A stretch of DNA of 64,000 bases. Source: Ascaphus truei. Its lineage: Eukaryota; Chordata; Amphibia; Anura; Ascaphidae. The position numbers were made by a program, and so were the translations under genes. Where the stretch lies: positions 290,595,141-290,659,140 of the forward strand of contig CM071567.1 in assembly GCA_036426205.1 (NCBI GenBank), in the 5' to 3' direction. The notes under the pieces are model-generated. The model searched no databases and was not told the DNA's origin. It saw only the letters and a list, made by a program, of their open reading frames with translations. Of this stretch, positions 1-64,000 are shown piece after piece (position 1 is the first letter of the stretch; each line of letters opens with the position of its first letter).

Positions 1-560
1 AACATATCAACCCAATTAAATTTGGTATCAGAAATAAAGCATCGTAGATACTGTTCAAAGCTTTGATTAAGTCTCTCAGTTTGCCCCTTAGTTTGGGGAT
101 GGTAGCCTGAAGAGAAGGATAAGCCCATACCAAGTCTCTTGGAGAAAGCACGCCAAAACCTTGATATGAATTGCGATCCTCGGTCAGAAACTATGGATGT
201 AGGGATCCCGTGGATACGAAACACTTTTTTGGTAAAAATATCTGCCAGGGTGGGAGAGGAGGGAAGACCCTTGAGGGGAACAAAATGAGCCTGTTTCGAA
301 AATCGGTCTACTACCAAAATGGTAGTCATACCTCTGGAGGGCGGAAGATCTTCAATAAAATCCATCGAAATATGTGACCATGGACGATCAGGTACTGGAA
401 GAGCCATGAGTAACCCGGAAGGCTTTTGATGAAGAGTCTTGTTCTGTGCACAAACTGGACAAGCGCGTAAATTCGTGAATGAGTTTTGCCATACTAGGCC
501 ACTAAAAGGTGCGCCTAATGAGATTCAAAGTTCTCATGAAGCCGGGATGGCTGGCTGACC
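1..560 (-). pseudogene. chromovirus integrase core (gypsy 1)
   Basis: The integrase would insert the retrotransposon cDNA into the genome. Read on the minus strand, the three catalytic acidic residues of the DDE core are visible: ISMDFIEDLP near 370-345, SDRGSQF near 192-170, and the QTERLN segment near 85-65. The HPQTNGQTE family motif appears as HPQTKGQTE. Frames are broken, so no long ORF covers the domain. The C-terminal part and any chromodomain lie outside the window. The start of the zinc-binding segment is at the low-coordinate end of the 502-807 ORF. Confidence 0.8.
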
Positions 561-2166
561 GGACGGAGTGACCCCATTCCAAAATCTTCTGACGAAACTT
601 AGGGACGGCATAAAGGGTTCCTTCTGGTACCTCTAGACCACTTGGAATCTGTGACTGAGCTTCTAGGATCTTTTCAAGTATATCAAAAGAGTTGGCGGAG
701 ACTATGAATTTTGAAGGTACAATTGTTTCTGGGATTTCTTCGGATTTTTCCTCAGGGGAAAATTGTCTGGACAAGGCATCAGCTTTTATGTTCTTCGTGC
801 CGGGCATGTACGATAGAGCATAATTAAATCTTGAAAAAAAAAAGTGTCCAGTGGGCTTGACGTGATCATAGACGACGTGTACTTTTGATATAGAGAAGAT
901 TCTTATGATCTGTCAAAATATCAATCGGTTCGCGGGAGCCTTCCAGGAGGTGTCGCAACTCCTGTAAAGCCATCTTGGTGGCCAGGAGTTCTCTATTGCC
1001 GACATCATAGTTCTTTTCAGCAGGGGAGAACTTTTTCGAAAAAAATCCACATGGGTGCAATTTACCTCGAGGGGGAAGTCTCTGGGAGAGAATGGCACCT
1101 GCACCACAATCAGAGGCATCCGTTTCTAATGTAAACAGAACACTAGTATCAGGATGACGAAGGATGGGTGCCGAAACAAAAGCTTTCTTCAAGGTTTCAA
1201 AGGCGGAGACGGCCTCCGGAGGCCACATAGATGGGTCAACTCCCTTCTTAGTAAGCGCAGTGATGGGAGCCACAGTGGTAGAAAAATTCTGGATGAATTT
1301 TCTATAGTAATTGGAAAAGCCCAAAAAACTCTGAATGGCCTTAAGAGAATTGGGCAGGGGCCAATCCAAAACAGCCTTAAGTTTTTCTGGGTCCATCGAA
1401 AAACCTTTATCCGAAATGATATAGCCTAAGAAGGCGGTAGAAGAAGACTGATGAAAAATACATTTCTCGAGCTGTGCGTAGAGATTATTGACAAGGAGAC
1501 GAGAGAGGACAAGTCTAGTATGCTGGACATAATCTTGAAGATTCTTAGAAAAAATTAGAATATCACCAAGGAAAATAATTATGATGGAATTGAGGACATC
1601 GCGGAATACATCATTTAAAATCCTAAAAGACAGCAGGAGCATTGCATAAGCCAAATGGCATCACGAGATACTCGTAGTGTCAGCTTCTTGTATTGAAGGT
1701 GGTTTTCCATTCCTCGCCTTCTCGAATACATATGAGGTTGTAGGCTCCTCGAGATCTAGCTTGGAATTTTTTTTGTCCCCTTGAAGCCTATCAAACAGTT
1801 CCGAAATCAGAGGCAGGGGATACTGGTTTTTGAAAGTAATGAGATTGAGGCCCCAGTAGTCAATGCATGGTCTCGGGGATCCATCCTTTTTCTTCACAAA
1901 AAAGAAACCGGCACCGGCGGGAGAAGAAGAGTTGCGAATGAATCCCTTCTCAAGATTCTCTTTGATGTAGGTTGCCATGGCTTCAGTCTCTGGGAGAGAC
2001 AAGGGTAGGACTTAGACTTTGGCAGTACAGCACCAGGGACTAGATCAATGGGACAATCATAGGTTCTATGAGAAGGCAGGACCTCTGACAAAGACTTACT
2101 GAAAACATCGATGAAATCAGCATATACTTTGGGAAGAGTTGAATTGCTATCAGAAGGCGTTTCCAT
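502..2166 (-). pseudogene. chromovirus reverse transcriptase and RNase H (gypsy 1)
   Basis: This region would copy element RNA into cDNA and degrade the RNA template. Three minus-strand ORFs in different frames carry it. 2166-1661 holds the RT fingers with [20 protein letters not shown]. 1654-866 holds the palm, thumb and RNase H, including [33 protein letters not shown] and LTDHKNLLY. 807-502 holds the tether, starting at MPGTKNIKADALSRQF. The palm motif that is normally YLDD reads FLGD, so one catalytic aspartate is lost. The same stretch in gypsy 2 reads YLDD. The sequence around 1700 is scrambled compared with gypsy 2. Confidence 0.88.
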
Positions 2167-2274
2167 TCCAGCGATAACTGTGGCAGGAGCTATGACCGGA
2201 GAGGATGAGGCATCTGTCTCTGGCTCCCATTGAATCGGTTTGCAGTCCCTGCAATCTATGCATGGGTTGTGATG

Positions 2275-2574
2275 CTATAACCAAGGTAACCCTAGGATAA
2301 CTGAAACATCAAGAGATTGTATTACGTCAAAGGAGATGATCTCGGTGTGAGTACCGGCAGATAAAGTGAGAAGAAGAGTCTTTAACGTGATGAAAGCTGG
2401 TTGCAAAGGACGTCCATCAATAGCCTCGAGTCCAATTGGTGCTTTCTTGGAGACAAGAGAAATCTTGTTACGGGTGGCGAAATCTTGGTCCACAAAATTA
2501 CCACCGGAGCCTGAATCAAGAAAAGCAGCAGTAGTTACACGAAAATTCGGACCTTCAAGCGAAACTGGGAGCAT
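2275..2574 (-). pseudogene. retroviral-type aspartic protease (gypsy 1)
   Basis: A 99-codon ORF with the aspartyl protease motif AFLDSGSGGNFVD near its start and the downstream hydrophobic VILGLPWL motif that closes the fold. It would process the Gag-Pol polyprotein as a homodimer. It sits between the zinc-knuckle end of gag and the RT, as expected for Ty3/gypsy. The active-site triplet DSG is intact. Gypsy 2 has lost this whole segment by deletion, so this is the only copy of the domain in the window. Confidence 0.8.
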
Positions 2575-2592
2575 AACCCTTTTATGGAGTCC

Positions 2593-3569
2593 CTATTTAG
2601 AGAGGGAGCGAGAAGAACTTGATCCGAGGGTAAGTCCCTCTTGCGTGGCTGGTCCCATTTGTTCCTTGGGCCTCAAAGGACAAAAACGTACCACATGATC
2701 TGGTGATTCACAATAATAGCATAGGCCCTCATTCTGGCGGCGAACCCTCTCGGCTGTCCTGTCGGGAGTACGGATCCGCTGACTGCTGATCTGCATGGGT
2801 TCCACAGCGTCAGGAACAGGCCGAATAGCCGGAGGAGGCCTAGAATATGGAGGGTCAGAAGGCACGAACCTGAGACATTGGCGTTCATGACGTCGCTCCT
2901 GGAGGTGCTGATCCACGCGTATGCACTGTGCGATCAAGTCCTCCAATGCTAGGGGTCGGGGCTCTACTGCAAGATCATCCTTTACAGATTCGGACAAACC
3001 TTGGCAAAATACAGCAGTAAGTTCCTCTTCGTTTCAACGAGTCTCTGGTGCGACGGTCCGGAATTCCAGTGCATATTTGGCTACGGACCTACGACCCTGA
3101 GACAAATGAAATAGAGAAGAGGCAGCAGTATCTTTGCGAGCAGGAATATCAAATATCTGTTGGAATTCTTGGTGGAAGAGCTGGTAATTCGAGGTGTTCT
3201 CCGGACGCAGTTCCCAGATGGGAGAAGCCCAGGCCAAGGCATCCCCTGTTAAGAGAGTGTAAACATAGGCTACCTTGGTGCGTCTGGTAGGAAAGAGGCT
3301 TGGAGACATTTCAAACTGAATTTCACACTGGTTCAAAAAACCTCGGCAGGCCAGAGGGTCACACGCATATGATTTAGGCGTAGGGATTCTGAGTTCCGAA
3401 GGCCAGGTGCTTCCAGGTGTGGTTGCAGCTGGTGGCGGAGTGGGCTGTAGTGAGAGAGTGATAGCTGTTGAATCAAATCGGAAATCTGGGTTCCCAAAGC
3501 TTGGATGCATTGCGCAAAGGTCGAAAGTTGTTGACCCACCTCAGCCAGGTCTGCGTTTGGGCTCTGCAT
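2593..3569 (-). pseudogene. gag polyprotein with CCHC zinc knuckle (gypsy 1)
   Basis: Gag would form the particle that packages element RNA. The capsid-like part is at 3510-3034, with RTKVAYVYTLLTGDALAWA, FHQEFQQIFD and FHLSQGRRSVAKYALEF, the pattern shared with sushi-ichi chromoviruses and their domesticated PEG10/RTL relatives. The nucleocapsid part at 2997-2593 carries one zinc knuckle, CYYCESPDHVVRFC (CX2CX4HX4C). An overlapping frame at 3569-3333 begins MQSPNADLAEVGQQL and probably encodes the N-terminal coiled coil, so a frameshift separates it from the capsid part. An ORF at 3751-3473 extends further upstream in another frame. Confidence 0.85.
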
Positions 3570-3790
3570 AATGTCACGCTGTGCAGCCCGCAGAACAGAC
3601 CAGTACCCTGTACTGAGGTGGGATGTAGAGTATACGCACCAACAGCAGAGGGGGCGTGTTCGGGATGTGAAGTAGTAGCGTGGCCAGGCCTGGATGTAGA
3701 TAAAGAATTGTCAAGTACTTGCCGAGTCCGAGGATATAGTTCCATAGTCAAAATCCGTAGCAGAATCCGAGGGTCTTAGAGGTACAGCCC

Positions 3791-4206
3791 CGGCCCCTTT
3801 TATTCTCCAACATCTACAAATTTTTTCGGGGATTTTTTCCGAATGCCACGCACTTCACCGCACTTCACCACGTTCATGCCGCATTCTGACCGCATTCATA
3901 CCGCATTCATGTTGCATTCACACCCGCGGTTGATGAGCGGTTGATGTGTTTATTGATAATGGTTCGGATTTAATTGGTTGCAATTCTTCACGTATCGCCA
4001 GATGGCAGATATTCATGAATTGTAATGCGCATGTGCTTCAGTAATGTGTCGACTTTCAGGTGTTTAAAAAAATACCACAGTGGTCCATTGTAAATTGGCC
4101 TTGGGACTGGAGGAAGAAGTTACAATAATGTATCAATTTAGGCTTTTCATATTAAAAAAAAGACAAGCACAGTTTCTGGTCTGGTTATTGTCCTGAAAGT
4201 CCCACC
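3791..4206. other. junction between gypsy 1 and transposon copy A
   Basis: No gene is seen. From 3840 to 3915 there are short repeats around GCATTC and CACTTCACCGC. From about 3920 to 4080 the sequence matches, in inverse orientation, 32095-32190 beside copy B, and also 63450-63530. Shared landmarks are the CCAGATGGCAGATATTCATG block and the TGATAATGGTTCGGATTTAAT block. This is therefore the outer flank of the forkhead-like gene within the repeated unit. Confidence 0.6.
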
Positions 4207-5390
4207 ATGAGTGCACAACTGCAGTCCATGTTCCAAAAACCCGACAGAACATACGCTTATTTAATATGGGCCGCGATTAATGCAACAGATGATAAGATGG
4301 CAACAGTTGTTCAAATTTATCAGTATTTTATCGAAAACTATGACTTTTACAAATTTTCGCCAGATGCTCATGTGTGAAAGCGTGCAATAAGGAAAAAGTT
4401 ATGTAGCGATCCATGTTTTTTCGTATTGATCCCGATGTTATTGAAGGGTATTTGTGTGTATCACAGGGTTTTTCCCGTATCTATGATCATGGAGACTGCA
4501 AAAGGCGAAAGGTCGTGTTAAAACCAAACTAAGAAACGTCAGTCGCTGGCAAGCAAAGCGACAGCGGCAGCTTCCAATGACGGTCCGACCGTCAGTGAAA
4601 ACCTGGTAACCGGCAACCCTTGCTGTCTGTTCCCACATGGATACCTGCAGCCTGAGCTGGATTTCGCGTACAGATTCGAGCAAGCTTGCATGTACCTAAG
4701 CGATTTCCTGCCTCATCAGCTGACTTCAGGTGTAGTAGTCCCGCTGTCACCTATCAACGACGTGTACTGTATGATCAAGAATACGGGACTGGCAGTGGCT
4801 CGGCGCCAGTTGATTGGGAAAGTCTATGGTGAGTAATGTTGCCGTATTTTATTCTGTTTTTTTTATTTTGAAAATATCAATATCAATGCGATTCAAAAGT
4901 CAAGCGATTCTCCTGTAAGCAATATCATTGGCTGAGCAGCTTCTACAGTAGATACTGCACAATTGGTGAAAAGCTAGGCGCATGCGCATTGTGACCTTCT
5001 TGAAATGCATATGCATGTCATCACATCGACGGTAGGCACATGCGCATGTGAACAGGAGACGCCCCCCGAGAAAATTATTGGTGGGACTGACTGCGGGAAC
5101 TTCTTTAGGGGACTGACTGACCATTACAGTAAAACTTTTACTTTTTTTTGTTCCTCAGAAAAGAAAACTTTGCCATCTCATGCGGAAAACGGCAAATGGA
5201 GGGATTTCGATGGATAATATCGCTTTGTGTTACAATGCCTGCACATTGCTGAATCTGAGTTAAAAAAAACAAGTACCGGAGTCTACAGTTTAGTGGCCGT
5301 TGTTATTGATTAGGATAGAATACCTGAAACAGTATGATGTTGTTTTCAGACCATATACAATACTTTTTTTATATATACTGTATAATAAAC
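4207..5390 (+). pseudogene. forkhead-like winged-helix gene, copy A
   Basis: The start is set by a strong Kozak context, CCCACCATGA, at 4207. The N-terminal 100 residues resemble a forkhead domain: RTYAYLIWAAINATDDKMA (helix 1 and following), IYQYFIENYDFYKF (helix 2), KRAIRKKL at the recognition-helix position, then CFFRID and IYDHGDCKRRK in the wing region. Forkhead proteins bind DNA in the nucleus; a role as transposon-end binder is inference. TGA replaces a Trp codon near 4375 (copy B has Trp). Exon 1 ends at a GT donor at 4829, exon 2 starts after CAG at 5158, and AATAAA lies at 5384-5389. Frameshifts disrupt the acidic tail. Confidence 0.7.
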
Positions 5391-5509
5391 CCGAAAAATT
5401 TAAAAGTATGCATTTATTCTACATGTATTCCAGTACATATGGGTATTATACCCGTACAGCATGTATTGTTGTAATACTCTTGTGATGTGCAGTACTGAGC
5501 ATGCCTACA

Positions 5510-5725
5510 GTATACAGTACAGTATGCCTGGACAGTACTGTACATTATGCTCTAGAAACACTGTATTTTGTTACAGTATAAAAGGAGACAATGGAACAAT
5601 TTAAAACAAATCAACATTTTCTTTTATTGGTGGAGTAAGTACAAAAACATTAATTTACAAATACAATGTAAAAACATTTTAAGTGAACAGCAATTCAAAA
5701 CATCAACAGTTGTATGGTTTACTGC
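5510..5725 (+). repeat. subterminal repeat flanking the BEN/transposase pair, copy A
   Basis: This block matches the 200-bp inverted repeats that flank the BEN/transposase pair in copy B (26007-26205 and 29915-30108). Shared landmarks include AGTATGCCT, CTTTTATTGGTGGAGTAAGT and CAGCAATTCAAAACATCAAC. It is more diverged here. It separates the forkhead-like gene from the BEN-like gene, as in copy B. The partner at the other end of copy A is missing because that end is truncated. Confidence 0.65.
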
Positions 5726-5745
5726 TAGTGAAAACATTTATGTAC

Positions 5746-6400
5746 AGAAAGTTAAAACATTTACAGTCAGTCAGGCCTGCACAACTCCAGTCCTCGAGGG
5801 CCACAACCTGCCCCGGTTTTAAGGATAACCTTGAAAACCGGGCCTGTTTGCGGCCCTCTGGGACTGGAATTGTGCAGGTCCTGTGTACAGTAAGGAAAAA
5901 CATTTCTTTATTAATACAAGTTAAAACATGCAACATTTCCTTTATTAAAATACAGAAAGTCAAAACATGTATAGCACAACAGTATGGTGTTATTAAAACA
6001 AAATCTTTATTCATAAAATGTAAAAAACGCAACATCTCCTTTATTAAAGTACAGAAAGTCAAAACATTTACAGTAGGATGTTGTACAGAACAGTCAGTCA
6101 GGCCTGCACAACTCCAGTCCTCGAGGGCCGCAAACAGGCCCGGTTTTAAGGATAACCTTGAAAAACGGATCTGTTTGCGGCCCTCGGGGACTGGATAAGT
6201 GCAGGTCTTGTGTACAGCAAGTAAAAACATTTCTTTATTAATACAAGTTAAAACACGCAACATCTCCTTTATTAAAGTACAGAAAGTCAAAACATGTACA
6301 GCACAACAGTATGGTGTTATTAAATTTTTTTTTTATTCATAACATTTTAAAAACGCAACATCTCCTTTATTAAAGTACAGAAATTCAAAACATTTACAAA
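5746..6400. repeat. tandem duplication of about 327 bp carrying a palindromic MITE
   Basis: Two copies of a roughly 327-bp unit lie in tandem (about 5746-6072 and 6073-6400). Each has one palindromic element (5772-5883 and 6099-6210) followed by the CTTTATTAA / ACAGAAAGTCAAAACAT blocks. The palindrome begins CAGGCCTGCACAACTCCAG, and its second half is close to the reverse complement, ending CTGGA..TGTGCAGG, a typical hAT-type MITE design. On the minus strand the blocks give several AATAAA hexamers downstream of the BEN-like gene. Confidence 0.75.
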
Positions 6401-6439
6401 AACATTTACAAAAAATAAACAACAGTTGAACAGTCACGC

Positions 6440-7743
6440 AAATGCAATCCCCACCAGATTGTCCTTGTACGGCCGATACCTTGTATGGCACAAAATGCCA
6501 TTAATGGAGTCTCGAACGATTTTCATTTAAGTATCTGTAATTGAAAAATTGCGCCACAATTCCTCCACAATAGTCCTTCTTAAATTTTCAGGAAGCACCC
6601 TTTTTTTCGCGATTTCCTTCGTAGTTCACATTGTAGACCCACCCGCAGTACACAAAGTAGGACACGTGGTGCTTAAAAATTAACATGGCATACTTATGGG
6701 GTAAACCAGCACTCATCACCCTATACCCTGAGTGCCGGTGGCAGCTCGCGCAGGATGATGTCGGGCACCGTATCGATGCAAGCGTATGTAGGTTGGATTC
6801 TGGAAGCAGGTGTTCTTCTGGGAGGAGGTGTGCTTGTGGCGGCGGGCGAGGGTAGGTTGTCTGGGAGGAAGCTTTCCTCCTGTCTTGGTCGCCGTGTTGT
6901 CTCCTGGCGTGGTCTTGACGGGGTTGTCATGTTATCCTCCTCCTCAACGGCATACATGTACACAAATTCTTCTGGTGGAGGGGGTGCGCTTGGTGTTGGA
7001 AGGCGGTCGAAGGTCCCATTCATCACATCCATGCCACCCTCCTGCTCCGGCGTCGGGGATACAGGGGCATGAAACCCGAGCAAATTATGTATCCCACGCT
7101 ATGTCAGTCTCTATCTTCTCCATCCGTCGATCCATCTTCTCCATCCGTTGATCCATTTCTGCATCCGTTGATTTATATTTAGCATGGTCTCTAAAAGCAG
7201 ATCTATCTTTACCAGCACTGTAGAGTTCTCGGGGATATCCACACTTATCCCATTCAGCATCCGGTCTAACAAGCTGCTTCTTGTGCATGGCGTGCTGTTG
7301 ACATCTGGGTGGATGGGTGCTACGGAGGATGAGATGGGGGTTCCATGGAGAGAAGCGGCAGCGTCGTCAAAGAAGGATGGAGGAGATGACCTGTGGATTT
7401 CCGGGAGAGAAGCGGCAGCGTCGTCGAAGAGGGATGGAGAAAGCGACCTGTTGATTTCCGGGCAAGAAGCAGCAGAGTCGTTTAAGTGTAAAGTGGTCTG
7501 CGAGTTCGATGGGTTGGCTGCCATTTGTTTTGCGTTGAGTGTACATCACCGAATTTCTTCTTGACATAATAAGGCTTACGTGTATTAAAACCCTTAGCCT
7601 TTTGGCAGAAGGTTTTCTTTATTGGCCTTAGCCTGTCGCTTTGGTCTTGGCTTGGAAACGGCTGCCGCCTTTCGCTTTTTCTGCGTGACAGGCACGGCAG
7701 AGGCGAGTGGCTTCTTGCATCCATAGAATCTGGGTTGATCCAT
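6440..7743 (-). pseudogene. BEN-like domain gene, copy A
   Basis: Degenerate counterpart of the open ORF at 28216-29715. It starts MDQPRFYGCKKPLAS at 7743 and has a Lys/Arg-rich N-terminus (KKRKAAAVSKPRPKR, a likely nuclear localisation signal). A Ser/Pro-rich repeat region follows (SLSPSLFDDAAASLPEIHRS), then a coiled coil (LKIDLLLETMLNINQRM type), an acidic/Pro linker and a C-terminal BEN-like domain at 6700-6440 (YAMLIFKHHVSY..NVNYEGNREKK). At least three frameshifts break it, near 7610, 7110 and 6590. It is transcribed divergently from the transposase; the two starts are about 250 bp apart. Confidence 0.72.
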
Positions 7744-7996
7744 GGAAGCAGATGGCACAATGCAGTATCTGGACAAGGGCAAGTTCAGATAAAGATCATC
7801 GAGTGGTGGGCTATGCAAAGTGTGTAACCTTTTATGCATGGCGACGTGGTACAGGTGTTGAAAGTGGGCGTACTCTAATGTGAGCCATAAACGTATAAAT
7901 ACACCATCCATTTTGTGTATTCACTGCAAATTGAATACACATCGACTAAACATCGAATATACATTCTTGTGTTTGTATTTCTTTCTACTCGCAGCA

Positions 7997-9664
7997 ATGC
8001 CTGTTAAAAAGTTTTCTAAGGATCTCAGCATGAGAATTATGGTGATGTACACGAGCGGACACCGAATTGCAGATATCCAACGCTGATTAGCTGCTTCTGG
8101 CCTCGTTGTGCCATCAACCACCGTGTGCTATCATGCATATGGAAAAAACAAACAACGCACGAGGACACCAACGGTAACTAACACGTAACTATATAATACA
8201 GTATATCTATTGTTTATATTGCTGCATATTAATAGAACTATTAATTGTGTAGACCTATCTTATTTTATAGTTATTTCGGTATATTTATATAAATACAGTA
8301 TATCTATTGTTTGTATTGCTGCATATTAATAGAACTATATATTGTGTAAACCTATCTAATTTTATAGTTATTTCGGTTTATTTATATTACTGCAATATAT
8401 CTATTGTTTATATTGCTGCATATTAATAGAACTATATATTGTGTAGACCTATCTAATTTTATAGTTATTTCGGTATATTTATATAACTACAGTATATCTA
8501 TTGTTTATATTGCTGCATATTAATAGAACTATATATTGTGTAGATCTATCTCATTTTATACTATTTTTACTGCAAATGATGTGCTGTACTTGTGGCCTAC
8601 TGCACTGTACAGTAACTTACTGGATTGTTGTTTTTCTGTACATTGTAGGAGACAACTCTTCTGGTCGACAAAACAAGTGAAGAGAATGATGAGAAGAGTT
8701 CATTAAGGGTCAAATACACTCTGCAGCAAAATCACAATCTCACTGTATCCCAGACCAGCATAAAGAAGATGAGACGCAGAATTGGATGGAAATATGGATT
8801 TGTGAGGTTAGTACTGGACAGTACAGGAGGTAAAAGTGTTTTTTAAGAAACTGTACTGTACCTATAAAATTATTCCTTGTCATTACAGAGCGTACCCTAT
8901 GATAAGGGATGTGAACAAGGATTGCATCTTCACTGACGAGTCTACTGTTTCGCTGGAGAGATTTGCCACATTTGCATTCCACAAAAAAGGTTGCATATCT
9001 ATGAAGACGCGTCCAAAACACCCAGTGAAGATGCATGTGTGGGGTGCCATCTCTAGGCCTGGACCAGGATGCATTGTAATCTTTGAAGGTACAGTAAAAT
9101 GTATGTCACACGCTTTTGCCTTATGCACTGTACTGTACTTGTGTGCAGTTTTTTGAGCACTTTTCTTTTCTTGTTATAGGAATCATGAATAAAGCTTTCT
9201 CCAAGAGAAAATTGTGCCTGAGTTTGTGGAATACATCACATGTGAGTTCCCGGATGGTCACCGTTTCTACCAGGACAACGATCCAAAGCCCACTGTGTCA
9301 ACAGCGCATATCCTTGAGCGAGTTATCAACTGGGTGAAGATGCCAGCGGAGTAAGTGCGGTAACCTTGTCTCATTTTTTTCCCACTGTTTTTACTGTGTA
9401 CTGTATCTCTTTAACTAATTGTCCTTTTTTTCCCCCTACAATGACAGATCACCAGACTTCAATCCTATCGAAATGGTCTGGCATCATCTGAAGGACCATA
9501 TCCGAAAAGTCGTGAAACCCTCCAAAAAAGATGAGTTGGCGCAGGGCATACTGAGTTTTTGGAAGGATATATTCACCGTGGAACGATGCAATAAACATAT
9601 TGACCATATTGCGACTGTGTTGCCCATTGTGATAGCGCGTAATGGGAAAGCATCAGGAAGGTAG
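7997..9664 (+). pseudogene. IS630/Tc1-type transposase with four introns, copy A
   Basis: A DDE transposase of about 307 residues in five exons: 7997-8173, 8649-8806, 8889-9088, 9180-9350 and 9448-9664, with GT-AG introns and compatible phases. Exon 1 has an N-terminal helix-turn-helix (MPVKKFSKDLSMRI..YTSGHRIADIQR) and matches copy B in length (177 nt). The catalytic acids are IFTDEST (exon 3), DNDPKPT (exon 4) and SPDFNPIE (exon 5); about 32 residues separate the last two. The C-terminus (DELAQGILSFWKDI..ARNGKASGR) is typical of the DDE_3 family. The start follows a possible acceptor, CTCGCAG. A TGA at 8083 replaces Trp, and a 1-base frameshift lies in exon 4. Confidence 0.85.
8200..8580. 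repeat. 97-bp tandem repeat inside transposase intron 1, copy A
   Basis: About four copies of a 97-bp AT-rich unit. GTATATCTATTG or its variant recurs near 8201, 8298, 8395 and 8492, and each copy carries GCTGCATATTAATAGAACTA and TTTTATAGTTATTTCGGT. The array fills most of intron 1. Intron 1 of copy B holds a different tandem array. Confidence 0.85.
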
Positions 9665-10890
9665 CATGGTATAGTACTGTACTGTAGTATTGTAAGTACA
9701 GTATGATACAGGTAAGTATGGCATAGATATATAGACTAGTTTGGCAGTACTAACTGTATACTGTTGTCCAATATGGAGAAGCTATACAGTACTCAATACC
9801 ATAAAATGCACCTAACTGCTCAATTTTTTTCTTTCCTATGAGAGCAGCACCAGCCATCTGGTTACAAAGTATTTAACAGTAGTTACAGTATACAGTAGTT
9901 CCAGTATAGACTAGTTTGACAGTACTATACAGCACACATTGCCATAATACAGTATGCACATAACTGCACTAATTTTCTGTTTTCTTGTCTTTTCAGAAAC
10001 CAAGGATGGACTGGGGGAGAGGGGGGTATCGTGTAAAGTTTGTGAACTGTTTGTACAGTTAAGTATCTAAACTGCAGTCATGATGTACACAAAACCTCTC
10101 CTTTCTCAATGAACTACTGTACTGTACACAGAATGAGGAAGAAGATAAAGACGGAAAAAAATTATATTATATATATATATATTATTATATATTATATATT
10201 ATTAATTAATATTATTATCAATTCATGATAATCATAATCATTGACAACCCCCCCCCCAACACCTACACCAAAGAAAAAGAAAGAATGACAAAAAGTGGTA
10301 ATTTACTGCATCAACAACATGAATCAGATAATGCTTTTTTTTTAACTCTCAATTTCACATTGCTGTGCAAATCAGATTTACATATCAAATTCGAGAAGGG
10401 ATTATCAAAAGCGTTACCGTAAACAAAGCCTCAATTGTTGGGGGGGTGGATGGGTGAGTCATGCGCAGTAATCATCAGCTTGCTCCCTTCCCAAAGAGGA
10501 TTACAGAGAGGTGACTCTAAGCCAACAATAGGAAGATTAGGCACTCAGGCACAGAGAGGTGATGCTCGGCTAGGGACAGATGATTAAAAACATAATGGCA
10601 AGCTTTAGAAATGGAATGGCTCTGGAGAGGTTTCTGTCGGTAAGAAGTTCAAATCCTTGAGCGAGCCTTGTGTGTGTGCTTGGGGGAGGGGGGTACAGGG
10701 CACAGCTGCATGAAGGATTAGCTGTACTGCAGTTCAAAGAAATGGCATATTTTCAAAAGGCAGGTCATCATAATAATTTGATCCCTACACCCCCAAATAC
10801 TGTACATAAAAAGCACACAAATCAACCATGTGCAGTCAAACGCACAGTGTCGCAGTCAAAAGCTACAGCACAGATTGAATATCGTAATAT
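9665..10890. other. 3' flank of transposase copy A
   Basis: No gene. It contains dense ACTGTAC/GTACAGT motifs, an AT microsatellite at 10160-10215, and a block (10310-10804) that matches 26540-27090 of copy B in inverse orientation, including AAATCAGATTTACAT and CATCATAATAATTTGAT. Homology to copy B ends near 10804. The next 90 bases, up to the LINE tail, are unassigned. Confidence 0.6.
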
Positions 10891-10894
10891 TAAA

Positions 10895-11407
10895 ACTTTT
10901 TCTCGTTATGCACCATCCAGACTTTTGCGTTCTTCTCAAGGATGTCTTCTATCTACCCCCTTCATATCTAAAGCCCTCTCCCGCCTTAAACCTTTTTCAC
11001 TGACTGCCCCACACCTCTGGAATGCCCTTCCCCTCAGTACCCGACTAGCACCCTCTCTATCCACCTTTAAGACCCAACTCAAGACACACTTGCTTAAAGA
11101 AGCATATGAATAGCACTGTGGATATTCTGAACACATGATACATAAAGCTTGGCCCCCTGCAGACGCACTTACCAGAACTTCCTCCTACTGTCTCGGTACA
11201 TTCTCCCTACCTACCAATTAGACTGTAAGCTCCTCGGGGCAGGGACGCCTCTTCCTTAATGTTACTTTTATGTCTAAAGCACTTATTCCCATGATCTGTT
11301 ATTTATATTATCTGTTATTTATTTGATTACCACGTGTATTACTACTGTGAAGCGCTATGTACATTAATAGCGCCATATAAATCAAGACATACAATACAAT
11401 ACAATAT
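10895..11407 (+). mobile_element. L2-clade LINE, 3' tail
   Basis: The last part of a non-LTR retrotransposon. The + strand encodes the C-terminus of the pol ORF with the L2/CR1-group signature FSLTAPHLWNALPLSTRLAPSL..FKTQLKTHLLKEAYE, stopping at 11113. The 3' UTR follows, with GCGCTATGTACATTAATAGC and a terminal ATACAATACAATACAAT repeat. Two longer relatives lie on the minus strand at 21746-23520 and 40875-41935. The 5' truncation is the usual outcome of target-primed reverse transcription. Confidence 0.88.
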
Positions 11408-13324
11408 CAAGATGGTTTAGGCAGGCTTGTGGAGAAAAAAAAAAAAAAAATGAGGAGAATTTTTTTTTTTTTTTGTCACTCACTCTTGAACTTCGCAAGC
11501 AAGCAAGTGGTGAACTTACAGACGCATGCGCAGTAATCATCAGCTATCAAGCAGGAATGTGATTGAAACCAGAAAGACACACATTCAAAGGAATGGTGTG
11601 GGAGAGGTGTACTGTACTGTAGATAAGATAAGAATTTGAATTACTGCAGTGCTGTAAATTATCCTGTGTGTGTGCGGAGGCGAGCATGGGGAGAGCGCTG
11701 TATATGCTGAAATGTGATACAGTTACAGTACTGTACACGGCTATGCATTTCAACAATTTTAAAATGAGACATACAGCACTGCAAATGCATGTATAATATG
11801 CAAATTTACAATTACTGCGCGCACACACGCAGAATGTGTACTGACGTAGGTTGAACTGCTAAAGTATTAGACATCGAAGACAAACGCTCGCGAACGCGCC
11901 CCTGAGTTATTAGACGGTATTGCAGTATTACAGACAGCGCTAATAAAAAGCTAATTTTACGGGCGCTAAAATACCGCAATACACTCCGGACAAAAATAAA
12001 ATGCATCTGGCGGCGGTTATAAGAATTGCGTCACTACGGCCGCACGAGGCTAAAGGCGGCCGCCACTGTAGAGTAGTCAGTAGGAAAGCCGAGTTCAGGA
12101 GCCAGAGGGGGTATTCAGACGAGCCGGGTCAATAGCTGTAGGAAATAAACACAAAGAGAGCACGACACAGATTCCACGCAATACAGGTAGCAAGGAGCTA
12201 TGCAAGGAAGTGAAAGCAAAGCAGGACATTTAAAGCGGCAAGGACCAATCCGGACGAGGGGCATGGTGGGGGCATGTCGAGGAGCTGCTTGTGAGTAGCT
12301 GAGATACCAGGAAGTAGTAGAGCACAGCTGAGTTGCTGGAGATGTTGTGAAGACTCCCATGCCGAGCGGGGGGGCGTAGACAGGCATAATGCACGCGCAA
12401 AAAATCCTAGAAGGAAGCACGCGGTCTGTAACACCAGCGCCAGAATCCAAGATGGCGGCCGCGGCGGAGTTCAAGGTACGCGCTGGGTGGTGGCATGGGT
12501 AGCGACGGGGGGCAGCGGCCGCTGCAGTACTGGTAGTGGGTAAGGAGGGGTCACGCCGCAAGGGACATGGCCCCCGATTCCTTAAATAGACATACTGTAC
12601 ACGCATGCACGGAATAAATATTTTATATTCGGAAGAAGAGGCGACGTTGTCGTTTTGTATTACTCCTGTTCCCTTTATTATCCTGTACGAATATAACATT
12701 TAATTAGTTAAAAATACTTTTTGTTGTGTATGCTCATATTTTTAATCTTCTACAGTTAAAGGATTTGTGTATGACTATGGAGCTTCAGAAAGGCCTTCAT
12801 CACATGTACAATATACAGTATGAACTCGTAGCGTTAATCTTCAAATTACAGTACAATTACTCACACACACTTGAGAACTGTACGGCAATAAAAGACAGGC
12901 TAAATTGCACTTAGATTTTTAAATTTTAAGGCAACAACTCGCGATCAACCACTTGAGTTTCTCGACGGTATTGCAGACCGCTAAAATGTCATTTTCAACA
13001 CCCGATAAAAACACTAGTAATCACGCATCTTAACGCAGGAAAGTTTGAAGAAATCATGCGGCACGACATGGGTATGCCCAGGGATACAAATCGTGAAATG
13101 TTTGGATAATAGCCATTTCATCTGTATAATATGCAATTTATATCACTCATCTTAATGTTTATTGTGTTCTGGTCTTTGGGATTTGGATGACGGGGCAGAA
13201 TGGGCCTCGAAAAGTCCTGAATGTCCAGCACCGGGGTAGTGACACTAGGGCCGGTGACTGGGCTTAAATACATCTAGCAACTGGGACACAGTAAGGTGCT
13301 TCTTCTCCCTTTATGCTGGGTACT
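11408..13324. other. unassigned, with a CpG-rich block
   Basis: No supported gene. A/T runs lie at 11432-11475. The CATGCGCAGTAATCATCAGCT block near 11525 also occurs near 10463 in copy A. 12100-12580 is G+C- and CpG-rich with AAGATGGCGGCCGC and a minus-strand ORF without recognisable motifs; it could be an old LTR on the minus strand, but I see no matching partner. A GACGGTATTGCAG block appears near 11913 and again near 12964. Confidence 0.4.
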
Positions 13325-14299
13325 TGTAATGGAACAGGGGACTCGCTCTTCCCAGCGTGTCCCCGTCACCTTGGTTCCTCCGGCTAACCTTTCCCTTTCC
13401 TTGCCTTCCCGATCTCTGCCTCATTCCCTCACGGCGTGGTCGGCACGCTCCGGTTCGCGGTCTGCGCGGTCCCCTCACTGTGCGCGCGCGATCCCGGTCC
13501 CTGGTCTCCCGTCAGGGGACTCACGCCCCTCGGTGTACCTCCGTCTCCTTACCTGGTTCCTCTGCTCCTTCCCCTCTCGTGCCCTCCAGCCGGGCACCTC
13601 CTCCATGGTGCTTCCCCCACGCTCTAGTGCTCGCGACTGTGTTACAGAGGGCGCTCGCAACCGCTCTACTTACCAACTCCCCCCAGGTACTGGCTCCGCC
13701 CCCCGACCTTACAGGCCATTACCCTAGATTACCTCCCTGTTTCCTCCCCTGCTCTCACACACCTATCCCTGCAAGCTCCCAGACAAACCCCTGCTCCACC
13801 CCTTCCTGCTATTTGTCCTCCCTCCTTTATAACCCCAGTCTGTCCTCTCTTTCCTTGCTCTGCATAGCTTTCCTGTAGCTCCTGTGTGTGCAGTGTCTAT
13901 GCCCAGCTCCCTTGTCTATTTCAGCTCTGGTTCCTGTCCCTGCCCTTGTTTGGATTCCCTTGGTTTGAACTTGAACTCTTTGGACTTTGACTACGCTGCC
14001 TTCTCCTGCCCTTGAACTCTGCTTTGGACTTTGACTACGCTGCCTTCTCCTGCCGTTGATCTCTGGCTTTCAGACATCACTATGCTGCTTTCTCAAATCC
14101 CTGGACTCTGGCTCTTGGACAATACCTTCCGACCTCTGGCGCCCCGGACTCAGCAAGTATAACGTTAACCCTTACTCACCAGGCCCGGCAACGCAACTAC
14201 CACACTCCATGCATGCCCTCACTGCTGTGGGTGCGTGTTATACCCTTACCTACCTCAGTACTGGGGACTGGCCAGGTCTGCGGGCATACAGGTGTTACA
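13325..14299 (+). repeat. 5' LTR of gypsy 2
   Basis: Begins TGTAATGGAACAGGGGAC and ends CAGGTGTTACA, giving short inverted ends TGTAA/TTACA. Most of it, from GGGGACTCGCTCTTCCCAGC onward, is repeated at 19326-20040 as the 3' LTR. It contains C/T-rich stretches and repeats of the TTTGACTACGCTGCCTTCTC type around 13990 and 14030. ORFs in this block are by-products of its composition. Confidence 0.85.
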
Positions 14300-14308
14300 T
14301 TAAGCAGA

Positions 14309-14977
14309 TGTAGAAAACGCTTGTTCCGGTGGGGAGAAGCAGATCAGCGGGGCAACGAGCGATGCGGAAAAGAATGTAGCTGGACTGTGAGTATAACGAT
14401 TTTTTGGCTAGTGGTTTTATTTATTTGATTGATTGGTTGGCTAGTGTTTTCATTTATTTACTCTTTTAGAAAGCCCAATTATTGGGTGAAACGCATTAGA
14501 GGTGCAGGGGTATGCTTCCCCTCCTCTTTTTATCTATGCTACATTAAAGGAATCATATACAGCACAGTCCAGCTTCAATTCTTTCTGCATCGTGGTGCCC
14601 GCTGATCTGCTTCTCCCCACCGGAACAAGCGTTTTCTACATTGTCTACTACTTCAGCAAAGGAGCACACAGAACCGGTCGTCATATGTGAGTACAATCGC
14701 TGCCCCATGAGAGCTGCCCCAGGCACATAGGTTTATTTAGTTTAGAGATTTTGGAGAGGTCTTGGGGGGGTTCTAGGACTTCCCCCTTACAAGTCTGCAT
14801 ATCTCTGCCAGACCTTATGCCATCTAGGGGTTAAATGCCTACAGCCTCAAGCATGCATCATTACACCCTGTGATCCGGTTCAAGTGCAGGAAGACAATTC
14901 AATTAAATAGTGGGTCATTACTATGCTCTGCAGCACTGGTTGATTGGGGGCCTCTACCCCAATATTTTTGTTCAATT
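14309..14977 (+). mobile_element. Penelope-like insertion with 15-bp TSD and terminal hairpin
   Basis: A 669-bp insertion flanked by the identical 15-mer GTTACATTAAGCAGA at 14294-14308 and 14978-14992. Its first 40 bases (TGTAGAAAACGCTTGTTCCG...) are the exact reverse complement of 14598-14640, and the match continues weakly to about 60 bp, so the left third can fold into one long hairpin. The loop has GAAACGCATTAGAGG after a CCCAATTATTGGG stem, the right half of a hammerhead-like motif. The right part (14500-14970) is related to 50668-51160. Assignment to Penelope-like elements rests on these features, not on an ORF. Confidence 0.7.
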
Positions 14978-15089
14978 GTTACATTAAGCAGAGCCCAACA
15001 AAGGCAGACCCCCCCCTGAGGTGGGCCAAGGTGTTACTATGGAACACTGACAATTCCTAAGCAATCAAATCACTGATGTCACTGAGAAA

Positions 15090-15716
15090 CTTTCTACCTT
15101 ATCTCTCCGGGAATCTCCTGTTACACCACCTACCCCAGCCCCAATACCTCCAAGTAATCCGGGACCACGTATTCCACCCCCCAACCGGTATGACGGGGAC
15201 CCCCTTGATTGTCGAGGATTCCTGAATCAGTGTGAGGTCCAATTCGAAATGTCCCCATCCCACTTACCTACTGGTCGTTCCAAAGTGGTCTACGTGTATG
15301 CCCTACTCACTGGCGATGCCCTCGCTTGGGCTTCTCCCCTCTGGGAACACAGATTAGACCAAACCCAAGATTATCTCAAATTCCGGCATGAGTTCCAACA
15401 AGTGTTTGATACACCAGCACGTAGGGAGACTGCTGCTTTCTCTTTATTCCATCTCTCTCAGGCTCATAGATCGGCTGCAAGATACGCAGTGGAATTCCGC
15501 ACCATCGTTGCAGAGACCCAGTGAAACAATGAAGCCCTCGCTGCGGCATACTGGCATGGTTTGTCCGAATCTCTCAAGGATGACTTTGCAGCTCATGCCC
15601 GGCCTTCATCTCTCGAGGAACTCATCGCTCTCAGCATCCGGATAGATCAGCGCACTCAAGAACGACGCCACAATGTATTACCCCTCATCGCCCTTATCAC
15701 TGTCATATTGATTTAA
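15090..15716 (+). pseudogene. gag, truncated (gypsy 2)
   Basis: Capsid-like gag in the frame of the ATG at 15249, with RYDGDPLDCRGFLNQC upstream, then SKVVYVYALLTGDALAWAS, RHEFQQVFDTPARRE and SLFHLSQAHRSAARYAVEF. A TGA at 15522 ends the ORF, but the frame continues past it with [15 protein letters not shown] and [19 protein letters not shown]. The region homologous to the zinc knuckle and protease of gypsy 1 is missing: the sequence passes directly into the segment just before the RT near 15680. Confidence 0.85.
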
Positions 15717-15719
15717 TTC

Positions 15720-17010
15720 CTGGAACCATTCTCCCCAAATCTAAATCTTATCCCTTATCAGTGCCCGAGACGGAAGCGATGACAACATACATGCAGGAGA
15801 ATCTTGAGAAAGGGTTCATCCGGAATTCTACCTCCCCCGTCGGTGCAGGCTTCTTCTTTGTGAAGAAGAAAGATGGCTCTTTAAGACCTTGTATCGACTT
15901 TCGTGGGCTAAACAAAATTACGGTAAAAAAACAGTACCCCATTCCTCTTATTTCAGAACTTTTCGACAGTTTACAAGGAACCTCCATTTTCTCCAAACTA
16001 GATTTAAGAGGGGCCTACAATCTCATACATATAAGAGAGGGGGACGAATGGAAATCTGCGTTTAATACGCGTTCAGGACATTACGAGTACTTAGTAATGC
16101 CGTTCGGCCTTTGCAATGCCCCTGCTGTTTTCCAAGAGTTCATGAACGATATCTTCCGGGATGTGTTGGGTACGTTCGTCATCGTATATTTGGACGACAT
16201 CCTCATTTTCTCCAAAAGCTTGGAGGAGCACATTCGCCATACCAAGTTGGTTTTCTCTCGGCTTCGTGCTAATCGCTTCTACACGAAAATGGAGAAATGT
16301 CTGTTCCATCAATCTTCCACAGCCTTCTTGGGCTACATAATTTCTGACAAAGGTTTTACCATGGACCCCGAGAAATTGAAGACTGTACTCGATTGGCCAT
16401 TACCGAACTCTCTCAAGGCCGTACAGCGCTTCCTTGGCTTTGCCAATTACTATCGGAAATTCATCCGTAACTTCTCTACTGTTGCTCTACCAATCAATGC
16501 TCTCACCAAAAAAGGTGCTGATCCGACTCATCAAAGCCTTCGATTTTCTCAAAAGAGCCTTTTTGTCCGCCCATATCCTTCGGCATCCGGAGACTTCCCT
16601 TCCTTTCACTCTCGAAGTAGACGCCTCGGATGTGGTAGCCGGCGCAGTGCTTTCTCAGAGATCCTCCCCACAGGAAAAACTCTATCCGTGTGGATTCTTT
16701 TCCAGAAAATTTTCTTCGGACGAGAGAAATTATGATGTCGGGAACCACGAGCTGCTGGCCATCAAATTGGCCCTCCAAGAATGGAGACATCTCCTCGAAG
16801 GTACCAAAGAGCCAGTAGCCATCCTCACCGATCACAAAAACTTATTGTACATCGAGGGGGCTCGTCGTTTGGGATCCTGTCAAGCTCGTTGGGCTTTGTT
16901 CTTTTCTAGGTTCAATTACACAATTTCTTATATTCCGGGCACCAAGAATATCAAGGCTGACGCTTTATCTCGTCAGTTCTCCACCGAGAACGAATCTAAC
17001 GAATCCTCAG
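15720..17010 (+). pseudogene. reverse transcriptase and RNase H (gypsy 2)
   Basis: The RT ORF starts at 15761 ([18 protein letters not shown]). It shows [45 protein letters not shown] and the intact catalytic [10 protein letters not shown] near 16190, then [11 protein letters not shown] and [12 protein letters not shown] in the thumb. A frameshift near 16530 moves to the +3 frame, which carries RNase [35 protein letters not shown] and the IPGTKNIKADALSRQF tether. Active-site residues of both enzymes appear intact, unlike gypsy 1. Confidence 0.92.
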
Positions 17011-17039
17011 AGTCGATTCTTCCCGCTAAGTGGTTTATT

Positions 17040-19320
17040 GCTGCCAACAATTTTGATATCTTGGACGAAATCAATAAAGCCCAGGCTCATATTCCTAGGA
17101 GATTTAAGGTGCCAGAGGGATGGTTGTACGCTGCCCCGCGTTTACACCACAAAATTCTTCTATGGGGACATTCGTCTAGATCTGCGGGTCATCCAGGCTA
17201 CAAGAGAACTGTAGATCTTATCAAACAGACCTTTTGGTGGCCTAAAATGAATAAGGACATTTTCGAGTTTACCAGAGCTTGTCCGGTCTGTGCCCAGAGC
17301 AAATCCGCCCGACACAAACCTTCTGGCCTCCTCATGCCCCTTCCTATTCCGGAACAACCTTGGAAACATATCTCCATGAACTTTATTGTGGAACTTCCCA
17401 ATTCTAAAGGGATGAATACAATCCTTGTTGTAGTAGATAGGTTTTCCAAGCATACACACTTTATACCCCTCAAGGGTCTTCCTAATTCAGCTACTTTAGC
17501 CGACATTTTTTCCAAGGAAATTTTCAGATTACACGGTGTACCTATTTCCATTATTTCTGACAGAGGTAATCAATTCATCTCTAAATTCTGGCGATTGGAG
17601 TGACTAACTAATAAAACCTATAACTCAGCGCTGTCACCATTAGAAAGTGATTATCACAAGTGGAATATAAAATGTGTGATTGAAAATGACCAAACTCTGT
17701 GCGTGATTGGTGGAGCTGCCGTGGGGTTTCTACCTAGAAAATTAACTCACAAATTTGCATATAAAATACAATGGAAATACAATATAAACCCCGGTGCTTA
17801 CAATTGCAGTTTACCCCAGTCCAAAGAATTGTCCATAAAGCTCTGAAAGTTCTCTTGATGATTCAAGCAGGAATGAAGTGAAAAAATCTGCTACTGGCTG
17901 GCACCCCGATGATCCTCCTATAGATGGATAGATAAGGGGAAACAGACCATTGCGCAGTAACGAGCACCAGGTTTCAGTTCCAAGGACAATAAAGGTGTCA
18001 ACTTATAAGAATTATGTTATTATGTTCAATTGAGAGAATCTGTTCTTTAGTCCACGTATTCTACTATACTTCACGAATCCCACATGTAGTTAGTCCTCAG
18101 TCAGCTTCATCTACTGGTTCGCCACAGCTTGTACCCAAAAGTATTCTCCGTGGATCCCCAGGAATGAAATGACAATAGGAGATAATAGTGCAGACTGCTA
18201 GAAAATTTAATATGAATAAAACACAGCCAAGAGCTTACTTACATAAACTTTGCTGCTGTAAAACAGCTGACAATGTGCCGTCTGCAGCTTGTACCGGGTG
18301 TTGAGCATGATGCACTGAGCTGCAAGCCCTCTCACTGCTCGCAGTCTCAATGCCAGCGCTACTCTCCGTGCAACTGAATGACGTCACACGAGGGCACCAC
18401 AACGACCCTCCCTGCCGACGGACACCTCAACTCCTCAACTCCTCCTTCCCCATTGGTTCTGGCGAGCTTTTTCTCAAAGACTTGGTATTTCCCTTCTATT
18501 TTCCTCGGGTTATCACCTACAGACCAACGGTCAGACGGAGAGAATGAATCAGACTCTGGAACAGTATCTCAGATGCTTCGTGTCCGATTCTCAAGACAAT
18601 TGGGTGGACCTATTACAGTGGGCTGAGTTTGCTATTAACTCATTAAAAACCGAATCCACGCAAGAGTTGCCTTTTTTCATTAACTATGGATTCCATCCCA
18701 GCAGTCTTCCCCTCTCCTCCCTCCCCTCTGGTGTTCCCGCAGCAGATTCTCACATATCCAGTCTTCAAAATTCCTGGAAAAGGATCATAAAAGCTTTGCA
18801 AAATTCCGTTCAAAGACAAAAAACGCAAGCGGATCGGCGACGTCAAGTGGGCCCAGAGTTCAAACCTGGAGACAGAGTTTGGCTATCTTCCAAGAATATC
18901 AAACTCAAGACCCCTTCCCAGAAACTGGCCCCAAGATTCTTAGGTTCTTTCAAAATTCTCGAAAGGATCAACCCGGTCGCATACCGACTTGCACTTCCTT
19001 CTACCATGAAGATCCCTTCAGTATTCCACGTATCTTTACTGAAACCTGTGATCCAGAATGTTCATTTTCCGGACCGTCCTCGGAGGCCTAATCCTGTCGT
19101 CATACAAGGACAGCAAGAATTTGAAATCCAATCCTTACTCGATTCACGTTGGTCCAGGGGCAGACTTCAGTTCCTCGTACACTGGAAGGGATACGGCCCG
19201 GAGGAACGCTGCTGGATACCATCTCATCACGTTCATGCCCCAGCACTCCTCAGAAAGTTCTGTCGGAAGATTCTTCAAAAACCTTGGGAGGATCGTCCGG
19301 AGTCCGATCCTCAAGGGGGG
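17040..19320 (+). pseudogene. integrase with C-terminal chromodomain, split by an insertion (gypsy 2)
   Basis: The HHCC zinc-binding region is at 17165-17300 (SAGHPGYKRTVDLIKQTFWW, CPVCAQSK). The catalytic core follows: the first Asp position reads ISMNFIVELP, Asp changed to Asn; the second is SDRGNQF near 17560. The frame breaks after ISKFWR at 17594 because of an 862-bp insertion. It resumes at 18457 and carries the third acidic residue in QTERMNQTLEQYLR (from about 18520). The C-terminus has KPGDRVWLSSKNI, IPSVFHVSLLKP and a chromodomain (LLDSRWSRGRLQFLVHWKGY, CWIPSHHV) near 19140-19260, which in chromoviruses directs insertion to histone-marked chromatin. Confidence 0.92.
17595..18456. 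mobile_element. 862-bp insertion in the integrase with 9-bp TSD
   Basis: The 9-mer TTCTGGCGA occurs at 17586-17594 and again at 18457-18465, and the integrase frame is restored across it. I see no clear terminal inverted repeats (ends TTGGAGTGACTAACT and CTTCCCCATTGG) and no coding potential. A GACGTCAC block near 18380 and the general composition recall the Penelope-like fragment at 20041-20825. The family is unassigned; an LTR-less retroelement or non-autonomous transposon are both possible. Confidence 0.65.
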
Positions 19321-19325
19321 GATAC

Positions 19326-20040
19326 TGTAACGAATCAGGGGACTCGCTCTTCCCAGCGTGTCCCCATAACCTTGGTTCCTCCGGCTAACCCTTCCCTTTC
19401 CTTGCCTTCCCGATCTCTGCCTCATTCCCTCACGGCGCGGTCGGCACGCTCCGGTTCGCGGTCTGCGAGCATGCGCGGTCCCCTCCCCGTGCGCGCGCAT
19501 TCCTGGTCCCTGGTCTCTCGTGAGGGGACTCACGCCCCTCGGCGTACCTCCATCTCCTTACCTGGTTCCTCTGCTCCTTCCTCCTCTCGTGCCCTCCAGC
19601 CGGGCACCTCCTCCGCGGTGCTTCCCCTACGCTCTAGTGCACGCTCGCCACGCGCGTGTGACTGTGTTACAGAGGGCGCGCGCACCTGCTCCACTTACCA
19701 ACTCCCCCCAGGTACTGGCTCCGCCCCCGGACCTTACAGGCCATTACCCTAGATTACCTCCCTGTCTCCTCCCCTGCTCTCACACACCTATCCCTGCAAG
19801 CTCTCAGACAAACCCCTGCTCCACCCTTTCCTGATATTTGTCCTCCCTCCTTTATAACCCCAGTCTGTCCTCTCTTTCCTTGCTCTGCATAGCTTTCCTG
19901 TAGCTCCTGTGTGCAGTGTCTATGCCCAGCTACCTTGTCTATTTCAGCTCTGGTTTCTGTCCCTGCCCTTGTTTGGATTCACTTGGTTTGAACTTGAACT
20001 CTGCTTTGGAGTTTGACTACGCTGCCTTCTCCTGCCATTG
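19326..20040 (+). repeat. 3' LTR of gypsy 2, truncated
   Basis: Begins TGTAACGAATCAGGGGAC and follows the 5' LTR closely, with an extra segment near 19465 (GCGAGCATG) and 19650 (ACGCTCGCC). It stops at CTCCTGCCATTGA near 20040, where the 5' LTR would continue with CTCTGGCTTTCAGAC. The following sequence is the Penelope-like fragment, and I do not find the rest of the LTR beyond it. Confidence 0.85.
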
Positions 20041-20825
20041 AAATGTGAAGAGGTGAACGAATATATAGTGCGCAACTACAATCAATACACAACGTGAAGT
20101 GGTAATCAGTGATAAAAATATATAATTATATAATTAATACGTGACCTTATGGACACTAAATATTGTGGAGCATCTGCAGCTGTGAAACCACGGATGGCTT
20201 AGAACACCCCCTAGAAGTTCAGACAAATACACAAAAGACACAGCGCACAACGCTCATAGTGCATTAAAAATTATATTAAAACAACCATCAGATAAGGTAA
20301 GTATTGTGCGTACATCAAACAAAATTTAAACAAGCATGTCAGGGGTTATGTTACCCGTGCACCAGACAGAACGCCAGATCAGAAGTCGTCATTGGTAATA
20401 AAAGCAGTTCCTCGATCTCCCGATTCCAAGCGGGTGTATATATGGAGTCCTGAATCCCCACTCACATGGGTAAAGAGTCTAACAGGTTCATGGTGCTCAC
20501 GGGAGGTATCACCGCATCAAACGGATCTCCACGATAGCTGGATGTATCCTCACAGCCCTCTGTTCCGGCACTTCCGGGTTAATGACGTCACTGGAAGGTG
20601 ACACTGCAACTCGCGTCGCAATCTTCCCTCCAGTAGCCGAGTGAGCCCACAGCAATAGGGCAAGGTATACAATAGAATAAATAGCACTTATCCAACGCGT
20701 TTTGAAACCTTATGGTTTCTTCATCAGGGGAAAATAAGTGATAGAGCATACAGCATTGAAATAATCCACGCTTGCATCTCATTGGCCCATCACTTAGACG
20801 TCCAGCCAATAGGATGAGAGTGAGG
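20041..20825 (-). mobile_element. Penelope-like fragment
   Basis: No ORF of a Penelope reverse transcriptase is visible. The evidence is a near-complete hammerhead motif on the minus strand (20684-20742) and the AATGACGTCACTGGAAGG and CACTTCCGGGTT blocks at 20560-20600, which recur in other hammerhead-bearing fragments here (e.g. 56550-56640). It abuts the truncated 3' LTR of gypsy 2. The right boundary near 20825 is approximate. Confidence 0.55.
20684..20742 (-). ncRNA. hammerhead ribozyme motif, slightly degenerate
   Basis: On the minus strand, in order: CACTTAT (helix I, 5' side), CTGATGA core (20727-20721), GAAACC-ATAA-GGTTTC (helix II), AAAACGCGTTGG, then ATAAGTG (helix I, 3' side, 20692-20686). 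The core that should read GAAA reads AAAA, the change expected from decay of a CpG (CGAAAC to CAAAAC). This is the layout of the small type I hammerheads known from Penelope-like elements, so self-cleavage is probably lost here. Confidence 0.7.
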
Positions 20826-21745
20826 AGGAATCAATGACCCAGATCATAGCAACATACGGTTGCTATATACAACATGAACAACAATACAATCTTTATTAAC
20901 ACAGACAACAGTACAATGTTGATGATATGAAAAACGGCTCTAAAATAAAGGAGAAGAGTGTTAGTGCATATTCGCACAGAAAATTTATTAAAATACATAA
21001 TGGGGCTTACCCTGGCCCTCTTACTCGGAAGCGAATTAAAGGTGCCCAAGGGTCCCTGGAAACATCCCATCAGAGGCCCTGGCCCCTTTTTACAATTGCT
21101 GCTGCTTTGCTGCTTTTGAAAGCCTGCCCTGAACTATCTCAGCAATGCCTCCATTTGCAACACTGTTCCCGCCCCCCCCAATCTCATATAGGACCAGTAC
21201 TGGGATCTACATGCATTACCAGGTGTGTGGTGTTATACCTGTAGGCTGCAGGAGTACTGAGTCATCTGCTTAGATTGTAATGAGACATGACAGGCTTAGC
21301 AGGATCTCTGTGTTCTACTTCTATGGTGTTTCAGCGCCTCCAGCTGTGATGGAACCCAGCCCCCATCACTGCACTCCTTACCCCTCCTGCCCAGAGACTA
21401 ACACCAGGCAGATTTATAGTTGAACGGGATTTATTGTATTGTATTCTTGCAGCAGTTCTTCCTAGCAGCATGGTCTCTCTGAAGTCCCAGGACATCTAGG
21501 TGGTGCTGCCCCGGTAGTGTGGGGCCTTGGGTCTTGGTGTTCTCTAGGCCTCTTGGACCTAGAGTGGGCAGGCTCATCCTCACGATGGGAGAGACTTAGA
21601 GCCCTTCCTCTCTCCTTGTGGAGCGGATGCAGACACTCTCTAACTTTGGTGCTCCTGCTAGTAAAGCTCTGGAAGGGGCGGACACATGGACTGTACCCAC
21701 CTCTAAGGGGCTGTACACATGCCATGAGTCACCACCTCTCCCTTC
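20826..21745. other. unassigned
   Basis: No supported gene. There is an AATACAATCTTTATTAA block near 20887, a run of C at 21170-21178, and a TGTATTGTATTC stretch near 21433 that resembles a LINE tail but is not followed by LINE sequence. ORFs here lack recognisable motifs. Confidence 0.4.
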
Positions 21746-23520
21746 ATTGTCTAGGATTGTATTGTATTGTATGTCTTTATTTATATAGTGCCATTAATGT
21801 ACATAGCGCTTCACAGTAGTAATACCAATAAAATAAATAACAGATAATATAAATAACAGATCATGGGAATAAGTGCTTTAGACATAAAAGTAACATTAAG
21901 GAAGAGGAGTCCCTGCCCCGAGGAGCTTACAGTCTAATTGGTAGGTAGGGAGAACGTACAGAGACAGTAGGAGGGAGTTCTGGTAAGTGTGTCTGAAGGG
22001 GGCCAAGCTTTATGTATCATGTGTTCAGAATATCCACAGTGCTATTCATATGCTTCTTTAAGCAAGTGTGTCTAAAGGTGGGTCTTAAAGGTGGATAGAG
22101 AGGGTGCAAGTCGGGTACTGAGGGGAAGGGCATTCCAGAGGTGTGGGGCAGTCAGTGAAAAAGGTTTAAGGCAGGAGAGGGCTTTAGATACAAAGGGGGT
22201 AGAAAGAAGACATCCTTGAGAAGAACGTCTTTGGCAGCATGGAGGTTGTCAGTTATTTTAGTGGGGGCTGTTTCCGTGGAGTGAGCAGTGTGGAAGCAAG
22301 ATTGTAGAGGGTCTAGGAGATAAGAGGTGTTGAGAAAATGGAGCAAGCGAGAGAATACAAGACGTTCAAGGAGTTTAGAGGCAAAAGGCAAGAGGGAGAC
22401 AGGTCGATAGCTAGAAAGACAGGTAGGGTCAAGCTTGCTGTTTTTGAGTAATGGCATGACTGTTGCATGTTGAAGGAGGATGGAAAGGTTCCAGAGCAGA
22501 GGGAGGAGTTGAAAATGTGTGTGAGCATAGGGATTATAGTAGGAGCAAGAGGTTTTAGGAGATGGGAGGGAATGGGGTCAAGAGGGCAAGTGGTAGAAGG
22601 AGAAGAGGCAATCAACAGCGACACAGAGACAGTGGAAAAAGAATCAAGGAAGGCAGGAGGAGAGTTAGGAAGAGGTGTAGGATGGGAGGAAGAAACAGAG
22701 GGGATGTTCTGATGTATGGATTCCACCTTTTCCTTAAAATAGTCAGCAAAGTCCTGAGCGGAGATTGAGGAAGGAGAGGCAGCTGAGGGTGGTTTGAGTA
22801 GAGTATCAAAGACAGAGAACAGTCGGCGTGGGTTAGTCTTGTGCATGTTGATAAGTGAAGAAAAGTAGGCTTGTTTAGCTAGTGAGAGGGCAGAGTTGAA
22901 ACAGGATAGCATAAATTTGTAGTGAAGGAAGTCTGCGAGATTATGAGATTTCCTCCAGAGGCGTTCAGAGGAACGAGTGGAGGAACACAGCATGCACGTG
23001 TGGGAATTTAGCCAGGGTCTAGGGTTAGAAGGGTGAGTGCGGCAGAGAGAAAGCGGGGCATGTAGATCAAGAGAGGAGGACAAGGCAGGGTTGTTGTTCC
23101 TGACCAGGTTGTCAGGGTCTGTAGCAGAGCTGAGAGAGGAGAGGGAGGAGCGTAAAGTGGACTCAAAGTCAGGTAAGTGAATAGAGCGCAGGTTTCTGCA
23201 GAACCGGGGGGTAGATGGAGGTGGAGAAGGGGAGAAGCGAGATAGAGAGAATGAGATGAGGTGATGGTCAGAGAGAGGAAAAGGGGAAATGGAAAAATCG
23301 GAGAGAGAGAAGTTTTTAGTGAAAACCAGGTCTAAGTAGTGGCCATCCTTGTGGGTGCTGGCTGCAGTCCACTGTTGAAGGCCAAAAGAAGAGGTTAGAG
23401 AAAGAAAGCTGAAAGCCCAAGGGAGAGAGGGGTCATCAATGTGGCAATTGAAGTCCCCAAGGAGAAGAACAGGGGAGTCTGAGGAGAGAAAGAAATAGCA
23501 GATAGGATAGCAGAAGGGGG
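21746..23520 (-). mobile_element. L2-clade LINE, internally deleted
   Basis: Minus-strand non-LTR retrotransposon. Reading downward from 23520: endonuclease C-terminus with LLLGDFNCHIDD (about 23475-23440) and the SDHHLISFSLS motif (about 23275); linker (ORF 23083-22313) with TNPRRLFSVFDTLLKP and FADYFKEKVESI; RT start with CLSSYRPVSLLPFASKLLERLV and DPLQSCFHTAHSTET (22440-22260). Near 22220 the sequence jumps into the C-terminal tail (TPFVSKALSCLKPFS type) and the 3' UTR, ending in the TGTATTGTATTG repeat at 21755-21770. The RT palm is therefore deleted. Frameshifts are also present. Confidence 0.9.
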
Positions 23521-23848
23521 GTCACTGGCCCATAGATTTACCTCTTAAATAGCATTTCAATAGCCTACATTCATGACTACTGTCCTACAGTATACCCACA
23601 GTCACTTCAATCAATTGCTGTGGCCATGCATTGTCATCTACTGCAATTACAGTATTACCTGACCTACTTTTTCTGTGTTTCCCAACATACTTCTTAAATT
23701 GTAAGCTATCCGGGTCAGGAATTTCCTTTCCTATTCTCTGATTTTGTTTGTTGCATGTATTGTATATATATTCCATGTTTTGTCTTGTCTTTTCTGTAAA
23801 GTGCTGAGTTTCACTGTGAGTGCTACAGTATATATATATATATATATT

Positions 23849-23880
<32 letters not shown>
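23521..23880. other. unassigned, ending in a TA microsatellite
   Basis: No gene. A (TA)n run with interruptions lies at 23826-23880, next to the start of the G-rich repeat region. Confidence 0.6.
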
Positions 23881-23881
<1 letters not shown>

Positions 23882-25740
23882 CTAGCTGAGAGCCCCGGCG
23901 TTGCCGGAATGTAAATAGATCAAATAAAAAAATGTTGTTTAAAATAAAAAATAGGAGTAAAGTTGTAAGAAAGTAGAAACATTATGTAGCACATATGTTG
24001 AAACATAAAAGTACAGCAAGAAATATTATTGATAAAAATTATTTATTGTAATCTTGTTTATGAAAAATAAAATTTGTACATCCATTTGTAGGGGGGGGTG
24101 AAATGATGAAAGTGAGGCAGGTAGGGGGGTGAAAGTGAGAGAGGGAGGGGGGGTGTGTGAAAGTGAGGGAGGGAGGGGGGGGCAAAGTGATACAAAAGGT
24201 GAGGGAGGAGGGGGGGTAAAAGTGAGGGAGGAGGGGGGCGAAAGTGGGGAGGGAGGCGGAGGGTGAAATTGAGGGTGTGGAGGGGTGGTGAAAAGTGAGG
24301 GAGGAGAGGGGGAGGGAAAGGGGGGTGAAAAGGAGGGAGGGAGGGGTGTGAAAGGAGAGGAGGGAGGGAGGGGGAGGTGAAAGTGATGGGAGGGAGGGAG
24401 GGGGAGGGAGGGGGGTGAAATTGGGAGGGAGGGAGGGGGGGGGGTGAATGAGAAGGTTAGGGGAGGGCCAGGGGGGGGGGTTGTGAAAGTGAAGGGAGGG
24501 ATGGCAGGATTGAGGGTGTGTGAAAGTGAGGGAGGGAGGGGGGGTGAAAGTGAGGGAGGGGGGTGTGTGAAAGTGGAGGGAGTGAGTGAGGGGGGCTTAA
24601 TGTGAGGGAGTGAGCGAGGGGGGGTGAAAGTGAGGGAGGGAGGGAGTAAGAGGGGGTGGCCGGGATACAGGAGGGCTTGCGGTGTACGGGAGGGGTTGCG
24701 CTCCACGAGAGTTGTTGTGGTGTGTTGCGGGCTATGGGAGACTGTGGGGGGGGCTTGCGGTCTAGGTGAGGGGGTGTTGACAGGGGCGATGTAGTGTTGG
24801 TGAAAGTGAGTAGCAGAGGTTGTTGCGGGCTATGGGAGGCTGGGGGAGGGGGGTTGCGGGCTAGGTGAGGGGGGGTTGCGGCCTCCGGCGGGGGGACTGT
24901 GTTGCGTGACAGTGGAGGAGATACGGGCATTGTCCGGTGGCGATGAGGTTCTGTGGCGGTGAAAGTGAGTAGCAGAGTGTGTATATGTTTGCTGGGGGTG
25001 TGTCGTGTTTTGGCGGTGAACGTGCGGTCCAGCGTGGTTGTATTGAGGTGAAGGGAGGAGTGTTGTCAGGGTAGGCAGGAATGTGTGCGGGTGGTAGAGG
25101 GGATGTGGTACCGGGAGAGGTCTGGCATGCGGTCGTGGTCTGCATTGGTGGGGGGGTGAGGAGGGGTGAGGGGGAGTGAGGGGGTGTTGTTAAGAGGCGG
25201 TGGCTGTCGGTGTGCGCTCCGTGAGCATGCGGTGTGGGGAGGTGATCGTGCGCTGTTGTGTGAGTGTAGGGAGTGTTGCAGTGGTGAAAACAATATATAT
25301 ACAGTAGATAAGAGCCTGTACCTGATTCCGCAGTTCTTTTGGTGGTAGTAGGCAGTGAGGGTTTTGTGGGTTGAGAGGTGAGAGCTGTGAAGCGTCGTCC
25401 CTGAGCAATGAGGGTTAGGTGCTGTGAAGTGTTCCCAAAGCTCAGTGAGGGCTGGGAGAGTGTGGCAGTGGTGTCGGTGTGTTGGCCGCAGGCCAATGAG
25501 AGTTGTGCGGGGGCGGGCGGGCCAAGGGAGCTATCTCATTGGCCTGAGGCAGTGGTGTTGGTGTGTTGGCCGCAGGCCAATGAGAGGTGTGCGGGGGCGG
25601 GCGGGCCAAGGGAGACATCTCATTGGCCTGAGGCAGAGTGACAGGCCAAAGGTCCAATGTGATTGCCCCTAGACACAGGGAGACACAGGACGGAAAGATG
25701 GACATACAAAAGTTTGAAAAAAAAATAAATATAAAAAGAT
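23881..25740 (+). repeat. G-rich repeat region, probable unclassified mobile element
   Basis: It starts ACTAGCTGAGAGCCCCGGCGTTGCC directly after the TA run and ends near 25740 in GACACAGGGAGACACAGGA and an A-rich tail. Inside is a minisatellite (24090-24660) of roughly 24-bp units around GTGAAAGTGAGGGAGGGAGG, with many runs of four or more G on the + strand. Further in, 24700-25430 is G/T-rich with the TTGCGGGCTATGGGAGGCTG motif repeated. The long Pro/Ser-rich minus-strand ORFs are by-products of this composition. Sharp ends and an A-rich tail suggest a retroposed unit, but I cannot name the family. Confidence 0.6.
25485..25645. repeat. duplicated 83-bp unit with CCAAT-bearing inverted repeats
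   Basis: GTGTTGGCCGCAGGCCAATG...GGCCTGAGGCAG occurs twice in tandem (about 25479-25556 and 25561-25635). Within each, AGGCCAATGAGA and TCTCATTGGCCT are exact inverted repeats about 35 bp apart. CCAAT boxes point both ways. Confidence 0.8.
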
Positions 25741-26006
25741 TTAGATACATACAACTACTGAACTGTTAAATGTTTGTACTTAATTTAAATATTTATATAT
25801 TGCTAACTTACAATAAACAATTATGTTAAAACTGGTGTTGGTAACCATGGGCTCTATGCAGTAAGTGCCGAAAAAGTGCAATTGCCAAGGGTTGCCGATA
25901 GGCCTTATTTGGCGATTTGCCCTCGCAGTATTCAGTGAGGGCCGAAACCATGCCGATCCCTGCCGAATCACTGCGAAAGCAAAACTGCCGACGAGCCTGT
26001 GCCGAA

Positions 26007-26205
26007 ATGCCGATCTTGTGGCTTTGCGGTCTGGCAGTAAAAAACAGTGCAGTATGCCTCGACATTTGTTACACAAATGGAAACAATGTAAGACAAATCA
26101 ACATGTTCTTTTATTGGTGGAGTCAGTACAAAAACATTTATTTACAAATACTGTACAATGTTGAAACATTTTAAGTGCACAGCAATTCAAAACATCAACA
26201 GGTGT
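26007..26205. repeat. long inverted repeat, left arm (copy B)
   Basis: The reverse complement of 29915-30108, with essentially no differences seen by eye over about 190 bp, starting TGCCGATCTTGTGGCTTTGC and running to CAGCAATTCAAAACATC. It is either the terminal inverted repeat of the BEN/transposase element or a subterminal repeat of a larger element. On the strand leaving the unit it contains AATAAA, so it could supply poly(A) signals for the transposase. Confidence 0.85.
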
Positions 26206-27210
26206 ATGGTTAACTGCTACAGTACATGTGTGAAAACATTTGTCAGTCAGTATGGTTTACAGACATGTTTTAAATACAATACATTCTTTAATATCTTTAA
26301 AATATAAATATATAAATATAATTTAAAATAATCCGTTATTTTATTTTGGCAGGACCCAAAAAATACAAATATAAAAATAATCATGAATAATACATACTGC
26401 AGCCTTTATTAAATTCTTCTGGCAGATTGAAATCGGAGAAACATTTACAAACATTTGTAAAACATGGAGATACATGAAAAATGGACATTTATATGAATAT
26501 TAATTAATAATATATATGCTGTATATAGAAAATCTACTGTTTGTTTTTGGTGCCTGAGGCACAGGGAGTTAAAGTGACTTGCTTTTTATGTACTGTATTT
26601 GGGGGTTGTATTTGGGGGTTTATTGATCAAATTATTATGATGAACTGCCTTTTGAAATTACAGTACTGTTAACTATTTTAGCCACACACCTCCAGAGTCT
26701 TCATTTTCTGCAGTTACTGTACTTTAGTCATTGTGTTTTTAATCCGTCCCTAGCCAAGCATCAATCGGCTGACTGCGCCTGCGTGTACTCTAATCCTTTT
26801 AGAGATGGGAGCTTGCTGTTACAGCGCATGAGTCACGATACCAACCCTCTCTCTCCACAGACTCGTTAATCTTATGAATATTGCCATTGTGTTCTTAATC
26901 CGCCCATAGCCGAGCGACAAAGCTCAGTGCGCCTGCGTGTAATCACAAGTCCCCCCTCCCCCCCAACCCTTAGAGGCTTTTGGAAAATCCCCTCTCGAAT
27001 TTGAAATGTAATTGTAAATGTAAATCTGATGTGCACAGCATTGTTAGAATTGAGAGTAAAAAAAACATTAACTGATTCATGTTTTTGTTTGCGTCCGTAT
27101 CATGGGGTATGCTCTGTAATGAAAAGGAATAAAAAAAAATTAGCGGCACAGTACAGTACAGTTTACTAAACAACACTTTTACAGTACCTCATGTACTGTC
27201 CAGTACTATC

Positions 27211-28058
27211 CTCACACGTCCATATTTCCATCCAATGCTGCGTCTCAACTTCTTTATGCTGCTCTCGGATACAGTCAGATTGTGCTTCTCCAGCAGAGTG
27301 TTTTTAACCCTTAATGCACTCCTCTCATCATTCTCCTCACTTATTTTGTCCACCAGAAAGTTGTCTCCCTACAATGTAAAGAAAATATATTGTTTTGTTA
27401 ATATGCAGCAATATAAAATGTACTGTATATAAATATAATGTTGTACTATAAATACAGTATAAATATACAAAATATATATACTGTTGTCATATAAATATAA
27501 ATATACATCCTATATATACCGTTGTACGATAAATAGAAATATACAAAAAATGTATACTGTTCCACTATAAATATAAATATTCAAAATATATATACTGTTG
27601 TACTCTAAATATAAATATACAAAATATATATACTGTTGTCATATAAATATAAATATACATCCTATATATACCGTTGTACGATAAATAGAAATATACAAAA
27701 AATGTATACGGTTTCACTATAAATATAAATATACAAACTACTGTATGTTGTAATATAAATCAACAGAAATAACAGTATTACTGTAGATACAGAACTGTAC
27801 TGTTCTGTATGAACAGTACAGTACGTAGTTTTCTATATTTTTTTTTGTTAAGTTTTATAAATATACTTACGCGTTAGTTACCCTTGGTGCCCTTTTGCAT
27901 TCTCTGATTTTACCGTGTGCATGATAGCACACGGTGGTTGCTGGCACAACGAGGTCAGAGGCAGCTAACCAGCGTTGGATAGCAGCAATTCGGTGTCCGC
28001 TCGTGTACATCTCCTTAATTCTCATGCTGAGCTCCTTTGAAATCTTTTTAACAGGCAT
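27211..28058 (-). pseudogene. IS630/Tc1-type transposase, truncated, copy B
   Basis: Exon 1 is 28058-27882 (MPVKKISKELSMRIKEMYTSG..IQRWLAASDLVV; 59 codons, no internal stop) and ends before GTAACT. Exon 2 is 27368-27211, 158 nt, the same length as in copy A (DNFLVDKISEENDERSALRV..WKYGRVR). The donor after exon 2 reads GATAGT instead of GTTAGT. The first 30 bases or so of exon 3 follow at about 27119, and then a deletion joins directly to 3' flank. All three catalytic acids are gone. The upstream extension from 28175 is probably not translated because a TTTCTACTCACAG acceptor lies just before the ATG. Confidence 0.82.
27420..27740. repeat. tandem array in transposase intron 1, copy B
   Basis: AT-rich subunits (ATAAATATAAATATAC plus a TACTGTTG or TACCGTTG spacer) organised in a higher-order repeat of about 152 bp: CTGTTGTCATATAAAT recurs at 27481 and 27633. 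It occupies the same intron as the unrelated 97-bp array of copy A. Confidence 0.8.
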
Positions 28059-28311
28059 TGCTGTGAGTAGAAAGAAATACAAACACAAGAATGTATATTC
28101 GATGTTTAGTCGATGTGTATTCTTTGTGCAGTCAATACACAAAATGGATGGTGTATTTATACGGTAATGACTCACATTAGAGTACGCCCACTTTCAACAC
28201 CTGTATCTGGTCGCCATGCATAAAAGGTTACACACTTTGCATAGCCCACTACTCCATTATCTTTATCTGAACTTTCCCTTGTCCAGATACTGCATTGTGC
28301 CACCTGCTTCC
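28059..28311. promoter_or_regulatory. probable bidirectional promoter between transposase and BEN-like gene
   Basis: The two starts diverge, and the spacer is conserved with copy A (7744-7996). It holds GTATTTATACGG near 28153, a TATA-like element read toward the BEN-like gene, and the 5' splice-acceptor context of transposase exon 1. Promoter activity is inference from position and conservation. Confidence 0.45.
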
Positions 28312-29715
28312 ATGGAGCAACCCCGATTCTATGGACGCAGGAACCCACTCGCCTCTGCCATGCCTGTCAAGCTGAAAAAGCGAAAGGCGGCAGCCGTTTC
28401 CATGCCAAGGCCAAAGCGACCGGCTAAGGAAAATAAAGAAAACCTTCTGCTGTCCCCAAAGGCTAAGGGTTTTCTTAGACGTAAGCCTCATTATGTGAAG
28501 AAGATATACGGTGATGTACTCTCGATGCAAAACAAATGGCAGCCAACCCATCGAACCCGCAGACCACTTCCTCACATATGCTTCAACGACTCTGCAGTAG
28601 CTGTCCCGGAAATCTTCAGCCCGTCTCCTCCACCCCCATCTTCTCCGGTTCCATCTGACGACGCTGCCACCTCTGAAATCCACGGGTCACTGTCTCCTTT
28701 GCTCTTGGACAACTCTGCTTCTCGCCCGGAAATCCAAAGGTCACTTTCTCCATCCCTCTTCGATGACGTTGCCGCTTCTCCTCTACCGGGTATCCACAGG
28801 TCACCTCATCCACTCTTCCTCAATGCCGATGCCGCTTCTGTCCATGGAACCCCCATCTCATCCTCCGTTGCACACATCCCCCCAGATGTCCAGACGCCAT
28901 GCACAAGAAGCTGCTCATTAAACCGGATGCTGAATGGGATAAGTGTGGATCTCCCCGGGAATTCTATTGTGCTGGCAAAGATAGATCTGCTTCTGGAGAC
29001 AATGTTAAATGTGGAGCAACAGATGCTACAAATGGATCAACGGATGGATCGACGGATGGAGAAGATAGAGGCTGACATAGCAGGCATACATTATTTGCTC
29101 GGTGCTAATGCCCCTGTTTCCCCAACGCCGGAGCAGGGGGGTGACATGGATGTGATGAATGGGACCTTCGACCCTCTTCCATCACCAAGCGCAACCCCTC
29201 CACCAGAAGATGTAGTGTACATGTATGCCGTTGAGGAGGACATGACAACCCCGTCAAGACCACGCCAGGAGACAACATGGCGACCACGACTGGAGGAAAG
29301 CTTCCTCCCAGACAACCTACCATCGCCCGTCGCCTCAAGCACACCCGCTCCCAAAAGACCCACACCCGCTCACATCGAAACGGTGCCCGACATCACCCTG
29401 TGCGATCTGCCACCGAAGCTCAGGGAGAACTATAGGTTGAAGAGTGCTGGTGCACCCCACAAGTATGCCTTGTTCATATTTAAGCACCATGTTCCCTACT
29501 CTTTGTACTGCGACTGGGCCTTCAAAGTGAACTACGATGGGAATCGCGTAAAAAAGGCGCTTCCTGTCAATTTAAGGAAAAACATTCTGGATGAAATGCG
29601 GCACTTTTATCCAATTACAGATCCTGTAATGAAAGGCGTTCGAGACTGCATTAATGACGTTTTGCGCCATGCAAGGAATCGGCCATGGATGGACAATGTG
29701 GAGGACTTTCAGTGA
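28216..29715 (+). CDS. BEN-like domain protein, open ORF of 499 codons (copy B)
   Basis: The only long intact coding region in the window. The start is either ATG 28216 (MHKRLHTLHS) or 28312 (MEQPRFYGRRNPLAS); both are conserved in copy A. Features: basic N-terminus KKRKAAAVSMPRPKR (likely nuclear signal); Ser/Pro-rich repeats of the GSLSPLLLDNSAS / RSLSPSLFDDVAAS type (residues 125-225); coiled coil (IDLLLETMLNVEQQMLQMDQ, about 255-290); acidic/Pro linker; and a C-terminal 90-residue domain, KYALFIFKHHVPYS..VNYDGNRVKKALPVNLRKNI, that resembles a BEN domain, a DNA-binding fold of chromatin proteins. The BEN call is by pattern and moderately sure. AATAAA lies at 29973 in the inverted repeat. 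Divergent to the transposase. Confidence 0.75.
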   Translation: MHKRLHTLHSPLLHYLYLNFPLSRYCIVPPASMEQPRFYGRRNPLASAMPVKLKKRKAAAVSMPRPKRPAKENKENLLLSPKAKGFLRRKPHYVKKIYGDVLSMQNKWQPTHRTRRPLPHICFNDSAVAVPEIFSPSPPPPSSPVPSDDAATSEIHGSLSPLLLDNSASRPEIQRSLSPSLFDDVAASPLPGIHRSPHPLFLNADAASVHGTPISSSVAHIPPDVQTPCTRSCSLNRMLNGISVDLPGNSIVLAKIDLLLETMLNVEQQMLQMDQRMDRRMEKIEADIAGIHYLLGANAPVSPTPEQGGDMDVMNGTFDPLPSPSATPPPEDVVYMYAVEEDMTTPSRPRQETTWRPRLEESFLPDNLPSPVASSTPAPKRPTPAHIETVPDITLCDLPPKLRENYRLKSAGAPHKYALFIFKHHVPYSLYCDWAFKVNYDGNRVKKALPVNLRKNILDEMRHFYPITDPVMKGVRDCINDVLRHARNRPWMDNVEDFQ

Positions 29716-29821
29716 GACCATACTGTTGTGCTGAACTGTATTGTACTGTACATGTTTTGCCGTACAGTACCTGCTGTACTTAAACAAAGGAGATGTTGTT
29801 GTGTGCTTTTTTACACAGGAC

Positions 29822-29914
29822 ATGCATGACTCCAGTCCCTGGGGGCCAAAAACAGGCACGGTTTTCAAGGTTGCCCTGAAAACTTGCCCTGTTTGCTGCC
29901 CTCTAGGACTGTAC
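29822..29914. mobile_element. palindromic MITE
   Basis: ATGACTCCAGTCCCTGGGGG and its near reverse complement (TGCCCTCTAGGACTGTA) enclose a CACGGTTTTCAAGG..CCCTGAAAACTTGCC centre. It is the same palindromic family as 5772-5883 and 6099-6210, inserted just downstream of the BEN-like gene as in copy A, although not at an identical site. Confidence 0.65.
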
Positions 29915-30108
29915 TGTCGATGTTTTGAATTGCTGTGCACTTAAAATGTTTCAACATTGTACAGTATTTGTAAATAAATGTTTTTGTACTGACTCCACCA
30001 ATAAAAGAACATGTTGATTTGTCTTACATTGTTTCCATTTGTGTAACAAATGTCGAGGCATACTGCACTGTTTTTTACTGCCAGACCGCAAAGCCACAAG
30101 ATCGGCAA
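29915..30108. repeat. long inverted repeat, right arm (copy B)
   Basis: Partner of 26007-26205. It includes TTGTAAATAAATG, with AATAAA at 29973-29978 directly downstream of the BEN-like gene. The boundary is sharp at GATCGGCA/ACATTGTC. Confidence 0.85.
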
Positions 30109-30109
30109 C

Positions 30110-30820
30110 ATTGTCAAAAAAGAGTAATGATCACGCAATTGGCATGGGAACTAGGGCAATTGGCGTGGGATCTTCTGTTCTAGGGCACCTAGAAATAAAA
30201 TTAATTTTGCCCCTAGATGTTAGGAACCCCCTCACTTGACCCCAACAGGGTCCGACCAGTAAAGGCGGCGAGAAAGGGTCACGCCGGTGAGGAGGATCCT
30301 ATCATTGAGCGTAATGGTGGAGAAAGCCGCGCTGCTTTGAAACGGCTAAGTCAGAATGAGCAGAAACCTGGAACCCATAACTCCGGTTTTGTTCAACCTA
30401 GAGGGCTCAGATTCGGTCACCATGTAGTCTTAGTTCCGGCAGGATTGCATGGCAAATAGCGACCCTCTCGTGGCAACAGAACGGAGTCAGGGTAATGCTA
30501 AAATTTAGGTTTCTGCAATTGACTTGCATGGCAGAAAAAAGCCACTTTTGTAATGTGCTTTTAAACTGTATTTTTGGATCTCCGGTTACGGGGGATGTAG
30601 AAGGCTGATATTTGGCCACTATGCCAAGGGTACTTCCGCATGAGGACCAGGCAAATTTCTACCCGCTCAGATCCACAGAACGGAGTCAGGGTAATCGCGC
30701 AATTGGCGTGGGAACTAGGGCCTCGGTCAAGTTCACGGCCAATTGGCGTGGGAACTTCTGTTCTAGGGCACCTAGAAATAAAATTCATTTTGCCCATAGA
30801 TGTTAGGAACCTGGCACTGT
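30110..30820. repeat. insert bounded by ~95-bp direct repeats
   Basis: A block with GCAATTGGCGTGGGAT..TCTGTTCTAGGGCACC and CCTAGATGTTAGGAACC occurs at about 30128-30226 and again, with a short internal addition, at 30693-30813. The 460 bp between holds no gene. CGGAGTCAGGGTAAT also recurs (30483 and 30681). Copy A lacks this block, so it arrived after the copies separated or was lost from A. The pattern recalls a tiny LTR-type unit, but I see no primer-binding site. Confidence 0.6.
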
Positions 30821-30999
30821 ATACTTTAGAACACACACAATGTAAATGATACTGTACATGTAGAATAAATGCATAGTTTTATTTTTCGGGTTTATTTCAC
30901 AGTATACTGTACGGCTGGAACAAGGGCAAAAAAACTGTAGACGTGGGGTTTTAAATCCGATTCAGCAATATGCAGGCATTGTCACACAACGCGATATTA

Positions 31000-31904
31000 T
31001 CCATCGAAATTCCCCCATTAGCCGTTTTCTTTTCTGAGGAATAACAAAAAGAAACGTTTTAATGTACAGTAATGCTCAGCCCCTAAAGAAGTACCCAGCC
31101 AGCCCCACCAATAATTTTCTCCTGTTCACATGCGCATGCGCCTAGCATTCCACCAATTGTTCAGTATCTGCAATACTGTAGAAGCCGCTCTGCCAATAAT
31201 ATTGCTTACAGGAGAATCGCTTGACTTTGGAATCGCACCGATATTTATACAGTATTGTCAAAATAAAAAAAACACAGAAAATAATACGGCAACAATACTC
31301 ACCATAGTATTTTCCATTCAGCTGGCGCCAGCGCCGGTCCACTGCCAGTCCAGTGTTCTTCATCATCCACGTCGATAGTTTGCAGCGGGACTAGTCCACC
31401 TGTAGTCAGCTGGTGAGGCTGGAAATCGCTTAGGTACATGCAAGCTTCATCAAAACTGCACGCGAAATCCGGGTCTGCCTCAGGCTCAGGATCAGGGTTG
31501 TCACTGACGGTGGGACCGTTATTGGAAGCCGGTGCTGGTGCCGGTGCTGGTGCATTGCTTGGCAGTGACTGTCGTTTCTTAGTCGGTTTTAACATGACCC
31601 TTCGCCTTTTGCCGCCATCATGATCATAGATACCGCAAAAAGCCGGTGATACACACCAATACCCTCCAACAAATTGTGGCTCAATACGATGAAAACAGGG
31701 ATCGCTTCATAACATTTTCCTTATTGCACGCTTCCACGTATGAGGAGTTGGCGAAAATTTGTAAAAGTCATAGTTTTCGATAAAATACTGATACATTTGA
31801 ACAACTGTTTCCATCTTATCCTCTGTTGCATTAATCGCAGCCCATATCAAATACGCGTAACTTCTGTCGGGTTTTTGGAAAGCGGGCTGCACTTGAACAC
31901 TCAT
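31000..31904 (-). pseudogene. forkhead-like winged-helix gene, copy B
   Basis: Starts at 31904 in a good Kozak context (CCCGCCATGA). One frame runs from 31904 to 31303 with a single stop, a TGA near 31708 where copy A has TGT (Cys); otherwise about 200 codons are open. Residues 12-110 resemble a forkhead domain: RSYAYLIWAAINATEDKMET, MYQYFIENYDFYKF, TPHTWKRAIRKML, then DPCFHRIE, GGYWCVSP and KRRRVMLKP after the stop. The rest is an Ala/Pro linker (PAPAPAPAS) and an acidic tail (DPEPEADPDF). Exon 1 ends at a GT donor at 31302, and a CAG acceptor lies near 31038. Joining them would create a stop at the junction, so exon 2 may be mostly 3' UTR. Confidence 0.75.
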
Positions 31905-32474
31905 GGCGGGCGGGTCTCTGGAGAATACTGTAACCGAAACTGGTCTTTGTCTTTCTTTAATAGGAAAAGCCTAAATTGATACATTTTTGCAACCTCTTCC
32001 TTCAGTCTCAAGGCCAAGTTAAAATCGCACACTGTGGTATGTGGTACAGTATCTTTTTTAAACGAAACATCTGCAAGCCGACACATTACTGAAGCGCATG
32101 CGCATTACAATTCATGAATATCTGCCATCTGGCAGACACGCGAAAGCATTGCAGCCTATTAAATCCGAACCATTATCAATAAACCCATCAACCGCGCATC
32201 AGCCGGGCATGACCCGTTGCTGGGAACGCAAAACGAGCGCGGCATGCGCCAGGTGAAGAGCGTCGCATTCCAGGTACAAGCCAGGGAAAAACCGGTGATT
32301 TGTTAGAATAAAGGCTGCCGCAGCAGTAAGTCCAAAGTCCAGTTCATAAAAGTTAGTATAAAAATCCGGTAACACTGTGACCCAACAATGGGTTAAACTT
32401 ATCAGAATCCTATGGATACTGGCAGCCTTTCTTCTGGGTTCAACCAACTCCCATTGTGTAACCTAAACAGAAAA
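31905..32474. other. outer flank of copy B
   Basis: No gene. 32095-32330 matches the flank of copy A and the element at 63281-63664 (TTACAATTCATGAAT, CCATCTGG, GCATTGCAGCCTATTAAATCC, GCATTCCAGGTA), ending near GAATAAAGGCTGCCGCAGC, the probable transposon end. From 32380 to 32455, CCCAACAATGGGTT and CAACTCCCATTG form a loose inverted repeat of a separate small unit. Confidence 0.6.
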
Positions 32475-33285
32475 AAGGAATAAAGCGCCCAATCCTAGTG
32501 TGATACCAGAGTAAAAAAGATTTAATATACAGTATGGACTTTAACAATTAAAACTCACAATATATCCATGAATAGAAAGCATGGTATACGTAAAACTCAT
32601 GCACCAACGAGTGATACCAAAAACCCATTCTGCTTGCTCTGTCGTGGGGATGATTTCCTCTTGAAATCCACTCCTGGTGTCACCGCCTGTGTAGTTCTCC
32701 AGCAACCCGCTCATGCAGAGAAGAATTCCTATTCTTTAGGTTAATTATCCATGGGAGCAGCTCATAGCAATCTTTTACACCGGCGTCTGGATTAACACTC
32801 ACATGGCTACAATAGCTCCCTCACAACACGTGACCATACACGTTTCTTCCATCTGAGCGGATTTCATCAGGGGATGGACTCTTTTGGCACTCATGTGAAT
32901 TTCAATAATTCCAGAGTCCAATCAAAAGAGACCATGCTAATTGCAAATTTTAAAAATCTGTGTTCAACCCTTTTTTCTAGACTTAATTAATTAATCTGGA
33001 ATCATATGTAGAGAATGTACAATTGATATGAATATATACACAATTTAAATGAACACTTTATATATTGAAGGAATTTATATACTTACAGCATTATATAAAA
33101 ACATATAAAGATGTTTAAAATACATTGATATGTCAAAGTATCATTTAGAAAATAGAACCTTCTTGTCAAAATTAACATATTAACACATAAACATGTTATT
33201 TGACTTATTTGAGGACAACAAAAGAAATGCATAAGAATGCCCTTATTAAAATCAGAGCAATACATCCTAACATTGTTAACCATGG
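32475..33285 (-). repeat. large inverted repeat, left arm (Penelope-like)
   Basis: The reverse complement of 36098-36888 over almost its whole length, from GCGCCCAATCCTAGTG through GGTGTCACCGCCTGTGTAGT to ACCTTCTTGTCA and CAGAGCAAT, with scattered differences. It contains a minus-strand hammerhead-like motif at 32820-32871. Penelope-like elements are known to carry LTR-like ends in inverted orientation, which fits. Confidence 0.8.
32820..32871 (-). ncRNA. hammerhead-like motif, left arm
   Basis: The minus strand reads CTGATGA (32870-32864), an AATCCGCTCAGATGGAA stem II region, GAAAC (32846-32842), then GTG-TATGGT-CACG, a short stem III. Both conserved cores are intact. Stem II pairing is imperfect (TCCG against TGGA). 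Confidence 0.6.
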
Positions 33286-33295
33286 GAATAAATTT

Positions 33296-33341
<46 letters not shown>

Positions 33342-33379
33342 CAAAAAATAAATAGATGATACCGTTATATATATAAATA

Positions 33380-34974
33380 GTCATGTGAAAAAGAAAATAT
33401 ACCCTCTTTGAATTCCATGGTTTTACATATCAGCAGGACATAATAACAATCATCTGTTCCTTAGCAGGTCTAAAAATTAGGTAAATACAACCTCAGATGA
33501 ACAACACATGACATATTACACGTGTCATGATTTATTTACCAAAAATAAAGCCAAAATGGAGAAGCTATATGTGAAAAACTAAGTACACCCTTACTGCTTC
33601 CATAGGAATTAAGATTCTTAGTAGCAGACAAGTGCTGCTAATCAAATGCCCTTGATTAATTGATCATCAGCAAGTGTGACCAACTATAAAAGCCAAAGTT
33701 TAGAAGTTTGCTGTTCTGGAGCCTTTAGGTGTGTGTTAACACAATGCCAAGGAGGAAAGACATCAGCAATTATCTTAGAGAAGCAATTGTTGCTGCCCAT
33801 CAATCTGGGAAGGGTTATAAGGCCATTTCCAAACAATTTAAAGTCCATCATTCTACAGTGAGAAAGATTATTCAAAAGTGGAAAACATTCAAGACAGTTT
33901 CCAATCTTCCCAGGAGTGGACATCCCAGCAAATTCACCCCAAGGTCAGACCGTGCAATGCTCAGAGAAATTGCAAAATACCCAAAAGTTACATCTCAGGC
34001 TCTACAGGCCTCAGTTAGCATGTTAAATGTTAAAGTTCATGACAATACAATTAGAAAAAGACTGAACAAATATGGTTTGTTTGGAAGGTTGCAAGAGAAA
34101 GCCTTTTCTCTCTAAAAAGAACATGGTAGCACAGCTTAGGTTTGCAAAGTTGCATCTGAACAAACCACAAGACTTCTGGAACAATGTCCTTTGGACAGAC
34201 GAGACCAAAGTGGAGATGTTTGGCCATAATGCACAGTGCCACATTTGGCGAAAACCAAACAGCATATCAGCACAAACACCTCATACAGACTGTCAAGCAC
34301 GGTGGCGGAGGGGTGATAATTTGGGCTTGTTTTTGCAGCCACAGGACCTGAGAACCTTGCAGTCATTGAGTCGACCAAGAACTCCTCTGTATACCAAAGA
34401 ATTCTAGAGTCAAATGTGAGGCCTTCTGTCCGACAGCTAAAGCTTGGCCGAAATTGGGTCATGCAAATGATCCCAAGCACACCAGCAGATCTACAACAGA
34501 ATAGTTGAAAAAGAAAAGAATCAAGGTGTTGCAATGGCCCAGTCAAAGTCCAGACTTCAAACTGATTGAAATGCTATGGCTGGAACTTAAGAGAGCTGTG
34601 CATAAACAAATGCCCACAAACCTCAATGAACTGAAGCAACGTTGTAAAGAAGAGTGGGCCAAAATTCCTCCACAATGATGTGAGAGATTGATAAAGTCAT
34701 ACAGAAAACGATTACTTAAAGTTATTGCTGCTAAAGGTTGTTCTTCAAGCTATTGAATCATAAGGTATACTTAGTTTTTCACACATGGCTTCTCCATTTT
34801 GGCTTTATTTTTGTTAAATAAATCATGACACGGTGAAATATGTCATGTGTTGTTGTTCATCTGAGGTTATATTTACCTTATTTTAAGACCTGCTAAGGAA
34901 CAGATGATTGTTATTATGTCCTGATATGTAAAACCATGGAATTCAAAGAGGGTGTACTTTCTTTGTCACATGAC
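33380..34974 (+). mobile_element. Tc1/mariner transposon with ~210-bp terminal inverted repeats
   Basis: The ends GTCATGTGAAAAAGAAAATA (33380) and TACTTTCTTTGTCACATGAC (ending 34974) open long inverted repeats. GATGAACAACACATGACAT, AAAGCCAAAATGGAGAAGC and TAAGTACACCC lie in the left arm, with their complements at 34752-34960. Flanks are AT-rich, so the TA duplication cannot be resolved. The element sits between the two Penelope-like arms and carries a broken transposase. Long repeats with internal direct copies are typical of vertebrate Tc1 elements. Confidence 0.9.
33744..34675 (+). pseudogene. Tc1-type transposase (broken)
   Basis: Starts MPRRKDISNYLREAIVAAHQSG at 33744. The N-terminal paired-like helix-turn-helix DNA-binding region is well kept (YKAISKQFKVHHSTVRKIIQKW, NLPRSGHPSKF). 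A frameshift and stop near 34113 end this frame. The second frame (34072-34407) has the first catalytic Asp in LWTDETKVEMFGHN. The DND region near 34440-34480 is frameshifted and cannot be read cleanly. The third acid is in [16 protein letters not shown] (from about 34547). Tc1 family transposases are about 340 residues and act by cut and paste. Confidence 0.88.
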
Positions 34975-34979
34975 GCTGT

Positions 34980-35285
34980 ATGTGTCTGTATATATATATA
35001 ATCATATAATATATATATATATATATAGTATATATATATATGATATAGATAGTATATATTATAGATATATATATTATACAATATATATATAATATATATA
35101 TATATATAAATATTGAGTTGACAAATCACCAAAAAATCTACTCGCCACACCAAATAAATCTACTCAGGGGATATATATATATATTTATATGTGGTAAATA
35201 TTGATTAGATATTTCTGTGTGATTGCGCTGTGTGTTTCTTTCTCTCTTTGTATATATACAGTATATATATATATAATTGAAATTA
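34980..35285. repeat. AT microsatellite cluster
   Basis: (TA)n-rich tracts at 34988-35110 and 35168-35280 with GATATAGATAG interruptions, and a short unique piece between (ACAAATCACCAAAAAATCTACTCG). Its mate lies at 33299-33340, left of the Tc1 element. Confidence 0.9.
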
Positions 35286-35308
35286 AATCCCATAGTTAAC
35301 AATATTAG

Positions 35309-36095
35309 TGTGACAATCGGCATTATGTCCCACGACGACATGGGTGACGCGCCTCTGCCCAAGGAAGCTACGCGCAAGCGCTGCACTACCAGGCAAGAGT
35401 AGACCTCAGGTTTCGGGTTTAGGCCCCACCTCTGCACCCCATCCTGTGACGACATGGGTGACGCGCCATATGCAGAGGAAACTACATGCAGGAGTTGCGC
35501 TACAAGGATCATGTGAGGGGTTAATCCCAAAACACAACGTTTTCCCAGGATCACCTGCACCTGCGCCACACTCTGCCCCCTGACTACCGATTAGCTGGAT
35601 GAACACCGAGTGGGCGGTTGATAATAATCTGTGGCAGCTGCTTGCTACCTGCTCATTGGCTACTTGCCCTTTATATGCTCAGCCAGCCCTCAGGCAAATT
35701 GGCTGAGCATAGATCTTCGTTGTTAAATGTAGTGTTTACCCCAAGCATCCTGTTCCTTGTTCTGTTGCCTTGTGCATTCAGCTCCTGTCTTGTACCCTCA
35801 GTGTTTTAACCTCGGCTTTTACCTTGACCCCTGACTCCTCCAATCCTCGACCTTGGCTTGTATCTGTTACCCTACCATCTCTACCCCTGGATCCCGGCTA
35901 CCCTCTACTACCATCCTACTTCTCCAACCCTGACCACGGTGAGTATCTTGACTATTCTCACTTCTCCTACCCTGACCCGGCTATACAACTACCACTATGC
36001 ACTCCGGACGTGGTTTTGCGGCTCGAGGTCAGTGTACCTTAACATCCCCACCTCGGCCTTGCAGTCCCACCCTGTTTATGGTGAGCACCCATTAC
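35309..36095 (+). repeat. probable solo LTR of another gypsy family
   Basis: Starts TGTGACAATCGGC and continues as a C/T-rich LTR-like sequence (CCTTGACCCCTGACTCCTCC, TTGGCTTGTATCTG, CCTGACCACGGTGAG), similar in style to the LTRs of gypsy 2. The first 200 bases hold two imperfect copies of a ~115-bp unit (CGACGACATGGGTGACGCGC at about 35333, GTGACGACATGGGTGACGCG at 35446). No internal gypsy sequence adjoins. The right end is approximate. Confidence 0.5.
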
Positions 36096-36097
36096 AA

Positions 36098-36888
36098 TTA
36101 GGATTATTGCTCTGATATTAATAGGGCATTCTAATGCTTTTCTTTTGCTGTCCTCAAATAAGCCAAATAACATGTTGATGTGGTAATATGTTAATTATGA
36201 CAAGAAGGTTCTATTTTCTAAATGATACTTTGACATATCAATGAATTTTATACACCTTTATATGTTTTTATATAATGTTGTAAGTATAAAAATTCCTTAA
36301 ATATATTAAGTGTGCATTTAAATTTTGTATATATTAATATCAATTGTACATTCTCTACTTATGATTCCAAATATATTAATTAAGTCTAGCCCCTAAAAAT
36401 AAAGGTTGAATGCAAATTTTTAAAGTTTGTAATTAGCATGGTCTCTTGATTGGACTCTGGAATTATTTAAGTCACATGAGTGCCAAAAGAGTAAATTCCC
36501 TGATGAAATCTGCTGAGACAGAAGAAACGTGTAGGGTCACGTGTTGTGAGTTAGCTACAGTAGCCGTGTGAGAGTTAATCCAGATGCCGGAGTAAAAGAT
36601 TGCTGCGAGCTTCTCCCGTGGATCAGGAAGCTAAAAAATAGGAACTCTTCTCTGCATGAGCGGGTTGCCGGAGAACTACACAGGCGGTGACACCAGGAGT
36701 GGAGTTCCAGAGGTTATCATCCCCACGATGGAGCAAGCAGAACAGCGTTTTGGTATCACTCATTGGTGCATGAGTTTTACTCATACCATGCTTCTATTCA
36801 TGGTTATATTGTGAGTTTTAATTGTTAAAATTCATATATTAAATTTTACTCTGGTATCCCACTAGGATCGGGCGCTTTTTTCTTTTCA
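36098..36888 (+). repeat. large inverted repeat, right arm (Penelope-like)
   Basis: Partner of 32475-33285. It ends ATCGGGCGCTTTTTTCTTTTC. It contains the + strand hammerhead-like motif at 36500-36550 and TGCATGAGCGGGTTGCCGG near 36655. Confidence 0.8.
36500..36550 (+). ncRNA. hammerhead-like motif, right arm
   Basis: CTGATGA at 36500-36506, stem II TCTG-CTGAGA-CAGA, GAAAC at 36524-36528, then GTG-TAGGGT-CACG. The stem II pairs change relative to the left arm (TCTG/CAGA here, better paired). Conserved cores are intact, so this is the best candidate for an active ribozyme in the window. Confidence 0.68.
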
Positions 36889-38818
36889 TTATATATACAG
36901 TATTCCTTAGGTACTAAGGACTCCTTTCTTTATAAATGTATCACAAAATATTTTATTAACTCCTTTAGTGCTAGAGGGTCCTCTCCCACCTTTTGTGGCC
37001 CCAGCTCCTTCTCGCACTCTGATCATGTGATCACTCCTGAGAATTCGCATGATCTCTACATTATTTTGGTTCTTCCCTTTTTTACAAATTAAGGTGAGCA
37101 CAATATCAATCTACTCCTAGAAAAGGATTTTAATTAATACCATGACGTACAGAGCACGCCTCAAAGCCGCCTGCATGGCAGCTCTCCTTACATACACTGT
37201 TCATCCAAAAAGCACTAATGTTGTAAAATTAAAGATTTAATTAGGGTAAAATGTTACTCTGAAGCAAACAAACCATAAAAAAGTCAAAACACAGAACCTT
37301 ATTCAAAACAAAATACCTACCATGTGCAGTCAGTTAATCATAGCCATAAAATATATCATCATAAAAATAGCTGTGAAGCTGAAAAGAAACAATGATCTGC
37401 TGTTGAAAATCACAAGGTTAAAAAGTTCTCCCAAAACTCTGCATAAAACCAGGAATAATAACATGATTCAGGTTTTCTAAATAATATATCTAGAACATCC
37501 AAAGCAAAGTAAAGCCTATGTGATTTAGAAACAAAAATGTGAATCGAAGTGAAAATATTACATTGAAAAAATTGTCAAAATAAATTCCTCATAGCTTCCT
37601 CATAAAATACTGTAGTGAAAGGCCATTAAATAACTCTAATCCTAAATTCATATGCTTGCAATTTGCAGACTTTTAGCCAGTTCACATAAATCACTTGAAC
37701 ATCTCGCTGTAAAATTGCTATGTGAACTGACTAATTCATGGGTTTAGTCAAACTTCTTTTCCCTAGAACTATGGTAGAATAACCATGGCTCTGGGATAGA
37801 TTAGTAATGGATTAAGGTGGGGGCAGAGGGGGCATATGCTCCAGGCACCTGTATTCATGGAGACCCCCCACTTGACTTGCTTTGAGGCTGCGCTTGGGTC
37901 CCAGAAGTTGGAACAGAGTTGGAAGTCAGACCAAAATGTTGCATCTGCGTGTGAGACTGGAACGGGACCAGCTGGCTCAGACTATAATCCTGCTCCACAA
38001 TGTTTCTGATGAGGTAGGGAACAATTATAATGAGACACCAAGTTTATACATGACAATTATGAACAACAATAACAATAATACAGATATCATAAGCCATTAT
38101 GTTGTAACTTGCAAGCTACATTGGACATATTATACATAACATATGTCTACTCTATTATTAGTTTAACTAACTAAAACATTTTTGGACCAGGGGAAAGAGG
38201 ATAACGTTTTCAACAACGTTGGGTTTCAATAACTATAAGATAAAATATTGTAAAGGTTTTCTTTCTCAAGATGTGTAACAAGCGGACATCTGGTGTCTCA
38301 CTTTAACGTTCACAAAAGAATATTGTAGATGCAGAATTAGGCTCTCCTTATTGAGCTGGTAAAGGTGTTTGCTGTTCAGGTGGACTTAGGAGATGAGTTT
38401 GAATTGTGTAGCTATTGATAAAAAGATGGCCCGCATGCAACAGCTGAGTAATGTAATTTTAGAGGCGCTGAGTCCCTGTGGTGTGAATCTCCTTGCAAGA
38501 GCTTATTAACATGTCTAGAGCAGGTGAGATTCTTTGCAGTCTTTATAGTATATGAAACAGGTTATGTCTGTGCAAGCACTCTAGGTGTAATATAATAGGT
38601 TGTGTGTTTTTGCTATATGTGTAATATATTACATACTTGTGTGCCCACTTTAAATCACAAAAAGATTATTCCGAAAATTATTTTCGGTGCCAGACTCACC
38701 CCCATTCATCAACCATCATGATTTTTTTTATTTCTAATTGGAGTGCTACTCAGTTATTTTTCTATTTTGCTGTATATGCTCATTTATCAATTTGTTCTTG
38801 CACCACTTGTCAAACATA
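36889..38818. other. unassigned
   Basis: No gene supported. The sequence is A+T-rich, with CAATAACAATAATACAG near 38065 and no clear repeats or long ORFs. Confidence 0.5.
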
Positions 38819-39113
38819 GGGGTTTATTCTATAAGCCTCGATAACTCACTTATCGAGGCCTTTTTGGCCAAAATGCCTTCTGCTATTCAGTAAGTATCAA
38901 TAAACACATCGCCAGGCAAGTGGCGATAAGCTACTTATTGGCAGGTTCTGAAATTCATGCAATTTTAGTAGCCTCGATTAGCTTTTCGAGGCTAATCGCA
39001 GCTCTAGAATGGCAATTTGCTCCCAAAATTCTCACGCCAGGAAAGTTGGCGTGAGACTGGGGAGAAGCAGCTGAGAAGACGACAAGAGGACAGAAAATAA
39101 ATCGGATTGATGC

Positions 39114-39130
39114 GGGGGGGGGGGGGGGGG
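39114..39130. repeat. poly-G tract
   Basis: A run of about 17 G, followed by TCTCCAGAGCTGATACC. A poly-C/CT-rich stretch of similar size lies at 39526-39540. Confidence 0.9.
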
Positions 39131-39469
39131 TCTCCAGAGCTGATACCCATTAATATCAGCACCGGAGACCCCTGGCACGAATCCCATGTAATAAAAATGC
39201 ATTTACAGCAACTTCATTACCTTAGCTGCTAACTGCTAATGCAATGAAGGGATTAACTACCAGTGCATGTTTATTGTGGGTAGGGTAGTATTTGGGCACT
39301 GGTGGTGTTTAGGCCTTGTTTGGGGGTTGCGGGTGGAGTTAACCCCTTTATTACCTTTGCGGTTAAGACCGCTAAGGTAATGAATGGGTTAACACCTGCC
39401 GTTACCCACCTGGTAGGTATAAACACCCACCAAGGGCCAAATACCAACTTCAGCTATCCTCGCTACCCA

Positions 39470-39880
39470 CAATAAACATTCAAAAACACAACCACACTAA
39501 TACCCACCTCCTCTACCCCCAACAACCCCCCCCCCCCCTCCCCAACACATACAGTGCATTAATGGGCAAAATTACTATTATCCACAAATGGATAATAGTG
39601 CATTTACCCATTATAAAATCAAACATTAGGCAGCCAGCATAATTAAAGAAAATACAAATTTCTACTTACCCCTGCCATCATGAAGTGCATCGTTGTCAGC
39701 ATACTCCAGGTCCATGTCCTTCGTTGCCAGCAAGAGTACATGAAAAAACAAACAATCTAATGGCCTCTAATCCCTTAATCATGTAGCGATTAATAATTGC
39801 TACAGTAATTTAGGGGTTAACCACCCTCCCCCGCTACAATCCAGGAGGCCTAACCACCCAACCCAATGGCCACTATGCCT
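39470..39880 (-). repeat. inverted copy of 48900-49290
   Basis: Read on the minus strand it matches 48900-49290: GGGTTAACC, TGATTAAGGGATTAG, CATTAGATTGT, AACGAAGGACATGGACC, GGCAGGGGTAAG, TGCACTATTATCCA..GGATAATAG. The AACG(G/A)AGGACATGGAC segment ends at a GT(A/G)AG donor in both copies, so it looks like a small exon of the element. Confidence 0.7.
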
Positions 39881-40109
39881 AACCTCTACCCATTGATTGT
39901 CGCAGTGGTACATCATACCATATAATATGGGCATGATAAGCAACTATAGCAGTCAATTGACAACCTATTAAAACAAGCAAGCACAAAAATACACAATAAT
40001 TAAGAAATAAAAAAAAAAACACCACAACAATAATAATAAAATATTCCAACACCAAAACCAATAAAGGTAATGAAGCTGTTTCAATGCAAATTTAATACTA
40101 GTGTATGTG

Positions 40110-40320
40110 AGCAGGGTGTCTGCAGAGCAGAACCACATTGATTTCAGGTCCAAGGACCCCCTGCTTCCTGAGATACATGAGGTGCCGGTATCTCCTAATC
40201 CCACAGTCATGTGACGAGAGACATTTAAATGCATAGAAGATACCTGCACCTCATAACGGGGCCTGTATCTCGGGAAGCAGGGGGTCCCCCGGAACTGAAA
40301 TCTATGCGGTTCTGCTCCAG
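40110..40320. mobile_element. palindromic MITE, plus a partial third arm at 40676-40750
   Basis: GCAGAACCACATTGATTTCAG...GGACCCCCTGCTTCC (40116-40175) is the near reverse complement of GGAAGCAGGGGGTCC...GAAATCTATGCGGTTCTGC (40275-40316). Arms are about 60-70 bp around a 70-bp centre. A related single arm, GGTTTCAGCCTCGGGGACC..ATACAGGCCCCGTTATG, lies at 40690-40745. Confidence 0.7.
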
Positions 40321-40577
40321 AGACCCATGCTCACGTAACTAGTATTAAAATGTGTAGTAAAATCTTGCAATTGCTGGGGAGATATGCGTAAGCCAGATTG
40401 CTGCAGGTCTCCGAGTGAGCGCTTTTGAGATAGGCGAACATCACTGTGCGCCAGTTCTCTCTCTTCCTCATCATACCAGAAACTACACTTGGCTGCACGC
40501 CAACCAGGACATTTGGATTGGGGCATATATGTGAGTATCATTGACTTTATTCATGCATTGTTGTATGCTGTGAGTCC

Positions 40578-40628
40578 AGGAGAGAGAGAGAGAGAGAACG
40601 AGAGAGAGAACGAGAGAGAATGAGAGAG

Positions 40629-40672
<44 letters not shown>
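40578..40672. repeat. (GA)n microsatellite
   Basis: Nearly pure GA with AACGAGAGAGA and ATGAGAGAGATC interruptions. Confidence 0.95.
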
Positions 40673-40874
40673 CTAAACTGAGCTAAACTGCATTGGTTTC
40701 AGCCTCGGGGACCCCATACTTCATGATACAGGCCCCGTTATGTTGTGCTGGTATCCCTGTGCGTGATTTGAATCCCCTGTCCCCCTAAGCACAGTTTCCC
40801 TGTCTTTTTCCCTATCTGCGGTGCTTCAACTATCCCTCATGTGAGGATACTTTCGTAGCACATAGTTAGTTTGT

Positions 40875-41935
40875 CATTATTGTATTGTATTGTATGTCTT
40901 TATTTATACAGCGCCATTAATGTACATGGCGCTTCACAGTAGTAATACATGTGGTAATCGAATAAATAACAGATAATATAAATAACAGATCATGGGAATA
41001 AGTGCTTTAGACAAACATAACATTAAGGAAGAGGAGTCCCTGCCCCGAGGAGCTTACAATCTAATTAGTAGGTAGGGAGAACGTACAGACACAGGAGGAG
41101 GGAGTTCTGGTAAGTGCGTCTGCAGGGGGCCAAGCTTTATGTATCATGTGTTCAGAATGTTCACAGTGCTATTCGTATGCTTCTTTAAGCAAGTGTGTCT
41201 TAAGGTGGGTCTTAAAGGTGGATAGAGAGGGTGCTAGTCGGGTACTGAGGGGAAGGGCATTCCAGAGGTGTGGGGCAGTCAGTGAAAAAGGTTTAAGGCG
41301 GGAGAGGGCTTTAGATAAAAAGGGGGTAGAAAGAAGACATCCTTGAGCAGAACGCAAGAGTCGGGATGGTGCATAGCGAGAAATTAGGGCTGAGATGTAA
41401 GGAGGGGCAGAAGAGTGTAAAGATTTAAAAGTGAGGAGAAGAATGGAGTGTGAGATGCGGGATTTGATTGGAAGCCAGGAGAGGGATTTCAGGAGGGGAG
41501 ATGCTGAGACAGATCTAGGAAAGAGTAGAGTGATTCTGGCAGCAGCATTTAGGATAGATTGTAGGGGAGACAGGTGAGAGGCAGGAAGGCCGGAGAGCAG
41601 GAGGTTACAGTAATCAAGACGGGAGAGAATGAGGGCCTGAGTCAGAGTTTTAGCAGTCGAGCAACACAGGGAAAGGGCGTATCTTTGTTACATTGCGGAG
41701 GAAAAAGCGACAAGTTTTAGAAATGTTTTGAATGTGAGGGGCGAATGTGAGAGAGGAGTCGAGTGTGACCCATAGGCAGCGTGCTTGGGCTACTGGGTGG
41801 ATGATCGTAGTTCCAACAGTAATGTGGAAGGAGGTAGTAGGGCCAGGTTTGGGAGGAAGTATGAGGAGCTCTGTTTTAGCCATGTTGAGTTTAAGGCGAC
41901 AGAGGGCCATCATTATGTTCATAACAAATTATATT
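40875..41935 (-). mobile_element. L2-clade LINE, 3' half
   Basis: Minus strand. It opens (high end) with the RT C-terminal region, CRLKLNMAKTELLILPPKP and VTLDSSLTFAPHIQNISK (ORF 41922-41650). Next come the DYCNLLLSGLPASHL and LPIKSRISHSI segments at 41610-41450, then RLLRSAQGCLLSTPFLSKAL..FSLTAPHLWNALPL (41357-41169), the 3' UTR and the terminal TGTATTGTATTG repeat at 40880-40893. A frameshift lies near 41650. It is inserted just before the accessory gene's exon at 41949. Confidence 0.9.
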
Positions 41936-41948
41936 TTTAATGTTATAG

Positions 41949-42960
41949 CTGTGGATGATAAAACAGGCTCTGATTTGTCAACCCAAAATCTTGACGAATT
42001 GGAAAGTGAGGAGGAATTGGTTGAGGAGACACACGAGATTCAATCTTTGGAGGAGATCATCAAACATGAATATGTTGAGGCACTCCGAGAACTGGATGTC
42101 CCTGACCCCAATGATTCTACACCACAACTGTTTCTCGAGGGTTACAATCGGGACCAGGATATAACAGATCCTGAAATTAAAGATGAAGAGGACAGTGAGC
42201 CTCTCCAAGCAGGCCAAGGGGACAATAGGTGTACAGCTGAACTTGCATCATTAAAATCTGCTGAGGAATTGTTTTTCAAACATCAACAGTCTGTGGCATA
42301 CCACCAGCAGAAAACCAATCGGCCAATTTGTGAAGAACTAATGAACATGTGAGGCATTTTCACTCAACAACTGGATACTCCAAAGGCCATTTCTAATAGT
42401 TTAACTATTAGAGCACAATGTATGGCACAGCCACAGCCAACGGCACAGCCACAGCCAGAGCACAATCTGCTGTTAGAAGCACTGGCACTGGGACTGGCAC
42501 AGCCAACGTCACAGCCAGATTCAATGCCACAGCAACAGAAAAATCAACTATTGGAAACAGTGGCACAGACACTGGGACTGGCAATGCCACAGCCAATGCC
42601 ACAGACAATGCCACAGCAACAGGCATATCTACATCAAGAAACACAGGGACTGGCAATGCCACAGCAATAGGCATATCTACAGCAGAAGCACAATGACTGG
42701 CAATGCCACAGCAACATGCATATCTACAGCCAGAAGCACTGGGACTGGCACAGCCAATGCCACAGCCAATGGGACAGCAACAGGCATATCCCCAGCCAGA
42801 AGCACTGGGCAACCACAATGTACCATCCAAACTACTGTAGTGGCTCTAGCAATGGCCGAATGTGTGGCACCTACTTGTTCTACAGTACAGTATATTCCAC
42901 GCCTACCACTGAAAATGTGAGCAGATCAAGGCCTAACACCCGGTCTTCACAAAAAAAATT
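41949..42960 (+). pseudogene. Harbinger accessory protein, coiled coil and Gln/Pro repeats (copy 1)
   Basis: The exon begins after a TTATAG acceptor at 41948. First comes an acidic region (DELESEEELVEETHEIQSLEE, PEIKDEEDSEPLQ), then a helical segment (ASLKSAEELFFKHQQSVAYHQQK), then a TGA at 42350 and, downstream, Gln/Pro/Ala/Leu repeats (MAQPQPTAQPQP, LLLEALALGLAQP, MPQPMPQTMPQQQ) from a GCCACAGCAA-type minisatellite. Harbinger elements usually encode a Myb-like partner with a C-terminal coiled coil. The Myb part is not seen here, because the L2 insertion and unseen exons lie upstream. Position and counterpart at 61372-62786 support the role; the family is not identified. Confidence 0.5.
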
Positions 42961-43791
42961 AAAATAAATAAGCAATCACATAACATCTTCTAAAACTTTA
43001 CATTAACTTTTAATTTTGACCATACGATATACTTCTCCATGTTGACCCCTTAAATGATACACTAAGCGTATACAAAATAACTAAGATTTCCTCTGTTTGA
43101 AATAACCACAAAATATTCCAAAAATATGTATAAGGGAGTGCATGGTATGATATGTGTCATGATAACAATGATCAATTAATCTATCATGATTTCAGCATGT
43201 CGTATAGTGTATCTACAAATATCAGTGCTGCATTTATTTATATTTAGTTCATGTCTGACGGATATCTTATTCGAACTGTATACACAGTGAAGTGTGAAAT
43301 GATATACATATTTTACACAATTAAGAACTTACTTTAATTCAGTAATGCTAAAGACATACTTAACAATGTGAAATTAATAACTGAGCATGATTAAATATTT
43401 CATATGTTAACTAAACAGCACTGCGATTCTCATGTCTGTTGAAGGACCATTACCTGTATGCTGACATGAGAAAGATCTAATTATTAAGTACACACAGATA
43501 AACATAATAATCAATTGGGAATATTTGCCAATTTTCCTTACACACAATCTTATTTCCCAAAAATGCGTGTTTCGTAGTTTGCCTAATGAATTATGTTGGA
43601 TATGGCTTGTAAAATTATGCAATACACTGACCACCTGTATGTGGGAGAACATGGACATGTACATGGACACGTCTTCCTTTGTCTAATGACCGTGACACAT
43701 TCAGACACATTCAGAAAAATTGGATACTTTTGTACACAAGATTATTTTAAAGGAAGACTTAGCATTATTTTCCTCCATTCCATGAGAACAC
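42961..43791. other. spacer
   Basis: No gene. A+T-rich with no clear repeats; it separates the accessory and forkhead-like genes. Confidence 0.5.
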
Positions 43792-44375
43792 ATGCCGTTA
43801 GAAATGTCTTCAAACAAGAAACCTCTGTTGTGTTACGCATATCTAATATATAGCGCTATTCAAAACCGAACAGAGAAAACAGCAACTGTATCAGAGATAT
43901 ATGAATACTGTATATTACTGCCAAATACCCATTTAATACAAATCATCCAAAGCCTCATATATGGTGAAATTTGATCAGACGGACAATCAAGCATTGATTG
44001 TTTTATTCTGAAGCCACTGTCCCCGGAAAGAGGGGTAGCAGTTGGTCACTGCATGAATCATGTATGTATATGTTTGCTAATGGACATTTAAGAAGAAGAG
44101 AGAGAAATTGTGAACCCAGCTACCATGATATAGGTGCCCGCAGAGGTGCCTTAAATGTTCCGTAAAATTGTTATTCTTTTCAACCGGAGGTGTACAACCA
44201 ATACCAGAACCATGACCGAGCAAGCTATGACGCTAACATGCATACTAACGATCTGGCTCAAGCAGATGAAATGCCACAAAGTAGCTATCGGTATCCACCT
44301 CAGTACATGACACAATATCCAAACTTTTACAGAGCAAGCTCCAACCCGATCGAGATGAACACACAGAACAATTGA
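43792..44375 (+). pseudogene. forkhead-like winged-helix gene (Harbinger copy 1)
   Basis: The ATG is at 43792 or 43804 (MSSNKKPLLCYAYLIYSAIQ). The forkhead pattern continues with NRTEKTATVSEIYEYC. A frameshift near 43920 breaks it, but another frame then shows a W..LIRRTIKH segment at the recognition-helix position and SSWSLHESC at the wing. A later segment (44192-44375: YNQYQNHDRASYD, YRYPPQYMTQYPNFY) resembles the Tyr/Pro-rich tail of copy 2 (YYDMYPNLYGQY). AATAAA lies at 44552. It is transcribed away from the accessory gene and toward the transposase. It resembles the forkhead-like genes of copies A and B only in the domain pattern. Confidence 0.6.
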
Positions 44376-44559
44376 TTGACTACAGCAGCTACCTCCAAAA
44401 CACCCCTTGCATGCCTGCACTGAATATGAAAGCAATATAATGCAGGTAACTATAAAAAATAGACTGTATACAATCTGTGAATCGCTTCTTTCCGAATGAG
44501 AAGCATATGTGCTCCAGCCATTACGCATGTGTGTAATATTGCTAAAAAAAAAATAAAGT

Positions 44560-45215
44560 TTGTAAACATTTCAGCCCCTTTTACCTCTTCTCCATCATCT
44601 GTTAATATTACAGAGATCACTGTGTGAAGGGAAAAAGATGCCGGAATAGACTTCTGAATGAAGGTAAGATCCAGTTAACGAGATCCGTGGCAAGATACAG
44701 TAGTTAAATGTGCTGTGCAATGGTGCTGGGAATCAGTGCTCTTCCTGCGCATCCCTTAAATGTCATTCCACAACGTGTACACCCCTCGATTTGAAAAAAA
44801 GGAAAATAATTTTCATAAGTTTAACAAATGCCATACAGTATGTGCAGAAATGCAGTAGATATATTCTTTAATATTGGAGTACTTTGCCTATGGATACATT
44901 AGGATGTGTTTGATCCACTCATTCTGTGTTAGTCACTTACATAAATATGCGGAAATGCGGCAGATTTACAGCTAATATGTAACATTATCATGGCTAAATA
45001 ATGTAGTGTACAGGTAGCATTGTGTATATAACATTGTTGCAGTGATAGTATGTGTGACACATTACATTTGAGTCCAGGCAGTTTGTGCATTTTAACTTGT
45101 TTAAAATTCATCTATTTGTTAGATAATGTATTCATGCCTAACAAAGCCAAAAATATTACAATATGTAGTTGGAAGAGGTGCCCAAATTATTCAATACTAA
45201 AAAGTCATGTGAAAG
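44560..45215. other. spacer
   Basis: No gene or repeat recognised. Confidence 0.5.
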
Positions 45216-45500
45216 GCTGCGGCCCCGCTAGCACTGAGCACGCTGGCTCTCAAAGAATGCATGGCGGGTGTCCTGCGTCTTCTCGCGCGCGAGGGGAAAG
45301 GGGGGAGGACGGGGTGGCATTGCAGAATATTGAGCGAGCGGGTATGTATAATTTTTTTATTTACTTAAGCGCATTGCGTGTGTGCCCGTGCATACGCGGG
45401 CACGCATCGCGTGAGCGGGGACTTGCATATATATATAAATGCAAGTCACCTCGCCAAGCACCGCCCGCTCAGCGCACTCAGTGCTAGCGAGGCCGCAGCA
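45216..45500. mobile_element. GC-rich MITE with 30-bp terminal inverted repeats
   Basis: GCTGCGGCCCCGCTAGCACT (45216) and AGTGCTAGCGAGGCCGCAGC (ending 45499) are inverted repeats over about 30 bp with a few mismatches. Internal hairpins include GTGTGCCCGTGCATACGCGGGCACGC near 45380-45405 (shorter stem GTGCCCG/CGGGCAC) and ACTTGCATATATATATAAAT. It is CpG-rich in an AT-rich setting. The 145-codon ORF across it is fortuitous. Confidence 0.75.
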
Positions 45501-46668
45501 TAATATACAACTGTTACAATATAAAAACACCTACTGTAGTGTAGTGTGTGTTTCTATGCAGCTGAAATGTTTTTGTGAAACATGTACATTTATAAGTAAC
45601 ATTACATATCTACTTCTTTCACAGATGTTGACATCTCCATTCCAAAGCCAGAAGATCATGTGAATGGAAGTATCCAAACACAGAACAACTTACACCTTTT
45701 ACATCCTGCGCACATGATGAAAACATGAATTTGACCGTTTTATACTTAACGTTGTCACTCATGCTATGAGACAAAGTAAACTGTCCATGATAACTTAGTA
45801 TTTTTTTTAAAGAAAATCAGATAATCTCTAATGTGTATTTTAGAATTTTTAGATTACAACTAATAACGTCATTTCTAAATAATTGAATAGATACTAATTA
45901 TTTTTGGAAAATGACAATAAACTTTGGAATTATAAACGTGTCTGTGCACCATTTTACAGATAGCTCATGTTCATGCACATTTACATGAGTCATAAATACT
46001 AGGAATAATGTTTAACTACATTGTGTGGAGGACTACACAATGTGTTATCCTAGAATTTTCATGTATTCATGAAACTTTAACATGAGTAATTGTATGAAGC
46101 ATTCGCATGAAATATGACCATTGCAGTGTGTCAAGTTGCCATCAAACTAATCTCACTTTTGTTAGGGACACATACCAGGTTACTAATACAAGATAACCCC
46201 ATGTAAGCAGCTCATACTCCTGCAGGCATATTAAAATAATGTATATTGTTATTGTTCATTAATTGTCAATTATACAATTTAGTAAGGAATGTGAACAATA
46301 ACAATTAACTAAATATTTGCGATCACAACTCCTCATAACTAATTGTAATTATTTTTTTAATGGTTATTTTGAAGTGAAAAGGTGATAAACATTAAATATA
46401 TTTAAATTTAAAGTACTTGGTAAGTTTAAATATAACATTCTCTGCATATTCATCAGTACAGCAATATCTTTGATCTTCTTGCACAACATTCTGCATTGTA
46501 TGATGCTCACATTGTAGGGGTGGGAAACATGATTTAGAGAAGGACAAATGTGTTAAACACTCACATTCTGTTTATACGTGAACTTATGTTAATTCAGTCG
46601 AAAATGTGCATTCCAATTCAGAGAGCAGGATCATTTGATTAGATACACATAATGAAATGTGACACACA
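45501..46668. other. spacer downstream of the transposase
   Basis: A+T-rich, no gene recognised. It contains repeated ATTCATG/CATGAAT type words but no clear unit. Confidence 0.5.
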
Positions 46669-48304
46669 TCACGATATGAGATCTTCTATGTAAAGGAAAA
46701 TCTTACAAGTGAAATAATTTTCGATTACACTCCGGCGGGTCACCACCCCACTGGCTCTATACTCCCAAACCCCTGCAGGAGGCACAGGATGATCCTCCTC
46801 TAGATCCTCCCAAATGTTTCCTTGAAGATTGTGATGTAGTGCAATGCAACAAAAAATCACTATGTCAGCAACCTTCTATGGCGAATACAGTAGGGCCCCA
46901 CCAGATTTATCAAGACATCTGAAGCGACTTTTCAACAGTCCAAATGTCCTCTCAATCACCGAGCGGGTGAGACGTGGGCCATATTATAACATTCTTCTGC
47001 AGGGGTTTGAGTATTACCCAGTGGGGTCAGGAGCCAGGGCCGGTTTCCATTTCCTGAGTCGCCTATAAGACAGTTAAAACACATAAATGTTGATATAATA
47101 CATAAAAAATATTCAAAACATTGCCTACTGACTTGTCCTAGTACATGAAAGTGATTTAAGAATGTTCCACACATGAAATTAAATACAATATTAATAATTT
47201 AATAGCTATGACATAGTGTCATGTGGACATCTGTTGAACATTATAAACATGACACCTCAGATGGCTATAGTATTAATACTGCAATACAGTATGTAAGCAA
47301 TTACTGTTTTGCCCACTAATTCCCTATTGTGTGATTAATAATTGATGAAAATTTAATGCTGCCTAACATGGATTATAGTTTTTGTATTAAAAAAAAAAAC
47401 ATATAAAAAATTTTAAATGATTTTTTGTTACATTATATATTATAAAAACAGAATTAAACATTAACCCGTACATGAACTTTAGATATAAGTGCAGTTTGTA
47501 TTACATTGACTGACCCAATAGCCAACCGTCCTTGGATTTCCCTGCTTCAAGTGCACGGAAGACTAAAGTGTTCTGCAGGATAAGGGAATCGTGGCAGGCA
47601 CCTGGGAATAGGGCTACCACACTCAGAATTTTCATGTTTGCGTCACATACAACTTGCACATTCAGCGAGTGGTAATGTTTCCTGTTACAGAAATGCCTCT
47701 CAATTGCACGTAGCGGGGTAAACGCAACATGTGTGCAATCTATAGCACCCTTCACATTGGGTAACCCTGCTACATTATAAAATGCAGTCTTCATAGCCTG
47801 CCACCCTGTAAGCTCACTAGGAAAATGTATATAACCCCTAGTGCGTCTAGTCAGTGCACATAGAAACTGGCTAAGGACCCGCAAGAATGTTGTCTGTGAG
47901 ACCTCATCTACTATGCCTACAGTTGTTTGAAAAGACGCAGAAGCAAGAAAATGTAATGAGCTCAGCAATTTAACAAGGCCAGGCACTGCATGACTCCTGT
48001 CTGTTATTGGCTCTAAATCTTCTCTTAACTCTTCATAGAGTTCCAAGATAACCTCTGAGCTCAATCGATAGTGGCTGATCACCTCGGCCTCACATAACCC
48101 CTCTAGGGAGCATCTTGTTCTGAAGTTAAGTGGTGCCAATGTATGCCTTACTTCTAATTTCCTCTTCCTCCTCTCCATCCTCAACCTCTTCTCCCTCTTC
48201 TCCCACCATTGCAAAATAATCTCTCTCCTCCTCCTCAATACGAACTCCATCACCGCATAATTGCATATGACCTCCATTTCACCATTCAAGGTAAGTGTTT
48301 CCAT
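46669..48304 (-). pseudogene. PIF/Harbinger transposase, two exons (copy 1)
   Basis: Exon 1 is 48304-47515 and exon 2 is 47062-46669. The intron has GTCAGT and TTATAG ends, and the split codon restores LLG-DSGNGNRPW. The DDE_Tnp_4 (HARBI1-like) catalytic residues are visible: GAIDCTHVAF, PGACHDS and VIERTFGLLKSRF. Other family signatures are RKHYHSLNVQVVCD and RPWLLTPLGN. The N-terminus is Arg/Glu-rich (RREIILQWWEKREKRLRMERR) before SHYRLSSEVILELYEEL. Exon 1 is fully open; a TAG near 46887 interrupts exon 2 after the third acid (copy 2 has Ala there). It is therefore nearly intact. Confidence 0.9.
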
Positions 48305-48899
48305 GTATCCTTTAAATTGGCAGACTAATCAACCACATTAGTGTTAACGAGACCACATGTGTTGTACAGTATCTAGAACATGTGAATTTTATTAATCCAA
48401 GCAGTCATTATAGTTTGAAAGAGATGCGTTGCACACATAATTTAAAATGATGTAATCCGAAAATAAACACCATTCATTAATTCAAAGTCAAAGCGATGAT
48501 GCGAGCCAATATTAATTATTGTTGTTAGAAATCATGACATTTGGATGTAATATGTTCAGTCACGAAGGTGCTAAATCACAAGAAGAAATTGATGCTTTCT
48601 AGAGAGGTGTGGCAGAAGCCTTGATTATTGTCAGGTTGTTTTATGATCACGGGAGTATTGCCCTTTAAATTACCCCCCTCCTAACGTTTGCGGTTACACT
48701 ATGAAATTATGAAGATGGATGTCATGCAATTGTACATAATTGTGATTCAATAACGGGTTCTCCTTCGATTCAATTAATGTGAATGATCTCCATGTGCCCT
48801 GGAGGACACAGAAATATTCACGACAGCACACTGTGACCTCCAGACACCCGTGAGGGCCACTCAAGGGCCCCCAGACAACCGTGGGCATCCCAGTTGGGT
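48305..48899. other. 5' flank of Harbinger transposase copy 1
   Basis: No gene. It contains the presumed promoter; no clear TATA assignment. GGGCCACTCAAGGGCCC near 48856 is a small inverted repeat. Confidence 0.4.
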
Positions 48900-49290
48900 C
48901 TATTGTTTTTATTGTGGTTAGCGGGGATGAGTGAAGGGGGTATTGTCCCCAAGGATGGGTGGTTAGGCCTCCTGGGTTGGTAGTGGGGGAGGGTGGGTTA
49001 ACCCCTTAAGTACTATAGCGGTTACTAGCCGCTAAAGTGATTAAGGGGTTAGGAGACATTAGATTGTCTCTTTTGTATTCTCTGTATTGTTTGTAGCAAC
49101 GGAGGACATGGACGGTGATGAGGATGAGGATGGCCTTCATCATGGGTGTCTGGCAGGGGTGAGTGCAACAATTTATGTACTTTATTTACGCTGTTATTGT
49201 CAAATGCACTATTATCCATATCTGGATAATAATATTTTTTTCCATTACTGTACTGCATGTGTTAGGGGGGGAAGGGGTGTATTTAAAAAA
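48900..49290 (+). repeat. inverted copy of 39470-39880 with an exon-like core
   Basis: GGTTAACCCCTTAAG, AAGGGGTTAGGAGACATTAG, then a TTTGTAG acceptor, an open stretch (TEDMDGDEDEDGLHHG) and a GGGGTGAGTG donor. The partner keeps the donor but not the acceptor. It is probably an acidic exon of a Harbinger accessory gene or of a related non-autonomous element. Confidence 0.55.
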
Positions 49291-49789
49291 AAAAAAACGA
49301 AAATGTGTGGTGCTTCTAAGAAAAACCTTCTGAGTATGAATGTCAAAAAGACTTGATGATCAATTCAGTAATTTATATTGTTCCTGAGATGATGACCCCC
49401 AATGATATAAATGAATGGGAAACAGTCTATAAATCACTTCTCCTTGCAATCTGACTAGTGGGCTAAGGCCCCCACAAACACTGCAGTAAGGGGCCACACT
49501 ATTATTGAAAGTGTCCCAACATAAAATTTCAGAGTGGAGTTGTGCCAGACATATAAAAAACTCATTTTTTGGAGTGGATGTTGTCCCAGTATCTTCTTCC
49601 GCCAAATGGGGGTGTGCGTCCATTTTTTCTGATGAGGATAAGCAGGAAGACAAAGAAAAAGCATGCACCGTTGCTCAGGAAAAACAAAAAAATGTATAAA
49701 TAAGTCAAGGAGAGCTTTGACCCTAAAAAAGCTATTTAATGGACCCAGCAAACAAATACAGCTGCATTATGGGGTACAAGGGACCCCAC

Positions 49790-49831
49790 CAACGCATTTC
49801 GAGTGTGAGCTCTTTATCAAGGTGACTCTAT
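49790..49831 (-). ncRNA. hammerhead-like remnant
   Basis: The minus strand reads CTTGATAAA, stem GAG-CTCACA-CTC, GAAATGCGTTGGTGGGGTCCC. The first core is changed (CTTGATAA for CTGATGA) and GAAA is kept. This variant is common in Penelope-like repeats; it is likely inactive. Flanking 49360-49980 shows no ORF of note. Confidence 0.5.
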
Positions 49832-50306
49832 TTTTTTTAAGAATTGTTTATTTTTTTGGGGAACACCATTGGTACCGCAGTCAAGCGGGGACCCCCGGAC
49901 TCCAACAGGGACCACCCGAGGGCTCCTGCAGGGATCACCTGGGGACACCCGACGGCCTGTTGTATGGATGGTGTGCCTGAAAAAAGGAAAACAAAGATTT
50001 TTTCCTAAGTCCAGCTTCAGTTTTTACAGAGCGTTTTTAAAGCAAGATTGAGTTAGCGCTGTTTAGAGAATCCCGTGGACTAGCACAATTGACACGTTTG
50101 CCTTTTTTGGCCTGATCTTGCGGGTTTTGCATGCAGGCCAGAAAAAAATGTATTTTAAGGCCAATAAAGTGCTGTTATCATTGCTTAGTGAATCGCGCAG
50201 CAGGAAGTATCGGACTTAAAGCCACTTTGCGCTTTTAAAATGATTTATCACTGCTTAGTGCATAGCCGGTGACTCTATGACTATATATATATATCTATAG
50301 ATATAG

Positions 50307-50361
50307 TGTGTGTGTATTGTATTTATAATGAGTGTTGTGTGTTGTGTGTTGTGTGGTTGCT

Positions 50362-50394
<33 letters not shown>

Positions 50395-50510
50395 TTGTGT
50401 GTGTGTGTGGTGTGTTTGTGTGTGTGTTTGTTTGTTGTGTGTGTGTAGAGCTATAGTGTGTGTGTGTGTTGTGTGTGTGTGTGTGTGTGTGTGGTGGGTG
50501 TGGTGTGGTG

Positions 50511-50541
<31 letters not shown>

Positions 50542-50544
50542 TGT

Positions 50545-50589
<45 letters not shown>

Positions 50590-50660
50590 TTATAATGTGT
50601 GTTTATGATTGTGTGTATTTATAATGTGTGTGTGGATACTTATTTATAATGTGTGTGTGT
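50307..50660. repeat. (TG)n microsatellite
   Basis: Long TG tracts with TTG, GGTT and TATTTATAATG interruptions. The Val/Cys-rich 100-codon ORF here is purely a repeat translation. Confidence 0.98.
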
Positions 50661-50667
50661 ATTTATA

Positions 50668-51160
50668 ATAGAGGTGCAGGGGCATCCTTTTTCCCCCCTC
50701 TTTTTAACCATGCTTTAATAAAGGACACTTCACAGCACAGTCCAGCAGTTGCTACGTTTTTTCTGCCTTGTGGTGCCCGCTGAAACACCCCTTCCAAACC
50801 GGAACAGGTACACTTTCTCTGCATCCCTTGTCAGCCATGGAGCACACAGAACCGGCGTTCACACCGCATGTGAGTAAACCTGCTGCTTAAATGAGAGCCA
50901 CCCCAGGCATACAAGATTATTCAATTCAGGGAAATTGCAGAGGTCAAGGGGGGTCCAAATACTCCCTACTTACAACTCTGTATACCTCTGTTATACCTTG
51001 TGCCATCTAGGGGTTTAATGCATATAGCCTCAAGCATGCAATACCACACCAAGTGATCCGGTTTAAAACGCAGTTAAAAACATTTACTTTACAATTACTG
51101 TGGGTCACATATGCTCTGTAGCACTGGTTAATTGGGGCCACTTACCCCTTACAATTTATA
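50668..51160 (+). mobile_element. Penelope-like fragment related to 14500-14970
   Basis: It shares with the insertion in gypsy 2: AGAGGTGCAGGGG, CACAGCACAGTCCAGC, TGTGGTGCCCGCTGA, GAGCACACAGAACCGG, TTGTGCCATCTAGGGGTTTA, AGCCTCAAGCATGCA, GTGATCCGGTT and GCACTGGTTAATTGGGGCC. The left side is replaced by the TG microsatellite, so the hairpin arm seen at 14309 is absent. Confidence 0.7.
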
Positions 51161-51374
51161 ATATGTATGTGATGATTTATATCTGTATTTGTGTGAGCGT
51201 ATATTGACTGCATATATTTCCTGCATATGGGACTGCCTCTTTAAGATATCCATGTTTGGAATAAGGAACTAGTTACTTGGAGTAACTTACTTGCTTTAAG
51301 TAGCAATCTAATTAAGCCACATTAATTTGGTAACGAGACGAGATGTGATGTCATTTGAAACAGAAACTTCCTTT

Positions 51375-52763
51375 GAATATATTGTGACAAACGGCTTACT
51401 CCGGGGCTCTGCCGTCTGTCCAGGACTGTTAGAACACGGTCTTTATGGTTAGCTCAGACCTCGAGGGATGAGCGACCATGGATATTAGGGAATGCATCTT
51501 TGACAAATCATCAGCATTGCCATGTTTGTGCCCTGACCTTTGCTCCACAGAAAATTTAACGGGTTGTAGGCTTAGGAACCACCTGGTCACTCTAGCATTC
51601 TTCTCTCTGTTTTGACACATCCAGGTGAGGGGTGCATGATCTGTGACCAACCGGAATTTTCTCCCCAGTAGATAGTATTTGACCGTCTCTTCAGCACACT
51701 TTATTGCAAGACACTCTTTCTCGATTATGGAGTAATTTTTCTCCTGGGGATTTAGTTTCCTACTTAAAGAAAGGATGGTGTGCTCCTCACCTTGAGATTC
51801 CTGGGAGAGTACAGCACCCAGCACTACCTGAGATGCGTCGGTTTGGACTAAAACCTCTTTAGAGAAGTCAGGTGTGACCAAACTGGTTGGGCACAGAGGG
51901 CTTCTTTCAGGCTTCTAAAGGCCTGTTCGGTTTTGGGGGACCACTTTACCATTAGCGGCCCTCTTGCTTTTGTGATGTCGGTTAGTGGGGTTGCCTTAGT
52001 TGCAAAATTGGGAAAAACCTTCTATAGTTGCCAATTAATCCCAAAAAGGTCCTTTCTTGTTTTTTTGGAACTGGCCTTGGCCAATTTTGTATCGCCTCTA
52101 CTTTGAGTGTTTGGGGTTTGAGTAAACCTCTGCCAATAGAATACCCCAGATACTTGGCCTCCTCCAGACCAATAGTGCATTTAGTTGGGTTAGCAGTTAG
52201 TCCAGCAGACCGAACTGCGTCTAGCACAGCTTGGATCTTTGGAAGGTGGGATTGCCAATCTTCACTATGGATTACCACATCATCTAGGTAGGCGGCGGCA
52301 TACCGAGCTTTGGGCTTTAAATTTTTATCCATCATTCTTTGGAATGTGGCGGGAGCTCCATGTAAGCCAAAAGGCAGCACCCTATACTGAAAGAGGCCGT
52401 CTGGGGTTGAGAAGGCTGTCTTTTCTTTTGCCGTTTCTGTGAGGAGAACCTGCCAGTACCCTTTTGTTAGGTCTAGGGTCGTGAAATATCAGGCTTTGCC
52501 CCGTCTCTCTACCAGTTCATCAACCCTGGGCATAGGATAAGTATCATATTTTGACACAGCGTTTAGTTTACGGTAGTCATTGCAAAACCTTGTTGTACCA
52601 GCTGGTTTTGGGACTAAAACTATAGGGTTGTTCCACCCACTTTGGGATTCTTCAATTACACCTAGTTTTAGCATTTTTTTAACCTCTAAACTTATAGCCT
52701 TCCTTTTGGCCTCTGGGATTCGGTACGGTTTAAGGTTAACTCGGACCCCCGGTTCAGAGACTA
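51375..52763 (-). mobile_element. Ty3/gypsy fragment 3
   Basis: Minus strand, a different family from gypsy 1 and 2. The RT and RNase H are recognisable. After RNase H the sequence passes directly into GTTTGTCACA at 51384-51375 (an LTR-like end, TGTGACAAACGGC on the + strand), so integrase is missing. Upstream it is cut at 52763 by Harbinger copy 2; the rest of the element may lie beyond the window. Confidence 0.8.
51429..52763 (-). pseudogene. reverse transcriptase and RNase H (gypsy 3)
   Basis: RT N-terminal part 52763-52489 (VNLKPYRIPEAKRKA, GVIEESQSGWNNPIVLVPKP, RFCNDYRKLN). Palm and thumb 52380-51982 (MLPFGLHGAPATFQRMMD, AAYLDDVVIHS, CTIGLEEAKYLGY, FLGLIGNYRRFFP). RNase H 51881-51429 (VQTDASQVVLGAVLSQ, EKECLAIKCA, LVTDHAPLTW, GNADDLSK). 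The YLDD box and the RNase H acids are intact. Frame breaks fall near 52480 and 51950. ORF M at 52773 extends ten bases into the Harbinger end and is artefactual there. Confidence 0.88.
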
Positions 52764-53059
52764 GGGGCCTCATGCAGTAAGCGCCGATAAGGCTTTTATC
52801 GGCATTTTCCCGCCAAAATTGGATTTGAGATTCAGTAAGCGCCGATAAGTGGTCAAAATCGGCATTTTTTCTTCCCGATAAAAATTTATCGGCATGCGGC
52901 TGCCGATAACCCTCTTATTGTATTCTAGTAGTCCCAATCAGCTTATCGGTGCTGATCGGCACTCAAAAATGGAGATATCATCGGCAATTGGTCCCGCCAA
53001 CTAAAGTTGGCAAGTTAGAGGAGAGAAGGATCGGCAAGGTTGCCGGGACGGCACTTAGA

Positions 53060-54050
53060 AAAAATAGCTCATCTCTACATCAATGGAGTCAATGGAACGG
53101 GGACTTATAACATTATAGGAGTGTTTACGTTCTATTGCTCATATTAAAAATGTGCTTGGCATTACAGTGTCGATGTCAATCACTTCATCGTGTCAACGCT
53201 AACGTTTATTATTGACACAACATTGTACTTTTCAATGTTATGATGATTTGCGTATCACATTAGTCTTAATGTTATGATGTGTCAAGGGAAACTCCTATAG
53301 TAAACTCTTAAGGGAACAGGTCACATAATATGAAACATGTTTCTTAAGTGTGCTTCAATTTATTATATGATGTAACACATTTCACACATCTAACAGATCC
53401 AGCGTATACTAATGTTGGTATACATTAGAGAATGCTTTGAATGTGTAACGCATGATCACATGTATATGTAGCTGTTTGTTTTCATGTTTACTTGTACTTT
53501 GTGACCTCCCTCTTTTGATGACGTCTGCAATTGGACACTCAATAACATTGCATGTTTACATTGTACACCATGCATTAGAATCACTTCATGCTAAGTTATT
53601 CACACATCTATAATAGTTGCTCATTTTTACACGATTGAAACTGAATCAATAGCAACTATCCTGATGGTTTCAAATTATGCATAAGCACTTTACAATTACT
53701 TCATGTGAACATGTGACAATAACATGCCAAATTAGACATGTTGCAACGTACTTTTTCAACGTCAATGTCATGGTTGTTTCCTAATGAGATGACTGAGTGT
53801 TGCGTTCAGAAGTGGTACCTGCATTACACATTCCATAAATACTTGCAAATAAATTCTTGTACAAAGCTTAACATTACATCAGTGTCAAATATCATGATTG
53901 CCTGGTGAACACACATAAATAATCCGTTTAATTCGTTCTGGATACCCTTTTGGAGTTAACTACTTGGATATGTTAATGTTACACCTTGCACTTCATCAAG
54001 TCACCTGACATCATCACATAGGTATTTAAAGGAGGCCAATTACCTGCGCA
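53060..54050. other. 5' flank of Harbinger transposase copy 2
   Basis: No gene. A+T-rich, with several TTATGATG and ACATGT words but no defined repeat. Confidence 0.5.
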
Positions 54051-55457
54051 TTGACAGCTACAGACCTGAAAATGATGCGAATGTTTATGAGACGGAGGAA
54101 GATTCTATTGGAGGAGAGGCTTGGTGATGGAGAGGATGTCACAGGGCAAGGAAGGGACAGAGACAGGGACAGAGACAGGGACAGGGACAGGGACGCGGAG
54201 AGGAGAGGGAGAGGGAGAGGGAGAGGGCAAGGAGATTAGAGGAGAAGAGAGAGGAGAGAAGTTGTGCATCGTCCTCGTTTGTACAGGGAGAGAACCATGT
54301 TAGATGGGATGAGTGAGGAGGAGATTATAAGTCGCTATCGTTTGAGTTCAGCAGCAATCTTAGCTCTTTATGAAGAGATACGGGGAGATTTAGATTTTGT
54401 GACAGCCAGAGGTCGTGCAGTCCCTGGGCTTGTTAAAATGCTGTGCTCATTACATTATCTTGCTTCCGCGTCATTCCAGACAACTGTGGGCATAGTGGGC
54501 GGGGTCTCGCAATTTACATTCTCGCGGGCCTTTACCCAGTTTCTATGTGCACTGAATAGACGCGCTAGGAAATATATACATTTTCCTACAGAGCACACAG
54601 AGTGGCTGGAAGTCAGGAATGGCTTTTATACCATAGCCGGGATACCATGATTGATGGGTGCAGTAGATTGCACCCATGTTGCTTTGATCCCGCCTAGTCA
54701 GAGTGAGCATGCTTACCGCAACCGTAAGCACTACCATTCCTGAATGTACAGGTGGTATGCGATGCCACAATGAATATTATGCATGTGGTAGCCAAATTTC
54801 CTGGTTCCAGTCACGATTCCTCTATCCTGAGAAACTCATCAGTCTTCCATGCTTTCGAAGAAGGCTATTTTGGACCTGGTTGGCTGGTGGGTGAGTACAT
54901 ATTATGATGTGTTAACAAACAACTCTAGTTTTTCTATGAACTGTTGAATGTAATAATGTTAACACAAATTGTATCATATTTGTGCACGATGGATTATGGG
55001 TGACTCAGGATACGGAATTAGGCCGTGGCTGTTGACCCCGGTGGCAAACCCTCAATGTGAAGCAGAGGAGAGATATAACGTGGCACATATATCTACACGA
55101 TCCGTCATAGAGAGAACTTTTGGGCTTCTCAAGACACGATTTAGATGTTTAGATAGAACTGGTGGGGCACTTCAATATAAGCCTGCTAAAGTGTCAGATA
55201 TTATAATTGCATGTTGCATTTTGCACAATCTGGCACTCCGCAATAATTTACAAACCGACATACATCAGGCCCTGGAGGAGGAGCGTCCCGTACATTTACC
55301 AGCTGACACTGAGCAAAAAGCCAGTGGTGTGGAGATACGTCGGAATGTCATAAACACCTATTTCTCATGTGAACCCGCTTTTCTGCCTCAGTGTAAGTGT
55401 CCATCTCCCTTTGCCAGTTGTCTGCTAATCTATGGCGGTTTCATTTTAAATCGTTAG
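54051..55457 (+). pseudogene. PIF/Harbinger transposase (copy 2)
   Basis: Exon 1 is about 54051-54890, exon 2 about 55000-55457. The N-terminus is Arg-rich (MFMRRRKILLEERL) and expanded by a GGGACA repeat into alternating Arg/Asp. A frameshift follows, then RYRLSSAAILALYEEIRGDL. Catalytic residues: AVDCTHVAL (after a TGA at 54648), PGSSHDSSILRN, and VIERTFGLLKTRF in exon 2, where the box after the intron reads GDSGYGIRPWLLTP. The donor GTGAGT at 54891 is good, but the acceptor reads TTATGG where copy 1 has TTATAG. AATAAA lies at 55622. More decayed than copy 1. Confidence 0.88.
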
Positions 55458-55629
55458 ATGGATTTTTGTTTTACTGATCATATGTATTTTTACTGTGTTT
55501 TTTATGTTGTACTGTTTAGGGTTTTGTTTTTTCAGAGGTCACATTACATGGTCACTGTGTCTAAACTGTATAACATTCTTAGCTGATGTGGGTTTGGATC
55601 CCCTCAGTATATGTGTATTTTAATAAAGT

Positions 55630-56389
55630 ACCATTAACTAATCCCTGGTGCGCATTTGTGCATTTTTTTACCAGGTAAGGAAGGAACACGCCGCAGGGGG
55701 CATGTTCCACGCATCGTTACAATATCACTCCAAGGACTGCTCATGGTATGTATTTGAATTCACATCTGTCATAAGATGTGCTAATCTCGATATAGGTATA
55801 GTTACAGGATGTATAGACATAACGTAATGAAAAAGATGTGACAATTGAAACATGTCATTTCTGTATTGTGTACGTGCGTTTAGCTACACTTGGTGGTTAT
55901 TGTGGAGTTTGTTTTAAAATCATTAGGGACTTTACATAACATGTAATTTAGCAAACGTAACAACATCCATTCATGCACATGAGCGCTGTTAACACTCAAT
56001 GCATGTTTGTATGAAAAGACCCAAATGTGTTAAACATCATTAACATTGCAATGTATGTGATTAGTTCTTCTCTCACTTCATCTTCATGTTGATTACTACA
56101 TTGTCACATGTGTATGTATAAGTCAAAAATGTGTGTTGATTTGACGTTCATCTAACATTTGTCAAAATGTTAACACCATTCCAAAGTATAATTCTTTGTA
56201 TTCTCAACTTTTCCTAAATCATTCAACACAGTGACAATGTAGTTAATCAAAGTTTTATTTCATTCACGTTAGTTATTCATAATGATCATGATCCTTTATA
56301 ACTACTGTCAACATATGAACATAAATGAAGTGGACATTTGCATACGCACACATTTCAGCAACATAGTGTGTGTGTTGTATTTTTTGTGT
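55630..56389. other. spacer
   Basis: No gene. A+T-rich. Confidence 0.5.
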
Positions 56390-57250
56390 GATGCATGTAT
56401 TTATTGCTCCTGAGGAAGCTGCGGATGCAGTGAAACGCGTTGAGCTAAGCTAAGGAAGGAGACAGAGTACAGCTGCATCACAACCTGATGGTCTGATAGC
56501 CTGCTCCAACCCCAGAGGCACTGCTGCTGCGGCTCGTCGAGTCTTCCAACCCCCAGATCTTCCCGTCCTCACCGGAAGTCGTCACCCCCAGGCCAGGAAG
56601 TGACGACAGACGCCATCCATCCGGCACCGGACGAGGGGGCACCCTCGAGGAGGGGATCTCTGAGTGGAGTGGAGGACGTTCGATTTCCCTCTGCCAAGCC
56701 GTTTGTGTAGCTGCCTTATATTCAAAGAAACCTTTATGTGAATGTGCTCATACGTTACATTGTGAGTACACATTTTTATGCTACTTTTATGGCATTTTGG
56801 TGTTACCTGGTACACACTATGTTTCCCTCTCCTCTCTGTATGAATGCGGTTGCTGTTCTGTGAGAGCGAAAGCCCTGGCGATCACACTATCCAGCTTACC
56901 ATCATCAGTGACTGCTGCATGCTGCTATCTTAGGCGGAGGAATATATTATTCAACTTCATACACAAAAAACGCTGTTTTTTATCCTACTTCTTGTAAGTA
57001 GGCGATCCATAAGAGCCAAGTTTTTCCTGAATTTTGACCCATAATTGTCTTTAAGTACTACACTATGATTTGTTATTATATGTTTTTTCCTGGGTGTTCC
57101 TGACGATCCTGCTCCCTTCCTGCCCTGGATTCAAACGTTTTGTGAGAGAATCAGTGTATATTCCCTGGAAGGTTGAGAGTTTTTTTCAGTTACACAATAT
57201 ATTATTTAATATCACTATCACTGTGTTTTAGCGCCATACTGAATCACTGG
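56390..57250 (+). mobile_element. Penelope-like fragment
   Basis: A hammerhead-like motif at 56410-56440 (CTGAGGA, stem CTGC-GGAT-GCAG, GAAACGCGTTGAG), CACCGGAAGTCGTCACCCC and CAGGAAGTGACGAC at 56571-56608, and TTTTAGCGCCATACTG at 57228. The core CTGATGA is changed to CTGAGGA. No RT ORF. Boundaries are approximate. Confidence 0.5.
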
Positions 57251-58951
57251 GTTTCATGCATGTATTTCTAACAGAAATAATATAAACCAACATAATAATG
57301 TTGCATTTATGATTGGCCTCACTTAGCTATGTATGTGTTGAACGTTTACTAATAACACTAAACTATAGTTACTCGTGTGAATTAAATGTACACACAAATG
57401 TTCATGGTTAAATGATCTGTACCTAACATTCATTAGCTCATGCATGTTAGGTTATCACTACAATTTAGGTGATAATATAACACTCTATCACCTCCCTATT
57501 GTTATTGTGTACGTTCAGATACAATGTCTACGAGTTGTTACATTCTTTGACAAGTCACACGTGAGATTATAATATATAGTAGATTCATGTGTTTGCTGAG
57601 TGATAATGTTGGTTGCATATATCACATGGCAATACATATAATGTTAGTAGAAAAGAAAAAAATATCAATATACGTTCTAACTTCAGTGCTTAGCAACATC
57701 ATTATGATAATTATGTGCATAGTAAATATTTGCACAATAGGATAACATTATGCAGTGATTGTTAATCTGCGCACCAATCATTGCAAGCATTGTTACATAT
57801 TTATTATAATTGTTGTTCGCTAGTCGTCACAATCATCTAATATAACAATTGGCCCATCTGAAATCATACATTTGTCCCATGTATTCATCCTCGACATCTG
57901 TGAAATACAGCAAACACATGATGTTCAAAGATGGCACATTTATCTATGTCTCAGCATGACAACGCTTAACACATCTCTATATGATAGTGGATATTCACGC
58001 ATAAGTTACGTATATGTTTAAACTGCAAGGATAAAACTACAGATACAGAACTGTCTCATTTTTCAAATCGCATTGCTGGCATTACTACTGATATGTTTGT
58101 TCCAATGCCTGTATACATAATAATGTGTGCGCACAACGTCTGTTGTGCGTGCACGTCACGAATGTGTGGACTAAGTATTAGCGCATGTGCAAAACGATGT
58201 GTACGCTGTGCGTTCAATACATTTCCTTCCATGGTGCTGTTAGCATTACGCATATCATGGCTGAAAGTTATGATATGGAAGCGAAACAAATTCACTTCAA
58301 CACACGTACATATCTAAACTTTGTAAACGGACGTGTGCCCATGGCAAAAACGGACGATCAGCCAATGAGCGAACAAAATACGTGTGACGTCATGTTAAGG
58401 CACCATGAAATGCATGCAAACACCCGTCCCACTGAATGAACATTGACCTCCAGCGCTATGCACGCACCGCCCCACCGACGCGCGCACATGACACACTGCA
58501 CTGACCATAACAATAAGCTACGGGCACAGCCAATACTGTTTCATGCGCGCACGTCAGTTGGGGGTGTGGCTTGCATCGGTAACCTTTTTAAGGACGCCTT
58601 GGGACATGACCAGGTTCCCACATCATATGTGGGCGACACTTTGTTTTTATATGTTGAATGCTAAACAATGAGGTGTGTGTGTGTGTTACAGTTAGTGTAA
58701 CATGTTGAAATTATACTTTAAAAGCGATAAGCATCTATGATTTAGGACTCCGTCACCAATGTGTACTAATGGTTCGTCATGTAGCATATTGTTATAGGAA
58801 ATAATGTCTTTGTGCACGCAAAATGTAAGGCTGTCTGCAATGTTAAGCTGTATACACTCATTTGGCTAACAAATGGTGTATATTATTAATGTACACATAT
58901 ATAATTTGAGTAAAGGCATAACGAAATTTGTATTTACCATTCTTGTAGAAG
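57251..58951. other. spacer
   Basis: No gene. 58130-58160 has CGTCTGTTGTGCGTGCACG. The CpG content rises at 58440-58600. ORFs of 73-84 codons lack recognisable motifs. Confidence 0.5.
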
Positions 58952-59598
58952 TCAAAACTGATTTGGCTGCAACTGCTCGCTCCAAGAAGGCACAACAGTA
59001 TCATCTACGGTTGAGGCAACCGTTGAATCCTGAATCACACACATCTCCATGAGGGCGTCATATGGATCTGCAGTGGCTTCTTCAAACAAGACATCTGGAG
59101 GTACGTACAGTTGTTGGTTGTTTTCACATCCACATTGGTATTGCCCATATAAGTTTGGATACATATCATAGTAGTTATGTCCATCTTGCATCTGGTCTTG
59201 ATGAATGGAGGGTGCAGGTATATCAGCAGGCGCGACAGTCAGTGCGGCTTCAGTATAACTGGTATTAGGCAAAAATATGCTATTTAACAGAAGATATGTT
59301 CCATGGTAAGTTTAAATGATGGTGCAACATGCCAGCATCCATATAGTTGATCTAGCCGATCATGGACACGCTCAAAACATTCATTTGCGGATAAAGTGAA
59401 TCGTACAGAAGTTTTAAAATTTCGTTGTTTGTCAGGTTCTTGGTAGTATGGATATTTGTTTTGGATCAAGTCATAGATTTTGCCCACGGTTGCCCTTTTC
59501 TCTGGCGTTGATTCGATTGCTTCATAAATCATAAATTTGTATGATTTACGTGGATGGCCGAGCAATGTGGAAGCTTCTGCCATTTCTTCTCTCTTCAA
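58952..59598 (-). pseudogene. forkhead-like winged-helix gene (Harbinger copy 2)
   Basis: ORF 59598-59284 (104 codons) is a complete forkhead-like domain: KSYKFMIYEAIESTPEKRA, TVGKIYDLIQNKYPYYQ, NFKTSVRFTLSANECFERV at the recognition-helix and following position, then LYGCWHVAPSF at the wing. The start is MKREEMAEAS or MAEAS. A second ORF, 59272-58952, carries the tail: Pro/Ala-rich, then HNYYDMYPNLYGQYQCGC, then acidic (LFEEATADPYDALMEM). The two frames are separated by a dozen bases with a stop, so a frameshift or short intron joins them. No stop interrupts the domain. It is probably the best-preserved forkhead-like domain of the four. Confidence 0.7.
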
Positions 59599-59929
59599 GT
59601 GTACAGTGTCTAAGTTGAACGCATACGGATCTCTGCTGAATGTGTGAATAGTTACATGTTATCTTCGCGGTTTGTTCCAAGGTTATAATACAACCTAGCA
59701 GTTATATGCCTAGGTTTTCTCCCACAAGAAATTTGTTACAATAATTGGCTTAAATTCTTTGGATAAGATACTCTTTTCACAGGAATTGAAACTTTACTTT
59801 CGGCTAAGCAATCAACATGTGCAAAACAACTTGACTCTTTTAATTAGAATAACAATGTGTGTGAAATCATCTACAGTGCTATGATGAACATATATCTGGT
59901 TACACTTAGCTAGATTTAACCATACACAC

Positions 59930-59962
59930 ACATCTCTCTCTCTTTGTCTCTTTTTATGTTTT

Positions 59963-59993
<31 letters not shown>

Positions 59994-60350
59994 CTGTTTC
60001 TCTCTCTCTTTGACTGTCTATGTTTGTCTCTCTTGATATATACATAGATATACATATCTATATAAATATATATATATAATTAGATAAATATATATGTTGA
60101 TATATATTTATATATATATATATATAATTAACTATATATTGTGTGTGTATATATATATAGTATGTATATATATATATGTCTGTGTGTGTGTGTGTGTGTG
60201 TCTATATACAGTATAAGACATGCAAATGAACATACAGTAATATTTTACCGTTGATATATATATCTAGATAATTATATATCTATAATATATATAATATAAT
60301 ATAGATAGCATATCTCGATATATCTAATATCTATCTAATCTCTATCTTTC
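59930..60350. repeat. TC and TA microsatellite cluster
   Basis: (TC)n at 59932-60015, then TA-rich tracts with ATAGATA interruptions and a GT tract at 60180-60202. More TA/TG tracts follow at 60508-60540, 60712-60750 and 60808-60860. Confidence 0.95.
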
Positions 60351-61371
60351 TACTTTGAGGGGCCTTTGTCTTAACACTTCATTACAGTTTATAACATTAC
60401 TGGGTGAGTATGTTTGAGGGCCTAATTGAGTCAGGTGTGTAGAAGTTGTATTTAACAGCAAACAAGGCCTCTTTGCAGCCATGAAGGCCTGTACTGTTCA
60501 TTCTGATTATATATATATATATATGTATATATTATATATAGAGTGCAAAACTAAAGTCATTGATGTGTGTAAATAGGCCTTGTTGTAATCATATTCAAAG
60601 TTTAATACAGCTGAGTGAATTAGGGGCTCAATCATACTGATACCATAATTTTAGCATACATTAATACCATACATTTATATCTCATTAACACAAGGCCTGT
60701 TTGCTGACAACATATATATATATATATATATGTATATGTATGTATATATATCTGCCACTGTACATAGATCTCTATTTATCAGTTAATATATATAAAAATA
60801 CACAGACACACACACTGTGTGTGTGTGTGTGTGTATACATATATAGATAGAGATACAGAGAGACTACAGATATATTCATACACACTGACAGATCTGTTAT
60901 TGTAACCAAAAATCATACATGATCACATGCCAACATTATGAACTATGAAAGAAGATTAAGGTAAGTAATGTCTTACAGAGTTAAGATACCAGAAAACATA
61001 ACATAAAAATGTATGCTGTTCTATGGGTACTTACTTAAAGTTGTATGACAATAATATTAGCATGAAATGACTATCTACATTACCAAAATAACCCACATAC
61101 ATCTCATCTTGAACAAGAGCTAAGTGAATGACATCTTCCATTAACATGCCAGTTTGTAATTATTGTACCATTAATCAACTGATGATTAATACATACTCAT
61201 ATGTTATCAAATATGCCTTCATTCAGTCAGTGAGCATTTCTAAACATTCAAGTGTACAAGGACATACTTTAATGTTATCAAGCATCTGTACATAATCATA
61301 CATACACTATGCATGAAATAGTCTGCATTAAACAACACCAGGACACCAACAAATTTAGTGAATGTGATTAT
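60351..61371. other. spacer with two related 120-bp blocks
   Basis: No gene. Phrases such as CAAGGCCT, ACAAGGCCTGTTTGCTG and AGTGAATTAGGGGC / CTAATTGAGTC recur around the TA tracts near 60420-60480 and 60570-60700, suggesting a diverged duplicated unit. Confidence 0.4.
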
Positions 61372-62786
61372 TTATTTTTGTTTATCCCTTTGAGAGCGAG
61401 TCACAGGCCTGCTTGTTGGCTGTTGTGTTTGCCTTTTCCCTTTGCCAAGTACTCTGGCCTTAACTGTATGACTTGTACTGGCCTGTGGCAGTTCTGTGGC
61501 ACTGGGTGTGGGCTGTTGCACTTCAGGGGCACTGGGTGTGGGCTGTGGCACTTCAGGTGAACTAAGTGTGGGCTGTTGCACTTCAGGGGCACTAAGTGTG
61601 GGCTGTTGCACTTCAGGGGCACTGGGTGTGGGCTGTTGCACTTCAGGGGCACTGGGTGTGGGCTGTGGCAGTTGTGAAACAGTTTATAAACATTGCAAGA
61701 GTGATGGTGGAGCACTTTCTTGTTTTGCTGTTTTAATTTTTTTCCAAAAACTGGTTATTAGTGATTGTTGCCCTAACTTTCTTTTGTGTGTCTCATTTGT
61801 AGGTGTTGGTTCCATATTTTGAACAGATGTAAGCGGTTGGATGTTGACAGGGACCTGCACAGAACTTGCACCTACTGTACCGGTATCATCCAGAACTGGG
61901 GAATGAAGAACTGATGACTCAGGAGAAAAAGTAGCAGCATGTAAAGATCCATCCTCTGATAGGGTAAAGTGGAATTGTTGTTCTCTTGCTGTACTCTGCA
62001 ACTGATTTGATTGGCTTACATTGAGAACTAGTGCTTGTAATGTCCTTTTACATTTTGGATTTCTTTAGGAACTTGGATGATGACTTTTTGAATTTGTGAC
62101 AGTTCTGATATTGACCTTTCATGCATCCTTTCATGCAGTGACAGCATCCTTTCAAGCACTGACATCATTTCTGAATGGCGACGATTTTCTTCACCCAAGA
62201 TTCGTTCTTCAGAAGCTGCAATAGCTGAGTAGGTGTCACGAGCAGGAGGACTTGAATGCTGGGTTAATCCAGGAGTGTCAACATCTTCATGGTCACTTGA
62301 GTGAATTTGTCCTTGAGCGGCAACATCTGGTTCTACAAAGAAAGAAAGACATTCTGAACTTCCATGGAACTTTCACTTTGTTTTCACTATAATGATAGTT
62401 GTTCTCATAGTATAACACATAACATGTTTCCATAATTTATCATTTGTGTCCAATTAAAAGATTATGCTTGAAGTAACAATGATGTTTCGACTCAGTGTGA
62501 AAGAAGAATGAATTACAGGTTGTTGTAACCTAACAACTCCTAGTTGATAGTTTAAAACACACACAATACATGTTGTCAGGAAACACTACATCTTCTGTGA
62601 CAATAACTGATGTGAAGTTCATTACATGTGAAAGGCATTTATTTTGCATGGCAAATGAAATTCTTCAAATGTACACATTATATGCGCTGCACCTCATACA
62701 CTCACCTTCCATTCTTGATGATGACCTTGATGAGCCAGGTGATGAGACATGTTCAGTGTCAGGTGACCCAGGAGCTGCAGGAGCAA
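61372..62786 (-). pseudogene. Harbinger accessory protein, coiled coil and PTPSAPEVQ repeats (copy 2)
   Basis: Exon at 62786-62706 (APAAPGSPDTEHVSSPGSS; ATATAG acceptor, GTGAGT donor), then the last exon from 62332 (TTGTAG acceptor) to 61372. The last exon has a helical region, SEERILGEENRRHSEMMSVL and ERMLSLHERMHERSISEL, ending VPKEIQNVK, the look of the C-terminal coiled coil of Myb-like Harbinger partners. A frameshift near 62045 follows, then a Ser/Thr region, FWKKIKTAKQ, a stop near 61684, and six PTPSAPEVQ-type repeats, ending in a basic tail (RPVTRSQRDKQK). A Myb-like DNA-binding part would lie upstream, beyond the window or in unseen exons. Confidence 0.65.
61496..61680. repeat. 30-bp coding minisatellite
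   Basis: About six units of GCACTTCAGGGGCACTGGGT plus GTGGGCTGTT, in phase with codons on the minus strand (ten residues per unit). Confidence 0.95.
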
Positions 62787-62819
62787 CTATATAGAAGAAT
62801 AACATCAGAATTTAATTGA

Positions 62820-63280
62820 CATGTGTACATAATTAACATGAAGTATCTGTAGTGGGAGTAGTTATGGCTAAATATCAGCATCACATAACGAAATGACAAT
62901 GATATGGTTCGGCCAATCTGAATATTATCCATCTTAACAAATGTTCATGTGAACCTAATCGGCACATTTATTTTAAACACCATACAACATACAATGTTCA
63001 TGCATGAATGCGTTGTAAAATTAAGTGTTCTGTTGTACATACACTGCATATGTTGTGTAGTAATCTAACAATTATAATGTACATCACTACCATGACAGCA
63101 AAGTTGACTCTGCTTATAATTCAGTACCTAATTGTGGAAATGTGAATGAATGTTTTTAGTGATCTGTCTGAACATTTAAGAGAAGCAGGTGTAGCGCTCA
63201 ATGTGGCTGACACTCATCAACACCTGCAGTATGTCGCTCACAGATGGTACTGGTGTGATAAGGTGGCGTATCTACACTGG
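62820..63280. other. spacer
   Basis: No gene recognised. It could contain upstream exons of the accessory gene, but I find no clear acceptor/donor pair around an open reading frame. Confidence 0.4.
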
Positions 63281-63664
63281 CGACACACTTTATTCGAGCT
63301 CGGCAAGTCCCACGAATTCGGCTATACCCGGGTGTATTGAGGTTTGTGACTGTTTTCTGCCCGAGTGCATTGGGTTATTTCCAGGCAGGGATTGAAGCAT
63401 TTTATTCCCGCTGGCTGCAATACTGTACAGTATATATATATATACTGCATTACAATTCATGAATTTATGCCATCTGGTAGACACGCGAAGCATTGCAGCC
63501 TATTAAATCCTAATCATTATAATTTAACAGATCAGCCGCCCGTCAGCCAGGCATGAACCCAGGCTGGGAAGGCAAACGCAACGGGGCTTGTCAGAGGTGA
63601 GGAGCGGCGCATTCCAGGTATCTGCCAGGTACATAGTGGGTATTTACTCGAATAAAGTGTGTCG
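63281..63664. mobile_element. 384-bp non-autonomous element related to copies A and B
   Basis: The terminal inverted repeats CGACACACTTTATTCGAG (63281-63298) and CTCGAATAAAGTGTGTCG (63647-63664) match exactly over 18 bp. The right two-thirds (63447-63640: TTACAATTCATGAATTTATG, GCATTGCAGCCTATTAAATCC, GCATTCCAGGTA) matches the outer flank of the forkhead-like gene in copies A (inverse, 3920-4080) and B (32095-32330). It may be an internally deleted derivative, which would mark the true outer end of that transposon. Confidence 0.75.
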
Positions 63665-64000
63665 GTGCAGTATAAGGTTAAAATAAGATATGACTGAACG
63701 AATGACTAACGTATGTTTTCATATATAGTGGCCTAGTGGCTGAAAGTTTTCAGATAATTACCATTTCAAATGAATGTGATAAACTTCTGTTCACCTTGTC
63801 AGCTTGTAACAGCTGTAGTCCCTCCCCCAAGACGTGACACCACCCTGACCTTTTATTTGATTCTACCACCTGTAAGCCGTCCCACAAGACTTGACCCTAC
63901 CATGACCCTGTGATCTGGCTCTGTGCCCGACCCACCCCCTCTGTTCACCTCTATGCTGTGATTACATATTAATTGCAGCTGGTTTCACACACCGGTACAT
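63665..64000. other. unassigned
   Basis: No gene. C/T-rich stretches with CCCAAGACGTGACACCACCC and a related CCACAAGACTTGACCCTACC 50 bp on. Confidence 0.4.

What the first reader, a model, noticed from the sequence alone, without database searches (positions are those of the whole stretch)
4207..59598. Forkhead-type genes sit beside two unrelated transposases
Forkhead-like domains occur at 4207 (+), 31904 (-), 43792 (+) and 59598 (-). Two lie next to an IS630/Tc1-type transposase, two next to a PIF/Harbinger transposase, with order and orientation kept within each pair. The shared pattern is AYLIW/AYLIY-type helix 1, IYQY/IYEY helix 2, W(K)RAIRK or LIRRTIKH at the recognition helix, and a wing. 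The domains of the two groups differ strongly outside the core. This suggests repeated capture, or exchange, of a winged-helix DNA-binding partner by DNA transposons. I know of no description of this.
Basis: partly seen in the sequence, partly recalled or inferred. Interest (0 to 1): 0.9.

Follow-up and report, generated by a model that had tools for sequence, protein, structure and literature searches.

The report
Frog jumping genes carrying forkhead proteins
In this frog-like genome two unrelated kinds of DNA transposon each carry, in many copies, their own gene for a forkhead DNA-binding protein, and those forkhead domains appear to share a single origin, which suggests that the gene passed between transposon types.

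Summary
All four forkhead (FKH) domains pass Pfam's cut-off, and the one modelled folds as a FOX domain. They are genes of two kinds of DNA transposon. Family A is IS630/Tc1-like: termini mostly preceded by TA, DDE_3 transposase, unknown ~512-aa ORF2, FKH. Family B is PIF/Harbinger: DDE_Tnp_4 transposase convergent with FKH. In the 2.82-Gb host genome, the best-scoring Harbinger transposases (140) and B-type FKH genes (150) give 39 pairs within 10 kb, 0.15 expected, all 39 convergent. ORF2 (86) and A-type FKH (150) lists give 7 pairs, 0.09 expected, six in the A layout. Seven of 7 further A-FKH loci reach the same 5' terminus.

Transposon FKH domains form one side of a tree against 19 FOX domains (99/95), favouring one capture followed by exchange over repeated capture. 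The A FKH-transposase link rests on a few loci: the A1-type transposase top-150 list did not pair with FKH or ORF2. Function, an element-coded DNA-binding helper or transcription factor, is inferred. Three protein searches found relatives only in Ascaphus truei. Eight paper searches listed no description.

The parts
3927..12068 (+). Transposon A copy 1 (IS630/Tc1-like); 3' terminus TA|CAGTGGCGGCCGCC (read inwards) at 12068; 5' end not resolved
   Evidence: Matches A2 in inverted order; 3' part also in L028 to the same terminus
4207..4833 (+). Forkhead gene of A1, broken (in-frame stop after 4374, then a frameshift)
6588..7920 (-). ORF2 of A1, broken; homologous to A2 ORF2
7997..9661 (+). IS630/Tc1-type transposase exons of A1 (MPVKK..., ...FTDEST..., ...YQDND..., ...PDFNPIE...)
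   Evidence: family DDE_3 by joined exons of other copies
26340..32326 (-). Transposon A copy 2; 5' terminus TA|CTGCTGCGGCAGCC at 32326; 3' end degraded and uncertain
31299..31904 (-). Forkhead gene of A2, 201 codons, one in-frame stop
   Evidence: Pfam 5e-14; 150 scored copies, 84-94% identical apart from itself
28216..29715 (+). ORF2 of A2, open; C-terminus looked BEN-like by eye, not confirmed
27870..28058 (-). Transposase N-terminal exon of A2, divergent from ORF2; the rest degraded
43792..44372 (+). Forkhead gene of Harbinger element B1, broken by frameshift and stops
46702..48328 (-). PIF/Harbinger transposase of B1 (pieces 48328-47504 and 47084-46702), convergent with FKH
   Evidence: DDE_Tnp_4 2.4e-12
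41738..42670 (+). Probable third gene of B1 (C-terminal part only; residues 1-58 of the ORF look like an unrelated repeat)
   Evidence: tblastn matches in L018, L026 and L028 upstream of FKH
50245..50270 (-). Right terminus of B1, ACCGGCTATGCACTAAGCAGTGATAA here, GGGGGCTA[CT]GCACTAAGCAGTGATAA in L013 and L014
54240..55457 (+). PIF/Harbinger transposase of B2
   Evidence: DDE_Tnp_4 7.2e-19 on 54963-55457; 54240-54650 has no Pfam match by itself
58955..59583 (-). Forkhead gene of B2 (domain 59583-59287; acidic, tyrosine-rich tail in another frame 59311-58955)
   Evidence: Pfam 1.7e-19; AF2 model pLDDT 80.8 and Foldseek forkhead matches
61372..62372 (-). Probable third gene of B2 (C-terminal part); a Myb/SANT-like exon by eye lies outside the window at L044 2724-2999(-)
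   Evidence: Pfam finds no significant match
63275..63670 (.). Miniature element with A-like inverted termini, TA on both sides
   Evidence: copies in L019, L026, L031

Best explanation
The forkhead genes are built-in genes of two DNA transposon families: an IS630/Tc1-like family (A) and a PIF/Harbinger family (B). Shown: their fixed place behind the 5' terminus of A, their genome-wide pairing with B transposase in one layout, many copies without stops, and a grouping apart from the FOX domains tested. Inferred: a transposon once took up a FOX gene, the cassette later moved from one transposon type to the other, and the small protein (FKH domain plus a short tail) works as the element's own DNA-binding accessory, either recruiting transposase to element ends, as the Myb/SANT protein of Harbinger is thought to do (recalled; PMC4482050 calls that function unknown), or driving the element's promoters. 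The recognition helix has changed in family A and in the B2 copy of the window, which suggests retuning to new sites.
For: Family A. Seven of 7 further A-FKH loci (L034-L040, the next best in the list after the window's own) match A2 to one 5' terminus; TA precedes it in 8 of 9 distinct copies, L034 being the exception. L041 holds FKH, ORF2 and transposase exons together. Four of 4 ORF2 loci (one is the window) have the transposase N-terminus beside them. ORF2 x FKH lists: 7 pairs within 10 kb, 0.09 expected, 6 in the A layout, the window's own included. Family B. 39 pairs within 10 kb from 140 transposases x 150 FKH, 0.15 expected, 39 of 39 convergent. With the Pfam-only FKH list of 129 (not independent of the former): 12 pairs, 0.13 expected, 12 of 12 convergent. 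By percent identity FKH type and transposase type agree in L014 and L018 (B1) and L021 (B2), slightly in L013. Selection: pairwise dN/dS FKH A 0.58, B1 0.46, C 0.33, against B1 transposase 0.45. Fold: forkhead, best E 9.3e-7. One origin: 99/95.
Against: The top-150 list of the A1-type transposase pairs with ORF2 once and with A FKH twice within 12 kb (0.11 and 0.19 expected), none in the A layout, so the A transposase link rests on a few loci. In 20 sampled FKH loci (one of them a true FOX gene) a Harbinger transposase was found near 6. In L024 the transposase is closer by identity to the other B type (61 against 56%). No A copy was read with both termini, and the left end of B1 was not found. 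The canonical forkhead motif is not enriched at the A termini (hits 0, 0, 0, 0, 1); at two B right ends 0 and 3. dN/dS on copies picked by protein score is biased low; A1 against A2 gives 0.75-0.82, inflated by frameshift, and B2 gives 0.86 on 3 copies. The zero at the 21 best FOX hits is a weak control, 0.02 being expected by chance.
Confidence: 0.72

Rival explanations
1. Repeated capture: each transposon type took its own forkhead gene from the host, and the likeness is parallel.
For: The A, B1, B2 and C domains differ strongly outside the core, with a branch of 1.4 changes per column for A; not every FOX class was in the tree; the longer loop also occurs in FOXO1 and FOXM1.
Against: One side of the tree at 99/95 and 99/99.
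Confidence: 0.15
2. Passenger gene: the forkhead is a host gene fragment carried along (Pack-type element) with no role in transposition.
For: Many copies are broken; Pack-type DNA transposons are reported in animals (PMC8277862, search listing and start of abstract only); the C copy L025 may be a 1.4-kb element with only a FKH gene.
Against: By my count of the rows 112 of 150 scored A copies have no stop inside; B1-type copies stay recognisable at 57-92% identity apart from the query itself; dN/dS like the transposase; one layout in 39 of 39 pairs.
Confidence: 0.15
3. Host forkhead multigene family that has merely collected transposon insertions nearby.
For: The genome has 21 hits of 107 bits or more, taken as ordinary FOX genes, and one weaker hit (L009) is a true FOX gene; none of the 21 lies within 10 kb of the 140 listed B transposases, though only 0.02 would by chance.
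Against: Single orientation in 39 of 39 pairs, shared terminus in different flanks, thousands of first-look candidates.
Confidence: 0.03
4. The forkhead protein is a transcription factor for the element or a decoy of host FOX regulation rather than a partner of the transposase.
For: Small protein with a forkhead domain and acidic or Q/Y-rich tail; the C group largely keeps the canonical recognition helix WKNSIRHNLS.
Against: No enrichment of RYAAAYA at the A termini tested, 0 and 3 hits at two B ends; promoters not mapped; the recognition helices of A and of the window's B2 have changed.
Confidence: 0.35

Closest known systems
PIF/Harbinger transposons (PHIS superfamily)
   Same: DDE_Tnp_4 transposase, and a second element-coded DNA-binding protein; PMC4482050 (passages read) states that additional ORFs code Myb/SANT proteins, Yqaj in ISL2EU, of unknown function
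   Different: A forkhead gene convergent with the transposase; the word forkhead has 0 occurrences in that paper's main text
IS630/Tc1/mariner transposons
   Same: DDE_3 transposase and TA at the termini
   Different: Roughly 8 kb with a multi-exon transposase, an ORF2 of about 512 aa and a forkhead gene; typical Tc1 elements carry only the transposase (recalled)
FOX transcription factors
   Same: Forkhead fold and domain; best-scoring solved relatives by sequence are FOXL2, FOXG1 and FOXC
   Different: Element-coded and multi-copy; longer loop before the recognition helix than most FOX rows, changed recognition helix in A and in the window's B2
Pack-type (gene-capturing) DNA transposons
   Same: Host-like gene inside a transposon (recalled; one listing)
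   Different: Here the gene is kept in many copies without stops, in one layout per family, in two superfamilies

Membership tests
Forkhead (FOX) domain | Match to PF00250 over the curated cut-off | tested here: met
   4 of 4 window domains, the B1 one marginal
Forkhead (FOX) domain | FOX fold | tested here: met
   B2 model pLDDT 80.8 from 4 sequences; the 50 Foldseek rows printed are forkhead entries
Forkhead (FOX) domain | Conserved N and H of the recognition helix (recalled as base contacts) | tested here: inconclusive
   Kept in most C rows and in L010, L021, L022; N kept in B1; both changed in A and in the window's B2
IS630/Tc1/mariner (family A) | DDE_3 transposase | tested here: met
   1.1e-13 on joined exons of L041 and L010, a chimera with guessed exon borders; window piece alone 0.12
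IS630/Tc1/mariner (family A) | TA target-site duplication on both sides | tested here: inconclusive
   TA at the 5' end in 8 of 9 distinct copies and at the 3' end in 2 of 3, never both ends of one copy; related miniature elements show TA on both sides
PIF/Harbinger (family B) | DDE_Tnp_4 transposase | tested here: met
   2.4e-12 and 7.2e-19
PIF/Harbinger (family B) | Myb/SANT second protein | tested here: inconclusive
   By eye an exon in L044; Pfam finds none there or in the C-terminal pieces
PIF/Harbinger (family B) | 3-bp TWA target-site duplication | tested here: inconclusive
   Right termini found, left ends not
BEN-domain protein (ORF2) | Pfam BEN match | tested here: not met
   No Pfam match up to E 10
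BEN-domain protein (ORF2) | BEN fold | tested here: inconclusive
   Single-sequence model, pLDDT 43, unusable

The most novel reading that the evidence does not exclude
A transposon captured one FOX gene and the resulting transposon-coded forkhead lineage then crossed between IS630/Tc1 and PIF/Harbinger elements, diversified its DNA recognition with each host element, and became a standing reservoir of perhaps thousands of forkhead genes in one frog lineage: an exchangeable DNA-binding module shared by unrelated transposases.
Probability: 0.5. Interest if true: 0.87.

Novelty: new variant of a known kind. Interest (0 to 1): 0.76.

Why it matters
Element-coded DNA-binding helpers are known in Harbinger (Myb/SANT) but their role is unsettled. 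A forkhead helper found in two unrelated superfamilies gives independent replicas of the same partnership, so one can ask what such helpers do. It also shows transcription-factor domains entering transposons, the reverse of transposase domestication, and a possible source of new forkhead genes for the host. Annotators should note that frog 'forkhead box protein' models can be transposon genes (P0001 is named forkhead box protein I2-like).

Tried and rejected
BEN domain in ORF2: suspected by eye; Pfam none at E up to 10, one meaningless weak PDB row at E 0.045, single-sequence model unusable; left as unknown. Shared promoter of A and C forkhead genes: one 19/20 match in L017 (0 of 200 shuffles), nothing comparable in the other C loci apart from L020, which holds a miniature element there; not used. 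TIR motif CACATACAG as B terminus: rejected because homology runs on beyond it. Forkhead motif at termini: no support. A1-type transposase list against A FKH or ORF2: no A-layout pair. Whole-window self-blast in one piece missed repeats and was redone in chunks. Copy-number estimates: only first-look candidate counts and capped lists exist, not true counts. No search of other frog genomes was possible.
Full report
Check. Pfam finds a forkhead domain at all four places (E 1.7e-19, 5e-14, 1.7e-8, 4.1e-6), and the transposases are a DDE_Tnp_4 type at 47.5-48.3 and 54.2-55.5 kb and an IS630/Tc1 type at 8.0-9.7 and 27.9-28.1 kb. The IS630 piece in the window scores only E 0.12 by itself; joined exons read from two other copies give DDE_3 at 1.1e-13 (a chimera with guessed exon borders). 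A model of the B2 domain (pLDDT 80.8) matches FOX structures; the 50 rows printed, of 104 at E 0.001 or better, are forkhead entries.

Genome. The window lies in a 2.82-Gb genome of 19,235 contigs. Protein relatives in the public protein set came only from the tailed frog Ascaphus truei: P0001, P0002 and P0003, P0004 and P0005, so the genome is probably Ascaphus or a close relative (inference). A Pfam forkhead search scored 150 of 12,894 first-look candidates: 21 hits at 107 bits or more, and 129 at 73-94 bits. At least one of the 129 (L009) is an ordinary FOX gene.

Family A. A1 (3.9-12.1 kb, +) and A2 (26.3-32.3 kb, -) match in inverted order. Order: 5' terminus, forkhead, ORF2 on the other strand, transposase, 3' terminus. 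The 5' terminus CTGCTGCGGCAGCC sits in different printed flanks in 9 distinct copies, preceded by TA in 8 (L033 is the window copy itself, L034 the exception). The 3' terminus CAGTGGCGGCCGCC is preceded by TA in 2 of 3 places (W 12068 and L028 yes, L015 no). No copy was read with both ends. Outside the window the family is abundant: A-type forkhead, 150 scored of 18,119 candidates, 84-94% identical apart from the window copy itself, 112 of 150 without a stop by my count of the rows; ORF2, 86 scored of 21,635 candidates; A1-type transposase, 150 scored of 11,389. Crossing the ORF2 and forkhead lists gives 7 pairs within 10 kb against 0.09 expected; 6 of 7, the window included, have the A layout. 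The transposase list gives 1 pair with ORF2 and 2 with forkhead within 12 kb (0.11 and 0.19 expected), none in the A layout. Against that stand L041, which holds all three genes, and 4 of 4 ORF2 loci (L029 is the window) with the transposase N-terminus adjacent. Seven of 7 forkhead loci L034-L040 match A2 up to its 5' terminus, L040 in several pieces.

Family B. The FKH-to-transposase stretch of B1 (43.3-48.8 kb) is colinear, in pieces, in L013, L014 and L018. The right terminus is shared by the window (50270), L013 and L014; the left end was not found. In 20 fetched forkhead loci, the first 20 hits under 95 bits on contigs C1-C20 (40 were planned), a Harbinger transposase lay within reach (2.5 kb upstream to 7.5 kb downstream) in 6 of 20, each time convergent. 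The stronger test came from whole-genome lists: 140 transposase places scored of 5,662 candidates against 150 B1-type forkhead places scored of 12,622 give 39 pairs within 10 kb (38 distinct transposases), 0.15 expected, 39 of 39 convergent; 44 within 15 kb, 43 convergent. Against the 129 Pfam hits: 12 pairs, 12 convergent, 0.13 expected; against the 21 best FOX hits: none, with 0.02 expected, so a weak control. B transposase or B1 forkhead against the A lists: 0 pairs except one B1 forkhead with an A transposase, 0.16 expected. By percent identity, forkhead type and transposase type agree in L014, L018 and L021 and slightly in L013; L024 points the other way (61 against 56%), L011 is partial.

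Origin. A tree of 22 transposon forkheads with 19 FOX domains (8 of them from this genome, 11 PDB chains) puts the transposon forkheads on one side at 99/95; dropping seven long or doubtful rows gives 99/99, with a bootstrap not fully settled. Twenty of 22 share a loop 2 residues longer before the recognition helix (not L012 and L027), and the group has a shorter wing than the FOX rows; FOXO1 and FOXM1, added later, also have longer loops. Best-scoring solved relatives are FOXL2, FOXG1 and FOXC. This favours one capture and later exchange. Caveats: long branches, and FOX classes such as I, J and R not knowingly included.

Constraint. Pairwise dN/dS (Nei-Gojobori, own script): A forkhead 0.58 (10 copies) and ORF2 0.57 (6 copies); B1 forkhead 0.46 (5 of 6 given), C forkhead 0.33 (7), B2 forkhead 0.86 (3), B1 transposase 0.45 (3); A1 against four A2-type copies 0.75-0.82, inflated by the frameshift in A1. 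Copies were picked by forkhead or ORF2 score, which lowers those values; the transposase copies came from loci picked by forkhead score.

How it may work. Each protein is a forkhead domain with a short acidic or Q/Y-rich tail. The recognition helix is canonical in most C rows (WKNSIRHNLS or close), partly changed in B1 (WKNSIRRTLS), and changed in A (WKRAVRKRLC) and B2 of the window (FKTSVRFTLS); B2-type L010, L021 and L022 read WKNT[IV]RHNL. I infer an element-coded DNA-binding helper, retuned in A and in some B elements. The canonical motif RYAAAYA is not enriched at the A ends (0, 0, 0, 0, 1 hits) and gives 0 and 3 at two B right ends, so a function at the ends is untested.

Literature. Eight full-text searches listed no paper whose title or abstract start describes forkhead genes in DNA transposons; several lists were cut, and single-mention papers such as PMC9341512 were not opened. 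PMC4482050 (passages only) reports Myb/SANT or Yqaj as the additional ORFs of PHIS elements, and forkhead has 0 occurrences in its main text. Subscription papers and Repbase were not searchable.

Noticed in passing
window 63275-63670: A 396-bp miniature element with A-like inverted termini and TA on both sides; copies in L019, L026 and L031.
   Followed up: partly
L015, L016, L017, L019, L020, L023, L025 around 2500 (oriented): A third forkhead subgroup (C) with the most FOX-like recognition helix; 5' ends TA|CAGATGCAACTGCC or close in three loci; no A- or B-type transposase found nearby. L025 2019-3404 may be a 1.4-kb element carrying only the forkhead gene.
   Followed up: partly
L010 8711-8284 and L027 9995-9830 (oriented): A-type transposase pieces on the strand opposite to B2-like or other forkhead genes, 6-7 kb away; probably separate insertions, not resolved.
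   Followed up: no
L041 3742-7378: A 1819-bp tandem duplication at 100% identity inside an A element, very recent or an assembly artefact.
   Followed up: no
window 8190-8560: Tandem units of about 97 bp in the first intron region of the A1 transposase; other AT-rich repeats at this place in L041.
   Followed up: no
window 33729-34407: A Tc1-type transposase (MPRRKDISN...) that looks unrelated to family A; a similar one in L016.
   Followed up: no
L044 2724-2999 (minus), beyond the window's right end: Exon that looks like the Myb/SANT domain of a Harbinger second protein, upstream of B2; Pfam does not confirm it.
   Followed up: partly
window 26008-26201 and 29914-30107: A 194-bp inverted repeat at 99% identity at and inside A2.
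   Followed up: no
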